Below, one piece after another: positions 1 through 64,000 of a DNA stretch of 64,000 bases. The DNA comes from Schaalia sp. HMT-172 (lineage in GTDB: Bacteria; Actinomycetota; Actinomycetes; Actinomycetales; Actinomycetaceae), in the NCBI RefSeq assembly GCF_030644365.1, contig NZ_CP130058.1, positions 310,001-374,000 of the forward strand, read 5' to 3'. The position numbers were made by a program, and so were the translations under genes. The notes below the pieces were generated by a model, which was given only the letters and a program-made list of their open reading frames with translations, was not told the DNA's origin and made no database searches. Every line of letters begins with the position of its first letter. Position 1 is the stretch's first letter.

Positions 1-234
1 GGCGTCCACGTCGCCCGCGCGGTGCGCCCCCAGATCGAGGGCCCGCTCGTCGTCATGGAGACCGCGCTGCCCGTCAAGTTCGCCGACACGATCCTTGAGG
101 CCACCGGGCACCTCCCGCCCGTGCCCGAGCGCTTCGCCGGCATCGAAGGACGCGAAGAGCGCGTCACGCCGCTGGCCAACTCCGCCGAGGACCTCAAGGT
201 CCTCATCCGCGAGCGCGTGCGCCCCGGCGCCTGA
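1..234 (+). CDS. thrC: Threonine synthase, C-terminal end (partial at window start)
   Basis: The frame is open from base 1 and ends at a TGA at 232-234, so only the last 77 residues are present. The segment [13 protein letters not shown] followed by a Pro-rich stretch and FAGIEG matches, from memory, the C-terminal tail of PLP-dependent threonine synthases. These make threonine from O-phosphohomoserine in the cytoplasm. The catalytic domain and PLP lysine lie outside the window, so the call rests on the tail alone. It is followed by cysS on the same strand after about 140 bp. Confidence 0.72.
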
Positions 235-373
235 GTTTTCCCTGACTCGACGAGGCCCGAGCCCCCACCTGCGAACCCGCGCGGTTGCGTGGGCGGGGCC
301 CGGGCCTCGTTACATACTCCCGGGACGCGCCCGTTTCCTTCGCCTCCCCTCCCTGCCAGGTAGGATTGATGCC

Positions 374-1831
374 ATGCTGCACCTGTACGACTCCAAGAGC
401 GCCCGCATCCAGCCCCTGAACCCGGTCACCCCCGGCAAGGTCGGCATCTACCTGTGTGGCGCCACCGTGCAGGGCTCCCCGCACGTCGGCCACCTGCGCG
501 CCGCCGTCTCCTTCGACACCCTCATCCGCTGGCTGCGCCGCAGCGGCTACCAGGTCACCTACGTCCGCAACGTCACCGACATCGACGACAAGATCCTCAC
601 CAAGTCGGCCGAGGCCGGCTGGGACTGGTGGGCCTGGGCATACCGCTTCGAGCGCGAATTCACGCAGGCATACGAGACCCTCGGCGTTGAGGCCCCCACC
701 TACGAGCCTCGCGCCACCGGACACATCCCCGACCAAATCGACCTCGTCCAGCGCCTCATCGACGCGGGACACGCATACTCGGACGGGCGCGGCAACGTCT
801 ACTTCGACGTCCACTCCCAGCCCGACTACGGGTCGCTCACCCGCCAGCGCCTGGTCGACATGCGCACCACCGAGGACGACGCTCAGATCGACGAAGCCGT
901 CGAGGCCGGCAAGCGCGACCCCCGCGACTTCGCCCTCTGGAAGGCCACCAAGCCCGGCGAGCCGGCCACGGCCTCGTGGGACAGCCCCTGGGGGCGCGGC
1001 CGACCCGGCTGGCACCTCGAATGCTCCGCCATGTCGCGGCGCTACCTCGGCGACGAATTCGACATCCACGGCGGCGGCATCGACCTGCGCTTCCCGCACC
1101 ACGAGAACGAGCAGGCCCAATCCCACGGCGCCGGCTGGCCGTTCGCGCGCCTGTGGGTCCACAACGCGTGGGTGACCACCAAGGGCGAGAAGATGTCCAA
1201 GTCCCTGGGCAACGTCCTCTCCATTGGCGCGCTGACCGAGGAGTATCCGGCCGTCGCCGTGCGCTGGGCCCTGTCGACCGTCCACCACCGCTCCGCCATC
1301 GAATGGGGCCCCGAGACCCTGCCCGCCGCGCACGCCGCCTGGGAGAAGTTCTCCACCTTCGTGGCCCGCGCCATCGAGGCCGCCGGGGAAGCTCCGGCTT
1401 TCGAGATTGCGCTTGCGCCCGCCGACCTGCCCGAGGCCTTCGTCGCCGCCATGGACGACGACCTCAACGTCGCCGGCGCGCTCGCGGTCCTGCACGAGCA
1501 CCTCAAGGCCGGCAACGCTGCGCTGGCCGCTGGGGACGTGTCCGGCGTGTACCGCGAGCAGGTCCTGGTTCGCTCCATGCTGGACGTGCTGGGCCTCGAT
1601 CCGGCCTCCGAGCAGTGGCGCGGTCAGGCCGGCATCGGCGCGGGCGCCTCTGGTGCTGCTGCGGCCGAGCACTCGGCGCTGGATGCGCTGGTTCGGGCCG
1701 TGCTGTCCGAGCGGGCTGCTGCCCGCGCCGCCAAGGACTGGGCGCGCGCCGACGAGCTGCGCGACCGCCTCGCCGCCGCCGGCGTCACCGTCGCGGACGG
1801 CCGCGACGGCGCCACGTGGAGTGTTGGCTGA
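374..1831 (+). CDS. cysS: Cysteinyl-tRNA synthetase
   Basis: Charges tRNA-Cys with cysteine (class I synthetase, cytoplasmic). The 485-residue product starts MLHLYDSK, the usual N-terminus of the family. It carries the HIGH-like signature PHVGH, the zinc-site region around GWHLECSAM and HHENEQAQ, and the KMSKS loop ([10 protein letters not shown]). The C-terminal helical anticodon-binding domain is present, with an Ala/Gly-rich stretch near residues 418-440. The ATG at 374 is preferred over upstream in-frame starts because homology begins there. MshC, the mycothiol paralogue, was considered, but the full length and C-terminal domain favour CysS. A strong hairpin follows the stop. Confidence 0.96.
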
Positions 1832-1845
1832 TTCGCTGTGTGCTG

Positions 1846-1872
1846 AGGCCCCGGCGCGAGCTCCCGGGGCCT
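1846..1872 (+). terminator. Hairpin downstream of cysS
   Basis: A perfect 9-bp stem (AGGCCCCGG at 1846-1854 and CCGGGGCCT at 1864-1872) with a 9-nt loop starts 15 bp after the cysS stop. A U-tract is nearly absent, as is common in high-GC actinobacteria. Its right arm belongs to a sequence repeated about 60 bp further on. Confidence 0.6.
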
Positions 1873-1944
1873 TGTGCGTGTCGCATTCCCGCCGGCGCAA
1901 AACCTCATCAAACGTAGCGAGCTCCCGGGGCCTTGTGCATGTCG
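1856..1944. repeat. Direct repeat pair, ~28 bp
   Basis: The block at 1856-1883 (GCGAGCTCCCGGGGCCTTGT and on) recurs at 1917-1944 with one visible difference. The 33 bp between the copies are unrelated. The first copy forms half of the cysS terminator hairpin, so this looks like a small local duplication in the long cysS-DUF1697 gap. Confidence 0.7.
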
Positions 1945-2024
1945 GCCGTCGTCTCGCAGATTCCGCGTTTGTTCTTGTGATTGGGTGCGCTGCACCCGAT
2001 CCGTAGGCAATGCACCCCTTCTGT

Positions 2025-2113
2025 TCGGGTGCAGCGGCCCATAACGGGTGCAGCGCCCCATAACGGGTGTCGCGGCCCATAACGGGTGCAGCGCCACACA
2101 ACGGGTGCAGCGG
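2025..2113. repeat. Short tandem repeat, ~17-21 bp units
   Basis: Four imperfect units of the form CCCATAACGGGTGCAGCG follow each other, with a degenerate unit upstream (TTCTGTTCGGGTGCAG) and an inverted GGGTGC/GCACCC pair just before. The stretch is in the 603-bp gap 1832-2434 between cysS and the DUF1697 gene. No credible ORF covers it. It has no spacers, so it is not CRISPR. The function is unknown. Confidence 0.75.
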
Positions 2114-2203
2114 ACCTCGCGTTGTTTCGGCTGTCGCTAGGCCCGCCCGTCCTCCGCGCGGCGCGATGTTCTCGTGCCGCTCAGTCGCCTCGCTGGCGTG
2201 GTT

Positions 2204-2330
2204 CCCCAGAAATGTCGCATGCAATTCACTTCCGCGTATTTCAAGGTTTGAAATCGGATCGTTGATATTCTGCGGTTTTCTCGATCCCTATGAAATGTGA
2301 GGGTACCCAAATTGCATGCGACTTTTGGGG
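2204..2330. repeat. 127-bp element with terminal inverted repeats, copy 1
   Basis: Begins CCCCAGAAATGTCGCATGCA and ends with the near-inverse TTGCATGCGACTTTTGGGG, giving ~20-bp imperfect terminal inverted repeats around a shared GTCGCATGCAATT core. An internal near-palindrome (TTTCAAGGTTTGAAA) is also present. The same-length copy at 3078-3204 differs at about a dozen positions by eye, and a more diverged copy sits at 12249-12374. No target duplication is obvious, though all three copies are preceded by GGTT. A MITE-like element or a repeated structured RNA element would both fit. Confidence 0.85.
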
Positions 2331-2434
2331 TGAGCAGGGTTTTGTCTGGGCGTTACTCTGGAGTTAGGGTGAAGCCTTCCCGCAGAAGAAACGCGAGGTG
2401 GGGAGGTGGTAAGGCGAAAGGCAGGAGGATCAGC

Positions 2435-2977
2435 ATGGAGTACGTGGCGCTGCTGCGCGGCATCAACGTCGGCGGCACAAACAAGGTCGTCATGAGCGAG
2501 CTGCGCGAGCAGGTCGCCGCCGCAGGCTTCGGACGCGTGCGCACCTACATCAACAGCGGCAACCTCCTCTTCGAGGCCGAGGCCTCGCGCGAGGACGTGG
2601 CCCAGAGGGTCGAGGACCTCCTGGCGAGCCGCTACGACTTCCCGATCCGAGTGGCACTCCTGACGGCGCAGGACTATCTCGAGGAGCTACACAACCTGCC
2701 CGACTGGTGGCACGGCGATGTAGCACGCCGAGATGCCCTGTTCTACACGCGTGGACTGGACCGAGACCACGTGCGCCAGCGCATCGAGGCCATGGAACTG
2801 GGCGACGAGGCCGTTTATTTCGGTGAGCACGCCGTGTTCTGGGGCAAGTTTCACGAGAAGGAATTCCTCAAGACCGCCTACCACAAGCGCCTCCTGCGCG
2901 AGGACTTCTACCGCGAGGTGACGATCCGCTCCGGCTCGACGGTCGAGAAGATCGCGGCGATGCTCGCGCGGGAGTGA
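2435..2977 (+). CDS. DUF1697 family protein
   Basis: The 180-residue product starts MEYVALLRGINVGG, the hallmark opening of the DUF1697 family, and includes the conserved TYINSGNLLF segment. The biochemical role of this family is not established. The ATG at 2435 has a good Shine-Dalgarno (GGAGG, spacing about 7). The ORF stays open upstream, but that part overlaps copy 1 of the repeat element and is not homologous. The gene sits between cysS and rlmB, which are direct neighbours in many actinobacteria as I recall. It is bracketed by two same-orientation copies of the 127-bp element, which suggests it was inserted here. Confidence 0.88.
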   Translation: MEYVALLRGINVGGTNKVVMSELREQVAAAGFGRVRTYINSGNLLFEAEASREDVAQRVEDLLASRYDFPIRVALLTAQDYLEELHNLPDWWHGDVARRDALFYTRGLDRDHVRQRIEAMELGDEAVYFGEHAVFWGKFHEKEFLKTAYHKRLLREDFYREVTIRSGSTVEKIAAMLARE

Positions 2978-3077
2978 GACGACGCCCGCTCGGCGGCATC
3001 GGCGAGGCCCCAGCGAGTGTGGGCGCGGTGTGCGTGAGGGGGGGCGTCGTGCTGCCAGGCGCCGTGATCGCAGGGTT

Positions 3078-3204
3078 CCCCAGAAATGTCGCATGCAATT
3101 CCCTTGCCTGTATTTCAAGGTTTGAAATCAGATCGTTGAAATTCTGCGGGTTTCTCGATGCCTAAGAAAAGGTAGGGTACCCAAATTGCATGCGACTTTT
3201 GGGG
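3078..3204. repeat. 127-bp element with terminal inverted repeats, copy 2
   Basis: Same boundaries, length and orientation as copy 1 (2204-2330), with about a dozen base differences by eye, mostly internal. The ends (CCCCAGAAATGTCGCATGCA and the matching right arm) are intact. It occupies a third of the 376-bp gap 2978-3353 between the DUF1697 gene and rlmB. Nothing else was recognised in that gap. Confidence 0.85.
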
Positions 3205-3353
3205 AGAGCGGTGGGGTAGAAGAGACGAGGAAGGCGCGGCGTAGCGCGGAACCTGCCCGATCGTGATTTTGGCCCCCGCGCGCGCCCCTGCGGCCCCGAT
3301 GCGGCCCAAAACCCGTAGGCTGGTGTCAGTTCATGAGAAAACGAGGAGACACC

Positions 3354-4331
3354 ATGGCCTCACACAGCGGGCGCCCCGGCGCCATCCGTAAGAAGGGCAC
3401 GAAGAAGGGCGCGCAGGTCGGCACCGGCGGCCACTCGCGCCGCCGCCTCGAAGGCAAGGGCCCGACCCCCAAGGCCGAGGACCGCACCTACCATCCGGCC
3501 TACAAGCGCAAGGTGAAGCGCGAGGCCCGCGAGGCCCAGGAGGCCGCGATCGCGCGCGCCCGCGCCAAGTCCTCGATCCGCGTCAAGCCGGGCCATGAGC
3601 TGATCGCCGGCCGTAACCCCGTGGCCGAGGCCGCCCGCGCCTCGGTGCCGATCGAGCGCGTCTTCATCCTCGACAACGTGAAGGATGACCGCGTGGAGGA
3701 GGTCGTGCGCCTCGCCAGCGCCATGGGTGCTCCCGTTTACGAGGTCACCCGCCGTGACCTGGACGTCGCGACTGATGGCGCCGTCCACCAGGGCGTCGCC
3801 ATCGAGGTGCGCGGCTACGAGTACGCAGACGCCTCGGACCTGATCGCCGGGTCGCTCCAGCAGCTGGGCCACCCGCTCCTCGTCGCCCTCGACCAGGTGA
3901 CGGACCCCCATAACTTGGGCGCGGTCCTGCGTAGCGCGGGCGCGTTCGGTGCGGATGGCGTCATCATCCCCGAGCGCCGCAGCGCGGGCGTCAACACGAC
4001 CGCGTGGAAGGTGTCGGCCGGCGCGGCTGCCCGCGTGCCCGTGGCTCGCGCGACGAACCTCGTGCGCGCCCTCGAAGAGGCCAAGGCGGCCGGCTACTTC
4101 GTGGTCGGCCTGGACGGCGGGGGAGACGCGCCCCTGCGTGGCCTGTCGCTGGCGGACGGCCCCCTCGTGGTCGTGACCGGCGCCGAGGGTGCGGGCCTGT
4201 CCCGCCTCGTGCGCGAGACCTGCGACCAGATCGTGTCGATCCCGATCGCGTCGACCGTCGAGTCCCTCAACGCGGCCGTCGCGACGGGCATCGCCCTGTA
4301 CGAGGTCGCCTCCCTGCGCGCGCAGAGCTGA
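3354..4331 (+). CDS. rlmB: 23S rRNA (guanosine-2'-O-)-methyltransferase RlmB (SpoU/TrmH family)
   Basis: Methylates the 2'-O of a conserved guanosine in 23S rRNA using SAM. The first ~75 residues are a Lys/Arg-rich extension typical of actinobacterial members. Then come a substrate-binding domain (HELIAGRNPVAEA) and the SPOUT methyltransferase domain with motif 1 (DPHNLGAVLRSAGAFGADG), motif 2 (VVTGAEGAGLSRLV) and motif 3 (IPIASTVESLNAAVATGIAL). The ATG at 3354 is chosen because ACGAGGAG precedes it at proper spacing. An in-frame ATG at 3333 has no such site. A TrmH-type tRNA methyltransferase is less likely given cysS nearby. Confidence 0.93.
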   Translation: MASHSGRPGAIRKKGTKKGAQVGTGGHSRRRLEGKGPTPKAEDRTYHPAYKRKVKREAREAQEAAIARARAKSSIRVKPGHELIAGRNPVAEAARASVPIERVFILDNVKDDRVEEVVRLASAMGAPVYEVTRRDLDVATDGAVHQGVAIEVRGYEYADASDLIAGSLQQLGHPLLVALDQVTDPHNLGAVLRSAGAFGADGVIIPERRSAGVNTTAWKVSAGAAARVPVARATNLVRALEEAKAAGYFVVGLDGGGDAPLRGLSLADGPLVVVTGAEGAGLSRLVRETCDQIVSIPIASTVESLNAAVATGIALYEVASLRAQS

Positions 4332-4369
4332 GTATTCCGAACTGTCTGTCGTCTCGCCGTGGGCGCGCG

Positions 4370-4963
4370 CTAGCGCCTGCGGCGAGACTCCTTTGTGGCG
4401 GCCTGGCGCATTGCGATCACGTTCCGTCCCGCGAAGAGGTGGTCTGTTGGTAGATCGCCCTCAAAGAGGAGCTCGGGCTGTGCAAGCAGTAGCTCATCGA
4501 GCTGCAACGTGACGGCGAGGTCCTGGAGGTAGTGGCCGATGTCTTCCTTGGTGGTGGGGGTGTTGCGCTGGCTCACCCGGGTATCGAAGCACCACACCTC
4601 GCTCGCGACTCGTCCGCCGAGCGACAAGGACCGTGCTGCAACCAGGATTCGTGACGTCTGAAGGCGTGTGGGTGCCTGTGGCTGAGAGTCAGAATGGGGG
4701 AACAGGTCGCTGCGCACAATCGGGTCAGCCACGGTGGAAAATAGTTCGCGCATCGTATCGAGGCCGTCGGCGATCTCGGTGCCAACCCACCCGTTCAGGG
4801 TGAGCTGATCGCGCATCCCCGGCGTTTCCACCGGGGTGCTTCTCCACTTCGATGCCCAGTAGTTGATGCAGCGAGCGGCCGCCTCATGCGGATCGGTTGC
4901 GATGAGAGCGTGCAGGTACCTGCGACGGAAGACGATCCGGCGCAGTGAGAAACCTGGGGTCAT
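4370..4963 (-). CDS. Hypothetical protein, tandem paralogue A
   Basis: The 197-residue soluble protein is not a family I recognise. It resembles the adjacent upstream gene along most of its length: shared patterns are AARC..(Y/F)W, G W.GTE(I/V), (S/T)RI(L/I)(V/I)AAR, (S/T)E(V/L)WCF and (L/E)P.DH. The two are therefore tandem paralogues. Its start overlaps the stop of the upstream gene by 4 bp (ATGA), which implies translational coupling, and AAGGAG precedes the ATG. No signal peptide or membrane segment is visible. It converges on rlmB. Confidence 0.75.
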   Translation of the reverse strand: MTPGFSLRRIVFRRRYLHALIATDPHEAAARCINYWASKWRSTPVETPGMRDQLTLNGWVGTEIADGLDTMRELFSTVADPIVRSDLFPHSDSQPQAPTRLQTSRILVAARSLSLGGRVASEVWCFDTRVSQRNTPTTKEDIGHYLQDLAVTLQLDELLLAQPELLFEGDLPTDHLFAGRNVIAMRQAATKESRRRR

Positions 4964-5619
4964 GATCGCTCCTTCGACGGGAGGAACTTGGTGACGGGAT
5001 CGAGGAAGCTGCCCCGCATCCGGTTGAGGTTGTCGGGGGAGAGGGGGTGGTCCTCGGGCAGTTCCTCACCATCGACGAGGCGCGGGGGTCCCACGAGGAC
5101 GCCCTGCTGGAAGAGAGCGGTGTGCAGATACTCGAAGACGCGGGCGAAGGGATCCTTGCCGGGGCGGGCGCGCTGAATCGCCGTATCCCAGGGGAAACAC
5201 CACAGCTCAGTGGATGCCTGTGCGGCGTCGGGCGAGGGTCGCGCCGCGATAATGATGCGTGTCTTGTTGAGGTGGCGCAGCTGCGCGCGCACCGCCTTCG
5301 CCGACAGCTGGATGGCAAGGCCGCCCAAGGCGAGGGCTGGGGAGATCTCGGCGACATCCAGAAGGGTGTCGTGGTCGCGGATGCGCGACCGTTTTCGGTT
5401 TTCGGCCTGTCCGGGCATGACCGTGACCTCGGTGCCCGACCAGCCGATGCCCGCGAAACGCTCGGACATTGTGGTCGACTCGCGCTTGATGCCGATGGTG
5501 CGCCAAAACGCCGCGCAACGCGCGACGGCCTCCGCCGGTGGACACGACACGGTGTACACCGTCATGGGGCGCCTCTTCAGGAGGGAATTCAGCGGCAGAT
5601 GCGGGGGAGTGATATCCAT
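4960..5619 (-). CDS. Hypothetical protein, tandem paralogue B
   Basis: First gene of a two-gene minus-strand operon, 219 residues from the ATG at 5619. An alternative ATG two codons upstream (5625) is too close to the AGGA to be favoured. It shares the conserved pattern of its downstream paralogue, with ARCAAFW, GIGWSGTEV, TRIIIAAR and STELWCF. It has no signal peptide, transmembrane helix or recognised catalytic motif. The conserved Trp-Cys-Phe motif after a beta-strand-like stretch is the most distinctive mark. The role is unknown. It is divergent from the DUF456 gene, with about 80 bp between them. Confidence 0.75.
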   Translation of the reverse strand: MDITPPHLPLNSLLKRRPMTVYTVSCPPAEAVARCAAFWRTIGIKRESTTMSERFAGIGWSGTEVTVMPGQAENRKRSRIRDHDTLLDVAEISPALALGGLAIQLSAKAVRAQLRHLNKTRIIIAARPSPDAAQASTELWCFPWDTAIQRARPGKDPFARVFEYLHTALFQQGVLVGPPRLVDGEELPEDHPLSPDNLNRMRGSFLDPVTKFLPSKERS

Positions 5620-5702
5620 CGGCATTCCTGGGGGTCGGGGTAACGAGGCCAGGCTAGCAGTGTGAGGCGCCCGCTCACATATCGGGCCGCTATGATCGCC
5701 CC

Positions 5703-7572
<1,870 letters not shown>

Positions 7573-7592
7573 CGGCTCACTGAGACACTAGT

Positions 7593-7625
7593 GGGGGCCG
7601 GTGCCGCGTTGCGGCGCCGGCCCCC
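7593..7625 (+). terminator. Strong hairpin terminator after purA
   Basis: A 15-bp GC-rich stem with one G-T pair (GGGGGCCGGTGCCGC at 7593-7607 and its complement at 7611-7625) and a 3-nt loop starts 21 bp after the purA stop. There is no U-tract. Confidence 0.8.
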
Positions 7626-7941
7626 ACCCGTTTGACGCGCCGCCGTCGGCGCGCATGTACGACGAAGCACGCCGAACCGAATGCGCCTGTCGGCGCGAAG
7701 GCCGCTCGTAGCGGCAGAGTGTGGAGCCCGGGGCATACCGGTCCGGCGTGCCCCTCAACCCTACGACTAAGCCCCGCGCGCACGCTCGCCGTGGGGGCGT
7801 GGATCAACCCACACAGGGGAGTGCGCCACAGTCGCCACCGCGTCGACCACCAACGACGAGGCCGTGGCCGCCTTCCCCGCGAACCCTCCCATCCCCCGTG
7901 GCGGAGCCGACCCGCCTGGGCGGCCCCGGCCTCGTCGAGTG

Positions 7942-7953
7942 CCCACATGTGGG
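7942..7953. promoter_or_regulatory. Perfect 12-bp palindrome upstream of membrane-protein gene
   Basis: CCCACATGTGGG is a perfect palindrome ending 14 bp before the ATG at 7968. A repressor site is possible, but a chance occurrence in GC-rich DNA cannot be excluded. The rest of the ~340-bp stretch 7626-7967 shows no convincing gene, RNA or other repeat. Confidence 0.3.
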
Positions 7954-7967
7954 ACCATGGAAGCGTG

Positions 7968-8882
7968 ATGACATCGACCCCGCCCACGCGCCCCCGAACC
8001 AACCGCGGGCGCCGCCGCGACACCCTGGCCACCCGGCGTGTGCCCAACAGCATCGGCACCCTCACCGTCACCCTGCTGGCGGTCCTCACGATCGTCGCGT
8101 GGTGGCTGCCCGGCTCACGATGGAGCGTCGGCCCCATCGTCGCGCTCGCCTCCTTCCTCCTGGCCCTCGGGTGGCCGACCCTGGCGCGGCTGCACATGCC
8201 GTGGCTCGCGCAGGCGGTCCTCGCCCTCGGCGGGGCGCTGACCCCCATGGCCGTCGCCTACTGGAAGAACCTCGACATCGCTGTCCCGCTGACCGGCATC
8301 GCGCTGGTCGCGCTGGTGGCCGCCACCATCCTCGACGCGCCCGCGCCGCGCGACCACTCGGTGGGGCACACGAGCGAACACTGGGGCTCCACTGCGCTCA
8401 GCGCCGCGCTCGCCTCGTCCGTGACCGCGCTCCTCATCATCACGTCGGCCTCCATGTGGGTCTCCCTCACCGTCCACGAGCGCTGGTCCGTCATCGTCCC
8501 CATGGCCGCCCTGATCGCCATCGTCGGCGCGGCGGCTGCACGCGCCGGGCGCAGCGCGAAAGCCGGCGTCGTCATGGCGATGCTCGCGGGCATCGTCGCG
8601 GGCCTGGTCGCCGCGTCGATCGCCTGGTTCCTCGGGGAGACATCGGACCTGCTGCCCGTCGTCTTCCCCTTCATCGCCAAGCGTTTCGGCGACTTCGCCG
8701 CATTCCTGACCCTGGGCGGCGTCACCGGCTTCGGCGTCGGCTTCGCCGTGTCGGTCGTTGACGCGCTCCTGGGCGAGCGCGCCTCCTCCGCGCAGCTCGC
8801 CAACGTTCTGGGCCGAGGCGCCGCGAAGTTCCTCGTCGCCGCCCTGCCCGTCTACGCGATGATCCGCATCGGCGGCATCTGA
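7968..8882 (+). CDS. Multi-spanning membrane protein of unknown function
   Basis: The 304-residue protein begins with a basic, Arg-rich cytoplasmic tail (TRPRTNRGRRRDTL) followed by about eight hydrophobic segments. Gly/Ala-rich helices near the end (FLTLGGVTGFGVGFAVSVV) look like a channel or transporter fold, but I recognise no family. The ATG at 7968 is chosen because the basic tail is a natural N-terminus. An in-frame ATG at 7947 lies inside a 12-bp palindrome. It is a single gene between purA and the nitrobindin-ygfZ-dtd operon. Confidence 0.7.
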   Translation: MTSTPPTRPRTNRGRRRDTLATRRVPNSIGTLTVTLLAVLTIVAWWLPGSRWSVGPIVALASFLLALGWPTLARLHMPWLAQAVLALGGALTPMAVAYWKNLDIAVPLTGIALVALVAATILDAPAPRDHSVGHTSEHWGSTALSAALASSVTALLIITSASMWVSLTVHERWSVIVPMAALIAIVGAAAARAGRSAKAGVVMAMLAGIVAGLVAASIAWFLGETSDLLPVVFPFIAKRFGDFAAFLTLGGVTGFGVGFAVSVVDALLGERASSAQLANVLGRGAAKFLVAALPVYAMIRIGGI

Positions 8883-8907
8883 GGTATCTCGGCGGCTGAG
8901 TTATCGA

Positions 8908-8958
8908 GGTGTCTCAGGCCCCACGGTGTCTCATACCCCACGGTGTTTCAGGCCCCAC
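8908..8958. repeat. Triplicated 17-bp tandem repeat
   Basis: Three head-to-tail 17-bp units of the form GGTGTCTCAGGCCCCAC, with one to three differences each. A second repeat of CCACGCGCGCTGCCCGTGCC follows near 9070-9118, just before the nitrobindin-like gene. Confidence 0.75.
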
Positions 8959-9134
8959 CCGGGCCAGGTGCTGCCCGCCCCCGTGCCGCGCGCGCTGCCC
9001 GCGCCTCGTCCCTGTGCGCCCCCCGCGCCGCGCGGTGCGCGCGCACGCCACGCGCACGCCACGCGCGCACGCCACGCGCGCTGCCCGTGCCCACGCCACG
9101 CGCGCTGCCCGTGCCCACGCGTTAGGCTGGAGGC

Positions 9135-9809
9135 ATGATGGTGATACCCGCTGACTTGCCCGCACTCGTCGCTCCCGTCGCGTGGATGCTCGGAACCTGG
9201 GAGGGGTGGGGCATGCGCGCCGTCGCGCCCACCCCCGGCCAGGATCGGCCCGCCGAGGACGCTCCCGCCGACGCCCCCGTCGTCGAGGAGATCCGCGGTG
9301 ACGTCGTCGGCGAGCAGATGCGCCTGGTGACCCGCGTGTACGCGGGCCAGGCCTCGGTCCCGGTCGATCCCACGTGGGACGCCGCGCAGGGCCTGGCCGT
9401 GATCCAGAAGGGCGACCTGATCAGCGAAGAGACCCTGTACGTGTCCGTCGCCCCCTCCGACGCGCCGCTGCCCCCGCCCGGCCAGTACAACTCCCGCGAG
9501 TTCACTGCGACGTCCGCCTCCACTGAGGGCCACAGCGCCGTGTGGGACGGCGTGAGCGTCGGCCCGCGCGTGCAGATGGTCTCCGACGCGATCGCGCTCG
9601 GCGCGGACGCGACCCGCCTGACGCACCTGGGCCGCATGTTCGGCCTGGTCGCCGGCGAGCTCATGTGGACGCAGGAGCGCACGCTCGACGGCGAGGACGA
9701 GGCCGACGTCGAAATCTCCGGCCGACTGCACCGCACCGAGCAGGCCTCGACCGCCTCCGGTGAGGTCATCGACGGCATCGACGACTCCCGGGAAGGTTTC
9801 CTTGTCTGA
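9135..9809 (+). CDS. Nitrobindin-like / FABP-fold protein (DUF1794-type)
   Basis: The 224-residue predicted beta-barrel opens with the nitrobindin-type motif PVAWMLGTWEGWG. It continues with EE(I)...DVVGEQMRLVTRVYAG and a C-terminal LMWTQERTL...ISGRLHR. Family members bind heme and are described as peroxynitrite isomerases. The family's Gly-rich GxGxGxYP loop and the His of the C-terminal HLSARL-type motif (heme ligand, from memory) both appear replaced here, so heme binding is doubtful. The upstream GGAGGC supports the ATG at 9135. The next ATG, one codon on, is nearly equivalent. It overlaps ygfZ slightly, a pairing I recall from other actinobacteria. Confidence 0.8.
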   Translation: MMVIPADLPALVAPVAWMLGTWEGWGMRAVAPTPGQDRPAEDAPADAPVVEEIRGDVVGEQMRLVTRVYAGQASVPVDPTWDAAQGLAVIQKGDLISEETLYVSVAPSDAPLPPPGQYNSREFTATSASTEGHSAVWDGVSVGPRVQMVSDAIALGADATRLTHLGRMFGLVAGELMWTQERTLDGEDEADVEISGRLHRTEQASTASGEVIDGIDDSREGFLV

Positions 9810-11046
9810 GTCCGCGCTCGATTCCGAGTTCGTCGACGAGGCCGTGGCCTCCTTCGGCGCGACCCCGCACTTCGGGGACCCGTCGGGGGAACAGTGGGCC
9901 CTCGAGTCCGGGCGTGCGCTGGTGCGCCGCCCGGACCTGGCGGTCATCTCCGTGTCGGGGGCCGATCGGCTCACCTGGCTGACGTCGCTGGCCTCCCAGG
10001 TCGTCACCGGCCTCGTGCCCGGCGCGAGCCGCGAGCTGCTGATCCTCTCGCCCGAGGGGCGCGTTGAGCACTGGGCGGGCGCGAGCGACGACGGGGAGGC
10101 GCTGCACCTGATCGTGGAGCGTGCGGATTGTTCGGGATTCGTGGAGTTCCTAGACTCGATGCGCTTCGCGCTGCGCGTTTCTGTTGCCGAGCGCGACGTC
10201 GCCGTGTTCTCCTCGGTGCGCGTAGGCGCAAACACGCCCGAGGCTGTGGCCGGCCTACCCGGTCACCTGTGGACCTGGGAGGACCCGTGGCCTGGTGTGG
10301 TCGAGGGCGGGGCCGCCTACTTCCAGGGAGCGCGCCATCCCGGCGCGCGTACCCCCATGATGTTTCACGCTGTTTCACGGCAGGCCGCGGACGAGTTCGA
10401 GGCCGCGTGGCTTGCCGACGGAGCTGTTTCCGGCGCTACCGAGGCAAACGCAGCGCCCTCTTCTGCTCCCGCCGCGGTACCCTCCTCGGTGTCGTCCCCA
10501 GCAGGCGGTAAGCGCCGCCGAGCCGGGTACCTGGCGTGGGAGGCGATGCGCATCGCCGCGTGGAAGCCGCGCCTGGGCCGCGACACCGACGCCCGCGCGA
10601 TCCCACCCGAGGTCGACTGGCTGCGAACCGCCGTCCACACGTCGAAGGGCTGCTACCGCGGGCAGGAAACCATTGCCCGAGTCCTGAACCTGGGGCGGCC
10701 TCCGCGCCGCCTCACCTACCTGCAGCTGGACGGCTCTCGCTCCGACCTGCCCGCGCCGGGCACCCCCATCGAGGTGGGCGGGCGCCAGGTCGGCGTCATT
10801 ACCTCCTCGGCCCGCCACGCGGACGAGGGCCCCATCGCACTCGCGCTCATCGCCCGCGCCGTGCCCGTGACCACTGTGTTTGACATCGACGGTGTCGCCG
10901 CCGCCCAGGAGGAGATCGTGCCCGTCCATGGCAAGTCCTCCGTCTCGCCGCAGACCCGCCCGGGTGCCGACCTCTCCCGCGAGGCCGGCCAGCGCGGCGG
11001 TTCCACGGGCTTCGGTGGCCTCGGCTCGGCCCTGGGGGCGCGCTGA
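9802..11046 (+). CDS. ygfZ: Folate-binding protein YgfZ (GcvT/CAF17 family)
   Basis: Tetrahydrofolate-dependent accessory protein for maturation or repair of Fe-S enzymes, in the GcvT fold. The family signature KGCYRGQE is present at [18 protein letters not shown]. Residues near 215-250 form an Ala/Ser/Pro-rich insertion ([17 protein letters not shown]) before the second domain. The start is uncertain. A TTG at 9802 has GGAAGG 5 bp upstream and overlaps the previous stop by 8 bp. A GTG at 9760 would add 14 unlikely residues. The stop overlaps the dtd start by 1 bp. Confidence 0.88.
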
Positions 11047-11591
11047 TGCGCGCCGTCATCCAGCGCGCCACCTCCGGCGAAGTCCGCGTCGGGGGCCGCG
11101 TCGTCGGCCGCCTCGTCTTCGATCCTGTCGACGAGGCCGGGGCTGGCTGTGCGGGGCCTGCCTCGTCGGGCGGGGTCGTGTCCAGTCCCGGCGAGCAGAA
11201 CCCAGCCACCCCCGCGGGGGAGTGGTCCAGCGGAGCACGCCAAGGCCTCGTCGTCCTCCTGGGCGTCCAGCGTGGCGACGGCCCCGACCAGGTCGCCACG
11301 GTCGCCCGCAAGATCGCCGAGCTGCGCATCCTCGACGACGAGCGTTCCGCGCTCGATGTGGGTGCCCCGATTCTCGTGATCTCGCAGTTCACCCTGTACG
11401 GGGACACCCGCAAGGGGCGCCGCCCGTCGTGGGCGCACGCCGCTCCCGGGGAGGAGGCCGAGCCCCTCGTCGACGCGGTCGTCGCTGACCTGCGAGGCCG
11501 GGGCCTGCACGTGGAAACCGGCCAGTTCGGGGCGATGATGGAGGTCTGCCTGGTCAACGATGGCCCGTTCACGGTCCTCGTCGAGGCATAA
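11046..11591 (+). CDS. dtd: D-aminoacyl-tRNA deacylase with an internal insertion
   Basis: Hydrolyses D-aminoacyl-tRNAs, recycling mischarged tRNA. The N-terminus MRAVIQRA, the [17 protein letters not shown] motif and the C-terminal [10 protein letters not shown] (equivalent of the family's NxGPxT loop) identify it. At 181 residues it is about 35 longer than usual. The extra part is a Gly/Ser/Ala-rich insert at roughly residues 27-63, before [10 protein letters not shown]. It is translationally coupled to ygfZ (TGATG). Confidence 0.93.
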
Positions 11592-11976
11592 TGCGCCAGG
11601 GATTGTGGGCCTGGAGCTACGGGCCTGGTCCCCGGTTGCCGGGCTGCGCCGGGCACGGTCGGCCGCGAGAGGGTGCGCGTGAGAGTACCCAGTGACGTGG
11701 TGTTCCAGCACTTAGCGGGGCATTACACCGGTTAGTAGGTGGTGTGATGCTCCCGTACTGGTGTAGTGCTTCCGACGCGGGGCATGTTTTTGGAGTCGTG
11801 TTCCTGGTGTTGTGGCGTGGGTCATCTTCGACGTGTCTTCGCCTGTTTGTCCTGGTGTTGTGGCTCGCCTTCGCTGGCTGCTTGGGGGGAATTACGACCA
11901 TAGGAGGTGTGTGGCGGCGTGTCGCCGGCGTGTCGGTGGTCTATGGTTGCAAAATCCCCCGCGGGTTGCTCAAAGT

Positions 11977-12033
11977 GCAGTCCACTTCGGCAAAATGTGT
12001 CGGAAATGGGGTGTTTGGGGCGAGGTGGACTGC
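11977..12033. repeat. 13-bp inverted repeat with 31-bp loop
   Basis: GCAGTCCACTTCG at 11977-11989 pairs with CGAGGTGGACTGC at 12021-12033, with one G-T wobble. It is too wide-looped for a normal terminator. It could be an operator or part of a decayed element. Confidence 0.5.
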
Positions 12034-12248
12034 GGTTTGAGCGCGGTGTCGTGAGGTGAGGGGGCTGCGGTTTGAGCGCGGGTCTCGATGGGACGTTATG
12101 AACGGATACCGCGTGCTGATCGTCGCTGAGGTCGCGGTGTGGCGGGAGTCGTTGCAGGTGAGTCGGCGTCGTCGAGGAGCTGCGGCCGAGCCATCGCAGG
12201 AGAATCGACGCGTTGTGGCGTCGGGGGCGGTTCGGAGGGTTGATGGTT

Positions 12249-12374
12249 TCCCAACAATGTCGCATGCAATTCCCATGTAAACCTTTGAAACATTGAAATG
12301 GTGTCGTTGGAATTGCAACGTTTGTGGCGAATATTGAAAGTTCAGGTAATTGAATTGCATGCGAGATTGAGGGG
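12249..12374. repeat. 127-bp-type element, diverged copy 3
   Basis: Starts TCCCAACAATGTCGCATGCA and ends AATTGCATGCGAGATTGAGG, so the ends match copies 1 and 2 (2204-2330, 3078-3204). The interior is largely different, though it keeps a TTTGAAACATTGAAA near-palindrome. Conservation of the ends and the overall length (126 bp) over interior sequence is typical of inverted-repeat elements. Confidence 0.75.
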
Positions 12375-12714
12375 CGTTGTGGAGGGGTCTGGCGTTCATT
12401 GGCGTCCTCATCTTGCCCGGGCCTCGGCGCGCTGCCGCCAGCCCCAGTCCCGGTGCCCTGCTCCCAGCCTCCGCACCCAGCCCCAGCCTCAGCGCTCGGC
12501 GCGAGTCGCTGGCGTTCGGTACGCCGGCGCGCTGCCTTAGCCGCGGGCCCTTGGCCTCGTACCCCGGCCTCGTACCCCGGCCTCGTCCCTGCGCCCGTCC
12601 CTGCGCCGAGGGCGAAAGCGCGCGCACGCCGCCGGAGCTTTCCGTAGGCTGTAATCAGTCAACTGGGACGGGTGTGTGCCGAGCTGCGGTGCCTGCCCCG
12701 AAGCAAGGAGAGAC

Positions 12715-15183
12715 ATGTTCGAACGCTTTACCGATCGCGCACGCCGTGTCGTCGTGCTCGCGCAGGACGAGGCCCGCGGTCTTAAGCACAATTACATCGG
12801 CACGGAGCACCTGCTGCTCGGCCTGATCTCTGAGGGCGAGGGCGTCGCGGCGAAGGCCCTGGAGACGATGGGCATCAAGGGCGAGGCCGTGCGCGCCTCG
12901 GTCATTGAGATCATCGGCGAGGGCGAGAAGCCGGTTGAGGGTCACATTCCCTTCACGCCGCGCGCGAAGCGCGTCTTCGAGCTGAGCTTGCGTGAGGCCC
13001 TCCAGCTGGGCCACAACTACATTGGCACGGAGCATCTGCTGCTCGGCCTCCTCAAGGAGGGCGAGGGTGTGGCCGCCCAGGTCCTCACCAAGCAGGGCGC
13101 GGACCTGGCGCAGGTGCGTCAGACCGTCATCCAGATGCTCAGCGGCTACCAGCGTGGTGACGAGGAGGGCCGCGAGTCCGTGGGCGCGGGCGTGGGCGGC
13201 TCTGGTGGTCCCGAGCGCTCGAACTCTGCGATCCTCGAGCAGTTCGGCCGCAACCTGACGCAGGCCGCGCGAGAGAACAAGCTGGACCCCGTCATCGGCC
13301 GCCGCGTCGAGATGGAGCGCGTCATGCAGGTCCTGTCGCGCCGCACGAAGAATAACCCGGTCCTGATTGGCGAGCCTGGCGTTGGTAAGACGGCGGTCGT
13401 CGAGGGCCTCGCCCAGGCGATCGTGCACGGCGACGTGCCCGAGACCATCAAGGATAAGCAGATTTACAGCCTCGATATGGGGTCGCTGGTTGCGGGTTCG
13501 CGCTACCGCGGCGACTTCGAGGAGCGCCTGAAGAAGGTCCTGAAGGAGATTCGCACGCGCGGCGACATCATCTTGTTCATCGACGAGATTCACACGCTTG
13601 TGGGTGCGGGTGCGGCAGAGGGCTCGATCGACGCTGCACAGATGCTCAAGCCGATGCTGGCGCGCGGCGAGCTCCAGACGATCGGCGCGACGACGAACGA
13701 CGAGTACCGCAAGCACATCGAGAAGGACGCGGCTCTCGAGCGTCGTTTCCAGCCGGTGAAGGTCGAGGAGCCCAGCGTCGAGGAGACGGTGGAGATTCTC
13801 AAGGGCCTGCGCGACCGCTATGAGGCGCACCATCGCGTCATCATCACGGATGCCGCGATCCAGGCGGCCGCCGAGCTGGCGGACCGCTACATTTCGGATC
13901 GGTTCCTCCCCGATAAGGCGATCGACTTGGTCGACGAGGCCGGGGCGCGTCTGCGCATCCGTCGCATGACTGCGCCGCCGGAGCTGCGCGAGCTGGACGA
14001 GAAGATCGCCGAGGTGCGCCGCAACAAGGAGGCGGCCATCGACGATCAGGACTTCGAGAAGGCCGCGTCGCTGCGCGACGAGGAGTCGAAGCTCGCCGAT
14101 GAACGCAAGGCGAAGGAGGAGGCGTGGAAGGGCGGCGAGTCTGACGAGATCGCCGAGGTCGGGGATCAGGAGATCGCCGAGGTCTTGGCCATGTCGACGG
14201 GTATCCCGGTCGTGCGCCTCACTCAGACGGAGACCGCGAAGCTGCTCAAGATGGAAGATGAGCTGCACAAGCGCGTCATCGGCCAGGACGAGGCTGTCAA
14301 GGCCCTCGCCCAGTCGATTCGTCGCACGCGCTCGGGTCTGAAGGATCCGAACCGTCCCGGCGGCTCATTCATCTTCGCGGGCCCGACGGGCGTGGGTAAG
14401 ACCGAGCTGGCGAAGGCCCTCGCAGAGTTCCTCTTCGGCGACGAGGATGCCCTGATCCAGCTGGATATGTCCGAGTTCTCGGAGAAGCACACGGCCTCGC
14501 GCCTCTTCGGTGCGCCTCCCGGCTACGTCGGCTACGACGAGGGTGGCCAGCTCACGGAGAAGGTGCGCCGCAAGCCGTTCTCGGTCGTCCTCTTCGACGA
14601 GGTCGAGAAGGCTCACCCGGACATCTTCAACTCGCTGCTCCAGATCCTGGAGGAGGGGCGCCTGACGGATTCGCAGGGCCGCAAGGTGGACTTCAAGAAC
14701 ACCGTCATCATCATGACGACGAACCTGGGTACCCGCGACATTAACAAGGGTGTCCTGACGGGCTTCCAGACGGCGGATAACTCGACGCACGACTACGGTC
14801 GCATGAAGGCGAAGGTCGCGGAGGAGCTCAAGCAGCACTTCCGTCCCGAGTTCCTCAACCGTGTCGACGACACGATCGTGTTCCCGCCGCTGACGAAGCC
14901 GGAGATTGCTCGCATCGTCGACCTGATGATCGCGAAGCTGGCCAAGCGGATGGAGGCGCAGGATATGCGCCTGCAGCTGACGGATGAGGCTCGCGAACTG
15001 CTGGCCGACGTGGGCTTTGATCCGGTCCTCGGCGCGCGCCCGCTGCGTCGCGCGATTCAGCGGGAAATCGAGGATGCGCTGTCCGAGCGCATCCTGTTTG
15101 GAGAGCTGCAACCCGGTCAGGTTGTCACGGTTGGCGTTACCGGAGAGGGTAAGGAGCGGACTTTCACCTTCAACGGAGAGTGA
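12715..15183 (+). CDS. clpC: ATP-dependent Clp protease ATP-binding subunit ClpC
   Basis: Hsp100 unfoldase that feeds substrates to ClpP. The 822-residue product has two N-terminal Clp repeats (residues ~5-140, each with [13 protein letters not shown]). The first AAA+ domain has Walker A GEPGVGKT and Walker [10 protein letters not shown]. The UVR motif lies around [15 protein letters not shown], and the second AAA+ domain has GPTGVGKTE and the C-terminal D2-small region. The UVR motif distinguishes ClpC from ClpB/ClpA. The ATG at 12715 follows AAGGAG. A 10-bp hairpin lies 45 bp after the stop. Confidence 0.98.
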
Positions 15184-15227
15184 TTTACTCGCCAATTGTC
15201 CAGGCGTGACAAACCCCATATTGCCTA

Positions 15228-15260
15228 AGAGCGGCCCGTCTCACAAGGATGGGCCGCTCT
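15228..15260 (+). terminator. Hairpin terminator after clpC
   Basis: Perfect 10-bp stem AGAGCGGCCC/GGGCCGCTCT with a 13-nt loop, 45 bp after the clpC stop. It separates clpC from the next operon. Confidence 0.75.
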
Positions 15261-15264
15261 CTGG

Positions 15265-15293
15265 TTGTCAAGTAATCACACCTCTGATAGATT
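15265..15293 (+). promoter_or_regulatory. Candidate promoter of the first envelope/signalling module
   Basis: TTGTCA and TAGATT are 17 bp apart, close to sigma-70-type -35/-10 boxes, in a locally AT-rich stretch directly after the clpC terminator. They lie 77 bp before the ATG at 15370. By position this would drive the whole fn3-MoxR-DUF58-TGase-kinase operon. Confidence 0.4.
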
Positions 15294-15369
15294 CTCATTA
15301 ACCATGGATGTCTTGCGAAGTCATGCCACACTATCTGCGAGGCACTGTTCGTGATATGAGAGAGGGTCT

Positions 15370-18300
15370 ATGAACGCACAAGCGCGACGAAACCTGACCA
15401 GCGCGAGACGACGCCTGCCGGCGCTCGTCCTCATGCTGGTCGTTGTTGCGCTCTGCGTCGCCGGCGTCATCTACAAGGGTGCCGAAATCACCCAGGTTGA
15501 CGTCAACGATGGCGGAATTTGGGTGACAAACAAGTCCAAGCAGATGGTCGGGCACCTCGACTATGAGGCCCGAATCCTTGACGGGGCGCTGCGGACGGAG
15601 GCTACCAACTTCGACGTCGGTCAGTCCGCCGAAACCGTCACTGTCTCCGACCTGACCTCACTTACTGTTGCCCCGGTCAATGTTACGCAGGTGTCCCTCG
15701 GGTCCCCGACGGCGCTGCCCGCGGGCTCGGCCGTCATGCAGGGTGGAGACGTCCTCGGCGTGCTCAATGCGACGGATGGCACACTGTGGACGACCTCGGC
15801 CACCTCCCCGAGCCCCACCGCCCTCTCCGACGGCGCCGCCGTGGCCTCGAACATGGGTGCGAGCGCCTTCGTGACCGGCATGGACGGAACCGTCTACGCC
15901 CTCTCCTCCTCCGGCACCCTGACGACCGTGAAGCGCCAGGGTTCCGTCGACCAGGCGAAGACCTCGACGATTGAGGGCATCCCCGCCGACGCCCAGCTGT
16001 CCATGACGGTCGTCGGCGACCAGGTCGTCGCCCTCGACTCCGCGTCCAACACTCTTTTCCTGCCCGGCGGCCGCACCCTCAACCTGAACGCCGCCGGCGT
16101 CGAGGAGGGCGGCGTCCTCCAGCAGGCGGGTCCCAAGGCGGACTCCGTTCTCCTGGCGACCCCTTCCACCCTGGTGACGATCCCCCTCAAGGGCGCCGCT
16201 CCCACGATCACCCCAGCCGCTGAGGGCTCGCCCGTCGGCACCCCCGCGGCCCCCGTGCGCCACGAGGGCTGCGCCTACGGCGCCTGGACCGGCTCGGGCG
16301 CCTACCTGCGCTCGTGCGACGACCCCGCCTCCAACAGGCAGCAGGTCGTCGACACGCTCACGAGCGCCCGCGAGATCGTCTTCCGCACCAACCGTAAGGC
16401 CATCGTCCTCAACGACGTCGCCCAGGGCAGCGTGTGGCTGCCCGACTCGAACATGGTCCTCATGGACAACTGGGACGAGGTCGAAAACCAGCTCGAGGAA
16501 ACCGAGGAGGAGCAGGATAGCCCCCAGCTCACCAACGAGATCGCCGACCCCGAGCAGCGCGAGGAGAACACCCCGCCCGAGGCAGTGGATGACGAGTTCG
16601 GTATCCGCCCGGGGCGCTCGACGATCCTGCCGGTCCTGGACAACGACTCCGACCTTGACGGAGACGTCCTGACCGCCTCCCCGACCTCCCAGCCGGCGTG
16701 GGGCGCGGTCACCGCTGCGCGCTCGGGACGAGCCCTGCAGATCACGGGCGTGAGCGTGGATCAGACCGGATCGACGTCCTTCTCCTACGAGGCCTCGGAC
16801 GGCCTCGCGTCCGCCGCCGCGCGCGTGCAGGTCACGATCCACCCCTACGGGCAAAACGAGGCCCCCACGCAGCTGCGAGCCTCCTCCGTCAAGATCGGCG
16901 CGGGTGCCCAGATCCAGTACCAGGCGCTGAGCGACTGGCGCGACCCCGACGGCGACCCGATCTACCTGAAGAACGCCGAGGCCCCCGAGGGGCTGAGCGT
17001 CACCTTCACCGAGGACGGCTCCCTGACCATCACCGAGGAGGGCGGCTCCGCCGGCCCCAAGACCGTGGTCCTGACCGTCGCTGACGACCAGGGCGGCGAG
17101 ACGCGCGGTGAACTCACCGTCAACGTCCAGGAGCCGGGCAACCTGCCGCCCACGGCCAACGGTGACCTCTACCAGGCCCACCCCGGCGAGACGGTGACCC
17201 TCGACCCGCTGAAGAACGACACGGATCCCAACGGCGACTCGCTGAGCCTGGCCGCCGTGTCCGGCGCGCCCGCTGGCGCCTCCATCACGCCGGATCTGGA
17301 CCGCGGCACCATCGACTTTGTCGCGGCTTCTCCCGGCTCCTACTCCTTCGCCTACACGGTCTCCGACGGCATCGCGTCGACGCTGGGCATGATCCGCGTC
17401 GAGGTCGTCGAGGCCGCTGCGCTGCCGCCCGTCGCCGAGGACGATACCGCGGTCCTGCCGCAGGGTGGCTCGGTGCTGGTGGCGCCCCTGGGCAACGATT
17501 ACGATCCCACGGGCGGCGTCTTGACGATCACCTCGATCGACTACTCCTCCGTTCCCGGCCTCGAGGTCGCCCTCATCGACCGCCACCTGCTGCGCGTGAC
17601 CGCGCCCGCGGGCCTCGACAAGAGCGTGTCCTTCTCATACTCCGTCACCAACGGCCAGGGATCGGCCACCGCTCAGGTGACCGTCATCCCGGGTGCCTCC
17701 GACCGCACGGACCTGCCGCCCGTCCTCAAGCCCGACCGAGCCAAGGTGCGCGTCGGCGACGTCGGAACCGTGTCCGTCCTGTCCAACGACCGCTCCCCGG
17801 CCGGCCTGAACCTGCAGGTCGAGTCGACGCTCGAGTACGACCCGACCACCGCCCTGGGCACGCCCTTCGTGACCGGCAACCAGGTGCGCCTCGAGGCCGG
17901 GGACACCCCCGGCACGATGGATGTCACCTACTCCGTCATCGACTCCGCGGGCAACCGCGCCTCCAGCACCGTCACCTTCGAGGTCTTGGCCGCCTCCGAC
18001 TCCAACCAGGCGCCGCGACCCCGCGACATCACGGCGTGGGCGACGGCCGGGCAGACCGCCCGCATCCCGGTGACCCTAGACGGCATCGACCCGGACGGCG
18101 ACTCCGTGACCCTCAAGAGCCTGGACTCTTCGCCGCAGAAGGGGTCGGCGACCGCGAAGGCCACGTGGATCGAGTACACGCCGAACGCTGACGCGTCGGG
18201 CACGGATTCCTTCACCTACACGGTTGAGGACCGCCAGGGCGCCCGTGCTTCGGCGCGCGTGCGCGTCGCCGTCACGCCCGTCCCGGCGCTCAACCAGAAC

Positions 18301-21300
18301 CCCGTCGCCGTGCCCGACACGGTCCTGACCCGACCCGACCGTATGGTGACCGTCAACGTCCTGGCCAACGACCTCGACCCGGACGGCGATCCCCTGACCC
18401 TGGAAGAGGGCAGCCTCGAGACGGCCACGCCCGAGCTCGACCCCCAGGTCCGCTCGACCACGACCGTCCAGGTGCACACGCCCTCCCAGGCCGGCACCTA
18501 CCTCGTGTCCTACACGGTGAGCGACGGCCGCGGCGGGGTCGCGCGCGGCACGCTGACGGTGTATGTCCAGGACGACGCGCCCCTGAAGGCGCCGATCGCC
18601 CGCGACGACTACGTCGCCTACGAGGACCTGCCGACCGATGGTTCCGCCGTGCGCGTGAAGGTCCTCGACAACGACGAGGACCCCGACGGCAGCATCGACG
18701 AGCTGACCGTGACCACCGCCGAGGCGGGCGTGAGCGTCTCCGGCTCCGAGCTGCTCATTCCCGTCACGGACTCCAAGCGCCTCGTCGTCTACACGATCAC
18801 CGACCGCGATGGCCTCACGAACTCGGCCGTCGTCACGATCCCCGGACGCGACTCGACCGCGCCCTTCCTGAGCTCGGCGAACCTGCCGATCGAGATGGAC
18901 GCGGGTACCTCGCGCACGATCAACCTGTCGGATTACGTCATCACTCGCGCCGGGCGCACCCCGCGCCTCGTCGAGGGCTCCTCCCCAGTGCCCCAGAACG
19001 GCCTCGACTCCGTCGTGGCTGACTCGGACACGCAGCTCACCCTGACCGCCAACGCCTCGTTCTCGGGCAACTCCGCGTTCCTCATCCAGGTCGCGGACGG
19101 CGACAGCAGCGACGCCGGCGCGCTGAGCGCCTCCCTGTCGCTGCCCGTGCGCATCAAGGCGACCACGAACCAGCCGCCCACCTTCACTCCGACCGCGATC
19201 CGCGTCGAGGCCGGCGGCGAGGCCGTGACCCAGAACCTCGCGCTGGGCGTGCGCGACCCCGAGGGCGTGGACGTCACGACCTTCACCTACGCGATGGACT
19301 CCTCGCCGTCCACCATCACGGCGTCCCTGTCGGGCACCACCCTGACCGTGTCCGCCCCCGAGGGAACCCCGAAAGGTTCCGCGGGGTCGATCGCGGTGAG
19401 CGTCACCGACGAGGACAACAACAAGGTCAGCGCGCAGATTCCCGTCGAGGTCGTCGTCTCCGACAAGCCGCTCATCCAGGTGCCCGCGTACACTCTGACC
19501 GCCAAGATCGGCGACACGGTGAGCGTCGACGTGGCGTCCTCCGCGACCAACCCGTACCCGGAGTCGCCGATCACCCTGGAGAGCGCCACGCTGTCTGCGG
19601 GCAGCGCGACTGTCGCCACGTCGGGCACGACCGTGTCGGTCACCCCGAGCGCGTCCGGCACGATCACCGTCAGCTTCAAGGTCAACGACAAGCTGGGCGA
19701 CCCCGCGCGCGCCGTCCAGGGAACCATTACCGTCACGGTGACGGGCAAGCCGGCCGCCCCTACGCGCGTGACGGCCGAGGCCGAGGGATCGAATGGCGCT
19801 CGCGTGACCTTCAACGCGCCGGAGTCCAACGGCTCCCCGATCACCGAGTACCGCGTCTTCGACCAGACGGGACGCCAGGTCGCCACCTGCTCCACCAACG
19901 TCTGTAGCGTCGCGGGCCTGAGCGACGGCCAGACCTACTCCTTCACCGTCGAGGCGGTCAACAAGGAGGGCACGTCCGAGCGTTCGACGGCCTCGAACAC
20001 CATCACGATCTCCGGTGCGCCGGGACGCCCCGGCACCCCCCAGCTGTCGGCCGGAAACACGACGATTAGCGCGTCGTGGTCCGCTCCCGTCGACAACGGC
20101 TCTGCGATCACCGGCTACATCGCGACCGCGACGACCGCGACCGGCGAGGCGGGCTACTGCGAGACCACCGGCGTGACCTCCTGCGTCATCCAGGGGCTCA
20201 AGAACGGTCAGACCTACACGGTGACGGTGCGGGCACGCAACGCCAAGGGAGAGTCCGCGCCCTCGTTCGGCGCGAAGGCAACCCCGACCGCACCCCTGGC
20301 GGACCCGGACACGCCCTCCATCATGAGCGCAACCGTGCGCAACGCGGCAGACCGCAACAAGGTGGAGATCACCCTGACGTGGAGCTACTTCAAGTCTGGC
20401 GGTGAGGGCTGGGGCGCCACGACGGTCACCGTCAACGGTGAATCCAAGACCGTGTCCGGTGGCTCTGGCAATGAGACGAACGGAACAGGCACGACGACCA
20501 TGACCGTCAATCGCGCGGACGTGCTGCGGGCGACCGTGACGGTGAGCAACACGGGAGGCCGCACGGCCACCTCGCCCGCCAAGAACTACACCCCGCCCGC
20601 GCTCGAGCCCGAGCACGAGGCCAAGACCACTCCGCTCGCCCCCGACGCGCCGAGGATGGGCCCGACCTCGGACAACGCCCTGGGCAAGATTCGCATCACC
20701 AACGTGCGCCTGAAGGAAGGCAACGGCTACACGGTCAACGACCTGGAGATGTACTACCAGGACAGCGCGGAGGGCTGCACGACCAACGGCAACCCCGTCG
20801 CCTTCAACAACGGTCAGACCGCCGATTTTGATCTCGGCCCGCTTACCCCGGGTTCGACGATGACCTTCTACTTCTGCCAGCGCGGCAAGAAGGATGACGG
20901 CTCCTACGTCTGGAGCCCGGTGACGGCGGCTAGCGGCACGGTCGGCAACGGCCAGCGGTCGGGCCCCGATGATGACGACGACACCCCGATCCCCGTGTTC
21001 AACGTGTCGGTGACCCCCTACATCAACAGCGCGTCCGTGTCGTGGACTGTGCCCGCCGGCGTTAACCCCGCGCAGATCAGCGTGTGGGTGAAGGGAATGG
21101 AAGGGTCGACCAAGCAGACGTTCAGTGGTCCGATGACCTCGTGGACGGTCTCGGGTCTGGCGCCGGTCAACCAGTACACGGTTGTCGTCGAGATGGTCAG
21201 CGCTGGCGGGGCACACCGTCAGGTCGAAGCCACCTTCACAACCACCGAAGCCGCGGAGAATGTCGGCGCGACTTTCGACGGAAAAACCACGTGTTCGAAC

Positions 21301-21519
21301 GGACAGGAATGCGGCTCGATGACGCTGACAGCCAAACGAGCCTCCCAGTTCGGACCGGGGGTCACCCTCGTCTGCACGGTCAGCACCGGGCGCCCCGCCC
21401 AAAACACCGAATTCCGCTTCTCACGGGACACGCCGAGCATACCGGGTATCCTGACGGAAGCAATCACCGCCAAAGAGCTCAATGCGCGGAACGTCGTAAA
21501 GAGCTGCCGAGTCGAATAG
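15370..21519 (+). CDS. Giant membrane-anchored Ig-like/FN3 protein, module 1
   Basis: The 2,049-residue type II membrane protein has a short basic cytoplasmic tail, one transmembrane helix (residues ~16-34) and everything else outside. After a beta-propeller-like region (~40-380, Gly/Ser/Thr-rich) come many Ig/cadherin-like repeats with acidic DNDSDLDGD-type loops, likely Ca-binding. Two FN3 domains follow at ~1460-1640 (APTRVTAEAEGSN; SWSAPVDNGSAITGY), then a Cys-containing tail. No LPXTG signal is seen. It corresponds to 'fn3' of the bifidobacterial PFNA cluster as I recall it. A surface adhesive or structural role is inferred. It is the first gene of a five-gene operon. Confidence 0.9.
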   Translation: MNAQARRNLTSARRRLPALVLMLVVVALCVAGVIYKGAEITQVDVNDGGIWVTNKSKQMVGHLDYEARILDGALRTEATNFDVGQSAETVTVSDLTSLTVAPVNVTQVSLGSPTALPAGSAVMQGGDVLGVLNATDGTLWTTSATSPSPTALSDGAAVASNMGASAFVTGMDGTVYALSSSGTLTTVKRQGSVDQAKTSTIEGIPADAQLSMTVVGDQVVALDSASNTLFLPGGRTLNLNAAGVEEGGVLQQAGPKADSVLLATPSTLVTIPLKGAAPTITPAAEGSPVGTPAAPVRHEGCAYGAWTGSGAYLRSCDDPASNRQQVVDTLTSAREIVFRTNRKAIVLNDVAQGSVWLPDSNMVLMDNWDEVENQLEETEEEQDSPQLTNEIADPEQREENTPPEAVDDEFGIRPGRSTILPVLDNDSDLDGDVLTASPTSQPAWGAVTAARSGRALQITGVSVDQTGSTSFSYEASDGLASAAARVQVTIHPYGQNEAPTQLRASSVKIGAGAQIQYQALSDWRDPDGDPIYLKNAEAPEGLSVTFTEDGSLTITEEGGSAGPKTVVLTVADDQGGETRGELTVNVQEPGNLPPTANGDLYQAHPGETVTLDPLKNDTDPNGDSLSLAAVSGAPAGASITPDLDRGTIDFVAASPGSYSFAYTVSDGIASTLGMIRVEVVEAAALPPVAEDDTAVLPQGGSVLVAPLGNDYDPTGGVLTITSIDYSSVPGLEVALIDRHLLRVTAPAGLDKSVSFSYSVTNGQGSATAQVTVIPGASDRTDLPPVLKPDRAKVRVGDVGTVSVLSNDRSPAGLNLQVESTLEYDPTTALGTPFVTGNQVRLEAGDTPGTMDVTYSVIDSAGNRASSTVTFEVLAASDSNQAPRPRDITAWATAGQTARIPVTLDGIDPDGDSVTLKSLDSSPQKGSATAKATWIEYTPNADASGTDSFTYTVEDRQGARASARVRVAVTPVPALNQNPVAVPDTVLTRPDRMVTVNVLANDLDPDGDPLTLEEGSLETATPELDPQVRSTTTVQVHTPSQAGTYLVSYTVSDGRGGVARGTLTVYVQDDAPLKAPIARDDYVAYEDLPTDGSAVRVKVLDNDEDPDGSIDELTVTTAEAGVSVSGSELLIPVTDSKRLVVYTITDRDGLTNSAVVTIPGRDSTAPFLSSANLPIEMDAGTSRTINLSDYVITRAGRTPRLVEGSSPVPQNGLDSVVADSDTQLTLTANASFSGNSAFLIQVADGDSSDAGALSASLSLPVRIKATTNQPPTFTPTAIRVEAGGEAVTQNLALGVRDPEGVDVTTFTYAMDSSPSTITASLSGTTLTVSAPEGTPKGSAGSIAVSVTDEDNNKVSAQIPVEVVVSDKPLIQVPAYTLTAKIGDTVSVDVASSATNPYPESPITLESATLSAGSATVATSGTTVSVTPSASGTITVSFKVNDKLGDPARAVQGTITVTVTGKPAAPTRVTAEAEGSNGARVTFNAPESNGSPITEYRVFDQTGRQVATCSTNVCSVAGLSDGQTYSFTVEAVNKEGTSERSTASNTITISGAPGRPGTPQLSAGNTTISASWSAPVDNGSAITGYIATATTATGEAGYCETTGVTSCVIQGLKNGQTYTVTVRARNAKGESAPSFGAKATPTAPLADPDTPSIMSATVRNAADRNKVEITLTWSYFKSGGEGWGATTVTVNGESKTVSGGSGNETNGTGTTTMTVNRADVLRATVTVSNTGGRTATSPAKNYTPPALEPEHEAKTTPLAPDAPRMGPTSDNALGKIRITNVRLKEGNGYTVNDLEMYYQDSAEGCTTNGNPVAFNNGQTADFDLGPLTPGSTMTFYFCQRGKKDDGSYVWSPVTAASGTVGNGQRSGPDDDDDTPIPVFNVSVTPYINSASVSWTVPAGVNPAQISVWVKGMEGSTKQTFSGPMTSWTVSGLAPVNQYTVVVEMVSAGGAHRQVEATFTTTEAAENVGATFDGKTTCSNGQECGSMTLTAKRASQFGPGVTLVCTVSTGRPAQNTEFRFSRDTPSIPGILTEAITAKELNARNVVKSCRVE

Positions 21520-21560
21520 ACCACCCCTGATCGAGCAATACTAGAAACGTAGGACAACTC

Positions 21561-22526
21561 ATGACCCTTTCCATTGAGGACGCAACCCGGTTCGCCCAGG
21601 TCTTCAAGGGCCTCGTCGACGGCGTGTCGGTCGCGGTTCTGGACAAGCGCCAGGCAGTGCGACTCGCGCTGACGACCATGTTCGCAGGCGGTCACCTCCT
21701 GCTAGAAGACGCCCCCGGTACCGGCAAGACCGCGCTGGCGCGCGCCATCAGCGCCACCATCGACGGCACGCACTCGCGTATCCAGTTCACCCCCGACCTG
21801 CTGCCCTCGGATATCACGGGCGTCAACATGTTCAACCAGAAGACGGGCGAGTGGGTCTTCCACGCCGGCCCCGTCTTCGCGGAGATCGTCCTGGCCGACG
21901 AGATTAACCGCGCCTCGCCCAAGACCCAGTCCGCGCTCCTGGAGGTCATGGAAGAAGCCCAGGTGACGGTCGACGGCGTGCGCCGCCCCGCGCCCCAGCC
22001 CTTCATGGTCATCGCGACCCAGAACCCCGTCGAGCAGGCCGGCACCTACCCGCTGCCCGAGGCCCAGCTGGACCGCTTCCTCATGAAGACCTCCATCGGC
22101 TACCCCTCGCGCGCCGCCATGATCGACGTCCTCGACGGCTCGGCCGCGCCCGACCGCTCGAAGAATCTGCGTCCCCTCGTGAGCGGCAAGGACATCGTCG
22201 CCTGGTCGGCCCTGGCCTCGGGAAACCACACGGACCGCGCCGTCCTCGACTACGTGGCCGCCCTCGCTGAGGCAACCCGCGAGGACGAGTCCTCGCTGCT
22301 GGGTGTGTCCACCCGTGGCGCCATCGGCATGGTGCGCTGCGCCCGCGTGTGGGCGGCCGCGCAGGGCCGTAACTTCGTCCTGCCCGACGACATCAAGGCC
22401 CTGGCCGTGCCCGTGTGGGCGCACCGCATTATCGTCGACCCGGACGCCGCGTTCTCGGGCGCGACCTCCGAGGGCGTCATCCAGCGTGCCCTGACCTCGG
22501 TGCCCGCCCCGGCGGTGGGCGCGTAA
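21561..22526 (+). CDS. MoxR-family AAA+ ATPase
   Basis: Chaperone-like ATPase, 321 residues. Walker A is EDAPGTGKT, Walker B is VLADEINRA, and sensor 1 lies in IATQNPVEQAGTYPLPEAQLDRF, a hallmark of MoxR proteins. The family typically works with a DUF58 or VWA partner encoded next door, as here. It lies 41 bp after the giant FN3 gene and directly before DUF58. It is the only MoxR in the window although the rest of the module is duplicated, so it may serve both DUF58 proteins. Confidence 0.95.
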   Translation: MTLSIEDATRFAQVFKGLVDGVSVAVLDKRQAVRLALTTMFAGGHLLLEDAPGTGKTALARAISATIDGTHSRIQFTPDLLPSDITGVNMFNQKTGEWVFHAGPVFAEIVLADEINRASPKTQSALLEVMEEAQVTVDGVRRPAPQPFMVIATQNPVEQAGTYPLPEAQLDRFLMKTSIGYPSRAAMIDVLDGSAAPDRSKNLRPLVSGKDIVAWSALASGNHTDRAVLDYVAALAEATREDESSLLGVSTRGAIGMVRCARVWAAAQGRNFVLPDDIKALAVPVWAHRIIVDPDAAFSGATSEGVIQRALTSVPAPAVGA

Positions 22527-22576
22527 CGCGCCGATCTGCGACCGCGATGGAAGGGACGCGCAGGGAACACTCGACG

Positions 22577-23773
22577 ATGGTCTCGCCCCGCAGGGCGCAG
22601 GCCTCCCGTCCGCATCCCCTCAAAGCCCTGGCGAGCGCGGTGACGCCCACCGGGTGGGCGCTCGTCGTGCTTATCGCGGTGGCCCTCATCCTGGCGGCGA
22701 CGCTGGAGTGGGTCGAGGCCCTGGCGTGCGCGCTCGCCGGCGTCGTCGCCCTGGTCCTGGCCGCCACCCGCGTCGCCTGGAAGTCCCCGCACGTCGTGTC
22801 GATTCGCGTGCCGAACGAGCGCATCGTCGCAGGCCAGACGGCCGTCGGCGAGATTTTGGTGCGCAACGAGCGCGCCCGCCCGGTGCGCTCGGGCATTATC
22901 GAGCTCCCGATCGGTTCGGGCACGGGCGAATTCGTGGTGCCGCCGCTGGGCTCCCACGAGAAGTGGGACGAGATGTTCCTGATCTCCTCGCGTCACCGCG
23001 GCCTCATTCACGTCGGCCCGGCCCGCGCCGTGCGCTCCGACGCCCTGGGCCTGCTGCGCCGCGTGCGCGTGTGGGACGAGCCCGTCGTCCTGCACGTGCA
23101 CCCGCGCACGGTGCGCGTGCCCTTCGACGCGACCGGCTTCCAGCTGGACGTCGAGGGCGTGTCCACCGGCAAGCTGTCCAGCTCGGACGTGTCCTTCCAT
23201 GCGCTGCGCGACTACGAGCCGGGCGACGATCGACGCGCCGTGCACTGGCAGTCCACGGCCCGCCTCGGAAAGCTCATCGTGCGCCAGTACGAGGAGACGC
23301 ACCGCTCCCACCACGTCATCGTGCTGGACACCTCCCGCGACGCATGGGACTACGACTCCTTCGAGACGGCCGTGTCGGTCGCGGGCTCGCTGGGCCTGGC
23401 GAACCTGCGCGAATCCCGCCCGGTGTCGGTGACGACGACGGAGACGTGGCTGCCCTCGACGGTCGCGATGCGGCTCCTGGACTCTCTGTCCGAGGTCTCT
23501 GCGCGCTCCTTCGGTGACCTGGCCCTGCGCGTGCGCGAGGCCGTGGCGCAGCGCCCCGGTGTCTCCGCCCTCACGCTTATCGTCGGTCCTCAGACTACCG
23601 ATTCGGACGCCGCGCACCTGGCCCGCCTGGCGCCCATCGACGTGCCCGTTTCCATCATTCGCATCGGCGCTGATCGGGCGCGCGGACGCCGCGACCTCGG
23701 CCGAGGCGTCCTCCTCGACTGTTCGACCCTGGATGACCTGCCGCGCATCATCGTCGCCGGGGGTCTCGCATGA
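22577..23773 (+). CDS. DUF58 membrane protein, module 1
   Basis: The 398-residue protein has two hydrophobic helices near residues 20-70 (WALVVLIAVALILAATLEWV), then a beta-rich domain and the DUF58 core motif RDYEPGDDRRAVHWQSTARL. The latter part adopts a VWA-like fold in family models. The start is uncertain: the ATG at 22577 has AGGGA upstream at long spacing, while the in-frame ATG at 22547 has none. It overlaps the next gene by 4 bp (ATGA). A 144-bp patch around the core motif is almost identical to module 2. Confidence 0.92.
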   Translation: MVSPRRAQASRPHPLKALASAVTPTGWALVVLIAVALILAATLEWVEALACALAGVVALVLAATRVAWKSPHVVSIRVPNERIVAGQTAVGEILVRNERARPVRSGIIELPIGSGTGEFVVPPLGSHEKWDEMFLISSRHRGLIHVGPARAVRSDALGLLRRVRVWDEPVVLHVHPRTVRVPFDATGFQLDVEGVSTGKLSSSDVSFHALRDYEPGDDRRAVHWQSTARLGKLIVRQYEETHRSHHVIVLDTSRDAWDYDSFETAVSVAGSLGLANLRESRPVSVTTTETWLPSTVAMRLLDSLSEVSARSFGDLALRVREAVAQRPGVSALTLIVGPQTTDSDAAHLARLAPIDVPVSIIRIGADRARGRRDLGRGVLLDCSTLDDLPRIIVAGGLA

Positions 23774-26448
23774 GTAATTCCACCAACACGAAGCCTCGCG
23801 CTCAGCGCATCGACTCCCAGGACGAGGCCGTGGCGGCCCCGCCCGTCAAGACCGAGCCGCACGCGCAGGCGGAGCCTATCCAGCCGTCCCCGCCCCCCGC
23901 CTCGGGGTCGGGTGCCGAGAAGCACGCGCCCAAGCCGAGGACCACGCGTAATCGCCTGCTCACGATCACTCAGCGCTTCGCGACCTATCGCACGCGCATG
24001 CCGCTGTGGTCGCTGCTGGTCCTCGCCCTCCTTTTTGTCGGCCCGGTCGCCGCGTTCGAGCCCGTCTTCGGCGGGGGAGTGGGGGCGATCGCCGCGGGCG
24101 CCGGCGTGGCGTGCGGCCTGGGAATCGCCGCCGCATCGACCAGGTGGCGCTGGGACGCGGTCACGACCGTCCTTGCTGTCCTGGCGACCTACTTCCTGCT
24201 GGGCAGCGCCGCGGCCCTGCGCTCCGAGGCCCTCTTCGGCGTCCTGCCCACCGGTAAGACGCTGCAGGTCATGGTCCTGGGGTCCTTCCGCGCGTGGAAG
24301 GACCTGCTGACGCTCACCGCGCCGGTGTCCGCCTACTCGGGCCCCGCCCTCGTACCGTGGATGAGTGGCCTCGTGCTGGCGGCCCTCGCCGGCCTGATCA
24401 CCGCCCGCGCGGGGCGCGCGATCCTAGGATCCATTCCCCTGGTGCTCATGGCCGTCGTTTCCGTCTTCTTTGGCCTGTCTGAGCACCCGCTGCCCGTGTG
24501 GGCGGTCCTGGCGTGGTGGGGGACGTTGGCCGCCTGGTGGGCCGCCGCCGCCCAGTATCAGCGCATCACGCTGGGCCAGGACGTCCTGGTCGGGCGCTCG
24601 GGCGCGCGCGGCTCCGAGAACACCCTCGGACGCCAGTCCCGCTCGACCGTGTACGTGGGGACCCGCATCGTCGGCGCCCTCCTCATGATCGCTATCTCCG
24701 TGGGCGTGGCTTTACCGGCCGCGTCCTGGCTGGGGTCGGGGGGCACGCGCGTCGTGGGCCGCGACCTCGTGGAGCCGCCGCTGGACATCCAGGACTACCC
24801 CTCGCCCATGGCCTCGTTCCGCCACTACACGACCGACCTGAAGGACGAGACCCTCCTGACCGTGTCGGACCTGCCCGAAAACCAGCGCGTGCGCATCGCC
24901 GCGATGGACGTGTACAACGGCACGACCTTCGGCATGTCCGAGACGAGGGGAGACGGCCACACCGGCTACATTCCCGTCGAGACGACCATCCCCGGTCGCG
25001 AGGCGGGCGGCGAGGCCGTGGAGGTGTCCACCATCGGCATGTCGGGGCCGTGGGTTCCCGTCCTGGGCACGCCCTCGCAGATCACGTTCTCCGGAGCCGA
25101 CGCGGACGCGCAGAAGGACGGCCTGTTCTTCGACTTGTGGTCCAACGCGGCGCTGACGACTGGGCCCGCCGGAACCATGACCTACTCCGTCGAGGCGACG
25201 TTCACGGACCCCGTGCGCGACGAGGACCTGGAGTCGCTGGCGGTCGTGCCCAACACGGTCCGGGACACGAACGTCCCCGAGGGGATCGCCACGAAGACCT
25301 CGGAGCTCACGCAGAACGCGACGACGTCCCTCGCGGCGGCCCGCGCCATCGAGCACTACCTGTCGACGAACGGCTTCTACCTCAACGAGAACACGCAGTT
25401 CTCGCGTCCGGGCGTGCGCACCGACCGCCTGGAGCGGATGCTGTCCGGGGACGAGAACCTGATCGGCGACGACCAGCAGTACACGGCCCTCATGGCGCTC
25501 ATGCTCCACCAGATGGGCATCAACGCCCGCGTCGTCATGGGCGCCTACCCGGAGGGCGGCTCCCAGGGCGGCGCCGCCTCCCTGCGTGGCTCCGACATTC
25601 GCGCGTGGGTCGAGGTCGAGTTCGCGGGTGGCATCTGGGCCGTCTTCGATCCGACGCCGCCGCGCGACCACACGCCGCAGACGCAGGTCCCCAAGCCTCG
25701 CTCCGTGCCGCGCCCGCAGGTCCTCCAGCCGCCGGAGCCCCCGGAGGCGCCCGCCGAGCTGCCTCCCACGACGCGCGACCAGAACGCGGATCCGACCAAG
25801 GAACCAGAGGATCCCTTCCCGTGGGGTGTCGTCGTCGGCATCGCTGGCGGATTCCTGCTGCTCCTGCTGCCGCCGCTCGCGGTCTTGGCCTACAAGGCGG
25901 GGCGTCGTCGCCGCCGGCGCCGCTCGGCCGCGGTGAGCGCCCTGATCGGCTCGTGGGATGAGGTCGTGGACTTGGCGGCCGACTCGGGCCTGAGTATTGA
26001 GGTGGGTCGCACCCGCCAGGAGACGGCCTGGTCGTTGGCCTCGCAGTGGGATCTCGGCGAGCACCCGGGCGACCCCTTCGCCCTGGTGACGGGCGAGGTG
26101 CGCCACGGCGATGACGGGTCGATTGACTCCATCGAGTTCGACGAGGCCTCGGCCTCCTCGGGACGTTACGTGATCGACGGGTGGAGCCGCTTCGGCGACG
26201 ACGTTCCCGCGCCGGTCGTGATCGCGCGCTACGCGGACGTCGCGGACTTCGCGTCCCACGGCGCCTCCCGCGACCGTGCGCGCGACGCGTGGGTGCAGGT
26301 GGGCGAGCTGCGTGCGCAGGTGGCCAAGCGTTCCGGTTTCTTCGCGCGGGTGCGTCGCGCGCTGTCCCTGCGTAGCCTGCGCATGCGCCGCAAGCTGCGC
26401 CTGAGCGCGTCCATCGCGCGCACGATGCATGAGGAGAAGAAGCAGTGA
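23770..26448 (+). CDS. Transglutaminase-like membrane protein, module 1 (catalytic Cys and His missing)
   Basis: 892 residues. There is a cytoplasmic Pro-rich N-terminus, then a bundle of hydrophobic helices (~residues 75-315, DUF3488-like). An external transglutaminase-like domain (~500-630) follows, then a Pro-rich linker, a last helix (~690-712, FPWGVVVGIAGGFLLLLL) and a basic cytoplasmic tail. In the transglutaminase core the expected nucleophile Cys is Asp568 (GDDQQYTALMALM) and the expected His is Arg611 (DIRAWVEVEF). Only Asp627 (FDPTP) remains. It is therefore probably not an active transglutaminase. It is coupled to both neighbours by 4-bp overlaps. Confidence 0.9.
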   Translation: MSNSTNTKPRAQRIDSQDEAVAAPPVKTEPHAQAEPIQPSPPPASGSGAEKHAPKPRTTRNRLLTITQRFATYRTRMPLWSLLVLALLFVGPVAAFEPVFGGGVGAIAAGAGVACGLGIAAASTRWRWDAVTTVLAVLATYFLLGSAAALRSEALFGVLPTGKTLQVMVLGSFRAWKDLLTLTAPVSAYSGPALVPWMSGLVLAALAGLITARAGRAILGSIPLVLMAVVSVFFGLSEHPLPVWAVLAWWGTLAAWWAAAAQYQRITLGQDVLVGRSGARGSENTLGRQSRSTVYVGTRIVGALLMIAISVGVALPAASWLGSGGTRVVGRDLVEPPLDIQDYPSPMASFRHYTTDLKDETLLTVSDLPENQRVRIAAMDVYNGTTFGMSETRGDGHTGYIPVETTIPGREAGGEAVEVSTIGMSGPWVPVLGTPSQITFSGADADAQKDGLFFDLWSNAALTTGPAGTMTYSVEATFTDPVRDEDLESLAVVPNTVRDTNVPEGIATKTSELTQNATTSLAAARAIEHYLSTNGFYLNENTQFSRPGVRTDRLERMLSGDENLIGDDQQYTALMALMLHQMGINARVVMGAYPEGGSQGGAASLRGSDIRAWVEVEFAGGIWAVFDPTPPRDHTPQTQVPKPRSVPRPQVLQPPEPPEAPAELPPTTRDQNADPTKEPEDPFPWGVVVGIAGGFLLLLLPPLAVLAYKAGRRRRRRRSAAVSALIGSWDEVVDLAADSGLSIEVGRTRQETAWSLASQWDLGEHPGDPFALVTGEVRHGDDGSIDSIEFDEASASSGRYVIDGWSRFGDDVPAPVVIARYADVADFASHGASRDRARDAWVQVGELRAQVAKRSGFFARVRRALSLRSLRMRRKLRLSASIARTMHEEKKQ

Positions 26449-27980
26449 GCCCAGCTGTGGCCGGCATGCGCGGACCCGAGATCCCCGGTTTCCGGTGGGT
26501 GCGCCCGCTGGGGCAGGGCGGTTTCGCCGACGTGTTCTTGTACCGTCAGGAGCTGCCCAGCCGCGACGTGGCGATCAAGGTGGTGCGCGCCCAGGGCGAT
26601 GAGCGCGGCACGCAGGAGCTGCACCGCGAGGCCGACGCGATGACGCTGCTGGCGGGACACCCGTCGGTGGTGGAGCTGCACGGCGTGGGGACGACGTCCG
26701 ACGGACGCGCCTACCTGGTCATGGAGTACTGCCCGGTCGCGGATCTGCTCACGCAGGTTCGAGCGCGCCCGATGTCGCTGGAGACGGCGCTGGACACGAT
26801 GATCAAGGTGTGTGGCGTCGTCGAGATGTTCCACCGCCAGGGCTACGTGCACCGCGACATCAAGCCGTCGAATATCATGCTGGACGCATACGGGAAGCCG
26901 GTGCTCGCGGATTTTGGTGTGGCCTCGAAGGTGGGTCGCCTGGAGGTCGGCGCGTTTGACGGTTTCTCGGTGCTGTGGGCGCCGCCGGAGCAGCAGGACG
27001 TGAATTCCCCGGCCTCGCCCTTGCAGGATGTGTGGGCGCTCGCCTCGACGACGTGGACGTTTATCACGGGTCGCAGCCCGTTCGAGGATCCGATCGGCGA
27101 TAATTCGGCGGCGTCGATCGCTAATCGCGTGCAGCGGGGGCGTATGCGCGGCCTGGGGCGCGCGGATGCGCCGGCGGAGCTGGAGCGCGTGTTGCGCGCG
27201 GCGATGGCGGTTGATCCGCGGGAGCGCACGCCCTCGGCGATGGAGTTCGGGCAGGGACTGCAGCGCGTCCAACAGGAGCTGGGCCTGCCCCGCACGGAGA
27301 TGGAGATCAAGGAGAAGCGCTCCAAGGCCTTCGCCGCGCCCGCCGCCGGGGACCAGAAGACGCGCCTGCGCGGCGCGCCGGTCATCGACCCGGATAAGAC
27401 GCGCCTGCGCTCGTCCACGTATTCCTTCGAGGGCGGGGCCGGCTCGGGCGGCGTCGAGGCCGTGGCTGATTCGTGGAAGATTGATCGTTCCTCGGACGCG
27501 GACGAGGCCTCGGAGCGTCGCGTGGTTGAGGAGTCCTCCTCGTCGAAGCGCGGGATGAGCCCGGTGGCGGGTGTGATCTTGGCGCTGCTGGCCGCGGTGA
27601 TCGCCGCCGGCCTGGCGGTGGGTATGCTGCGCGGGGAGGGGTCTTTCACACGCATCGCTCCCGCGCAGGAGACGACGAGCGCCTCGACGAGGCCGGAGGA
27701 CGCGCTCGGCGCGGCCCCACCGCAGGTGACGAACCTGTCGGGGGAGTACGCCGACGGCACGGTGACGTGGACGTGGAGCGCGCCGCAGGGCGCCGCCCAG
27801 GCCGACCTCACCTACACGTATGAGTCGTCGGGCGCGGGCGCAAGCGCGAGCGGCAGCGTCGAGACGACGACCGTGAGCGTGGACGGGGCCAGCGGCGAGA
27901 ACTGCATGCAGATCACGACGGTGTCGCGTTCGTCTGGGCGAATGTCGGATCCGGTGCGCCAGTGCACGGTCGTTCCCTGA
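26445..27980 (+). CDS. Transmembrane Ser/Thr protein kinase with FN3-like sensor, module 1
   Basis: 511 residues, GTG start overlapping the previous stop (GTGA). The kinase domain spans ~15-280 with glycine loop GQGGFADV, Lys45, the HRDIKPSN catalytic loop (Asp138) and DFG (Asp156). A juxtamembrane linker carries a repeated KTRLR motif (~residues 305-322), a plausible autophosphorylation and FHA-docking site. A transmembrane helix (~372-395) and a ~100-residue external FN3-like domain with two Cys follow. It is equivalent to Pkb2 of the bifidobacterial PFNA cluster as remembered. PASTA repeats are absent, unlike PknB. Confidence 0.94.
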   Translation: MSPAVAGMRGPEIPGFRWVRPLGQGGFADVFLYRQELPSRDVAIKVVRAQGDERGTQELHREADAMTLLAGHPSVVELHGVGTTSDGRAYLVMEYCPVADLLTQVRARPMSLETALDTMIKVCGVVEMFHRQGYVHRDIKPSNIMLDAYGKPVLADFGVASKVGRLEVGAFDGFSVLWAPPEQQDVNSPASPLQDVWALASTTWTFITGRSPFEDPIGDNSAASIANRVQRGRMRGLGRADAPAELERVLRAAMAVDPRERTPSAMEFGQGLQRVQQELGLPRTEMEIKEKRSKAFAAPAAGDQKTRLRGAPVIDPDKTRLRSSTYSFEGGAGSGGVEAVADSWKIDRSSDADEASERRVVEESSSSKRGMSPVAGVILALLAAVIAAGLAVGMLRGEGSFTRIAPAQETTSASTRPEDALGAAPPQVTNLSGEYADGTVTWTWSAPQGAAQADLTYTYESSGAGASASGSVETTTVSVDGASGENCMQITTVSRSSGRMSDPVRQCTVVP

Positions 27981-28012
27981 CCGCGCGTGTGGCGCCTCAC
28001 GGGGTGTGGAGC

Positions 28013-28037
28013 GGGGGTCGTACCCCCCTTTGTTTTG
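28013..28037 (+). terminator. Intrinsic terminator between the two modules
   Basis: GGGGGT/ACCCCC stem with a 3-nt loop followed by CTTTGTTTT, the best U-tract in the window. It lies 33 bp after kinase 1 and separates the duplicated operons. The AT-rich stretch after it (to 28050) may hold the module 2 promoter (TAGGCT as a -10). Confidence 0.65.
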
Positions 28038-28090
28038 AGATAGGCTGTTGAGGACCCTGCGTTCGGGCGGGGCAGGTTGTTGGGAGAGTG

Positions 28091-31000
28091 GTGAGCATCG
28101 TGGCGAAAAGTGACCGCGCCGTGAAGGCGCTTCGTCGGGTGTCGCGTCGTCTTCCCGCGATCGGTGTGTTGCTGCTGGCGTCGATTCTCGTCGTCGTTGC
28201 ACTCATCCATCGCGGCATTGAGGTGACGGAGCTCGACGTGGACGACGGCGGCATCTGGGTGTCGAAGGGGTCGGACCTGTCTCTGGGCCACTTGAACTAC
28301 GATGCGCTGACCTTCGACGGCTTCGTGTCGACGCCGAGCGCGCAGGTCTCCCTGGGCCAGGATGGGCGCACGGTGACGATCGGCGATGAGACGACTCACT
28401 CCGTGTCTTCCGTCGACGTGGCGGGCATGAAGCTGGGCGGTGCGATCACGGTGCCGGAGGGCTCGCAGGTCGCGCAGGGCGCAACGACGCTCGCGGTCCT
28501 CGACGCGTCGGCCGGATACCTGTGGGTGGGGGACGCGAACCGTCCCGACGCCCTGAAGTACGACGACACGGAGGCCATCGCCGACGGCTTGGCCGGGGGC
28601 GTGGTGACGGTGTCGATGAAGGGCACTGTCTACGCCTACGCGCCGCAGTACGCGACGCTGACGACGGTGTCGCGCGCGGGGGCGACCTGGTCGGTGTCGA
28701 AGTCCACGCTCAGCGGTATTTCCGCTGGCGATGACCTGTCGATCACCGCGGTCGGCGACAAGCCCGTCATTTACGACGCGACGACCAATACCCTCGTGCT
28801 GCCCTCGGGGCGCACGCGCGCGCTCAACGGGGATGGGATCGCCCCGGGCGCGTCCCTGCAGATGGCGGGCCCGGCCTCGTCCTCGGTGCTCCTGGCGACC
28901 GCCGATTCTCTCGTGAGCGTGCCGCTGGACGGCGGCGCCCCCACCGTGACGCCGGCGCAGGAGGGGTCGAGCATCGGCGGCGTCCCCGCGCCCCCGGCCT
29001 TCCACCAGGGCTGCGCATACGGCGCGTGGGGCACCTCGGGTGCGGCGATCCGCGTGTGTGAGAGCGGCACCCAGCGTTATTCGAACGTCGAGAACCTGGC
29101 CACGTCGAAGCAGCCGGTCTTCCGCGTCAACCGCACCCGCATCGTCCTCAACGACGTCGATGCCGGCACCGTGTGGCTGCCCGACCGCGACATGATCATG
29201 GTCGACAACTGGGATCAGGACAACCCGGACGCCAACGAGGTCGAGTCGGACGAATCCAACCCCGACCTGCTCGAGCAGATCAGCGACCCGCAGCGCAACG
29301 AGAAGAACACGCCCCCCACAGCCGTCGACGACGACTTCGGCGTGCGCCCCGGAAAGTCCACGCTCCTGCCCGTTTTGCAGAACGACTCTGATTCCGACGG
29401 TGACGTGCTCACCGCGGAGGCGACCTCGCAGCCTTCCTTCGGCTCGGTCGTCGTCACGCGCGGCGGGCGCGCCCTGCAGATCACGGGCGTCGGCGACGAC
29501 GCGCAGGGGACCAGTTCCTTCACCTATTCCGCCTCCGACGGCCTGGCCTCGGCCACCGCGAACGTCTCCCTGCGCGTGCACCCGTGGAGCGAGAACGTCG
29601 GCCCCAAGCGCGTCCACGACGCCAACGTCAAGCTCGGCGCGGACGCGCAGATTGAATACAACGTCCTGGCCGACTGGATCGACCCGGATGGCGACCAGAT
29701 CTTCCTGGAGAGGGCCGAGGGCTCCGAGGGCCTGTCGGTTCAGTTCTCCGAAGACGGTACCCTGTCGATCCGCGACATCGGCGCCAGCACGGGCGCCCAC
29801 ACGGTGTCCGTGTACGTGTCCGACGGCTGGCTGACCACCGAGGGTGAGCTGACCGTCCTCGTCCAGGAGCCCGGCAACATCGCGCCGATCGCGAACGCTG
29901 ACTTCTACGTCGCGCGCGTGGGCGAACCCCTGGTGGTCGCGCCGCTGGCGAACGACACGGACCCCAACGGCGACGTTCTGACGCTCACGAAGGTCTCGAC
30001 CGCGCCCGCGTCGACGACGCTGGTGCCCGACCTGGAGCTGGGTGTCGTGACCTTCACGGGCTCGCAGGTGGGCTCCTACGAGTTCACCTACACCGTCAGC
30101 GACGGGCCCGAGGCCGTCGTCGGCGTCGTGCGCGTGGACGTCGTCGCCGGCGACGAACACGCGGCACCGGTCGCCGAGGACGATATCGCGATCCTGCCCA
30201 GCGGTGGCTCCGCCCTGGTCGCACCCCTGGCCAACGACACGGATCCCTCCGGCGGCGTCCTCGTCGTCCAGTCCATCGAGGTCGACTCTGACGCGGGCAT
30301 CGAGGTGGCCCTCATCGACCGCCACCTCCTGCGCGTGACCGCGCCCGCCGGCCTCGACGACATCGCGCGCTTCACCTACACGGTGTCCAACGGCTCGGGC
30401 GCCGCCACGGCCTCGGTGGCCGTCATTCCGACGCGCGCGAAGGACGATCGCGCCCCGCTCGAGCTGCAAGACGACTCGGCGAAGGTGCGCGTGGGTGACA
30501 TCGCCTCCATCCAGGTCCTCGCGAACGACCGTTCGCCCTCCGGCCTGCAGATGAGCGTGTCCTCGTCCCTGGCGGGCACGGTCGACTCCGAGTACGGACA
30601 CGCCTTCGTGACCGGTAACCTGGTGCGTTTCGAGGCCGGGCAGAAGACGGGCCGCGTCGACGTGACCTACACGGTGACCGACAGCGCCGGCAACACGGCC
30701 AGCGCGACGGCAACCTTCAACGTCATCGGCGCCGAGCAGGCGAATTCCGCGCCCCAGCCCAAGGCTCTGACGGCGTGGGCGGCCGCCGGCCAGACGACGC
30801 GCATCCCGGTGCCCCTCAACGGCATCGACCCGGACGGCGACTCCGTGACCCTGGTGGGCATCGACCAGCCTCCGACGATGGGCACGGCGACGCTGGGCAC
30901 CGAGTGGATCGAGTACACGCCGAACTCGGATGCTTCCGGCACGGACGTGTTCACCTACACGGTCGAGGATCGCCTGGGCCGCCAGGCGAAGGCGCGCGTG

Positions 31001-34000
31001 CGCGTGGGCGTGGCACCGCCCTCGGAACTTAACCACAACCCGGTTGCGCTGCCCGACGTCATCCAGGCGCGCCCGTCGCGCACCATCGAGGTCAACGTCT
31101 TGTCGAACGACGTCGATCCCGACGGCGACACCCTGAAGCTGCGCGAGGGATCCCTGGAGTCCTCGAACAGCCAGGTGCAGGCCTCGGTCGTGTCGGCCAC
31201 CTCCGTGTCGCTGACGACGCCCGCCGAGGAGAATCCTTTCGTCGTCACCTACGTGGTCGAGGACGGCCGCGGCGGATCCGCGACGGGTCAGTTGACGGTG
31301 AACGTCGCCGCGGACGCGCCGCTCATGGCGCCGATCGCGCGCGACGACCTCGTGTCGCTGTCCGACATGCCGCGTGACGGCGCCCCGGTCGAGGTCAGCG
31401 TGCTCGCCAACGACGAGGATCCGGATGGCGCCCTGTCGGAGCTGACGATCTCCTCGAGCGCCGACGGCGTGAGCGTGGATAACACGACGCACAAGGTGAC
31501 GGTGACACCGCAGACGGATCGCCGCCTCGTGGTCTACTCGATCACGGACCAGGACGGGCTGTCCTCCTCGGCGGTCGTGTCGGTGCCCGGCGCGGAACGC
31601 AAGGTGCCCGCGGTGAACCCCTCGCGCGTGCCGATCCGCCTGAAGGCGGGGGAGTCCAAGACCCTGTCCCTCGACGATTTCGTGATGGTCAAGCGCGACG
31701 CGCACGCCTACATTCGCGACGTGTCGACCGTGCGCGGGGGCGCCGGCCTGACGAACCTGACGGCCGACGAGACGTCCATTTCTTTCACCGTCGATTCGAG
31801 CTACGTGGGTAAGACCTTCGTGAACGTCGAGGTCTTCGACGGGCGCGAAGGGGACGAGTCAGCGTCCTCGGCGTCGCTGACCCTGCCGATCCAGGTGGAG
31901 GCCACGCAGAACCACCCGCCGACGATCACGCCGACGGTGATCCGCGTCGCGTCGGGCGAAGAGACGTCCGTGAACCTGCCGCTGATGGTCTCCGACCCGG
32001 ATACGCCCGACCCGTCGTCCTTCACCTACCGCGTGTCGGACATCCCCTCGGGTATCACGGTGCGTAATGAGTCGGAGACCCGCCTGGCGGTGAGCGCGGA
32101 GGCCGGTACGAGGCCGGGGTCCGCCGGCTCGCTGACGCTGAGCGTGGACGATGGCTCGGGCAGCCCGGTGAGCGCGAAGGTGCCGATCGAGGTCGTGGCC
32201 TCGACGCGCCCGCTCATCCAGACGTCCCTCGCGCAGATCGTCGCGGATGCGGGCAGCACCGTGAACGTGGATCTGACGCAGTACACGACGAACCCGTTCC
32301 CGGACACGCCGATCACGATTCAGCGGGCGACCGTTGAGGTCGGCGAGGGCACGGTGGACCCGCAGGGCACGGTCCTGGCGGTGAGCCCGCGCGCGGGCTT
32401 CCACGGGAACATGGTGATCGTCTATCGAGTGATCGATAAGACGCTGGATTCCTCGCGCGTGGTCGAGGGCCGCGTGTCGGTGACGGTGCGCGACCGCCCG
32501 GATCGCCCCGAGAACGTTCATGCCACCGCGACGGGTCCGGGCCGCGCCTCCGTGTCCTTCACGCCGGGCGCCGATAACGGTGCGCGCATCACGCAGTACA
32601 TGGTGACGAGCTCGCAGGGTGGGGGCGCGGTGTGTCAGCAGACGGTGTGTGAGGTGTCGGGTCTGACCAACGGCGCTTGGCACAAGTTCACCGTCGTTGC
32701 CCGCAACGCCGTCGGCGATTCCGACCCGTCGGAGGCCTCGGCGGAGGTCCAGGTCGACGCGACGCCGGCCAAGATGGCCGTGCCGACCCTGTCGGCGGGC
32801 AACGGTCAGGTCACCGTGACTTGGAGCGCTCCGGACAACGAGGGGTCCCCGATCACGAAGTATGAGATCGCGGTCAATGGCGGCGATGGCTCCAGCAAGC
32901 AGACGACGGCCGACGCCTCCGCTACGTCGGCGACAATCGGCGACCTGGAGAACGGCGTCAACTACACGGTGTCGATCGTCGCCCGGAATGGCGCGGAGAA
33001 GCAGGCCGAGTGGTCCCAGCCGGCGAACACGACCCCGCACGGCAAGCCGGATCCCGCCAGTGCGATCGCGCTGAGGCACGTGGGCTCGAGCGCCGACGGG
33101 TCGACGGGTTCCGTCGACGTCTCGTGGAAGCTTGGCCGCTCCGGTGGCACCAACTGGGGGCCCACGACCGTGACCGTGGACGGGCTGGATCCGATAACGG
33201 TCGACGGCTCGACCGCCTTCGTCCATGTCGACGGCGTCACCCCCGGCAACTCGGTGTCCGTGACCGTGGATCTGTCCAACGCCGAGGGCGACCATTCGAC
33301 GTCGACTCAGAGCTTCTCGCTATCGACCGTGCCCATGCCGATCGGTGCTCCGACGCTCGAGGGCACGGGCAAGCACGGCGAGCTGGTGGTCAGGAACCTG
33401 ACCAAGGCGCCCGGTAACGGCTTCGCCGTCGGCGAGTTGAGCCTGCGCTACTCCTCGGATCCGGGCTCGTGTGTCAATGGTTCGGAGGCTCGCGACGGCA
33501 TGCTCATCGAGGGCAGCGGTATTGCTGCGCGCACCTACTACTTCTGCCAGGTGGGTCTGGCGACCTCGGGTGAGACGGTTGCGTCGACTCCCGTGCGCGC
33601 CGATGGACAGCCCATCGCGCCCCCGACCCTGCAGGGCGTGACGGTCTCGAAGGCCGGGCCCGGCGCGGTCCGCGTGAATGTGGCCGTCGCCGAGGCCTAC
33701 CCGGCCATGACGGAGTTGACGGTGACGGTGGGTGGCCAGCAGGTCAACATGTTGGGCTCGCAATCCGTCGTGGTCAACAACCTCCCCGAGGGCGCGCAGG
33801 TGAGCGCCCACGTGGTTGCCAGGAATTCGCAGGGCGAGGCCTCGGCGGACTCCAACGGCATCACCACCGAGCTGGGCGTGTCCACCAAGTGGGTCGAGAA
33901 CTGCAGCCCGGGCGTCGCCGGGCAGGTCCCCGGCCAGGCGTGCCACACCTTCAACCTGGTGGCCCCCGGCTTTACGCCGGGCGTGTCCGTCCAGCACGTG

Positions 34001-34150
34001 TGCCGCGTCTCCTCCGACGTCGATCCCGGCCACCCCCGCGAGGTCATCGTGGGCGGCCCCGAGGTCGAGTCCGGCATCGCGACGCGGGCCGGCTCGCAGG
34101 CCGAGCTGAACGGGGCGGTGCGAGTGGAAAGCTGCGAGCCGCGCCGGTAG
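28091..34150 (+). CDS. Giant membrane-anchored Ig-like/FN3 protein, module 2
   Basis: About 2,019 residues, paralogous along its full length to the module 1 giant. It has the same N-terminal helix (LPAIGVLLLASILVVVALIH), DNDSDSDGD-type acidic Ig-like repeats and FN3 domains near residues 1470-1650 (ENVHATATGPGRASVSF; TVTWSAPDNEGSPITKY). The C-terminal tail has conserved Cys (CSPG, CHTF, VCRVS, VESCEP). No sorting signal is seen. Several in-frame GTGs are possible starts (28088, 28091, 28100). 28091 is chosen for spacing to GGGAG. It heads a four-gene operon. Confidence 0.9.
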   Translation: MSIVAKSDRAVKALRRVSRRLPAIGVLLLASILVVVALIHRGIEVTELDVDDGGIWVSKGSDLSLGHLNYDALTFDGFVSTPSAQVSLGQDGRTVTIGDETTHSVSSVDVAGMKLGGAITVPEGSQVAQGATTLAVLDASAGYLWVGDANRPDALKYDDTEAIADGLAGGVVTVSMKGTVYAYAPQYATLTTVSRAGATWSVSKSTLSGISAGDDLSITAVGDKPVIYDATTNTLVLPSGRTRALNGDGIAPGASLQMAGPASSSVLLATADSLVSVPLDGGAPTVTPAQEGSSIGGVPAPPAFHQGCAYGAWGTSGAAIRVCESGTQRYSNVENLATSKQPVFRVNRTRIVLNDVDAGTVWLPDRDMIMVDNWDQDNPDANEVESDESNPDLLEQISDPQRNEKNTPPTAVDDDFGVRPGKSTLLPVLQNDSDSDGDVLTAEATSQPSFGSVVVTRGGRALQITGVGDDAQGTSSFTYSASDGLASATANVSLRVHPWSENVGPKRVHDANVKLGADAQIEYNVLADWIDPDGDQIFLERAEGSEGLSVQFSEDGTLSIRDIGASTGAHTVSVYVSDGWLTTEGELTVLVQEPGNIAPIANADFYVARVGEPLVVAPLANDTDPNGDVLTLTKVSTAPASTTLVPDLELGVVTFTGSQVGSYEFTYTVSDGPEAVVGVVRVDVVAGDEHAAPVAEDDIAILPSGGSALVAPLANDTDPSGGVLVVQSIEVDSDAGIEVALIDRHLLRVTAPAGLDDIARFTYTVSNGSGAATASVAVIPTRAKDDRAPLELQDDSAKVRVGDIASIQVLANDRSPSGLQMSVSSSLAGTVDSEYGHAFVTGNLVRFEAGQKTGRVDVTYTVTDSAGNTASATATFNVIGAEQANSAPQPKALTAWAAAGQTTRIPVPLNGIDPDGDSVTLVGIDQPPTMGTATLGTEWIEYTPNSDASGTDVFTYTVEDRLGRQAKARVRVGVAPPSELNHNPVALPDVIQARPSRTIEVNVLSNDVDPDGDTLKLREGSLESSNSQVQASVVSATSVSLTTPAEENPFVVTYVVEDGRGGSATGQLTVNVAADAPLMAPIARDDLVSLSDMPRDGAPVEVSVLANDEDPDGALSELTISSSADGVSVDNTTHKVTVTPQTDRRLVVYSITDQDGLSSSAVVSVPGAERKVPAVNPSRVPIRLKAGESKTLSLDDFVMVKRDAHAYIRDVSTVRGGAGLTNLTADETSISFTVDSSYVGKTFVNVEVFDGREGDESASSASLTLPIQVEATQNHPPTITPTVIRVASGEETSVNLPLMVSDPDTPDPSSFTYRVSDIPSGITVRNESETRLAVSAEAGTRPGSAGSLTLSVDDGSGSPVSAKVPIEVVASTRPLIQTSLAQIVADAGSTVNVDLTQYTTNPFPDTPITIQRATVEVGEGTVDPQGTVLAVSPRAGFHGNMVIVYRVIDKTLDSSRVVEGRVSVTVRDRPDRPENVHATATGPGRASVSFTPGADNGARITQYMVTSSQGGGAVCQQTVCEVSGLTNGAWHKFTVVARNAVGDSDPSEASAEVQVDATPAKMAVPTLSAGNGQVTVTWSAPDNEGSPITKYEIAVNGGDGSSKQTTADASATSATIGDLENGVNYTVSIVARNGAEKQAEWSQPANTTPHGKPDPASAIALRHVGSSADGSTGSVDVSWKLGRSGGTNWGPTTVTVDGLDPITVDGSTAFVHVDGVTPGNSVSVTVDLSNAEGDHSTSTQSFSLSTVPMPIGAPTLEGTGKHGELVVRNLTKAPGNGFAVGELSLRYSSDPGSCVNGSEARDGMLIEGSGIAARTYYFCQVGLATSGETVASTPVRADGQPIAPPTLQGVTVSKAGPGAVRVNVAVAEAYPAMTELTVTVGGQQVNMLGSQSVVVNNLPEGAQVSAHVVARNSQGEASADSNGITTELGVSTKWVENCSPGVAGQVPGQACHTFNLVAPGFTPGVSVQHVCRVSSDVDPGHPREVIVGGPEVESGIATRAGSQAELNGAVRVESCEPRR

Positions 34151-34192
34151 CGGCCGGGGCGTGAGAGGAACCGATCTGATGGGAGGAACGCC

Positions 34193-35458
34193 ATGAAGCG
34201 TGTGAAGGCCGACATCGGCCTGACGGAACGACCGCGCGTCCTGCGGGCCGTCGCCTCGGCGCGTACCGCGCTGGATCGTCGTCTCCGCGCGATCCCGGGA
34301 ATGCGCTACGTGCTGGCCGCGTGCGGCATCGTCACCCCCTTCGGGTGGCTGGTGATCGCCTCGGCGATCGCGGGACTGGTTGTCGCGGGAGTCGTGGGAT
34401 GGGCCGAGGCCTTCGCGCTGGCCATCGCGTGCGTGGCCCTGCTGGTCATCGCGATCGTGCTCGTCGCCGCCCCCTCGCCCTACCGCGTGTCGCTGCGCCT
34501 GCCCCAGGAGAGGGTGACGGCCGGGCAGACGGCTCTGGGCGAGATCCGCGTCGTCAACGACACCTCCCGCCGCGGCGGCTCCGAGGTCATCGAGCTGCCC
34601 ATCGGCGCCGGCGTCGCCGAGTTCGTCATCCCGGGCGTGCCCTCCCACCGGACGTGGGACGAGTTCTTCTCCGTCGTGACCCGCCGCCGCGGCGTCATCG
34701 AGATCGGCCCGGCCCGCACCGTGCGCTCTGACGGCCTGGGCCTGCTGCGCCGCGTGCGTTCCTGGGATAACCCGGTGACCCTCTACGTCCATCCGCGCAC
34801 GGTGCGCGTGCCTTTCGACGCGACCGGCTTCCAGGTCGACGTCGAGGGCGTGGTGACGGCGAAGCTGTCCAGCTCCGACGTGTCCTTCCACGCGCTGCGC
34901 GACTACGAGCCGGGCGACGATCGACGCGCCGTGCACTGGCAGTCCACGGCGCGCCTCGGCAAGCTCATCGTGCGCCAGTACGAGGAGACGCACCGCTCCC
35001 ACCACCTGATCGTGCTCGACACGGCGCGCTCCTCCTGGGATCGTGACGCCTTCGAGGACGGGGTGTCGGTGGCCGCTTCCCTCGCCCTGGCGGGGATTTC
35101 CGCCTCGCGCACGGTGTCTTTTGCCGCGGGCAAGCGGTGGATTCCGGCGACCGGGGCGGTCAGCATGCTCGACTCCCTGGCCTCACTGACGTACTCCGGG
35201 CGTTCGAACATCACGGCGCTCGTGCGCCGCGCCTTCGCCTCGTGCCCGTCGGCCTCCTACGTCAGCGTCATCGCGTCCCCCGCGGTCACGGACGAGGAGG
35301 CCGCGCACCTCGCGCAGGTCACTCCCCGCGACGTGACTGTACAGATCCTGCGCATTAACCCGAAGCAGCGCGCGCGTCGGCGGAGCTTGGAGGGCGGCGT
35401 GCTTTTCGATTGTCCGTCGCTGCGCGAGCTGGCGCATTTGGTGGGTGATATCCGGTGA
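34193..35458 (+). CDS. DUF58 membrane protein, module 2
   Basis: 421 residues. The ATG at 34193 follows a clear GGGAGGAA. Two helices lie at ~50-90 (WLVIASAIAGLVVAGVVGWA), and the DUF58 signature RDYEPGDDRRAVHWQSTARL is identical to that of module 1. It comes directly after the giant gene with no MoxR between, unlike module 1. It must either use the module 1 MoxR in trans or act without one. It overlaps the next gene by 4 bp (GTGA). Confidence 0.92.
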   Translation: MKRVKADIGLTERPRVLRAVASARTALDRRLRAIPGMRYVLAACGIVTPFGWLVIASAIAGLVVAGVVGWAEAFALAIACVALLVIAIVLVAAPSPYRVSLRLPQERVTAGQTALGEIRVVNDTSRRGGSEVIELPIGAGVAEFVIPGVPSHRTWDEFFSVVTRRRGVIEIGPARTVRSDGLGLLRRVRSWDNPVTLYVHPRTVRVPFDATGFQVDVEGVVTAKLSSSDVSFHALRDYEPGDDRRAVHWQSTARLGKLIVRQYEETHRSHHLIVLDTARSSWDRDAFEDGVSVAASLALAGISASRTVSFAAGKRWIPATGAVSMLDSLASLTYSGRSNITALVRRAFASCPSASYVSVIASPAVTDEEAAHLAQVTPRDVTVQILRINPKQRARRRSLEGGVLFDCPSLRELAHLVGDIR

Positions 35459-38025
35459 CTGTCGATGCTCTTGGTCGCGCCAGGCCCCGCCTGCCGCTCC
35501 TGTCCTTCGTCGCGTTGGCCGTGCTCTTTGCGGGGCCGGTCCTCACGCACGAGGCCGTCTTCGGGTCGTCCGTCGGCCTGATCGCCGCCGGTTCAGGCGT
35601 CGCGGTCGGCCTGCTTATCGCGGCTGCCTCGACGCGCTGGTCGTGGGACACGCTCTCGACCCTCGCGGCGCTGCTCGTCGCCTACTTCCTGCTGGGCGGC
35701 CCGATCGCCCTGCCGTCGACCGTGCGCTGGGGCGTCGTGCCCACGACGGACACGCTGCTGACCCTCGTGCGCGGCTCGGTGAGCTCGTGGAAGGACCTCC
35801 TGACGCTGACGCCGCCGGCGGCCTCCTACGTGGGCCCCGCGCTGGTCCCGTGGATCACGGGCCTGCTGTGCGCGCTGATCTCCGGCCTCGTCTCGGTGCG
35901 GTGGGGGCGTCCGCTCCTGGGCATCATCCCCGTCGCCGTGATGGGCGTCGTGGGTCTGGCTTTCGGCCTGTCCGGTGTCGTGCCGCCCGTGTGGCCGTTC
36001 ATGGTGTGGTTCGCGGGCGCGTTCCTGTGGCTCGCGTGGGCTTCTTCCCACCAGCGCCTGTCGCTGGGGTTGGACGTGTCCGTCAATCGACGAGGCCGTG
36101 GCGGGGCGAGCGCTGCGACGGCCTCGACGCGCGGTCCCTCCCGTCAGGCGGTGTTCCGTTCCCGGCGGCTGTTGGCCTCGTCCCTGATGATCGCGCTGGC
36201 GGTGGGCGTGGCCCTGCCGGCGACGGCCTCGTGGGGGCCGGTGGGCCGACGGATCGTGGCCCGCGAGAAGGTGGAGCCGCCGTTTAACGTGCGTCAGTAC
36301 CCGTCGCCGCTGTCGGCGTTCCGCCATTACAAGAAGGACCTGGCGGAGCAGACGGTCATGACGGTGCGTGGGCTGCCGGCGCGCACGCGCGTGCGCTTGG
36401 CGGCGTTGGACGTGTACGACGGGACGACCTTTACGATGAGCGCCCCGAAGAGCCAGGTGTCCACCTCGGTCGCGGCCCAGTCGGATGGGCAGGCGTCGAC
36501 GGTGAGCGTGCGTAACGGCTACGTGTCGGTTGGCTCGACGATTCCGCGTACTCGGTCGCAGGGCAGCGACGGCTCGTTCACGGCGACGATCGAGACCTCG
36601 GGCATTGTGGGCCCGTGGGTGCCGGTGGCCGGAGACGTCCGCTCGGTGACCTTCGGCGGGGAGAACGCTCGCGCACAGCAGGAGGGCCTGCGCTTTGACA
36701 TGTGGGCGGATGCGGCGCTGACGACGGGCCTGCCCGCCCAGCCGCAGACGGTGACGATCAGCGCGGACTCGATCGTGACGCCGACGGATTCGCAGTTCGC
36801 GGGCGCGACGCCGGTGAAGTTCCATTCGGATACGGACGAGCCCTACCCGAGCGGCCTCGACACGTTCATGGCGAGCATTGTGGGCTCGGCGTCCTCGCCG
36901 ATTGAGAAGGCGCGCGCGATCGAGCAGTACCTGCACAATGAGGGTTACTACTTGACGGAGAACACGGATCAGTCGCGCCCGGGTCATCACCTCAATCGAC
37001 TGTCCGCGATGGTGTCGGATAGCGGCCAACTGATCGGCGACGACGAGCAGTATGCGGCCCTGATGGCGCTCATGCTGCACCAGCTGGGCTGGAACGCGCG
37101 CGTCGCGATCGGCGCGTACCCGTCGGGCGAGTCGGCGGACGCGAGTACGCTCGTGGGCACCGACATGCACGTGTGGGTCGAGATGGAGTTCGAGGGCATC
37201 GGCTGGGCCGTGTTCGATCCGACGCCGGATAAGGACCGGGTGCCGCAGGACAATTCGGAAAAGAAGAAGAATTCGCCGCGTCCCCAGGTGCTTCAGCCGC
37301 CGGAGCCGCCCGAGGAGCCCGTGGAGTTGCCGCCGGTGAACCGCGACCAGGATGTGGCCGCGAAGGAACCGCCGGGGGCGGGCATCCCGTGGCTGCTGAT
37401 CGGCACCGTGTCCGGTTCGCTGCTCCTGCTGCTTGCGCCGTTCGCGCTGATTGCTGCGCTCAAGGCCAGGCGGACTCGCGTGCGCCGCAAGGCCTCGCCC
37501 GGCGTGGCCCTGGTGGGTTCGTGGGACGAGGTCGTGGATATGGCGATTGACGCGGGCGTGCGCGTGCGCGCCGACCAGACCCGCCAGGAGGCGGCGTGGG
37601 CGCTGGCCTCGTTCTGGAAGCTGCGCGAGGGGCAGGAAGAGGGAGCCGAGGCGCAGCGCGTGGCGTCCCAGGCTTCGACCTCGGCGCTGATCCCGGGGTG
37701 GACGCTGTTCCGTGAGCGCGTGCCGATGACGGTGGCGATCGCTCGCCGCGCGGACGTCGCTGATTTCGCGGCGGCGACGGGCGGCCAGAAGGAAGCGGAG
37801 TCCGCGTGGTCGGACGTCGATCAGCTCAAGCGGTCCCTGGCGTCTTCCGCGAGCCTGTGGGTGCGCCTGCGGCGTCGCTTCTCGCTGCGTTCGCTGCTGC
37901 GCACGTGGAGGCGCCCGCCGGCGGCCGGGAAGGAGTCGGTACGAGGCGTGGGTTCCTTGCTGGAGGACGGCGAGGATGCGGATGGTCCGCTGGAGAATCC
38001 GTCGAGCGGGAGGAGTAGGCCGTGA
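35455..38025 (+). CDS. Transglutaminase-like membrane protein, module 2 (catalytic Cys missing)
   Basis: 856 residues with the same layout as the module 1 protein but without the long cytoplasmic N-terminus. There is a helix bundle (~10-250), an external transglutaminase-like domain, a Pro-rich linker (PPEPPEEPVELPP), a last helix (~645-665) and a basic tail. The core motif reads GDDEQYAALMALM, placing Asp530 where the nucleophile Cys should be. His572 (DMHVWVEMEF) and Asp588 (FDPTP) are kept. Module 2 thus keeps two of three triad residues while module 1 keeps one. GTG start. Confidence 0.9.
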   Translation: MTVDALGRARPRLPLLSFVALAVLFAGPVLTHEAVFGSSVGLIAAGSGVAVGLLIAAASTRWSWDTLSTLAALLVAYFLLGGPIALPSTVRWGVVPTTDTLLTLVRGSVSSWKDLLTLTPPAASYVGPALVPWITGLLCALISGLVSVRWGRPLLGIIPVAVMGVVGLAFGLSGVVPPVWPFMVWFAGAFLWLAWASSHQRLSLGLDVSVNRRGRGGASAATASTRGPSRQAVFRSRRLLASSLMIALAVGVALPATASWGPVGRRIVAREKVEPPFNVRQYPSPLSAFRHYKKDLAEQTVMTVRGLPARTRVRLAALDVYDGTTFTMSAPKSQVSTSVAAQSDGQASTVSVRNGYVSVGSTIPRTRSQGSDGSFTATIETSGIVGPWVPVAGDVRSVTFGGENARAQQEGLRFDMWADAALTTGLPAQPQTVTISADSIVTPTDSQFAGATPVKFHSDTDEPYPSGLDTFMASIVGSASSPIEKARAIEQYLHNEGYYLTENTDQSRPGHHLNRLSAMVSDSGQLIGDDEQYAALMALMLHQLGWNARVAIGAYPSGESADASTLVGTDMHVWVEMEFEGIGWAVFDPTPDKDRVPQDNSEKKKNSPRPQVLQPPEPPEEPVELPPVNRDQDVAAKEPPGAGIPWLLIGTVSGSLLLLLAPFALIAALKARRTRVRRKASPGVALVGSWDEVVDMAIDAGVRVRADQTRQEAAWALASFWKLREGQEEGAEAQRVASQASTSALIPGWTLFRERVPMTVAIARRADVADFAAATGGQKEAESAWSDVDQLKRSLASSASLWVRLRRRFSLRSLLRTWRRPPAAGKESVRGVGSLLEDGEDADGPLENPSSGRSRP

Positions 38026-39587
38026 CGCGTGGAGCGGTTGTGGGCGCCGGCCCGCACATTGAGGGGTTCCGGTGGATTCGTGCCCTCGGGTCGGGCGGAT
38101 TCGCGGACGTGCACCTGTACCATCAGCAGGTTCCGTCGCGTGATGTCGCGATCAAGGTTGCTCGCCCGAATGTGGAGGGCGGCAACGAGGCGATCAGGTA
38201 CGAGGCCGACGCGATGGCTCGCGTGTCGAGCCACCCGGCCATCGTCAACCTGTACGGCGTGGGGTCGCTGCCCGACGGCCGCCAGTTCCTCATCATGGAG
38301 TACTGCCCGGTTGCGAATATCGCGGATCAGGTGCGGGCTCGCCCGATGGATCTGGCGTCGGCGTTGGACATGATGATCCGCATTTCGTCGGGCGTGGAGA
38401 TGCTGCACCGGTCGGGCTACGTGCATCGGGACATTAAGCCCGGCAACATCATGCTGGACTCGTACAAGGCGCCGGTGTTGACGGATTTCGGCGTGAGTGC
38501 GCGCATTGGCGAGGGCGCGGGCGGCAGCGTCGACGGTTTTTCGGTGCTGTGGGCGCCGCCCGAGCAGCACGATGGGAACTCGGTCGCGGAGCCGTCCCAG
38601 GACGTGTGGGCGTTGGCGTCGTCGCTGTGGACGCTGCTGGTGGGCCGCAGCCCCTTCGAGGATCCGATTGGGGATAACACGACGGTTGCGGTCGCGATGC
38701 GGGTGCGTTCAGGGCGCCTGCGCGGGGTTGCGCGCGCGGACGTGCCCGAGGAGCTCGACGAGGTGCTGCGCGCGGCGATGAGCGTGGATCCGGCCCGCAG
38801 GACCCGCTCCGCCCTGGCGTTTGCGCAGTCGCTCCAGGGTATTCAGCGCCTGGCGGGGCTTCCCGTGACGCCGATTGAGGTGCGCGATGCGCCGCACATG
38901 CCTCGGCCCTCGGTGCCGGGACCGGCGTCCCCGGCTGGCTTCCCGGTTCCGGTGCCCTCCCAGGGGGAGGGGACGAGGCCTCGGGGGGCGTCGGCCGCGC
39001 AGGACGTGACGATCCGCTCGGGTGTGGGTTTTGATTTTTCGGAGTCCGGCGTCGTGCCGATCGCGGACTCGTGGCATCATCCGCGCAACCTGTCGACGGG
39101 CCGCGCGGCGGAGACGTCCTTCGACGATGAGGAGGAGCGTGTCGTCCGGCGTCTGCCCGTTCCCGCGGTGATTGCCCTCGTGCTGGTGGGCGCGGTCGTG
39201 GTGGCGGGCCTCGTTGTCGCGATGCTGACGGGCGGCGGGCACTCGGTGCGTATCGACCCTACGGAAGCGCCGACGGCGAGCCAGGAGGATCCGAGTAAGC
39301 TCACGGTGCCTCCGGCGGCTCCCACGGGCCTGAGCGGCCGTGTGGAGGGCGATTCGATCGTGTGGACGTGGACGGCGCCCGCCGATTCGAACTACACGAG
39401 CGACCAGCTGATGTTCCAGTACCGCCTGGAGCGCCCGGGTGAGGCGCCGCTGGGCGCGTCGAGCCCGGTCGCGTCCGTGACGCTGCCCGCGACGCGCGGC
39501 GGCGACAATTGTTTGACGGTGCGCACGGTCGTGGCGTCTTCGGGCTTGCAGTCCCAGTCGATCAACGCCTGCGTGGCGGTGAATTGA
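38022..39587 (+). CDS. Transmembrane Ser/Thr protein kinase with FN3-like sensor, module 2
   Basis: 521 residues, GTG start overlapping the previous stop. The kinase domain is intact: GSGGFADV, Lys45, HRDIKPGN (Asp137) and DFG (Asp155). The linker contains VTIRSG and PIADSW, the latter shared with kinase 1 (AVADSW). A transmembrane helix (~382-404) and a short external FN3-like domain with two Cys (DNCLTVRT, INACVAV) follow. It is convergent with the mycosin gene, only 4 bp between stops and no hairpin, so transcripts may overlap. Confidence 0.94.
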   Translation: MTRGAVVGAGPHIEGFRWIRALGSGGFADVHLYHQQVPSRDVAIKVARPNVEGGNEAIRYEADAMARVSSHPAIVNLYGVGSLPDGRQFLIMEYCPVANIADQVRARPMDLASALDMMIRISSGVEMLHRSGYVHRDIKPGNIMLDSYKAPVLTDFGVSARIGEGAGGSVDGFSVLWAPPEQHDGNSVAEPSQDVWALASSLWTLLVGRSPFEDPIGDNTTVAVAMRVRSGRLRGVARADVPEELDEVLRAAMSVDPARRTRSALAFAQSLQGIQRLAGLPVTPIEVRDAPHMPRPSVPGPASPAGFPVPVPSQGEGTRPRGASAAQDVTIRSGVGFDFSESGVVPIADSWHHPRNLSTGRAAETSFDDEEERVVRRLPVPAVIALVLVGAVVVAGLVVAMLTGGGHSVRIDPTEAPTASQEDPSKLTVPPAAPTGLSGRVEGDSIVWTWTAPADSNYTSDQLMFQYRLERPGEAPLGASSPVASVTLPATRGGDNCLTVRTVVASSGLQSQSINACVAVN

Positions 39588-39591
39588 GCGC

Positions 39592-40968
39592 TTAGCGGCC
39601 GCGGCCCGGCTTGCGCAGCCAGGACACGACGACGAGGCACCCGAGGAACGTGACGCACGCGAAGGCGATGCCTGCGATGGTCAGGTCGGCGCGGGTGCGG
39701 GCTTCGGCGCCAGAGGAGCGTTCGGTGACGGGCAGGATGGGGGGAGTATCGTTTCCGCTGGTGCCCGTCATGGGGTTGATGGGGCCGTCGACGTGGGCGT
39801 TTGCGGCGATGGTGACGGCCGCGTAGGGGTTGATCATGCCCCAGCCGATGGCGGTGGTCGATGCGATGGGGTTGGCGCGGCGTGCGGTGGCTTCGAGGCG
39901 CCACTTCCACATGGCCGGTGTCTCGTCGGGGTGCGCTGAGGCGACCAGCGCGGCGGCGCCCGCCGCGTAGGCGCTCGCGAAGGAGGAGCTGCCGGTGGTC
40001 TCGTTGTTGGCTTCGCCGGTCAGGCAGTCGCCGCCCGCGACGGCCGTGGTGAGCGCGGCGATGGAGGGCGCGGCGATGTCGACGTGGACGCCGGAGACTT
40101 GGCCGCCGTCGGGTACTCCGGCCGTGGCGCTGGTGACGGCGAGGACGTCGGGGATCGCGGCCGGGTAGCGCGGGACGGTGTCTTCGCCGTACTGCTGGAC
40201 GATCTGGGAGTCGGCGTTGCCCGCCGATGCGACGACCAGGGAGCCGGCCGCGGTGGCGGCTGCGACGGCGGCGTCGAGGCGGGAGTCCGGGGTGGGCTGG
40301 GACTGCGGGACGACGATGATCTGGGCGCCTTGCGCGGCGGCCCATTCGATGCCCTGGGCGGTCTTGCCCGCGTCGAGGCCGGTGGGCCCCTGCTGGGGGT
40401 CCTCGTTGAAGGTGTCGTAGACGCGCACGGGCAGCAGGGCGACGCGCGGGGCGACGCCTTCGAGTGCGGATTGTTCGGGGAGCAGGCGCGAGGCGATGAT
40501 GCCGGCGACCTGGGTGCCGTGACCGTAGGTGTCGGTGCGCCCGTCGCCGCCATTGACGAGGTCGAGGCCGGGCAGGACGACTGAACCGGAGGGGAAACGG
40601 GCCGAGTCTGCGCCGCCGTCGGTGGCGGGGTTGACGGGGGTGAAGTGTTTGCTGGTGGGGCTGATGCCGGAGTCGACGATGGCGACGGTGACGTGTTCGC
40701 CCTTGGTGATGTCCCAGACGCGCTCGAGGTCGATGCGTTTGTCGGCGCTCTGCGGGTAGGAGCTGATGAATTCGGTGCTGGACAGGCAGCCGCCGGAGTT
40801 CTTGCCGGCCGTGGGGGTGGGGGTAGGGGTGGCCGTGGGGGTAGGGGTGGGGGTCGGCGTGTCGGCGTGGCTGGGCACGGCGGCGCTGACGGTGAGGCAG
40901 GTGCCGGCCAGGAGGCAGGCGCCCGCGCGGAGGGCGCGACGGGTGCCGGTGGTGCGCGCGAGCGTCAT
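39592..40968 (-). CDS. mycP: Mycosin (type VII secretion subtilisin-like protease)
   Basis: 458 residues. There is a signal peptide (cleavage near PSHA-DT), a Thr-Pro repeat linker (~37-53), then the S8 protease domain: Asp99 (AIVDSGI), His150 (YGHGTQVAGI), oxyanion Asn251 (SAGNAD) and Ser329 (GSSSFASAY). The membrane anchor is at ~430-450 with a short basic tail. The Pro that usually follows the catalytic Ser region (SFAAP) is Ala here. Mycosins stabilise the ESX membrane complex and process substrates. It is the third gene of an eccD-eccB-mycP operon, overlapping eccB by 4 bp. Confidence 0.94.
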   Translation of the reverse strand: MTLARTTGTRRALRAGACLLAGTCLTVSAAVPSHADTPTPTPTPTATPTPTPTAGKNSGGCLSSTEFISSYPQSADKRIDLERVWDITKGEHVTVAIVDSGISPTSKHFTPVNPATDGGADSARFPSGSVVLPGLDLVNGGDGRTDTYGHGTQVAGIIASRLLPEQSALEGVAPRVALLPVRVYDTFNEDPQQGPTGLDAGKTAQGIEWAAAQGAQIIVVPQSQPTPDSRLDAAVAAATAAGSLVVASAGNADSQIVQQYGEDTVPRYPAAIPDVLAVTSATAGVPDGGQVSGVHVDIAAPSIAALTTAVAGGDCLTGEANNETTGSSSFASAYAAGAAALVASAHPDETPAMWKWRLEATARRANPIASTTAIGWGMINPYAAVTIAANAHVDGPINPMTGTSGNDTPPILPVTERSSGAEARTRADLTIAGIAFACVTFLGCLVVVSWLRKPGRGR

Positions 40969-42485
40969 GACTTGCCTCCGCTGGCGACCTCCCGGCGCGC
41001 GGCTCGGTTCGACAGCTCGACGCCGCTGGGGATCAGTTCGAGCCACTGTTCGGGCACGGTCTGGACGTAGTCGGTGCCCCAGCCGAGGCGCTGGAGGGTG
41101 TCTTTCTGGTCGTCGCCGAGGGAGTGGCGCAGGCCGAGGTCGGATACGAAGGTCAGGGGCGTCTCCGTTTGGCCGTTGGTGGATCCTTGGGCGAGGGTGC
41201 CGTAGCCGGATTTGACCAGGGCGGAGCCCGCCGAGTACGAGGCCGGGGTGGCGGCCGTCGGGTCGAGGTTCCAGGTGGAGCGGCGCGCGCCTTCCTGGGA
41301 CATGACAGTCAGCGTGGCGTGGGCGGTGGTGGAGCTCTGTTGTGTGGTGACGGCGCCGGAGGAGTCGGACTTGCCCTGCTCGAGGGTGGCGCAGGGGACC
41401 TGGTCGCGCACGCGGACGACCTTGGGGTTGTCGTCGTCGGAGCCGGAGGTGGTGGAGTCGGAGTCGAAGGGGTAGAGGCCTTCGAGGGCCGCCCATTCCT
41501 TGGGGAAGGGGGAGGGTTCGACGTCGGTTTTGGCGATGGTGAAGGCCTGTGCGAAGGCGCCGGGTTGGATCGTCAGAGCGGTTTCGATGGTGCCGTTGGG
41601 GGCGAGGGGGCTGCCTTCGTAGAGCGCGGCGGCGAGGGGGGACAGCGGGTAGGCGTGGCCGGTGCTGACGAGCACGTAGTACGTGGTCGAGCCGGTGTCT
41701 TTGACCGCGATGATGCTGCCCTGGCGCAGGGAGTTGTTGTTCTGCGGGTAGGAATCCATGGGGCCGCCGGGATTCTCGACTGTCCAGGTGGCCAGGTCGG
41801 GTCCGTCGTCGAAGAGGGAGATCCAGTTCGGGTTGACGGAGATGGGGGAGGAGCCCAGGCGCAGGCGGGCGACGGTTTCTCCCGCGGCGGCGGGGATGCG
41901 GAACTTGGTGGAGCCGGAGACGATGTAGGAGTCGGTGCCTCCGACGGGGGCGACGTAGGCGCTGCGGGCGGCGCGCAGGCCGTTGCTCTTGAGCAGCGAG
42001 GAGTTGCCGATCCACGTGAAGGTGCGTTCGGCGATGGCGCAGCTCGTCCAGTCGGCGGTCATGTGGTTCTTGTCGGAGGGGACGTCCTCGGGCGCGTCGG
42101 CGATGCCCAGGGCTTGGCCTTGGCTGTACTTCGCCAGGTCGGCGTCGGAGATCTTCATGGTGCCTGTGGAGGAGTCGCCGAGGAGGCGCGCCGAGGTCCG
42201 GTTGGAGATCGGGTGCCACTGTCCGTCTTGGAGGTAGTAGCGGGCACCGGAGCTGGAGACGACGGCGAGGCCGGCGGATTGCTTGGTGTCGGCGCCGGGG
42301 TAGAGGAAGCGCAGGCCGACGCTCACGAGGAGCATGACGACGGCCAGGGCGGCTCCGATGAGGAAAGGACGAGTTGGGGCCTGGGGTTCGACTTCTTTTC
42401 CTTCGGGCGAGCCTGCGACGAAGGAGGTGATCAGGCGTCGGCGGTTGTAGCGCTGGGCCTCGAGAATGTCCTTATTGGATGCCAT
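40965..42485 (-). CDS. eccB: Type VII secretion protein EccB
   Basis: 506-residue core membrane component. The cytoplasmic N-terminus (DILEAQRYNRRRLITSFVAG) is the EccB hallmark. A single transmembrane helix (~41-62) and a large external domain with repeated beta segments follow, including the conserved Cys pair (SCAIAER ... VPCATLE) and the Q-rich WHPISN region. Its ATG begins immediately after the eccD stop, and its stop overlaps the mycosin start. It probably forms the periplasm-like outer part of the channel with EccC and EccD. Confidence 0.95.
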   Translation of the reverse strand: MASNKDILEAQRYNRRRLITSFVAGSPEGKEVEPQAPTRPFLIGAALAVVMLLVSVGLRFLYPGADTKQSAGLAVVSSSGARYYLQDGQWHPISNRTSARLLGDSSTGTMKISDADLAKYSQGQALGIADAPEDVPSDKNHMTADWTSCAIAERTFTWIGNSSLLKSNGLRAARSAYVAPVGGTDSYIVSGSTKFRIPAAAGETVARLRLGSSPISVNPNWISLFDDGPDLATWTVENPGGPMDSYPQNNNSLRQGSIIAVKDTGSTTYYVLVSTGHAYPLSPLAAALYEGSPLAPNGTIETALTIQPGAFAQAFTIAKTDVEPSPFPKEWAALEGLYPFDSDSTTSGSDDDNPKVVRVRDQVPCATLEQGKSDSSGAVTTQQSSTTAHATLTVMSQEGARRSTWNLDPTAATPASYSAGSALVKSGYGTLAQGSTNGQTETPLTFVSDLGLRHSLGDDQKDTLQRLGWGTDYVQTVPEQWLELIPSGVELSNRAARREVASGGKS

Positions 42486-43841
42486 TTACATTCCCCACAT
42501 GTACAGAGCGAAGGGCGGCACGGCGATGATGACGAGCGTGCTGATCGTGTCGGCGGTGCGCGAGAGCCAGGGGCGGGTCTTCGGGGTGACGACGTTGGTG
42601 GCCAGCACGAGGAGGCTGCCTGTCAGGGAGGTGACGAGCACGAGGAGCAGGGAGGTGGCCGACTGGAGGGCGGCGGCGTAGGCGGCCCACGCGAGGACGG
42701 CCATGCCGGAGAGGACTCCGATGAGGACCTCGACGCGCGAGCGGATGGAGCGGGTGGAGAGCATGAGGGCCGCTCCGATCAGGGCGGACAGTGCGATGCC
42801 CTGGGAGGTGGAGCACAGGATGGGCGTGAGAATGACCAGCGCGAGGCAGGTGCCGAGTCGGATGGACACGGACATGGACACGCCCATGGAGACGGACTTG
42901 TCGATATGCCGAGGGTCAATCTGGGCGGCCGCTGAGGGGCCGGTGACGCGCACGGGCGTCGAGGCCATGGCGAGCCACGGGATACTCAGGCAGGCGAGCA
43001 GGAGGAGCGCGGCGAGGAGGGCGCAGATGCGCTCGGGTTGAATGCCGAGGGTGCCGGACAGGAGGCCGAAGAGGCCGAGGGACACGCCGATGATGGCGGG
43101 TGTGAGGCCGCTGGCGCGCAGTCGGCCGGGCAGGACGAGGGAGCTGAGCGCCCCGACCGTGAGGGCGCCGCCTGCGGCGAGTGCGCCGTAGGCGGTCCAC
43201 GGGCCGGCGGGTAGTGCGCCGGCGATTGAGCAGGCGAGGAGGACGGGCGCGCAGTTCGCGAGGACCGCGACGGCGGGCTTGTCGAGCCTGCGTGCGACGA
43301 CGGCGGCGGTGCCGGTCAGGAGGAGCGCGCCGACCGCGCCGATGATGGGGTAGGCGATGGTGCGGATCTCGTTCAGTGAGGACACGACGCCGGAGAGTGA
43401 GGAGCCTTGGGATGCGCCGGATAGGAGCAGGACGCCGGCGAGGCCGACGAAGAGTGCGGAAGCGTAGGCGGAGAGCTGGAGGGAGTCAAGGGGTGTCCAC
43501 GGGTCGACCGTGTTCTCTACGGCACTTCCCACGGCCTCGACCAGGTCGTCGAAGCGTTGATCGTCGCGTCCCTGGCCGGCGCGCTCGAGGGTGAGGGAGG
43601 CGCCCGCGCGTACGCCTTGGTCGCGCAGGCACAGGGACTGGTCGAGGACCTGTCCCGAAGAGGTTGACACCGTGAAGCCGGCGGATGCGCCGTAGACGTC
43701 CATTCGCCCGATGCTGCGCAGAATCGTGGGGATCAGCTCCGCCAGCGGAGACAGCTGCGGGACTGACAGGTCGACCGTTTGATCGTCGTAGGTGACCGTC
43801 AGTGGAGTGAGTGCAGTAGCGGTCTGCGTGCTCTGAACCAT
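42486..43841 (-). CDS. eccD: Type VII secretion integral membrane protein EccD (copy 1)
   Basis: 451 residues from the ATG at 43841, chosen for its GGAGGAG site. The longer in-frame extension is not EccD-like. The ubiquitin-like N-terminal domain covers ~10-90 (PLTVTYDDQTVDLSVP). About 11 hydrophobic helices follow, the EccD topology that forms the channel scaffold. It is the first gene of the eccD-eccB-mycP operon, divergent from the WXG100 genes. A second, clearly different EccD is at 52009-53430. Confidence 0.93.
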   Translation of the reverse strand: MVQSTQTATALTPLTVTYDDQTVDLSVPQLSPLAELIPTILRSIGRMDVYGASAGFTVSTSSGQVLDQSLCLRDQGVRAGASLTLERAGQGRDDQRFDDLVEAVGSAVENTVDPWTPLDSLQLSAYASALFVGLAGVLLLSGASQGSSLSGVVSSLNEIRTIAYPIIGAVGALLLTGTAAVVARRLDKPAVAVLANCAPVLLACSIAGALPAGPWTAYGALAAGGALTVGALSSLVLPGRLRASGLTPAIIGVSLGLFGLLSGTLGIQPERICALLAALLLLACLSIPWLAMASTPVRVTGPSAAAQIDPRHIDKSVSMGVSMSVSIRLGTCLALVILTPILCSTSQGIALSALIGAALMLSTRSIRSRVEVLIGVLSGMAVLAWAAYAAALQSATSLLLVLVTSLTGSLLVLATNVVTPKTRPWLSRTADTISTLVIIAVPPFALYMWGM

Positions 43842-44044
43842 TGTCTCCTCCGGGTTGGGATGTTCATAGTCTGCCTGTTTGTGTTCGGCGGGGCAAACTG
43901 TCGGGCTCCTGGGACTTGGTAGAAGTTTGATGAGATTGTGTGGCGGAGGGTTAGACTTTTGGTGGGTTGTGTGGTTAGACTGACGTTGCAAGTAGGGCGT
44001 TCCCGTTGTGGGGGCGTTCTCCCATCGATGATCTGGGAGGAAAT
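43842..44044. promoter_or_regulatory. Divergent intergenic region between eccD and the WXG100 genes
   Basis: A 203-bp AT-richer region that must hold promoters for both directions. The sequence GTGTGG..TTAGACT occurs twice (TTAGACT at 43951-43957 and 43975-43981, 24 bp apart). TAGACT could be a -10 box, but no matching -35 is visible. The repeats may be an activator site. Confidence 0.3.
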
Positions 44045-44353
44045 ATGACCGATCAGAAGGCTCTAGAGGGTGCGCTGCTTAAGGGCGCGCAGACTATTGA
44101 GGACGCGCAGGGGCAGATTCAGTCTGAGCTGAGCTCGCTGCAGTCGAAGCTGGCTGGTATTGGCTCTGCGTGGCAGGGTGAGGCTGCGTCGGCGTTCCAG
44201 AAGGTGATGTCTCAGTGGGATGCTGAGGCTCGTAAGGTGACTGAGGCGCTCACGGAGCTGCATGCTGCGATGCGTTCGGCGGATGCGAAGTCGAAGGCGA
44301 ACGAAGACGCGCAGGCCGCTGTGATGAACAAGTTCCAGTCGATGCTTGGCTGA
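44045..44353 (+). CDS. WXG100 (ESAT-6-like) protein 1
   Basis: The 102-residue helical hairpin has the WXG turn at SAWQGEAASAF (residues ~39-49) and flanking heptad-like helices. It is a standard type VII substrate, expected to dimerise with the next gene product. The ATG at 44045 follows GGGAGGAA. The ORF extends further upstream but without a ribosome site. The C-terminus (VMNKFQSMLG) lacks an obvious YxxxD/E export motif. It is the first gene of the substrate operon. Confidence 0.96.
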   Translation: MTDQKALEGALLKGAQTIEDAQGQIQSELSSLQSKLAGIGSAWQGEAASAFQKVMSQWDAEARKVTEALTELHAAMRSADAKSKANEDAQAAVMNKFQSMLG

Positions 44354-44378
44354 TTGAGAGTAGGGAAGGTTTTTTATC

Positions 44379-44669
44379 ATGTCTGATATTCTGTACAACT
44401 ACGGTCAGATTGAGCAGGCTGTTGCTGATATGGGTGCGGGTGTGAACTCGCTCAATGGCAAGCTTGAGGATATGGATTCGCAGCTGCGTCAGCTGCAGTC
44501 GTCCTGGGATGGTCAGGCGAAGCAGGCGTATGAGGTGTCTAAGGCGAAGTGGACTGATGGCATGAACGGGATCGTGGAGATCCTGCAGAGTGTGTCGGCT
44601 GCTGTGTCTGAGGCTCGTCAGTCTGCTGAGGCCACGGATTCGCGTAACGCTGCTGCTTTTGGTGGCTGA
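44379..44669 (+). CDS. WXG100 (ESAT-6-like) protein 2
   Basis: The 96-residue helical hairpin has the WXG turn at SSWDGQAKQAY. It lies 25 bp after WXG100 protein 1, with GGGAAGG upstream. The pair is the typical EsxA/EsxB-like heterodimer. A perfect 11-bp hairpin follows, likely limiting read-through into the GRGG gene. Confidence 0.96.
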   Translation: MSDILYNYGQIEQAVADMGAGVNSLNGKLEDMDSQLRQLQSSWDGQAKQAYEVSKAKWTDGMNGIVEILQSVSAAVSEARQSAEATDSRNAAAFGG

Positions 44670-44686
44670 GTGAGTGTGTGATCGCT

Positions 44687-44713
44687 GCGGGGAGGGGCGT
44701 GTCCCCTCCCCGC
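44687..44713 (+). terminator. Hairpin after the WXG100 pair (terminator or attenuator)
   Basis: Perfect 11-bp stem GCGGGGAGGGG/CCCCTCCCCGC with a 5-nt loop and no U-tract, lying between the WXG100 pair and the GRGG-repeat gene. It would allow high expression of the small substrates and lower expression downstream. Confidence 0.6.
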
Positions 44714-44797
44714 GGTGGTTGTCTGGTGGGAGTTGCACGCACCGCGTGCGCTTCCAGAGTTTTGTTTGAGCGTTGTGAGTGCATGTGAGGTTGTGCC

Positions 44798-46771
44798 GTG
44801 GTTTCATATTATGATCGCCTGAAGGCGCTGAAGAACTTGAATGTCAAGCCGCTGGAGTCTGGGGACTTCCAGGAGGATTCCCGCTCGGGTAACGCCCATA
44901 CGGCAGTTACCGAGGTAAAGGATAAAGGTGAGGACTTCCAGAACGACGCGAGCCGAGGCCAGTCGCAGACAAAGGTAGGCGCCGATGGGTGGATGAAGCG
45001 GTTTGTTGATGACTCGGATGAGCACATGAACAATATCGAGGCGTCGAAGGCTCATCACCTGTCGTTACGCGAGGCGATGAGCAACAGGATTGCAGAGTCG
45101 TCCAACCTCAGCGATAGTCTGCTTAACAGTTCAGATTATGCCAAGGCTCAGGAGAACCCGCCTCTGCGACTTACTGTTGATGGTGACGGATCGGTTGTGT
45201 ATACCGACGGCCCTTCTTATCTGGCAGCGCTCGAGAGCCAGCGCTATGCCAAGCGTGAGGAGGCGGCTAAGGCGATCCTCGATCAGTTGAACCAGGAAGG
45301 GCACGAGGAAGCAGGCAGCTTCGACCAGTACAAAGAGGATTACGTGCCTGAGGCGTGGCAGCCGCAGCCGGAGCCGCAGCCTACGCCCACTCCTGGTGGC
45401 GGCGGCGGTGGCGGCTACGGTCGCCGTTCGGGCGGCGGGGGCGTTGGCGGCGGTGCCGTCGGTGCTGGCAGTGGTGTTTTGAGCGTTGGCTCTGCCACGG
45501 GGCTTTCGTCGGCTATCACAGAGTGGAAAGCTCCGGCGGCTGGGGAACCCGGAAGCCTCTCGAACCCGATTACGGATCCGTCGCAGCTCTCACACATCGA
45601 CCTCACCACCACTCCCGTTAATCAGCGCATGACGCCCAACGGGCCTACGCCCGGCCATATGCCTGCCGACGTGCTCAACGCGAATGATCCCGCGTGGCGC
45701 GCGACTCCTCCGGTTGGTGGCAGCGTTGCTCGTATCGCGGGCGGCACACTCGTCGCGGGAACAGCAGCCGGCGTCGGCGGCCTGGCCGCCGCGCGCGGCG
45801 GCGGCTTCTCTGGAATCGGTGGGCTCGCCACCGGCTCCTCCGGCTCCGCGCTGCGCTCCGTGGCTCCCGCCGGTGGCGTGCTGCGTCCGTCGACGATGCC
45901 CGGCGGTGCCGCTGGCGTTGCCGGTCGCGGTGGTGTCGGTGGTGCCGGTATGCGTTCTGGCATGGCTCCCGTCGGTTCTTCCGGTTCCGGCGGCGCGGGC
46001 TCGCGTGGCGGTGCCGGTCTTGCTGGCCGTGGCGGCGTTGGTGCTGCTGGTCGTGGCGGCGTGGTGGGTACCGGCGCTCAGTCCGGTGCTCGTAGTGCTG
46101 GTGTTGCCGGTCGCGGTGGCGCTGCTGGTCGTGGCGGTGCCGCTGGTCGCGGTGGCGCTGGTGTCGCCGGTCGTGGCGCTGCTGGCCGCGGTGGCGTCTC
46201 CGGTGTCGTTGGTCGCGAGGGCGGCGCGGGTTCTGCTCGTGGTGGCGCGTCCGGGGTCGCCGGTCGCGGTGGTGCTGGTGTTGCCGGTCGTGGTGGTGCC
46301 GCTGGCCGCGGTGGTGCTGGTGCTGCTGGCCGCGGTGGTGCTGGTGCTGCTGGCCGTGGCGGTGCTGGTGCTGCTGGCCGCGGTGGTGCTGGTGTTGCCG
46401 GTCGCGGTGGTGCTGGTGTTGCCGGTCGCGGTGGCGCTGCTGGTCGCGGTGGTGTCTCCGGTGTCGTTGGACGTGAGGGCGGCGCGGGTTCTGCTCGTGG
46501 CGGCGCTGGTGTCGCTGGCCGCGGCGGTGCTGGTGCTGGTGGCCGTGGCGGTGCTGGTGTTGCCGGTCGCGGTGGTGCTGGTGGTCGTGGCGTGCTGGGC
46601 GGGGGTTCTTCTGCCGGTCGTGGTGAGAAGAAGAAGGAGACGCAGCGTCGTAATTACGATGTGGTGCGCATTGATGGCATCGAGGAGCAGTCGACGGGCC
46701 TGGTTGGCGGTGCTGCTGGCAGCGCCGATCAGCTGAAGCCTCTCTCGCGTGATTCGGGCGAGGATTGGTGA
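44798..46771 (+). CDS. Gly/Ala/Arg-rich GRGG-repeat protein in the type VII locus
   Basis: 657 residues, GTG start. Residues 1-~190 are a mostly helical, charged domain (MVSYYDRLKALKNLNVKPLE at the start). A Pro/Gly linker follows (~195-230), then a Gly/Ala/Ser stretch and a long low-complexity tract (~370-610) of AGRGGAGVAGRGG-like repeats, about 19 GRGG cores by eye. The C-terminus is charged (KKKETQRRNYDVVRIDGIEE). There is no signal peptide. Its place directly after the WXG100 pair makes it a candidate type VII substrate, in the spirit of mycobacterial PE_PGRS proteins but without the PE domain. I recognise no family. Confidence 0.85.
   Translation: MVSYYDRLKALKNLNVKPLESGDFQEDSRSGNAHTAVTEVKDKGEDFQNDASRGQSQTKVGADGWMKRFVDDSDEHMNNIEASKAHHLSLREAMSNRIAESSNLSDSLLNSSDYAKAQENPPLRLTVDGDGSVVYTDGPSYLAALESQRYAKREEAAKAILDQLNQEGHEEAGSFDQYKEDYVPEAWQPQPEPQPTPTPGGGGGGGYGRRSGGGGVGGGAVGAGSGVLSVGSATGLSSAITEWKAPAAGEPGSLSNPITDPSQLSHIDLTTTPVNQRMTPNGPTPGHMPADVLNANDPAWRATPPVGGSVARIAGGTLVAGTAAGVGGLAAARGGGFSGIGGLATGSSGSALRSVAPAGGVLRPSTMPGGAAGVAGRGGVGGAGMRSGMAPVGSSGSGGAGSRGGAGLAGRGGVGAAGRGGVVGTGAQSGARSAGVAGRGGAAGRGGAAGRGGAGVAGRGAAGRGGVSGVVGREGGAGSARGGASGVAGRGGAGVAGRGGAAGRGGAGAAGRGGAGAAGRGGAGAAGRGGAGVAGRGGAGVAGRGGAAGRGGVSGVVGREGGAGSARGGAGVAGRGGAGAGGRGGAGVAGRGGAGGRGVLGGGSSAGRGEKKKETQRRNYDVVRIDGIEEQSTGLVGGAAGSADQLKPLSRDSGEDW
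45917..46612 (+). repeat. Low-complexity coding repeats (GGTCGTGGCGGTGCTGGT-type)
   Basis: Degenerate 9-27-bp GC-rich units encoding GRGGAG(V/A)A run through this stretch. A larger block encoding GRGGVSGVVGREGGAGSARG occurs twice (from about 46186 and 46443), which shows internal duplication. Such tracts change length by slippage or recombination, and assembly errors are possible here. Confidence 0.85.
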
Positions 46772-46798
46772 GCCTGTAGTCGTCTGAGAATCCACTGT

Positions 46799-46828
46799 GA
46801 GGGCCGCACCCGGTTGGGTGCGGCCCTC
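46799..46828. terminator. Bidirectional hairpin terminator
   Basis: Perfect 13-bp stem GAGGGCCGCACCC/GGGTGCGGCCCTC with a GGTT loop, followed by TGTGTTTG. It lies between the convergent GRGG-repeat gene and the anchored-protein gene 3. Confidence 0.85.
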
Positions 46829-46965
46829 TGTGTTTGCGTGTGCGCGCGGATGTGATATCGGCGTGTTTGTGCGCAACGAGCGCTGAAGATGCGTCGCGGT
46901 GGTGAGATGGGTCCTGCTAGCTCCTCGGGCGCGTACATCGACGTGAGGAGGCTTCTTGGCTGTGG

Positions 46966-47913
46966 TTAGTGTCTGCGGCGCAGGGCTACGACCAGGGCTC
47001 CGGTGCCGACCAGGAGGAGGGTGGCGATGGCGGCGCCGATACCGATGAGCAGGCCCGTGGAAGAAGACTCCCCCCTCTGGGACTGGTCGCCCGACGCGGT
47101 GGCCGAGGCACCGGTGGCCGGGTCGGTCGTGGGCGCGGGGGTCACAGTGAAGGGGTTGATGGGCGGGTTCAGCTCGGTGAAAGGCCCGACCGTGCCATTA
47201 AGGTACCCGGTGAAGTAGTCTTCGGCGTCGCCTTCCATGAGCGGCTCATCGGTCGTGGGGATCGTGGCCCCGTCGTGAACGTCCCACACACAGGAAGAGC
47301 TGTGGCTAACAACAACAAGTTTGTTGAGGTCTTCTTTTGAGGGGTTCGCGTTGCAGTGAGCGTTGTTGAGTCCTTTGGCATCGAAGTCAAGGCGCTCAAA
47401 GAGAACGTTGTCAAAAGAAGTGGCGATCTGGTTGAGGTAGGCCATGGGCGGGCGCACCTGCATGTGCCCTGACTCGTCCAGGGAGTAGAACGCATGGCGC
47501 GCCTCACCCATGTAGTACGCTTCGATCTGACAATCGTCGTATTTTACCGCGGCCTCCACCTGGTAGTCGGGGCCGGTCCCGGACCAGAAGGTGGACACCA
47601 GGTCCTGGCACTCCTGCTCGCTCAGACTCCACCCGTTACCCCACTGTGAGAAAACCAGCTGCAGGTAGGCGTTGGGCTTGATGCCCTGCCCCGGAACGGT
47701 GTGCTCACCGAATTCGAAGCGGGCATCCATGTGGATGGTGCGACCGGGGAACAACGGGGTGTTGGGTGCGGACGTGGGTGGGGTGGAGGGCACCGGAACA
47801 GGCCCATCATCGGCCTGAGCGGGCAAGGCCGCCCCCGCCACACAGCACGCCACCGCAGCCAGGCCTGCCATCCATCGGGCCACGCGCCGACCCACACCCT
47901 TCATCACCATCAT
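46966..47913 (-). CDS. Secreted, C-terminally anchored protein, paralogue 3
   Basis: 315 residues, the last of three tandem paralogues. It has a signal peptide (start MMVMKGVGRRVARWMAGLAA, cleavage near AQA-DD) and a Pro/Thr-rich segment. An external domain of ~200 residues with four conserved Cys follows (QECQDL, DDCQIEAYY, NAHCNAN, SSCVWDV), then a Thr/Ser-rich stalk and a C-terminal helix ending RRRH. The topology is type I membrane protein with no LPXTG. The start at 47913 is preferred over an upstream in-frame codon because it matches the paralogues and follows AAGGA. I recognise no family. It is probably exported by Sec and acts beside the secretion system. Confidence 0.85.
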   Translation of the reverse strand: MMVMKGVGRRVARWMAGLAAVACCVAGAALPAQADDGPVPVPSTPPTSAPNTPLFPGRTIHMDARFEFGEHTVPGQGIKPNAYLQLVFSQWGNGWSLSEQECQDLVSTFWSGTGPDYQVEAAVKYDDCQIEAYYMGEARHAFYSLDESGHMQVRPPMAYLNQIATSFDNVLFERLDFDAKGLNNAHCNANPSKEDLNKLVVVSHSSSCVWDVHDGATIPTTDEPLMEGDAEDYFTGYLNGTVGPFTELNPPINPFTVTPAPTTDPATGASATASGDQSQRGESSSTGLLIGIGAAIATLLLVGTGALVVALRRRH

Positions 47914-48022
47914 CGTTAGTCCTTCCGGTTGGTGTGTGCCAGCTGTCGTTGTTGGCGGGTTAGCCAACGGGGCTTGCGTGGATAGTTGCTGTGTTGATTC
48001 TGGGGACGCGGCGCGTGTGCTG

Positions 48023-48970
48023 TTACTTCTTGCGGCGCAGGGCTATGACCAGGGCGCCGGTGCCGACCAGGAGGAGGGCGGCGATGGCGGCGCCGATACC
48101 GATGAGCAGGCCCGTGGAAGAAGACTCCCCCCTCTGGGACTGGTCGCCCGACGCGGCGGCCGAGGCACCGGCGGCCGGATCGGTCGTGGGCGCGGGGGTG
48201 ATAGTGAAGGGGTTAACGGGCGGGTTCAGCTCGGTGAAAGGCCCGACCGTGCCAGCGAGTTTGCCGGTGAAGTAGTCTTCGGCGTCGCCTTCCATGAGCG
48301 GCTCATCGGTCGTGGGGATCGTGGCCCCGTCATCGACATCCCACATACAGATGGACATGTGGGCGACGCCCAACAGCGTGTTGAGCTCTTCTTTCGAGGG
48401 GCTCGCGTTACAGTGAGCGTTGTTCATACTCGTGACGTAAAAGTCGAGGCGCTTGAAATATACATTGTCAAAAGAAGTGGCGATCTGGTTGAGGTAGGCC
48501 ATGGGCGGGCGCACCTGCATGTGCCCCGACTCATCCAGGGAATAGAACGCATGACGCGCCTCACCCAGGTAGTACGCTTTGATCTGACAATCGTCGTATT
48601 TTACAGCGGCCTCCACCTGGTAGTCGGGGCCGGTCCCGGACCAGAAGGTGGACACCAGGTCCTGGCACTCCTGCTCGGTCAGGTTCCGCTCGTTACCCCA
48701 CTCTGAGAACACCAGCGTCAGGTAGGCGGTAGGCGTGATGCCCTGCTGCCCCGGAACGATGTCCTCACCGAATTCGAAGCGGGCTCTCATGTATATGGTG
48801 CGACCGGGGAACAACGGGGTGTTGGGTGCGGCCGTGGGCGGAGTGGAGGGCACCGGAACAGGCCCATCGGCGTGAGCGGGCAAGGCCGCCCCCGCCACAC
48901 AGCACGCCACCGCGGCCAGGCCTGCCATCCATCGGGCCACGCGCCGACCCACACCCTTCATCACCATCAT
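48023..48970 (-). CDS. Secreted, C-terminally anchored protein, paralogue 2
   Basis: 315 residues, the middle paralogue, with the same signal peptide, four Cys and anchor (GIGAAIAALLLVGTGALVIA, tail LRRKK) as its neighbours. Conserved core motifs are QVEAAVKYDDCQI, ARHAFYSLDE and MQVRPPMAYLNQIATSFDN, nearly identical in all three. The Cys-adjacent segments differ (MTSMNNAHCNAS, SICMWDVDD). The upstream region carries a 61-bp copy of the sequence that precedes paralogue 1, including the last codons of the small helical gene. Confidence 0.85.
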   Translation of the reverse strand: MMVMKGVGRRVARWMAGLAAVACCVAGAALPAHADGPVPVPSTPPTAAPNTPLFPGRTIYMRARFEFGEDIVPGQQGITPTAYLTLVFSEWGNERNLTEQECQDLVSTFWSGTGPDYQVEAAVKYDDCQIKAYYLGEARHAFYSLDESGHMQVRPPMAYLNQIATSFDNVYFKRLDFYVTSMNNAHCNASPSKEELNTLLGVAHMSICMWDVDDGATIPTTDEPLMEGDAEDYFTGKLAGTVGPFTELNPPVNPFTITPAPTTDPAAGASAAASGDQSQRGESSSTGLLIGIGAAIAALLLVGTGALVIALRRKK

Positions 48971-48975
48971 CCTTA

Positions 48976-49036
48976 GTCCCCTCCCCTTCGTCGTCGATTG
49001 GATGCTACGCCCCGGAACCGCCGGGCTAGTACCGGT
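48976..49036. repeat. 61-bp duplicated upstream segment with vestige of the helical gene's end
   Basis: Identical to 50010-50070 except for one base by eye. In the second copy this segment contains the 3' end of the 153-aa helical gene (last two codons plus stop, CTAGTACCG on the plus strand). In this copy only that tail survives. The ancestral unit was probably helical gene plus anchored-protein gene (~1,034-bp offset), duplicated and then trimmed. Confidence 0.75.
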
Positions 49037-49053
49037 CCGTGGTGGCCGCGCTG

Positions 49054-50004
49054 TTACTTCCTGCGGCGCAGGGCCACCACCAGGGCCCCGGTGCCGACCA
49101 GGAGGAGGGCGGCGATGGCGGCGCCGATGCCGATGAACAGGCCCGTGGAAGAGTGCTCGCTCGTCTCGGACTGGTCGCCCGACGCGGTGGCCGAGACGCC
49201 GGTGGCCGGGTTGGTGGTGGGCGTGGGGGTGATGGTGAAGGGGTTGACGGGTGCGACAAGGTCGGTGAAGGGCCCGACGGTGCCAGCGAGGTAGGTGGTG
49301 AAGTAGTCTTCGACGTCGCCTTCCATGAGCGGCTCATCGGTCGTCGGCATCGTGACCCCGTCACCGACATCCCACATACAGGTGGACATGTGGGTGATGT
49401 TCAAGAGAACGTTGAGTCTGTCATTTGAGGGGTTCGCGTTGCAGTGAGCGTTGTTGAGTCCTTTGACGTCGAAGTCAAGGCGATCGAAGAGAAGGTCGTC
49501 AAAAGAAGTGGCGATCTGGTTGAGGTAGGCCATGGGCGGGCGCACCTGCATGTGCCCAGCCTCATCCAGGGAATAGAACGCATGACGCGCCTCACCCATG
49601 TAGTACGCTTCGATCTGACAATCGTCGTATTTTACCGCGGCCTCCACCTGGTAATCAGGGCCGGTCCCGGACCAGAACGTGGACACCAGGTCCTGGCACT
49701 CCTGCTCGGTCAGACTCCGCCCCTTACCCCAATCTGAGAACACCACCAACAGGTTGGCGGTGGGCTGGCTGCCCTGCTGCCCCGGAACGGTGCGCTCGCC
49801 GAAATGGAATTCGACCCTCATGTGGATGGGGCGACCGGGGAACAGTGGGGTAGTGGGCGCGGCCGTGGGCGGGGTGGAGGGGACCGGAACAGGCCCATCA
49901 TCGGCGTGAGCGGGCAAGGCCGCCCCCGCCACACAGCACGCCACCGCAGCCAGGCCTGCCATCCATCGGGCCACGCGCCGACCCACACCCTTCATCACCA
50001 TCAT
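49054..50004 (-). CDS. Secreted, C-terminally anchored protein, paralogue 1
   Basis: 316 residues with the same plan: signal peptide (cleavage near AHA-DD), Pro/Thr-rich segment, four-Cys external domain, Thr-rich stalk (TPTPTTNPATGVSATAS) and C-terminal helix with RRRK tail. It follows the small helical gene at ~55 bp and so may be co-transcribed with it. Compared with paralogues 2 and 3, differences cluster after the signal peptide (MRVEFHFGERTV) and around the third Cys, while the middle core is almost unchanged. Confidence 0.85.
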   Translation of the reverse strand: MMVMKGVGRRVARWMAGLAAVACCVAGAALPAHADDGPVPVPSTPPTAAPTTPLFPGRPIHMRVEFHFGERTVPGQQGSQPTANLLVVFSDWGKGRSLTEQECQDLVSTFWSGTGPDYQVEAAVKYDDCQIEAYYMGEARHAFYSLDEAGHMQVRPPMAYLNQIATSFDDLLFDRLDFDVKGLNNAHCNANPSNDRLNVLLNITHMSTCMWDVGDGVTMPTTDEPLMEGDVEDYFTTYLAGTVGPFTDLVAPVNPFTITPTPTTNPATGVSATASGDQSETSEHSSTGLFIGIGAAIAALLLVGTGALVVALRRRK

Positions 50005-50059
50005 CCTTCGTCCCCTCCCCTTCGTCGTCGATTGGATGCTACGCCCTGGAACCGCCGGG

Positions 50060-50521
50060 CTAGTACCGGTACCTTTTCAACCTAGCGAGGTTCGCCCCGG
50101 AAGGGTGCTTGGCGAACTCGTCAAGGGCGGCCTGTTTGTCATCCGAGATATACACCGAGGGAATCTTCGCGGCCTCCTTATCCAACCAGGCCGCAGCATC
50201 GCCCTCATTCTTCATCAGCATGTCTATCGCTGTGCTGATCTTGTCAGCGAACGCTCTGGCATTTTTGGCCATCGCCTGAAGGGCAGCGACCTCTTCAGTG
50301 AGGTACTTTTCGTACTTGGTGGCGAAGGCCTTGGGACCGGATTCGGCGCTCCACTTACCCTCCGTCTGCAGCCTACTATTTGTATCCAGTAGCCCGGCGG
50401 CTTCCTCGAGTTTCGGGGCAATATCTTCGCGGAGGGCCTGTTCCCAGCTCCTCCACTTCGCGTAGTGCACCTGCATGTCGGGGGCGACAGCTTGCCCGTC
50501 ATCGGTGTTGATCATGACCAT
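50060..50521 (-). CDS. Small helical protein, WXG100-like candidate substrate
   Basis: 153 residues, predicted almost all alpha-helical, no signal peptide or membrane segment. A Trp at the centre of a likely hairpin turn (GKWSAESGPKAF, residues ~56-67) resembles the WXG100 turn with Ser-Ala in place of x-Gly. Heptad-like helices flank it. The start at 50521 has GAGGAG 5 bp upstream. Its neighbourhood suggests a type VII substrate or chaperone paired with the adjacent anchored protein. Assignment to the WXG100 superfamily is inference. Confidence 0.7.
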   Translation of the reverse strand: MVMINTDDGQAVAPDMQVHYAKWRSWEQALREDIAPKLEEAAGLLDTNSRLQTEGKWSAESGPKAFATKYEKYLTEEVAALQAMAKNARAFADKISTAIDMLMKNEGDAAAWLDKEAAKIPSVYISDDKQAALDEFAKHPSGANLARLKRYRY

Positions 50522-50643
50522 GACTGCTCCTCTGAGTTGATGCGCCAGTGTAACAGGATCAGCCTACCAGATGGCAGGTGGGGCAGGAAACCCTCGACGA
50601 TGACATTGCTGCTGGACTGAGCCGCCGCCTGACTCCTGGGACG

Positions 50644-50690
50644 GGCCACGCGCCGACCCACACGCGTTATCACCATCATCCTTAGTCCTC
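50644..50690 (-). pseudogene. Decayed 5' fragment of a fourth anchored-protein copy
   Basis: The plus-strand block CGGGCCACGCGCCGACCCAC and the nearby CATCATCCTTAGTCC match the ribosome site and first ~14 codons of the three paralogues. It would encode MMVITRVGRRVARP in place of MMVMKGVGRRVARW. The hydrophobic core and everything after are lost. It is a remnant of a further tandem copy. Confidence 0.7.
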
Positions 50691-50737
50691 TCAATGACGC
50701 CAGCTAGACGATCACACAGAGCCCGGGCGTGCGCCGG

Positions 50738-52012
50738 TCAGCGACGCTGGCGCAGGTCGACAACGGAAATCAGGCGCTCGCCGAGCAGCAGCTGGCTGTT
50801 CAACGGCAGTTCCAGGGGCTGGCCGGGCACCAGCGTGTGGGTGCGCCCGTTGGGCGTGCGGGCGCGCGTCCCGTTCGCCGAGTTCATGTCAACGATGGAA
50901 ATGCCGCTGGCGGTCGGCGTGATCCGCACGTGGGTGCGCGACAGGGAACGCGTCTGATCGTCGACGGGGATGGGCACGTCGCCGGGCGACACGGGCGAGG
51001 GGGCGCGTCCCAGCACGATTGTCCGGTCTACCGGAATCGACTGGCCGGTGTCCAGCAGCAGGCCGGTGTGCGGCCCGTTCGTGCTCGGGCCGGCGGCCGG
51101 CTTAGCGGCGGCAGGGCGGGGCGCCGAACGGGGGGCTCCCTGCGGCGGCGCGGCGACGGGGCGCTGGCGCGTCGGGGGCGTCGCGGGAGCGCCCTGAGGT
51201 CGGGCCGGGGCGGTGCGCGACGAGGCCTGAGCGGGCGCCGCGGGCGCGGCCGGCTGGGCGGGGCGCTGGCGCGTCGGGGGTGCCAGGGGAGCGCCCTGAG
51301 GGCGGGCGGGGGCAGTGTACGGCGAGGCCTGTGCGGGCGCCGCGGGCGCGGCCGGCTGGGCGGGTACCGCCGGCGTAATCGGGCGGCCCGGAGCCTGGGG
51401 CATGGCGCGCACCGGCCTGGGGGCCGCATCCTGCGGGGCCGCGAAGCGAGGCTGCGCCGCATCCTGCGATTCGCGCGTCATGCTGGACTCGACAGAAGGG
51501 GCAGCCGTGACGGACCCGAAGTTGGTGTATCCGCCGGTGCCGCGCGAGCGCGCGCTGCTGTACGGACTCACGGGGGCCGAGGCCTCGGCGTACTCATCGC
51601 GAGGAGCGAACGTCAAGCATTCGAGGGAACAGAGAGAAGCCATCCAGGAGCCGCGCTCGCCCCCCAGAAACACCGACACGAAGGGGACGGGCAGGACGAT
51701 CGCGGACAGCGTCGTCACCAGAACATACCCGAAGGAGCGGCCCAGGGAAGGCGACATCATGGAAGATCCGGCGCTCACGAGCACCACCCCCGTCAGGGTG
51801 CAGCCGATCGAGCGTCCGCGGATCGCGATCATGATCGCTTGGACCGCCGCGTATTCCAACAGGATCGTGACGATGACCATGATGTTTCCGTGCGACAAGC
51901 TGGAAGCGACGAACGCAATCAGCGCGGCGCCCACGACGTCGACGAACAGCGCGGCGACGCGCTTCCCGGGCGACGCGGGGACGGGGACCAGGCCTGGTGA
52001 AGAGGACGTCAT
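50738..52012 (-). CDS. RDD-FHA domain membrane protein
   Basis: 424 residues. An N-terminal RDD-type membrane domain (~15-115, KRVAALFVDVVGAALIAF) is followed by a long Ala/Pro-rich linker containing two similar blocks (PARPQGAPLAPPTRQRPAQP and a near copy). The C-terminal FHA domain (~330-415) has GRAPSPVSP, SRTHVRI and NSANGTR, the phosphothreonine-binding signature. It is likely a membrane-bound reader of the kinases encoded in this locus. The start at 52012 gives an ATGA overlap with the upstream eccD copy. Confidence 0.9.
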   Translation of the reverse strand: MTSSSPGLVPVPASPGKRVAALFVDVVGAALIAFVASSLSHGNIMVIVTILLEYAAVQAIMIAIRGRSIGCTLTGVVLVSAGSSMMSPSLGRSFGYVLVTTLSAIVLPVPFVSVFLGGERGSWMASLCSLECLTFAPRDEYAEASAPVSPYSSARSRGTGGYTNFGSVTAAPSVESSMTRESQDAAQPRFAAPQDAAPRPVRAMPQAPGRPITPAVPAQPAAPAAPAQASPYTAPARPQGAPLAPPTRQRPAQPAAPAAPAQASSRTAPARPQGAPATPPTRQRPVAAPPQGAPRSAPRPAAAKPAAGPSTNGPHTGLLLDTGQSIPVDRTIVLGRAPSPVSPGDVPIPVDDQTRSLSRTHVRITPTASGISIVDMNSANGTRARTPNGRTHTLVPGQPLELPLNSQLLLGERLISVVDLRQRR

Positions 52013-53430
52013 AGCACCTTCCGCCAAACTAAATCGAAGAGACCCGAGCCGTAGGTCGCGGCCGGCAGGAGTAGGGTCAGGGAAAGTCCCTGAATGATGT
52101 CGAGAATGCGGCCGACCAGCGCGGAAGGCTCGCGGCCCGCGCGAATCAGCGCGATGACCGGGGCGATGAACGCGAGGACGCTCAGGGATAGGGGAAGGGC
52201 AACATAGCGCGCCATCTCGAGGGTCGGCTCAGCGGCCTCGCCCGTGGAACGCAGGATGAACTCGCTCCACTCGGGCGCAAAAAAGATGGTCGCCCACATC
52301 GCGAGGGCCACGACACGGGGCCCGTAGTGGGTCAGGCGGTCGCGCTTAGCGCGCGCATTCGTGAGCAGCCCGATGATCGCGAGCAGGCACAGGGCCAGCG
52401 TCGCGTAGCCCGCGTAGGGCTTCTCCTCGTTGAGTGGCAGCTGGTAGGCGGTGATGACTCCCGACACGAAGGCGATGACGGTGGCGCTGGCCAGCATCGA
52501 CAGGGAACGCGTGTTGGCCTCGCGCACGGTCTTCTTGACGCGGGCCTGGGTGATGCGCGACGGGGGAGCGATGACGGTCTGGCGGATCGTGGGGAGCCGC
52601 TTCATGACGAGAGGCAGGTCGAGGACCTGGTGGTCGGGAACCTGCAACGCCAGGTGTGGAGCCAGGGAGATGAAGATAATCGAGGCGGCAAACACGATCG
52701 GCGCAATGCGGACGGCTCCGAGCGCGCTGAAGGAGGAAATGGTCATGGTGGCCGCGATGAGCCCGAAGGCCTGGACGTTCACGCGCGCGCTGGCCCCGGG
52801 GCGGGTGAAGAGAACGAGGCCGGCCAGGACCAGGGCGGACCACGACACGATGAGGGGCAGGAAAGTCAGCGAACCGGGCAGGGGGGTGACGCCCACGCCG
52901 AGGCTGATGCCGGCCGCCGCGCAATACCCAAGGTGGGCGAACTCGCTTGTGGGGCCCTTGCGGGTCATGAGTGGAGCCGTCCACATCAGCGCGCACAGGA
53001 GACCGGAGGCCACCCTGAACCACGGCGAGGTCACGAGGGGTGGAAGGGCCTGGCCCACGTCGACGAATAGGGCCGCCGTCGGAGCAGCGACGCCGACAAG
53101 CGTCAGGATCAGGGCCGCGAACATAAAAGCGGAGGACGCCATCGCGGGCTGGAAGCGCCGGCTATTCGAGGCCTGGTGATCGTCCGCGATAGCCTGGGCC
53201 GACTCCTGCGACCCGACGATCGTCACGACCGAGCCGGAGGGAATATCCCGGCCAATCACGTCGCTGGGGTCGACCGCGCGCCCACCCCCGAGGGTAAGCC
53301 GTGCTTGGAGGCTGGTGAGGTCGACCTCGATGAGTGCGAGCAGGCCCGCAATGGTCATTCCAACGGGGAGAACGTAGTCCTCACGCCGGGAACCGCCGAC
53401 AACCGTAATGGATGCCTGTGCACCTGCCAC
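52009..53430 (-). CDS. eccD: EccD-like integral membrane protein (copy 2)
   Basis: 473 residues. The GTG at 53430 is chosen because GAGGAGG precedes it and the ubiquitin-like domain (ASITVVGGSRREDYVLPVGM) starts just after. Then come ~11 hydrophobic helices, interrupted by a basic cytoplasmic loop (~265-300, RQTVIAPPSRITQARVKKTV). It is much diverged from copy 1 (42486-43841). Two EccD subunits normally occur per protomer, so the two genes may form a heterodimer. It is divergent from eccC, with a 142-bp shared upstream region. Confidence 0.85.
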   Translation of the reverse strand: MAGAQASITVVGGSRREDYVLPVGMTIAGLLALIEVDLTSLQARLTLGGGRAVDPSDVIGRDIPSGSVVTIVGSQESAQAIADDHQASNSRRFQPAMASSAFMFAALILTLVGVAAPTAALFVDVGQALPPLVTSPWFRVASGLLCALMWTAPLMTRKGPTSEFAHLGYCAAAGISLGVGVTPLPGSLTFLPLIVSWSALVLAGLVLFTRPGASARVNVQAFGLIAATMTISSFSALGAVRIAPIVFAASIIFISLAPHLALQVPDHQVLDLPLVMKRLPTIRQTVIAPPSRITQARVKKTVREANTRSLSMLASATVIAFVSGVITAYQLPLNEEKPYAGYATLALCLLAIIGLLTNARAKRDRLTHYGPRVVALAMWATIFFAPEWSEFILRSTGEAAEPTLEMARYVALPLSLSVLAFIAPVIALIRAGREPSALVGRILDIIQGLSLTLLLPAATYGSGLFDLVWRKVL

Positions 53431-53572
53431 GCGCTCCTCCTCTCGTCGCCTATCGGTTCGCGCCTTCAGACAGTATTGTGTCACCTGACGTGCGCTTGGC
53501 AAAAGTTCAGTCGTTGCACGTTAGGATAGCGGGGACTACTGCTTGCCGCGTGCGGCTACATAGGGAGGAACG

Positions 53573-56500
53573 ATGGCTGACTCTGAGGATCTCTTGGAGG
53601 GCGTACCGGAGATGCCGGAGGGGAAGATCCCCATCCAGGCGCCGCCGAACCAGGCGGAGGCCGCCGGCATCGGTAACGTGCTCGCCATGGTGATCCCCAT
53701 GATGGGGTCGATGGGCGTCATGGTGTTCATGGCGATCTCTCAGGCGACCTCCGGGGACGGCCAAGCCAAGAACCCCACCATGATGATGATGGCCGGCGGC
53801 ATGGTCTTCGCGATGGTCGCCATGGTCGGCTTCAACGTCTACCGCCAGGTTTCCCAGCACCGCCAGAAGGTCAAGACTCTGCGCGGCGAATACCTGTCCT
53901 ACCTGGCCGAAACCCGCCAGACGGTTCGTAACGTCGCCGACCGTCAGAGGGCGTTCGTGAACTGGGCTCTCCCCGCGCCCGAGGCCCTGGTGGCGATCGC
54001 GGATCAGGGCGAGCGCGTGTGGGAACGCGAGCCGGGTATCGAGATGCTCAACGCCCGCGTCGGCGTGTCCGAGCAGGGCCTGTCGATGGAGCTCATCGCC
54101 CCCGACCTGCCCCCCATGGCCACCCCCGACATCGTCTGCCTGTCCGCGATGACCCGCTTCATCGAGACGCACCGCAACCTCGACTCCGTCGCCTTCGGCA
54201 TTCCCCTTGAGGACTATTCGCACATCGAGCTGGCCGGCCGCCACGAGGACGCGATCGGTGTCGCGCGGCTCATTATGACGCACCTGGCGACCTTCGTGAG
54301 CCCCACCTACCTGCGTATCGCGGTCCTGTGCTCGTCGGAGCGCCTCGCCGAATGGGACTGGGTCAAGTGGCTTCCCCACGCCGGCTCCACCGTCGAATCC
54401 GACGCTGTGGGTCCCGCCCGCATGGTCGTCACCGAGGTCGCGGACCTGCTCGACCTCCTCGGCCCCGACATCGTCGATCGCCCCGGCTTCTCCCCGCGCG
54501 ACGACCTCACCCCGTGGCCGCACGTGCTCCTCGTGTGCGACGGAGCGGAGCTGCCCGCCACGACCCAGCTCGGCTCCCCGGAGGGTGCCGTCGGCGTCAC
54601 CGTCATCAACCTCCATGACAAGTGGGGGGCCCTGACCAGCCCCTCGACCGTGCGACTGCTCATCCATCCTGCTGTCAAGGGCGAGAACCGGGGTGCCCTC
54701 GAAGTCAACCTGTTCAGCCACCAGGCCATCGTCGGCGAATGGGAACACGTTGGGCAGGCGCAGGCCGAGTCCATCGCCCGGCGCCTCACCCCCTTCGCCG
54801 CGCAAGACAAGAGCAAGGACACCGACGCGCCGGTGGGGCGCTCCGACGTCAAGCGCACCGTCGACCTCATGGAACTCCTCCACCTCGGCGATATCCGCGA
54901 CTTCGACCCCGAGAAGGCGTGGGTGCGACGCGAAGGCAGGAACCGCCTGCGCGTCCCCTTCGGCGTCACCCCCGAAGGTATCCCGGTCCTCATCGACATC
55001 AAGGAAGCCGCCCAGCAGGGCATGGGCCCGCACGGCCTGCTCATTGGTGCGACCGGTTCGGGTAAATCAGAGGTGCTGCGCACCCTCGTCCTCGCCCTCG
55101 CGCTGACGCACTCGCCGGAGCAGCTCAACCTGGTCCTCGTCGACTTCAAGGGCGGCGCGACCTTCGCGGGCATGTCGAGCCTGCCCCACGTGTCGGCCAT
55201 GATCTCCAACCTCGAGTCCGAGCTCTCCCTCGTGGACCGCATGCAGGACGCCCTCAAGGGCGAAATGGTGCGCCGCCAGGAAGTCCTGCGCGACGCCGGC
55301 AACTACGCGAACGTCACGGATTACGAGGCCGACCGCATGGCGGGTAAGCACAACTTCCCCCCGATGCCCGCCCTTTTCCTGATCCTCGACGAGTTCTCCG
55401 AGCTCCTCACCGCCAAGCCCGAATTCGCGGACCTCTTCGTCGCGATCGGTCGTCTGGGCCGTTCGCTGTCCATCCACCTGCTCCTCGCCTCGCAGAGGCT
55501 CGAGACGTCCAGGATGAAGGGCCTGGAGTCCCACCTGTCCTACCGCGTGGGCCTCAAGACCTTCTCCGCCAGCGAATCCCGCGAAGTCCTGGGCGTCCCC
55601 GACGCCTACGAGCTCCCCTCCCTGCCCGGCTCCGGCTACCTGATGCCCGGCACCGACGAGCTCATCCGATTCCGCGCCTCCTACGTCGCGGCACCCCCGC
55701 CCCCGCGTACCGTCTCCTCGACGCAGGCCGCCACGGCGGGCACCCCCGACCGTCAGATCAAGGTCCTGCCCTTCACCCTGGCCCCCGTCCTGACACGCGA
55801 CGAGCCCGACAACGCCCCCGCCTCGACCGGTCAGGCCATGGTTCTGCCCGAGGACGCCCAGTGGGCGGACATGACCGAGATGGACATCGCGGTCGCGAAG
55901 ATGGCCGGCAAGGGCATGCCCGCCCACCAGGTGTGGCTACCCCCGCTCGAAGAGCCCGACACCTTCGACCAGCTCATGCCCGACCTCGCCCCGGTCGAGG
56001 GCCTCGGCTTCGTGTCCATGCAGTGGCGCGAGCGCGGCACCCTCGTCTTCCCGATGGGCACCAAGGACCTCCCGCTCGAGCAGCGCCGCGACGTCCTCAC
56101 CTTCGACCTGTCTGGCGCCGCCGGTAACTTCGCGGTCGTCGGCGGCCCGCTCACCGGTAAGTCGATGGTGCTCAGGTCCTTCGTCATGTCCCTGTCGCTC
56201 ATCTACACGCCGCAGGAAGTCCAGTTCTACATCATCGACCTCGGCGGCGGTACCTTCGCGTCCTTCGTCGATGCGCCCCACGTCGCGGGCGTCGCGACGC
56301 GCGACACGCACGAGATCCTCACGCGAATGATCGCCGAAATCCGCGGCATCATCGAGGATCGCGAGCGGTACTTCCGCGACAACAAGATCGACTCCATCGA
56401 AACGTACCGTCGCGGTCGCGCCGAAGGACGCTACGACGACGGATACGGCGACGTCTTCCTCGTCATCGACAACTGGGCCTCTCTGAAGGCCGACTTCGAC

Positions 56501-57625
56501 GACCTCGACATGACGATCGGCATGATGCTGAGCCGCGCCCTGACCTTCGGCGTCCACCTCGTGACGTCCACGTCCCGCTGGAGCGACTTCCGCATGCAGG
56601 TCGCCGACATGCTCGGCTCGAAGCTCGAGCTCAAGATCGGTGACTTCCGAGACTCGGAGATCGACCGCAACATCCAGAAGCAGATCCCGAACGCGCGCCC
56701 CGGCCGCGGCGTTGAGGTCACGAAGCATCACGTCCTCATCGGCCTGCCTCGCGCCGACGGCGAACCGGATCCGACGACCGTCACCGAAGGCATCGGGCGC
56801 ACGCTCGAAATGATCCGCGCGGCCCTGCCCGCCGGCCCCGGCCCCAAGCTGCGCCTGCTCCCGACCCGCATCACGGCCGACGAGATCGCGCAGCTGCCCG
56901 GCGCGCTCGCCCCGGCGGAAGGCCCCGCTCCCGCGCTCATGCTCGGCGTCGAAGAATCGCGCCTGGGCCCCTACCGCCTCGACCCCAACGTCGAACAGCA
57001 CCTCTACCTGTTTGGCGACTCGAAGTCCGGCAAGACCACCTTCCTGCGCTCCCTCGCGAAGGAAATCATGGCGCGCAACACCCCCGAGCAGGCCAAGATC
57101 GTCTCCGTCGACCTGCGCAGGGCCTCGCTGGGCCTCGTGCCCTCCGAGTACTCGGCCGGCTACCTCACACGCATCGAGGACGTCGCCAGCGACATCCGCG
57201 AGCTCGCCGAGTTCCTCAAGATGCGACTGCCCGGCGACGACGTGACCGCCGAGCAGCTCACCAACCGCTCCTGGTGGAAGGGCCCCGAGGTCTGGATCCT
57301 CGTCGACGACTACGACCTGGTCGTCACCTCCGAAGGCAATCCGCTGATGCCCCTCCAGCCGCTCCTCTCCCAGGCGGGTGACGTTGGCCTCCATTTGGTC
57401 ATCACGAGGCGCATGGGCGGCGTGTCGCGTGCCCTCTACGAGCGCATCCTCCAGACGCTCATCGACCTGGGCACGACAGGCATCCTGTTGTCCGGTAACC
57501 CTGACGAGGGTCAGGTTATCGGCCGCGTGAAGCCGGTCCGCGCAGAGCCCGGTCGAGCGATCGTCGTCTCGCGCGACGCGGGCGTCTTCCGGGCCCAGCT
57601 GGCCTACTCGGATCCCGTCCGCTAG
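53573..57625 (+). CDS. eccC: Type VII secretion motor ATPase EccC
   Basis: 1,350 residues, a fused EccCa-EccCb. Two N-terminal helices (~33-55 and ~70-90) are followed by three FtsK/SpoIIIE-type ATPase domains with Walker A motifs GATGSGKS (492-499), GGPLTGKS (857-864) and GDSKSGKT (1148-1155). Walker B ends Asp606-Glu607 in domain 1, Asp966-Asn in domain 2 and Asp1245-Asp1246 in domain 3. Only domain 1 therefore has the classical catalytic Glu. It drives export and recognises WXG100 signals. The ATG at 53573 follows GGGAGGAA. Confidence 0.97.
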   Translation: MADSEDLLEGVPEMPEGKIPIQAPPNQAEAAGIGNVLAMVIPMMGSMGVMVFMAISQATSGDGQAKNPTMMMMAGGMVFAMVAMVGFNVYRQVSQHRQKVKTLRGEYLSYLAETRQTVRNVADRQRAFVNWALPAPEALVAIADQGERVWEREPGIEMLNARVGVSEQGLSMELIAPDLPPMATPDIVCLSAMTRFIETHRNLDSVAFGIPLEDYSHIELAGRHEDAIGVARLIMTHLATFVSPTYLRIAVLCSSERLAEWDWVKWLPHAGSTVESDAVGPARMVVTEVADLLDLLGPDIVDRPGFSPRDDLTPWPHVLLVCDGAELPATTQLGSPEGAVGVTVINLHDKWGALTSPSTVRLLIHPAVKGENRGALEVNLFSHQAIVGEWEHVGQAQAESIARRLTPFAAQDKSKDTDAPVGRSDVKRTVDLMELLHLGDIRDFDPEKAWVRREGRNRLRVPFGVTPEGIPVLIDIKEAAQQGMGPHGLLIGATGSGKSEVLRTLVLALALTHSPEQLNLVLVDFKGGATFAGMSSLPHVSAMISNLESELSLVDRMQDALKGEMVRRQEVLRDAGNYANVTDYEADRMAGKHNFPPMPALFLILDEFSELLTAKPEFADLFVAIGRLGRSLSIHLLLASQRLETSRMKGLESHLSYRVGLKTFSASESREVLGVPDAYELPSLPGSGYLMPGTDELIRFRASYVAAPPPPRTVSSTQAATAGTPDRQIKVLPFTLAPVLTRDEPDNAPASTGQAMVLPEDAQWADMTEMDIAVAKMAGKGMPAHQVWLPPLEEPDTFDQLMPDLAPVEGLGFVSMQWRERGTLVFPMGTKDLPLEQRRDVLTFDLSGAAGNFAVVGGPLTGKSMVLRSFVMSLSLIYTPQEVQFYIIDLGGGTFASFVDAPHVAGVATRDTHEILTRMIAEIRGIIEDRERYFRDNKIDSIETYRRGRAEGRYDDGYGDVFLVIDNWASLKADFDDLDMTIGMMLSRALTFGVHLVTSTSRWSDFRMQVADMLGSKLELKIGDFRDSEIDRNIQKQIPNARPGRGVEVTKHHVLIGLPRADGEPDPTTVTEGIGRTLEMIRAALPAGPGPKLRLLPTRITADEIAQLPGALAPAEGPAPALMLGVEESRLGPYRLDPNVEQHLYLFGDSKSGKTTFLRSLAKEIMARNTPEQAKIVSVDLRRASLGLVPSEYSAGYLTRIEDVASDIRELAEFLKMRLPGDDVTAEQLTNRSWWKGPEVWILVDDYDLVVTSEGNPLMPLQPLLSQAGDVGLHLVITRRMGGVSRALYERILQTLIDLGTTGILLSGNPDEGQVIGRVKPVRAEPGRAIVVSRDAGVFRAQLAYSDPVR

Positions 57626-57636
57626 TGCGTAACTAT

Positions 57637-57690
57637 GCGTTGAGCGCGTGTAGAATATTCGCGTAACGCGTTATCCCACGCGCTCAACGC
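57637..57690. promoter_or_regulatory. Perfect 14-bp inverted repeat between eccC and the PP2C gene
   Basis: GCGTTGAGCGCGTG (57637-57650) and its exact complement (57677-57690) flank a 26-bp AT-containing centre with TAGAAT (possible -10) and the inner palindrome CGCGTTACGCG on one strand. It ends 20 bp before the PP2C ATG. It could be a terminator for eccC, an operator or an attenuator of the phosphatase-FHA genes. Confidence 0.6.
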
Positions 57691-57710
57691 AGCGAGAAAG
57701 ACGAAGGTAG

Positions 57711-58583
57711 ATGGCTCTGGGTGAACATGCGGAGCGCCCCGCCCTTCGGTGGGGCGCGTCGACTGATATCGGTCCGGTCCGCGCAGAAAACGAGGACTCC
57801 TGGCTGGCGGTCTCGCCCGTCTTCGCGGTCGCCGATGGAATGGGCGGCCACCTCGGCGGCGCCCAGGCCTCGTCCCGGGCCGTCATCACGCTCCAGGAGT
57901 TCCTGAGCCCCGGTCGGCTCGGCAACCGGCCCGTCGACCTCGTCGATCTCTCCGTCGCCATCGACGCCGCCGCCACCTCGGTCGCGGCTCTCGCACCCGC
58001 CGACAACCCGATGAGCGCCCCGGGAACCACCCTGTCCGGCCTCATGGTTCTGCGCACCACCGAGGGGCCCTACTGGCTGTCCTTCAACGTCGGCGACTCG
58101 CGCGCCTACGTCGTGGGAGGCGGCGGCATCCGCCAGCTCACCCACGACCACTCCGCCCTGCAGGAGGCGCGCGACCTCGCGGCCACCTCCGGCGCGCCCC
58201 GCGTCATCCCTCCCGCCAACGTTGTCACCAAGGCGCTGGGTGCCGGACAGTCAGGAAGTGTGAAAGCCGACTACACGATCATGCCGCTCGAAGAAGGCGA
58301 CCGTGCGGTCATCTGTACAGACGGGGTGCACGGCGTCCTCCAAGACGCGCAGATTCACGCCATTGTCGCCGTCGGTGACGGCCCGCAGGGGAGCGCCGAC
58401 GCACTCGTTCAGGCCAGCCTCGAGACCGGAACTCGTGACAATACGACGGCCGTTGTAGTTTACGCAGGAACCGAATCACGAGTAACATTGACATCGAATG
58501 TCCTGAATCGCATGATTCAACCAGTACGTCCGGCGTCGATCCAGACCGCACGCCGGGTCCCTCGTAGAGAAGGCAGTAACTGA
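57711..58583 (+). CDS. PP2C-family Ser/Thr protein phosphatase
   Basis: 290 residues, soluble. Metal-binding motifs of the PPM/PP2C family are intact: VRAENEDS, VADGMGGHLGG, VGDSRAYV, CTDGVHG and TRDNTTAVVV. It should oppose the two transmembrane kinases by removing phosphate from Thr/Ser. The C-terminal ~35 residues are basic and probably disordered. It is directly downstream of a 14-bp inverted repeat and overlaps the FHA gene by 1 bp (TGATG). It is the only phosphatase seen in the window. Confidence 0.95.
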   Translation: MALGEHAERPALRWGASTDIGPVRAENEDSWLAVSPVFAVADGMGGHLGGAQASSRAVITLQEFLSPGRLGNRPVDLVDLSVAIDAAATSVAALAPADNPMSAPGTTLSGLMVLRTTEGPYWLSFNVGDSRAYVVGGGGIRQLTHDHSALQEARDLAATSGAPRVIPPANVVTKALGAGQSGSVKADYTIMPLEEGDRAVICTDGVHGVLQDAQIHAIVAVGDGPQGSADALVQASLETGTRDNTTAVVVYAGTESRVTLTSNVLNRMIQPVRPASIQTARRVPRREGSN

Positions 58584-59938
58584 TGCTTCAGATTGGACGC
58601 TTCCTGTGCCGCGGACAGGGCGCGATGCTCGTCACCGGACCGCTCGGTGCGGCGTTGGTTCCGCTGGACTTCGCGGACTCCGCCGCCGACGTCGTGTGGG
58701 GCCGTGCCGACACGCAGGCGTGGCTCTCCCATGTGCAGGCCGAGCGGGGCGACGTCCTGCTGCTCGACTGCGCGGGCGAGCAGCCCTACCTGACGGTCCT
58801 CGGCAACATCCAGTTGCGCATGCGCGCCGCCGGGCAAATCACCGAGCAGGTGTGGACCGACCCGATCTGGGCCTGGCCCTTCAACCCCGGCGAGTGGCAG
58901 ACCTTCGAGGCGACCATCATCGAAGGCGACGAGGTCACGTGGATGGTTCCCGCCGCCGACCGTGTCGAGGCCGCCGAGATTCGCATCGGTCGCGCCCTGG
59001 ACGAGGTCGAGGCCCTGGCCTCCATGCCCGTCGACACGATGGGCTTCCTCATCAACCCCGACATTCCCGACCACGAGCGCCGCGCCCGCCGCGAGGCCCG
59101 CGAGGAGCTGCCCGAGCCGTCGCTGCACACCTCCTCCGTCGACCTGGCGGCCGTCGAGGCCCAGTTCCTCGCGGCCACCAGCAACGGCCCCGTGTCCCTG
59201 ACCCCCTCCACTCGGGCCGCGACCCACTCCGGGGACGAGGCCGCGAAGGCTCCCGCGGAAACCCTCACGGAGGAAGCTCCCGAGCCGGTTGAGGAGACCA
59301 CCGAGCGGGACGCCGAGCAGCCCTCGGGCGAACTCTACGTTGTCGCCGACGCGGAAGAGCCGCCGGTTGACACCGCCGAGTCCGCCGAGCGCGCGGGTGG
59401 CTTCGGCGAGTCCGGCGCCCCGGCCTCGTCCGAGGCTGAGAAGCAGCCCGCGGCCGAGCCCGAACCCGAGATGGCACCCGAGCCGCCCGCCGCCCCCGAG
59501 GCGATGAGCGCCGAGGGCCTGGCTGACCTGGGTGCCGAGACGGACACTGAGGCCACGATCCTGCGCCTCGCCCCCGTCAACTCCGGGCCCGCCGCGCCCG
59601 TCGCTTTCCTCATCCACGGCGGCACCGTGCCCGTCGAGGTGTCCCGCGACGTCGTCATCGGCCGCGACCCCGACGCGCGCGCCCTCACCGGCCGCCCCGT
59701 TGCCACCGTGCTGCGCGTCCCCAGCCCGGCCACCGAGATCTCGCGTTCCCACTGCGCCGTCATGATGACGACGCCCGGCTCGTGGGCCCTCATGGACCTG
59801 GGCAGCGCCAACGGCACGGTCCTGCGCCACGCGGACGGCTCCTTCCAGGACGTCACCCCCATGGTGACGATCGCCCTGAACGACGGCGACCTCATCGACG
59901 TCGGCGAGGGAACCACCATCGAGTTCCGCGTGCGCTGA
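58583..59938 (+). CDS. FHA domain protein
   Basis: 451 residues. A unique N-terminal domain (~1-190, MLQIGRFLCRGQGAMLVTGP) is of unknown type. An acidic Glu/Ala/Pro-rich linker (~200-315) contains TEATILRL, a possible kinase site. The C-terminal FHA domain (~340-450) has VIGRDP, SRSHCAV and LGSANGT. There is no membrane segment. It probably binds phosphothreonines made by the locus kinases and relays them to the secretion machinery. Tight coupling to the phosphatase supports this. Confidence 0.92.
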   Translation: MLQIGRFLCRGQGAMLVTGPLGAALVPLDFADSAADVVWGRADTQAWLSHVQAERGDVLLLDCAGEQPYLTVLGNIQLRMRAAGQITEQVWTDPIWAWPFNPGEWQTFEATIIEGDEVTWMVPAADRVEAAEIRIGRALDEVEALASMPVDTMGFLINPDIPDHERRARREAREELPEPSLHTSSVDLAAVEAQFLAATSNGPVSLTPSTRAATHSGDEAAKAPAETLTEEAPEPVEETTERDAEQPSGELYVVADAEEPPVDTAESAERAGGFGESGAPASSEAEKQPAAEPEPEMAPEPPAAPEAMSAEGLADLGAETDTEATILRLAPVNSGPAAPVAFLIHGGTVPVEVSRDVVIGRDPDARALTGRPVATVLRVPSPATEISRSHCAVMMTTPGSWALMDLGSANGTVLRHADGSFQDVTPMVTIALNDGDLIDVGEGTTIEFRVR

Positions 59939-59950
59939 ACGATTCTTCCG

Positions 59951-59990
59951 ACGGACGTGGGGTGGGCCTTCGGGCCTGCCCCACGTCCGT
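59951..59990 (+). terminator. Long UUCG-capped hairpin after the FHA gene
   Basis: The outer 12-bp stem ACGGACGTGGGG/CCCCACGTCCGT encloses GGCC-TTCG-GGCC, a UUCG tetraloop, and is followed by TTCTTG. Shorter versions of the same hairpin recur at 61140-61167 and 63403-63430, after each of the other duplicated units. Confidence 0.85.
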
Positions 59991-60075
59991 TTCTTGTAGA
60001 CTCGTGACCACTTGGAAGTCGCGAGCGCGGGCGCTGGTCGCATCCGGGAGGACGCTTGAGAGAGGAAGTGATGTC

Positions 60076-61095
60076 GTGAAGAGTCGCGTGCGGATGATCG
60101 TCGTTCTCGTGTGTGTTTTTGTTGTGCTGCCGGTGGTGGGTGGCCTCGTGTATCTGTCGAGGATCAGTGCTGAGGCGGCTGCGCGCTACTACGCCGAGGC
60201 GATCGCTCAGGGGCGCTTCGAGGACGCGATGGCGGTTGAGAGCGCCGACGCCGACGCCGATCCCAATGTCGGGCGTGGCGACGCCGTCGACCTGCGGCGA
60301 CTCCAGCGCTCGTCGAGTACTCCAGCGATGAGCGTGACCGGTGTGTGGGTGCACACTAACCCGGATGGCAACGGGCGGCAGGGGGTCAATATCGAGTTCT
60401 CAATGAACGGCGCCACGACGACCCGCGTCATCTACATGGAGCGCTCGGGTCTGCCCAAGCCGCACTTTGGCTCGTGGAGGGTCGTTTCCAGTGCGGCGCG
60501 TAAGGTCACTGTGTCCGCGGACGGGTACGCCTCAGACCTGTCGATTGCTGGAGTGTCGCTCGGGGACGTCGGAGCGACCAAGGGGAGTACTCGGATCTTT
60601 CCTCCCGTGACTGACGACTTGTGGCACTACGCTGGAGGCGGCGGCGTCGTGTACGCGTATCCCGGTGTCTACGACATGAGCGTGAGCCGAATCAGTGAGT
60701 ATACCGACTATGTCGTCGACTCTGTCCCGGGGGCTACGACGATCAATATGTTCGATGATCAGCTAGCCCACCATATCGACATCTCCCTGAACGAAGAAAC
60801 GAAGGCCTGGCAGCAGGAGCAATTCGTGCCTCTTCTGGAATCGTGCATTCGCGGGGAAAGCCCAGAGCAGGCCATGTGTCCCGATCTTAACGTTGCGGAT
60901 GTTGAGTCAATTGACGTAGGGGAGGTCAGTGACAGCTTGCCGGGGAGCTTGGCTGCCTACAATATCGTGGTGATCACGCGGGAGCACCGTATCTGGTTGG
61001 ACGTGAGTGGCGCGGTCTGCTTCGACGAGGCCGGCCAGCGATACATCGTCTTCACGATCGATCGACAGAGGGCCGAAGATCGAGGCAGCCGGTAG
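60076..61095 (+). CDS. Single-pass membrane protein, tandem paralogue 1
   Basis: 339 residues, GTG start with AGAGGAAG upstream. The N-terminal helix (~5-27, MIVVLVCVFVVLPVVGGLVY) is followed by AARYYAEAIAQGRFEDAM, a pattern like NTF2-type small external domains, then beta-rich sequence. Two late Cys pairs are visible (SCIRGE, AMCPDL, AVCFDEAG). It is paralogous to the next two genes. The 5' ends and leaders are nearly identical while the 3' halves differ strongly. The function is unknown. It is probably an external accessory of the secretion or signalling system. Confidence 0.82.
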   Translation: MKSRVRMIVVLVCVFVVLPVVGGLVYLSRISAEAAARYYAEAIAQGRFEDAMAVESADADADPNVGRGDAVDLRRLQRSSSTPAMSVTGVWVHTNPDGNGRQGVNIEFSMNGATTTRVIYMERSGLPKPHFGSWRVVSSAARKVTVSADGYASDLSIAGVSLGDVGATKGSTRIFPPVTDDLWHYAGGGGVVYAYPGVYDMSVSRISEYTDYVVDSVPGATTINMFDDQLAHHIDISLNEETKAWQQEQFVPLLESCIRGESPEQAMCPDLNVADVESIDVGEVSDSLPGSLAAYNIVVITREHRIWLDVSGAVCFDEAGQRYIVFTIDRQRAEDRGSR

Positions 61096-61139
61096 GAGGC
61101 CGGGCGGGCCTCGTCGCCTTCTCGACTCTCGCAGGTCTC

Positions 61140-61167
61140 GTGGGGCGGGCCTTCGGGCCCACCCCAC
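61140..61167 (+). terminator. UUCG-capped hairpin, repeat 2
   Basis: GTGGGG/CCCCAC and GGGCC-TTCG-GGCCC with one internal mismatch. The flanking ~38 bp (61098-61135) recur at 63359-63396, so hairpin and flanks were duplicated together. Confidence 0.75.
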
Positions 61168-61284
61168 GTCCGTCTGTCAGCCCCACGTCCGTTTCTAGTA
61201 GACTCTTCTTTGTTGACCACTTGGAAGTCGCGAGCGCGGGCGCTGGCCGCATCCGGGAGGACGCCTGAGAGAGGAAGTGATGTC

Positions 61285-62295
61285 GTGAAGAGTCGCGTGC
61301 GGACCATCGTCGTCCTCGTGTGTGTTTTTGTTGTGCTGCCGGTGGTGGGTGGCCTCGTGTATCTGTCGAGGATCAGTGCTGAGGCGGCTGCACGCTACTA
61401 CGCCGAGGCGATCGCCCAGGGGCGCTTCGAGGACGCGATGGGCGTGGAGACTGCCGAATTGCTGTCGGAGGTCGGGGAGGAGGTGCCCGATCTGCGTCGA
61501 AGCCAGCCGTCGTCTCTCGCGAGCGTGACGGGTGTGATCGCGATCGGCGATCCTGACGGCGACGGCAAGCAGGACGTGTGGGTTGAGATGAGTATTGACG
61601 GGCGTAGCTTCCGGCACATCATCTCTTTGGAGCGTTCGGGTTTGCCTCGTCCTCACGTGGGTTCGTGGCGGGTGTCCGAGGGGCTCGCTCAATTCGACCA
61701 TGTCACCCTGGAGGGCTATGCCTCAGACGTCAGTGTCGGCGGGGTGTCACTTGGCCCTGTGGGGACGACGAGCAGTGACGGTGTCGCTATTCCTGCGGGG
61801 GTGTCGGCCGATGGTGTGGTGCCCCAGCACGTTAATGCGACGACTGTCTATGCGTACCCGGGTGTCTATGAGGTTGCGGTCGATAAGGTGAGTGAGCATA
61901 CGGATGTGCTCATTAATTCCGAGGTTGGTGCCTCGTCGATTGAGTTGGCCGGGTACGGATCGGATCAGACGATCAGCATCATGCCTGACGATGAGACGCG
62001 CGCGTGGTTTGAGGGTGCCTTCGACTCGCTCGGGCGGTCATGTTTTGGATCGGAAGCAGCGCAGGGTGCACTGTGTCCCACTTTCGACTTTTCGGGTACT
62101 GTGACCGATGAACTGGCGGAGGAGAAGGTTTGGTGGGAGCCCAATGGTCTAGACGGTTCGGAAACGTTCTGGATTGAGACTGACGCCGATGTTGTTGCCG
62201 TCGAGCTGGCGGGTGCGCTGTGCTTCGACGAGGCGGGCGATGCTCGTGTCGTGTTCAGGGTCGGCGAGGAGTCTCACTACCCTTCGAACCGGTGA
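61285..62295 (+). CDS. Single-pass membrane protein, tandem paralogue 2
   Basis: 336 residues, GTG start matching paralogue 1. The ~85 bp before the start (GACCACTTGGAAGTCGCGAG and on) are nearly identical to those before 60076. The N-terminal helix and YYAEAIAQGRFEDAM are conserved. The middle (GYASDVSVGGVSLGPVGTTS, VYAYPGVYEVAVDKVSEHTD) is recognisable, and the last third is divergent apart from CFDEAG. No catalytic motif is visible. Confidence 0.82.
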   Translation: MKSRVRTIVVLVCVFVVLPVVGGLVYLSRISAEAAARYYAEAIAQGRFEDAMGVETAELLSEVGEEVPDLRRSQPSSLASVTGVIAIGDPDGDGKQDVWVEMSIDGRSFRHIISLERSGLPRPHVGSWRVSEGLAQFDHVTLEGYASDVSVGGVSLGPVGTTSSDGVAIPAGVSADGVVPQHVNATTVYAYPGVYEVAVDKVSEHTDVLINSEVGASSIELAGYGSDQTISIMPDDETRAWFEGAFDSLGRSCFGSEAAQGALCPTFDFSGTVTDELAEEKVWWEPNGLDGSETFWIETDADVVAVELAGALCFDEAGDARVVFRVGEESHYPSNR

Positions 62296-62349
62296 GTGGG
62301 CGCGTTGTGGCGCCCGTAGTGTTGTCGTAATGAGAGAAGAGGCTATGCC

Positions 62350-63324
62350 ATGAAGAATCGCGTGCGGACCATCGTCGTCCTCGTGTGTGTTTTTGTTGTG
62401 CTGCCGGTGGTGGGTGGCCTCGTGTATTCGTTCAGCGTGAGCGCGGAGGCGGCTGTGCGCTACTACGCCGAGGCGATCGCGCAGGGGCGCTTCGAGGACG
62501 CGATGGGCGTGGAGACTGCCGAATTGCTGTCGGAGGTCGGGGAGGTGCCCGATCTGCGCCGTGGCCGCGTGTCGGAGCCCAGTAGCGTGGTGAGCGTTCG
62601 GGTGTACGACGAGCGTGATGTACGGGGGCGTCAAGGGGCGAGCATTGATTTGTCCGTCAACGGGCGCACGATCACGCGCGAGATTTACCTGGAGCGTGTG
62701 GGTGTGCCCAGGCCGCACGTGGGCATGTGGCGCGTCGTCTCGGGCGCCGCGCACGTGGAGACGGTGCGGGCGTATGGCTACGCTTCCGATGTGAGTGTGG
62801 GAGGAGTGTCGTTGGGGGCGCTGGGCGCCTCCGGCGATGGCGGCGCAACCTTCCCGGTTGCCGCCTCGACGGATGGCCTGTGGCACGCGGGTTCTGGCGG
62901 CGCGGTCGTCTACGCCTACCCCGGCATCTACGATGTGTCGGTTGCCAAGGTCAGTGAGCATACTCAGGTGGCCGTTGACTCTGTCTCTGGGGCCTCGACT
63001 CTCAGTGTTCTCTCCGAGTCGAGAGAGCATCAGATCGATGTCACGCAGGATGAGAGCACTCGCGCCTGGCATGAGGATCAGCTCGGATCCGTCGCCAGCT
63101 CGTGCGTCCTGGGTGACGTGCCCGAGGGGGCCGTGTGTTCCAACATGTCGGTTGCGGGAGCCGAGCGGGTGGACGTGGAGGCCCCGACGCGCGACTCCGG
63201 TGATCTCCTCGAAGTGGCGGTTGCCGCGTATCGAAACGACGAGGGCATCGACGCTTTCATCGCGCACAGTCGGGTGTGCTTCGACGAAGAAGGCGAACCG
63301 CATATCGTCGTGATCCGTCCCTGA
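62350..63324 (+). CDS. Single-pass membrane protein, tandem paralogue 3
   Basis: 324 residues, with an ATG here (MKNRVRTIVVLVCVFVVLPV) aligned to the GTG starts of the other two. It has the same plan: helix, YYAEAIAQGRFEDAM, the LELLSEVGE-like acidic segment shared with paralogue 2, VYAYPGIYDVSVAKVSEHT and CFDEEGEP. It lies only 54 bp after paralogue 2, and its leader does not match the repeated leader of the first two copies. The role is unknown. Confidence 0.82.
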   Translation: MKNRVRTIVVLVCVFVVLPVVGGLVYSFSVSAEAAVRYYAEAIAQGRFEDAMGVETAELLSEVGEVPDLRRGRVSEPSSVVSVRVYDERDVRGRQGASIDLSVNGRTITREIYLERVGVPRPHVGMWRVVSGAAHVETVRAYGYASDVSVGGVSLGALGASGDGGATFPVAASTDGLWHAGSGGAVVYAYPGIYDVSVAKVSEHTQVAVDSVSGASTLSVLSESREHQIDVTQDESTRAWHEDQLGSVASSCVLGDVPEGAVCSNMSVAGAERVDVEAPTRDSGDLLEVAVAAYRNDEGIDAFIAHSRVCFDEEGEPHIVVIRP

Positions 63325-63402
63325 GGGGCTATCGGTTGACGACCTGCGCGGTTGGCAGGTGGCCGGGCGGGCCTCGTCGCCTTCTCGGCTCTCGCAGCTC
63401 TC

Positions 63403-63430
63403 GTGGGGCGGGCCTTCGGGCCTGCCCCAC
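63403..63430 (+). terminator. UUCG-capped hairpin, repeat 3
   Basis: GTGGGGC/GCCCCAC outer stem and GGCC-TTCG-GGCC inner stem, after the third paralogue. Confidence 0.75.
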
Positions 63431-63444
63431 GTCCGTCTGTCAGC

Positions 63445-63512
63445 CCCCGGTCGTCTGCCCGCCCCGGTCGTCTGCCCGCCCCGGTCGTCTGCCCGCCCCG
63501 GTCGTCTGCCCG
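63445..63512. repeat. 17-bp tandem repeat, four exact units
   Basis: Four head-to-tail copies of CCCCGGTCGTCTGCCCG, then a longer variant containing CCCCACGTCCGTCTGCCCG that resembles the right arm of the neighbouring hairpin. The array probably grew from that arm. The rest of the 484-bp gap 63325-63808 is AT-richer towards its end (a TTGACA at 63685 has no good -10) and has no recognised gene. Confidence 0.9.
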
Positions 63513-63744
63513 CCCCACGTCCGTCTGCCCGCCCCCGGCCGACCGAACGCCGCCCCCGCCGACGCCTGTGTGGCGACAGAGTGTACTTGATGGCCATCAG
63601 TGATCAATGGGGCTCACTGTGCAAGCTGCTAGTTGCGACCTCTGCCTTCTTGTCACTCGGATGCGTAGCATGTCGGTCCGCATCTTGACAGAATCGGACC
63701 GTCTATTGAATAACCGGCCAAAGCGAGTTAGTCTATACCAAGAG

Positions 63745-63785
63745 GTCAGTGTCTGAAACGAGTTAGCCATGTGGCTGGCACTGAC
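63745..63785 (+). promoter_or_regulatory. Inverted repeat in the leader of the last gene
   Basis: GTCAGTG (63745-63751) pairs with CACTGAC (63779-63785), and an inner GCCA-TG-TGGC sits in the loop, giving a two-part stem 23 bp before the ATG at 63809. It may be an operator or a structured leader. An 8-bp direct repeat CGAGTTAG is also present in and beside it. Confidence 0.4.
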
Positions 63786-63808
63786 TATATGTGAAAGGTG
63801 GCTTCAAG

Positions 63809-64000
63809 ATGCCGGGTTGGGCAATTGATAATTGTGACGCGAAAATAGATGCAATCGTTGTGGCGTCGATTGATCGTTATATGGCTGCTCTCGGTTATGA
63901 TAAGCGTGGTGGCTATTATGTGGCGGATATGTCTGATGATGATGGTGATCAGGCATATATCTATGTTGTTCGTCCGAATGGCAAGGGTGAAGGGGGTGGG
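63809..64000 (+). CDS. Hypothetical protein, N-terminal part (runs off the window)
   Basis: ATG with GAAAGGTGG upstream. 64 codons are open to the window edge (MPGWAIDNCDAKIDAIVVAS at the start, later RYMAALGYDKRGGYYVADM). I do not recognise it. Base composition and codon use are visibly AT-richer (many GAT, TAT, GTT codons) than all upstream genes, which suggests a recently acquired or lineage-specific gene. No signal peptide is seen. Confidence 0.6.
   Translation, partial: MPGWAIDNCDAKIDAIVVASIDRYMAALGYDKRGGYYVADMSDDDGDQAYIYVVRPNGKGEGGG

Follow-up and report, generated by a model that had tools for sequence, protein, structure and literature searches.

Between positions 15370 and 63324 (~48 kb), the 64,000-nucleotide window of Schaalia sp. 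HMT-172 DNA analyzed here carries a type VII secretion system of the T7SSa class beside two PFNA-like modules, as identified with Pfam and NCBIfam profiles. Relatives repeatedly place the module beside one of two type VII motors, suggesting that module and motor act as one regulated device. The best reading, with a probability of about 0.58, is that the locus encodes a composite machine, in which a phospho-switched envelope and rod module partners the translocase and T7SSa assembly or firing is coupled to it. That this is one phospho-controlled system, as the sequence-only reading had proposed, is a good inference from its anatomy.

The secretion parts comprise EccB, EccC, two EccDs, mycosin and two WXG100 proteins, while signaling is represented by two single-pass kinases, one PP2C and two FHA proteins; two surface proteins of ~2000 residues each carry Big_9/cadherin-like repeats and two FN3 domains apiece (Table 1). 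All of these gene types, as previously named, were recovered in place by profile matches. The gene content exceeds chance, because curated cut-offs were mostly passed and the gene order is repeated in relatives. The Pfam cut-offs are passed by EccB and EccD1, EccD2 lies under both, and mycosin, EccB and EccD1 fall short of their NCBIfam equivalog cut-offs. The open frame of FN3-1 begins at 15370, upstream of the gene itself, and an 875-residue frame at 39592-42219 (minus strand) was rejected as too long for mycosin, which overlaps EccB by 4 bp. The Gly/Ala-rich protein is, from its position, a candidate T7SS cargo, and the N-terminus of FHA2 is probably RDD-like, judging from a 38% match over 102 residues to the RDD-bearing FHA3.

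Table 1. Genes of the locus, with positions in the window, strand and basis of assignment.
Feature	Position	Strand	Basis
FN3-1, giant surface protein: N-terminal TM, predicted beta-propeller region, Big_9/cadherin repeats, 2 FN3 domains	15433..21519	+	Pfam, hydropathy; propeller by homology to FN3-2
MoxR AAA+ ATPase, the only one in both modules	21561..22526	+	AAA_3 5.7e-62, bpMoxR 2.3e-11
DUF58 protein 1	22577..23773	+	PF01882 1.4e-8
TGM1, multipass membrane protein, transglutaminase-like domain without catalytic Cys and His	23770..26448	+	PF01841 4.3e-13, TgpA_N; motifs LIGDDQQY, DIRAWVE
KIN1, single-pass Ser/Thr kinase, C-terminal ectodomain	26457..27980	+	Pkinase 1.2e-35; HRDIKPSN, DFG visible; TM 370-388
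FN3-2: N-terminal TM, predicted beta-propeller (aa ~29-346), Big_9 repeats, 2 FN3 domains	28166..34150	+	Pfam; AF2 pLDDT 92.8; Foldseek beta-propellers
DUF58 protein 2, directly after FN3-2	34193..35458	+	PF01882 1.5e-8; gap 42 bp
TGM2, TgpA-like membrane pseudo-transglutaminase	35455..38025	+	PF01841 8e-15, TgpA_N; motif LIGDDEQY
KIN2, single-pass kinase, ectodomain predicted FN3 fold	38040..39587	+	Pkinase 1.5e-35; AF2 pLDDT 94.1; Foldseek
Mycosin (MycP), C-terminal TM	39592..40968	-	Peptidase_S8; TIGR03921 200 bits, under equivalog cut-off
EccB	40965..42485	-	PF05108 2e-52; TIGR03919 153.3 vs cut-off 154 bits
EccD1, YukD-like domain, 11 hydrophobic segments	42486..43841	-	PF19053, PF08817; TIGR03920 84 bits; hydropathy
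WXG100 protein 1	44045..44353	+	PF06013 1.2e-13
WXG100 protein 2	44379..44669	+	TIGR03930 2.5e-17
Gly/Ala-rich 657-aa protein	44798..46771	+	without Pfam or NCBIfam match
Surface paralogue A1, signal-like N-terminus, C-terminal TM	46966..47919	-	sequence, hydropathy; without Pfam match
Surface paralogue A2	48023..48970	-	sequence; without Pfam match
Surface paralogue A3	49054..50004	-	sequence; without Pfam match
FHA2, membrane FHA protein, 3 hydrophobic segments	50738..52012	-	PF00498 1.3e-4; hydropathy; 4-bp overlap with EccD2
EccD2, divergent	52009..53358	-	PF19053 9.2e-6, 25.2 bits vs cut-off 30
EccC translocase ATPase, three Walker A motifs, no FHA motif	53573..57625	+	TIGR03924/TIGR03925 827/763 bits
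PP2C phosphatase	57711..58583	+	PF13672 7e-11
FHA1, soluble FHA reader	58583..59938	+	PF00498 1.4e-8
Paralogue B1, N-terminal TM	60094..61095	+	sequence, hydropathy
Paralogue B2	61297..62295	+	sequence
Paralogue B3	62350..63324	+	sequence

The secretion genes resemble T7SSa in their EccB, EccC, EccD, mycosin and WXG100 pair, with EccC over cut-off for TIGR03924 and TIGR03925, but differ from it in that two EccDs are present and that kinase, PP2C, FHA and rod modules are interleaved. None of the locus proteins compared with Pfam matched EccE, which is not known from ESX-4-type systems either, and by its gene set we take the T7SSa here to be ESX-4-like.

According to PMC8430577, the bifidobacterial PFNA cluster comprises pkb2, fn3, aaa-atp, duf58 and tgm, with or without prpC, a hypothetical gene and fha, the order always being pkb2-fn3-aaa-duf58-tgm. 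The same five core protein types, together with PP2C and FHA, occur co-directionally in Schaalia. Here, however, the kinase lies downstream of TGM in both copies and T7SSa is nested with the module. The proposed correspondence to PFNA thus holds for gene content but not for arrangement, and the name PFNA-like is used because the kinase ends the series instead of opening it and copy 2 is without MoxR. Copy 1 does possess all five types of the kinase/FN3/MoxR/DUF58/transglutaminase-like module initially ascribed to both, whereas copy 2 has four, its DUF58 gene beginning 42 bp past FN3-2 with no MoxR between them. Intergenic gaps are compatible with operons, ranging from -4 to 50 bp between FN3 and kinase of copy 1 and from -4 to 42 bp in copy 2.

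To call the second copy a duplication is misleading. The copies are only 44% (FN3), 57% (DUF58), 46% (TGM) and 46% (kinase) identical, and fall in different subclades of the tree, that of S. georgiae for copy 1 and that of A. bouchesdurhonensis for copy 2, which together rule out a recent tandem duplication; three further congeneric genomes have them 55 to 170 kb apart. The copies are old paralogues. Sequence comparison assigns the PP2C-FHA1 pair to copy 1, which is thus split by copy 2 and the T7SS: in the congeneric genome G204, seven copy-1 genes including this pair are unbroken, with the PP2C orthologue (92%) directly downstream of that of KIN1 (FHA1, 86% over 368 aa, truncated where the stretch ends). 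G204 and G223 share coordinates with G231 (Actinomyces sp. HPA0247) and G230 (S. odontolytica FDAARGOS_732).

The TGM proteins of the module are unusual in their active sites. In an alignment of 60 loci from the order sample, to which the count is confined, the catalytic Cys is missing in all 60 and the His is kept in 16, whereas both are kept in 9/9 controls that align (3 of 12 did not). These two positions are the transglutaminase catalytic residues, as read from the controls. The 80 named loci were excluded, because the pattern by which they were selected contained the altered active-site motif. In three loci (L110, L114, L134) some motif letters fall in alignment insertions, and those segments likewise contain no Cys. 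TGM2 gave no match to PDB sequences, nor did TGM, DUF58 or the third-locus gene U261 match NCBIfam. The sequences thus suggest that the TGM of the module would not be a transglutaminase enzyme.

The linkage of module and secretion genes was found to be firm within the genus, where each of the four genomes resolved by assembly (5 examined; hand count) has a TGM 7 to 18 kb from EccC, ruling out unrelated loci there. It is not a universal rule: among the matches listed, 18 order-sample genomes possess both the module and canonical EccC, within 50 kb of each other in 4 and farther apart, or on separate contigs, in 14. For three further congeneric genomes, the distance between EccC and the orthologue of copy 1 is 64 to 154 kb, and the unlinked G196 and G137 give distances of 181 and 154 kb. 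T7SSa linkage recurs in other families, requiring at least five state changes on a quick 95-row tree built without a mixture model, in which "no T7SSa" includes contig-cut loci, L047 is absent, G111 is left out and G124 is scored as unlinked.

Could the nesting be a rearrangement without functional meaning, in a variable region where T7SS and surface operons gather? Such genomic-island clustering would fit three observations: in G204 copy 1 stands apart as an unbroken unit, there and in S. odontolytica the T7SS block has the opposite orientation with respect to copy 2, and paralogue families A and B on the flanks seem to be lineage-specific. Yet the state changes fall in distant families, gaps inside the blocks are short or overlapping, and, among the matches listed, none of 12 chosen control TgpA-like weaker paralogues lies <15 kb from a T7-type ATPase (for some of these genomes few or no ATPase matches are listed). 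Accidental clustering is accordingly considered improbable.

When T7-type ATPases of either kind are included, one lies within ~15 kb of the module in 23 of 59 order-sample genomes (those with a TGM of at least 100 bits, apart from the window's own; hand count, matches listed), being EssC-like in 21 (two weak) and EccC in 2. Under a crude null model of 2.6% per locus, 1.5 would be expected (P 2e-21, uncorrected for kinship). The stretch read holds no such ATPase at the other 36, at least 4 of which are cut off by contig ends; in one of the 36, G124, EccC lies 47 kb away. Families f3 (probably Bifidobacteriaceae; 0/8) and f13 (0/10) have no linked ATPase among the matches listed. Among 80 named loci, 59 retain 9 kb downstream, with 31 EssC-like, 8 T7SSa and 20 neither; the other 21 are truncated. 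T7SSa fills the slot of the EssC-like ATPase in three Microbacterium loci (KIN>U261>EccD>EccB>MycP, then EccC>WXG100), and in S. suimastitidis it is flanked by the KIN and PP2C-FHA of one module. F-type ATPase and module co-occur in 32/41 genomes versus 28/108 (odds ratio 10, among the matches listed), at distances of 0.5 to 1.7 Mb in G083, G119, G047 and G031 and ~90 kb in G069; G067 and G062 have the ATPase with no TGM match among those listed. Locus and genome counts were made by hand from tables holding part of the weaker matches, and tblastn maps were used at lower-GC loci, where gene calling on window codon usage fails.

The frequency of modules lacking an adjacent ATPase is also what would be expected if the module were an independent adhesion or host-sensing operon, as proposed for bifidobacterial PFNA. 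Module and T7SS would then merely be neighbors in one region of surface genes, and the kinase switch would control the module only. PMC8430577 reports that bifidobacterial FN3 binds TNF-alpha and that Pkb2 phosphorylates MoxR. However, the same slot is taken by a T7 motor in many families, T7SSa is able to replace the EssC-like motor there, and that motor itself bears an FHA motif in 44/51 cases (0/18 for EccC; repeats from one genome kept). The independent operon is therefore regarded as rather unlikely.

The second type of motor is found in the same genome, outside the window, in a third module copy (G000:C1:551-574 kb) with the order FN3-MoxR-DUF58-TGM-FHA-PP2C-FHA-KIN-U261-ATPase-WXG100. 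Its FHA-bearing ATPase best matches EssC (TIGR03928, 547 bits versus a cut-off of 778). The blastp alignment of KIN1 and KIN3 covers only 23%, and a separate comparison gives 47%. The FHA-bearing EssC-like ATPase, WXG100 protein, transmembrane kinase and giant Ig-like surface protein are reminiscent of T7SSd, which consists of TsdA, C, D, H and I (Garrett, Higginson and Palmer 2024, PMC11217815). Nevertheless, the rod here has an N-terminal and no C-terminal TM and a predicted propeller, MoxR, DUF58 and TGM are present, and the kinase ectodomain is predicted to adopt an FN3 fold, unlike TsdD, described as helical (PMC11217815). Neither TsdH nor TsdI (Ig-like, with signal and C-terminal TM) was recognized in the third locus. 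That its ATPase is simply T7SSd was rejected, since in the T7SSd-like locus L180 the genes follow the published A-D-H-I-C layout and the ATPase branches separately, albeit on a long branch that drew a warning about long-branch attraction from the tree program.

The module also shares features with the MoxR-vWA-beta-propeller ternary systems (PF20030; PMC7159879), namely a bpMoxR match and a predicted beta-propeller in the same operon. The match is weaker (43.6 bits) than that to AAA_3 (208 bits), and, unlike in those systems, the propeller is predicted to be extracellular on a giant rod and DUF58 takes the place of the vWA protein. No effector domains of the kind found in those conflict systems were noticed at the locus.

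In the composite machine favored here, the FN3 protein would be a membrane-anchored rod, with the beta-propeller at the membrane, a cadherin/Ig shaft and FN3 domains near the tip, while MoxR and DUF58 would form an AAA+ chaperone pair maturing the rod and the membrane-bound pseudo-transglutaminase. Through its FN3-like ectodomain the kinase may sense rod or wall, and it would phosphorylate partners to be bound by FHA proteins, PP2C resetting the switch; WXG100 and co-encoded proteins would then be exported. The module may accept either translocase: an FHA-EssC-like ATPase, as in the third locus, with FHA fused to the motor, or T7SSa, as in the window, where separate FHA proteins would bridge to EccC/EccD. 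More tentatively, and at somewhat less than even odds, PFNA-like modules could be the accessory half of an undescribed T7SS subtype widespread in Actinomycetales (rod, MoxR/DUF58/pseudo-transglutaminase, kinase/PP2C/FHA, FHA-EssC-like motor and WXG100), whose motor was swapped for T7SSa several times and of which bifidobacterial PFNA is a remnant with its motor lost or run apart.

If true, this would join two literatures, on PFNA and on T7SS, that are unconnected in the papers searched: no paper joining them was found, T7SSd being nearest, and "secretion", "WXG" and "FtsK" are absent from the main text of PMC8430577. PFNA, studied in bifidobacteria as a sensor of host immunity that binds cytokines, would become the signaling and surface half of a T7SS, which in turn would gain a phospho-switch with the FN3-like kinase ectodomain and FN3 rod as input and FHA on the motor as output. 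Control of T7SS firing would become testable in laboratory strains of Microbacterium.

Conversely, the T7SS could be the junior partner, exporting the module's own proteins, such as the rod, and not regulated by it. Giant rods do co-occur with T7 motors, and the Ig-like TsdI is proposed to span the envelope in T7SSd (Garrett et al., PMC11217815). This arrangement is considered highly improbable, given that 56 of 60 complete FN3 genes encode an N-terminal hydrophobic segment (a C-terminal one in 1/60), as would suit Sec-type insertion but not T7 export.

The gene content that the sequence-only reading had ascribed to the locus was borne out by Pfam and NCBIfam matches. In this 2.53-Mb single-contig genome (window, G000:C1:310001-374000), the two copies of the PFNA-like module run FN3-1 > MoxR > DUF58-1 > TGM1 > KIN1 > FN3-2 > DUF58-2 > TGM2 > KIN2, where FN3 is a giant surface rod protein, TGM a transglutaminase-like membrane protein and KIN a transmembrane Ser/Thr kinase. 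There follow < mycosin < EccB < EccD1 > WXG100 > WXG100 > Gly-rich, and then < three surface paralogues < FHA2 < EccD2 > EccC > PP2C > FHA1 > three further paralogues. Gaps from FN3 to kinase measure -4 to 50 bp in copy 1 and -4 to 42 bp in copy 2, and 4-bp overlaps join mycosin to EccB and FHA2 to EccD2. MoxR is absent from copy 2, with which the single MoxR is probably shared. Relative to the bifidobacterial PFNA cluster, the window modules encode the same proteins but differ in the position of the kinase. Both window paralogue families may be lineage-specific and diversifying. The 657-aa protein is a candidate large T7SS cargo; its possible relatives in S. odontolytica-like loci were found through matches that may reflect low complexity.

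Features with coordinates in the window, its genome and the fetched loci
Feature	Location	Strand	Description
657-aa protein	window 44798-46771	+	directly after WXG100 pair; helical N-terminus (by eye), long Gly/Ala/Arg repeat tail
Surface paralogues	window 46966-50004	-	three in tandem; signal-like N-terminus, C-terminal TM; no Pfam match
Second paralogue family	window 60094-63324	+	three in tandem; N-terminal TM; no Pfam match
Third module	window genome, 551-574 kb		FN3-MoxR-DUF58-TGM-FHA(RDD)-PP2C-FHA-KIN-U261-ATPase-WXG100
U261	L004:16226-17011	-	conserved, ~260 aa, before motor; FHA-like N-terminus (by eye), no Pfam match
T7SSd-like locus	L180, 20-12827		WXG100, kinase, 147-aa single-TM protein, 1798-aa Ig-like protein with C-terminal TM, 1523-aa ATPase; ~13 kb from a PFNA-like module
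Divergent FtsK-type ATPase locus	L198 (G091:C20:218000-237999)		ATPase 31% identical, several kb before a MoxR-DUF58-TGM set with weak TGM similarity

The two copies share 44% identity in FN3, 57% in DUF58, 46% in TGM and 46% in the kinases, and a recent duplication of the module is therefore ruled out. TGM2 is 84% identical to its counterpart in Actinomyces bouchesdurhonensis, the closest named relative among the collected genomes, which places the window genome in the Actinomycetaceae near Schaalia. In the congeneric genome G204, FN3-MoxR-DUF58-TGM-KIN-PP2C-FHA is contiguous and 76, 97, 88, 82, 85, 92 and 86% identical, respectively, to window copy 1, PP2C and FHA1 (the FHA match ends where the compared stretch ends), and the same seven-gene run is present in G154 and G223. 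In the window itself, a distance of 29.7 kb, taken up by copy 2 and the T7SS, separates KIN1 from PP2C and FHA1 downstream. Together, these arrangements imply that copy 1 is a seven-gene set within which copy 2 and the T7SSa are nested. Over the stretch covered, A. bouchesdurhonensis shares the arrangement of the window. In S. suimastitidis, a single module was found in the stretches read, with the T7SSa lying between its kinase and its PP2C-FHA, showing that nesting is possible without two copies; in S. georgiae the order is EccC > FN3 > MoxR > DUF58 > TGM > KIN > PP2C > FHA.

Linkage of module and T7SSa, the point on which the sequence-only reading could have failed, held within the genus: EccC and a TGM are separated by 7 to 18 kb in all four genomes with a resolving assembly (the window genome, G154, G204 and G223). 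In the order sample it is not universal. In G154, G204 and G223, two TGM copies lie 55 to 170 kb apart, copy 1 being 64 to 154 kb from EccC, and in a fifth genome of the genus, G182, EccC and TGM are on separate contigs. Among 91 Actinomycetaceae genomes sampled, of which 28 have a TGM at E 1e-25, module and EccC are separated by 46 kb in G179, 47 kb in G221, 154 kb in G137 and 181 kb in G196, and occupy separate contigs in G183, G176, G201 and G171. In the order sample of 149 genomes, 18 possess both TGM (100 bits or more) and EccC (above 600 bits), within 50 kb of each other in four (G000, G070, G099, G124). G111 is a fifth linked case, with EccC ~32 kb away and a TGM below the 100-bit cut. 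A crude binomial for 5/19 linked gives 1.6e-4, with the window genome and G111 included and kinship ignored.

A wider pairing involves a second type of motor. The ATPase of the third module (1485 aa) carries an N-terminal FHA, FtsK/SpoIIIE domains and, by eye, two hydrophobic segments; among NCBIfam profiles it matches EssC TIGR03928 best, at 547 bits against a cut-off of 778. TGM neighbourhoods were also fetched for the rest of the order-sample genomes whose TGM scores at least 100 bits, 59 in number. The usual order in these loci, some of them cut, is FN3-MoxR-DUF58-TGM; MoxR is absent from three (L106, L108, L122) and an FN3 match from a few. Within ~15 kb of the module, 21 have an EssC-like ATPase (weak in L103 and L131), two have EccC, and 36 have no T7-type ATPase, at least four of these being cut by contig ends; by our own estimate of 2.6% per locus, chance would place a motor near ~1.5 of the 59. 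Among 80 named loci, strongly weighted to Microbacterium, 59 extend 9 kb downstream (31 EssC-like, 8 T7SSa, 20 neither) and 21 are shorter. In three Microbacterium loci, two of them from MAGs, EccD-EccB-MycP follows KIN-U261 and is itself followed by EccC-WXG100-WXG100, so that T7SSa occupies the slot otherwise held by the EssC-like motor. A second U261 copy follows MycP in the Microbacterium T7SSa loci L152-L154. The L198 locus represents a further pairing of the MoxR-DUF58-TGM trio with a T7-like motor.

This pairing is not obligatory. A search with the third-locus ATPase gave matches above 800 bits in 41 of the 149 genomes (next score, 460); in 23 of them the ATPase shares a contig with a TGM no more than 20 kb away, three of these TGMs scoring under 100 bits. 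The two are 0.5 to 1.7 Mb apart in G083, G119, G047 and G031, ~90 kb apart in G069, and on separate contigs in G105, G054, G130 and G132, with four more cases broken by small contigs; G090, G140 and G116 have weak TGM hits only, and G067 and G062 gave no TGM hit in the order sample. The module is present in 32/41 genomes with this ATPase vs 28/108 without (odds ratio 10, Fisher 1.4e-8, kinship ignored). No motor adjoins the module in 8/8 members of family f3, which we take to be Bifidobacteriaceae (one cut by a contig end; EccC at 47 kb in G124), nor in any of ten in family f13. In G082, of family f3, a T7SSd-like locus begins ~13 kb from the module.

In a quick 95-row tree of MoxR, DUF58 and TGM (LG+G4), T7SSa linkage requires at least five changes, gains and losses combined (INDEPENDENCE). 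A nine-row clade unites Actinomyces/Schaalia, including both window copies, with [Zimmermannella] bifida and a Propionibacteriaceae MAG, and 8/9 rows are T7SSa-linked. Microbacterium L070/L089 and G099 are placed among EssC-type relatives, and G070 among motor-less ones.

The TGM has lost its catalytic cysteine: the motif lacks Cys in all 60 order-sample loci, and 16/60 retain the His. Nine of 12 TgpA-like paralogues taken as controls from the same order align over the motif, and all nine possess GYC and HAW. Kinase motifs are intact in 55/58. The KIN2 ectodomain has two invariant cysteines in an alignment with 37 others, and its model (pLDDT 94) resembles cytokine-receptor and fibronectin FN3 domains (best E 6e-6). 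Residues ~29-346 of FN3-2 are predicted to form a beta-propeller (pLDDT 92.8; best match E 1.9e-9, TM-score 0.58), and, of 60 complete FN3 proteins, 56 carry a hydrophobic segment at the N-terminus and 1 carries one at the C-terminus. An FHA motif, sought by regular expression with repeats of one genome kept, occurs in 44/51 EssC-like ATPases vs 0/18 EccC; two T7SSd-like ATPases among the 51 both lack it. In the window, EccC is without the motif and separate FHA genes lie nearby.

From this observed anatomy and module-motor pairing, we infer a possible switch. The kinase would sense the rod or wall, and FHA domains would bind phosphothreonine on module or motor proteins. MoxR-DUF58 might remodel the rod and the membrane pseudo-transglutaminase, the motor would export WXG100 and local cargo, and PP2C would reset the switch. 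Overall, the earlier observation was right and its interpretation only partly so: the system is best regarded as a newly recognised form of T7SS organisation, in which a PFNA-like, putatively phospho-switched rod module is paired with an EssC-like or T7SSa motor.

Literature searches of open-licence PMC papers turned up none that joins PFNA-type modules to T7SS, and 'secretion' is absent from the main texts of the PFNA papers PMC8430577 and PMC6803598. T7SSd, in the main text of Garrett et al. 2024, comprises an FHA-EssC ATPase, WXG100, a kinase, TsdH and the Ig-like TsdI, with no mention there of fibronectin, MoxR, transglutaminase or DUF58. Passages of PMC12067865 compare the mycobacterial moxR operon with PFNA and leave T7SS unmentioned. 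An Esx cluster is reported for Actinotignum schaalii in PMC5720513, where 'fibronectin', 'FHA' and 'MoxR' do not occur. Lastly, the loci of two records titled Xylanimonas cellulosilytica 352_XCEL (L017) and Sanguibacter keddieii 250_SKED (L020) resemble, in both sequence and gene order, that of Schaalia odontolytica (L018), and the record titles may be wrong.
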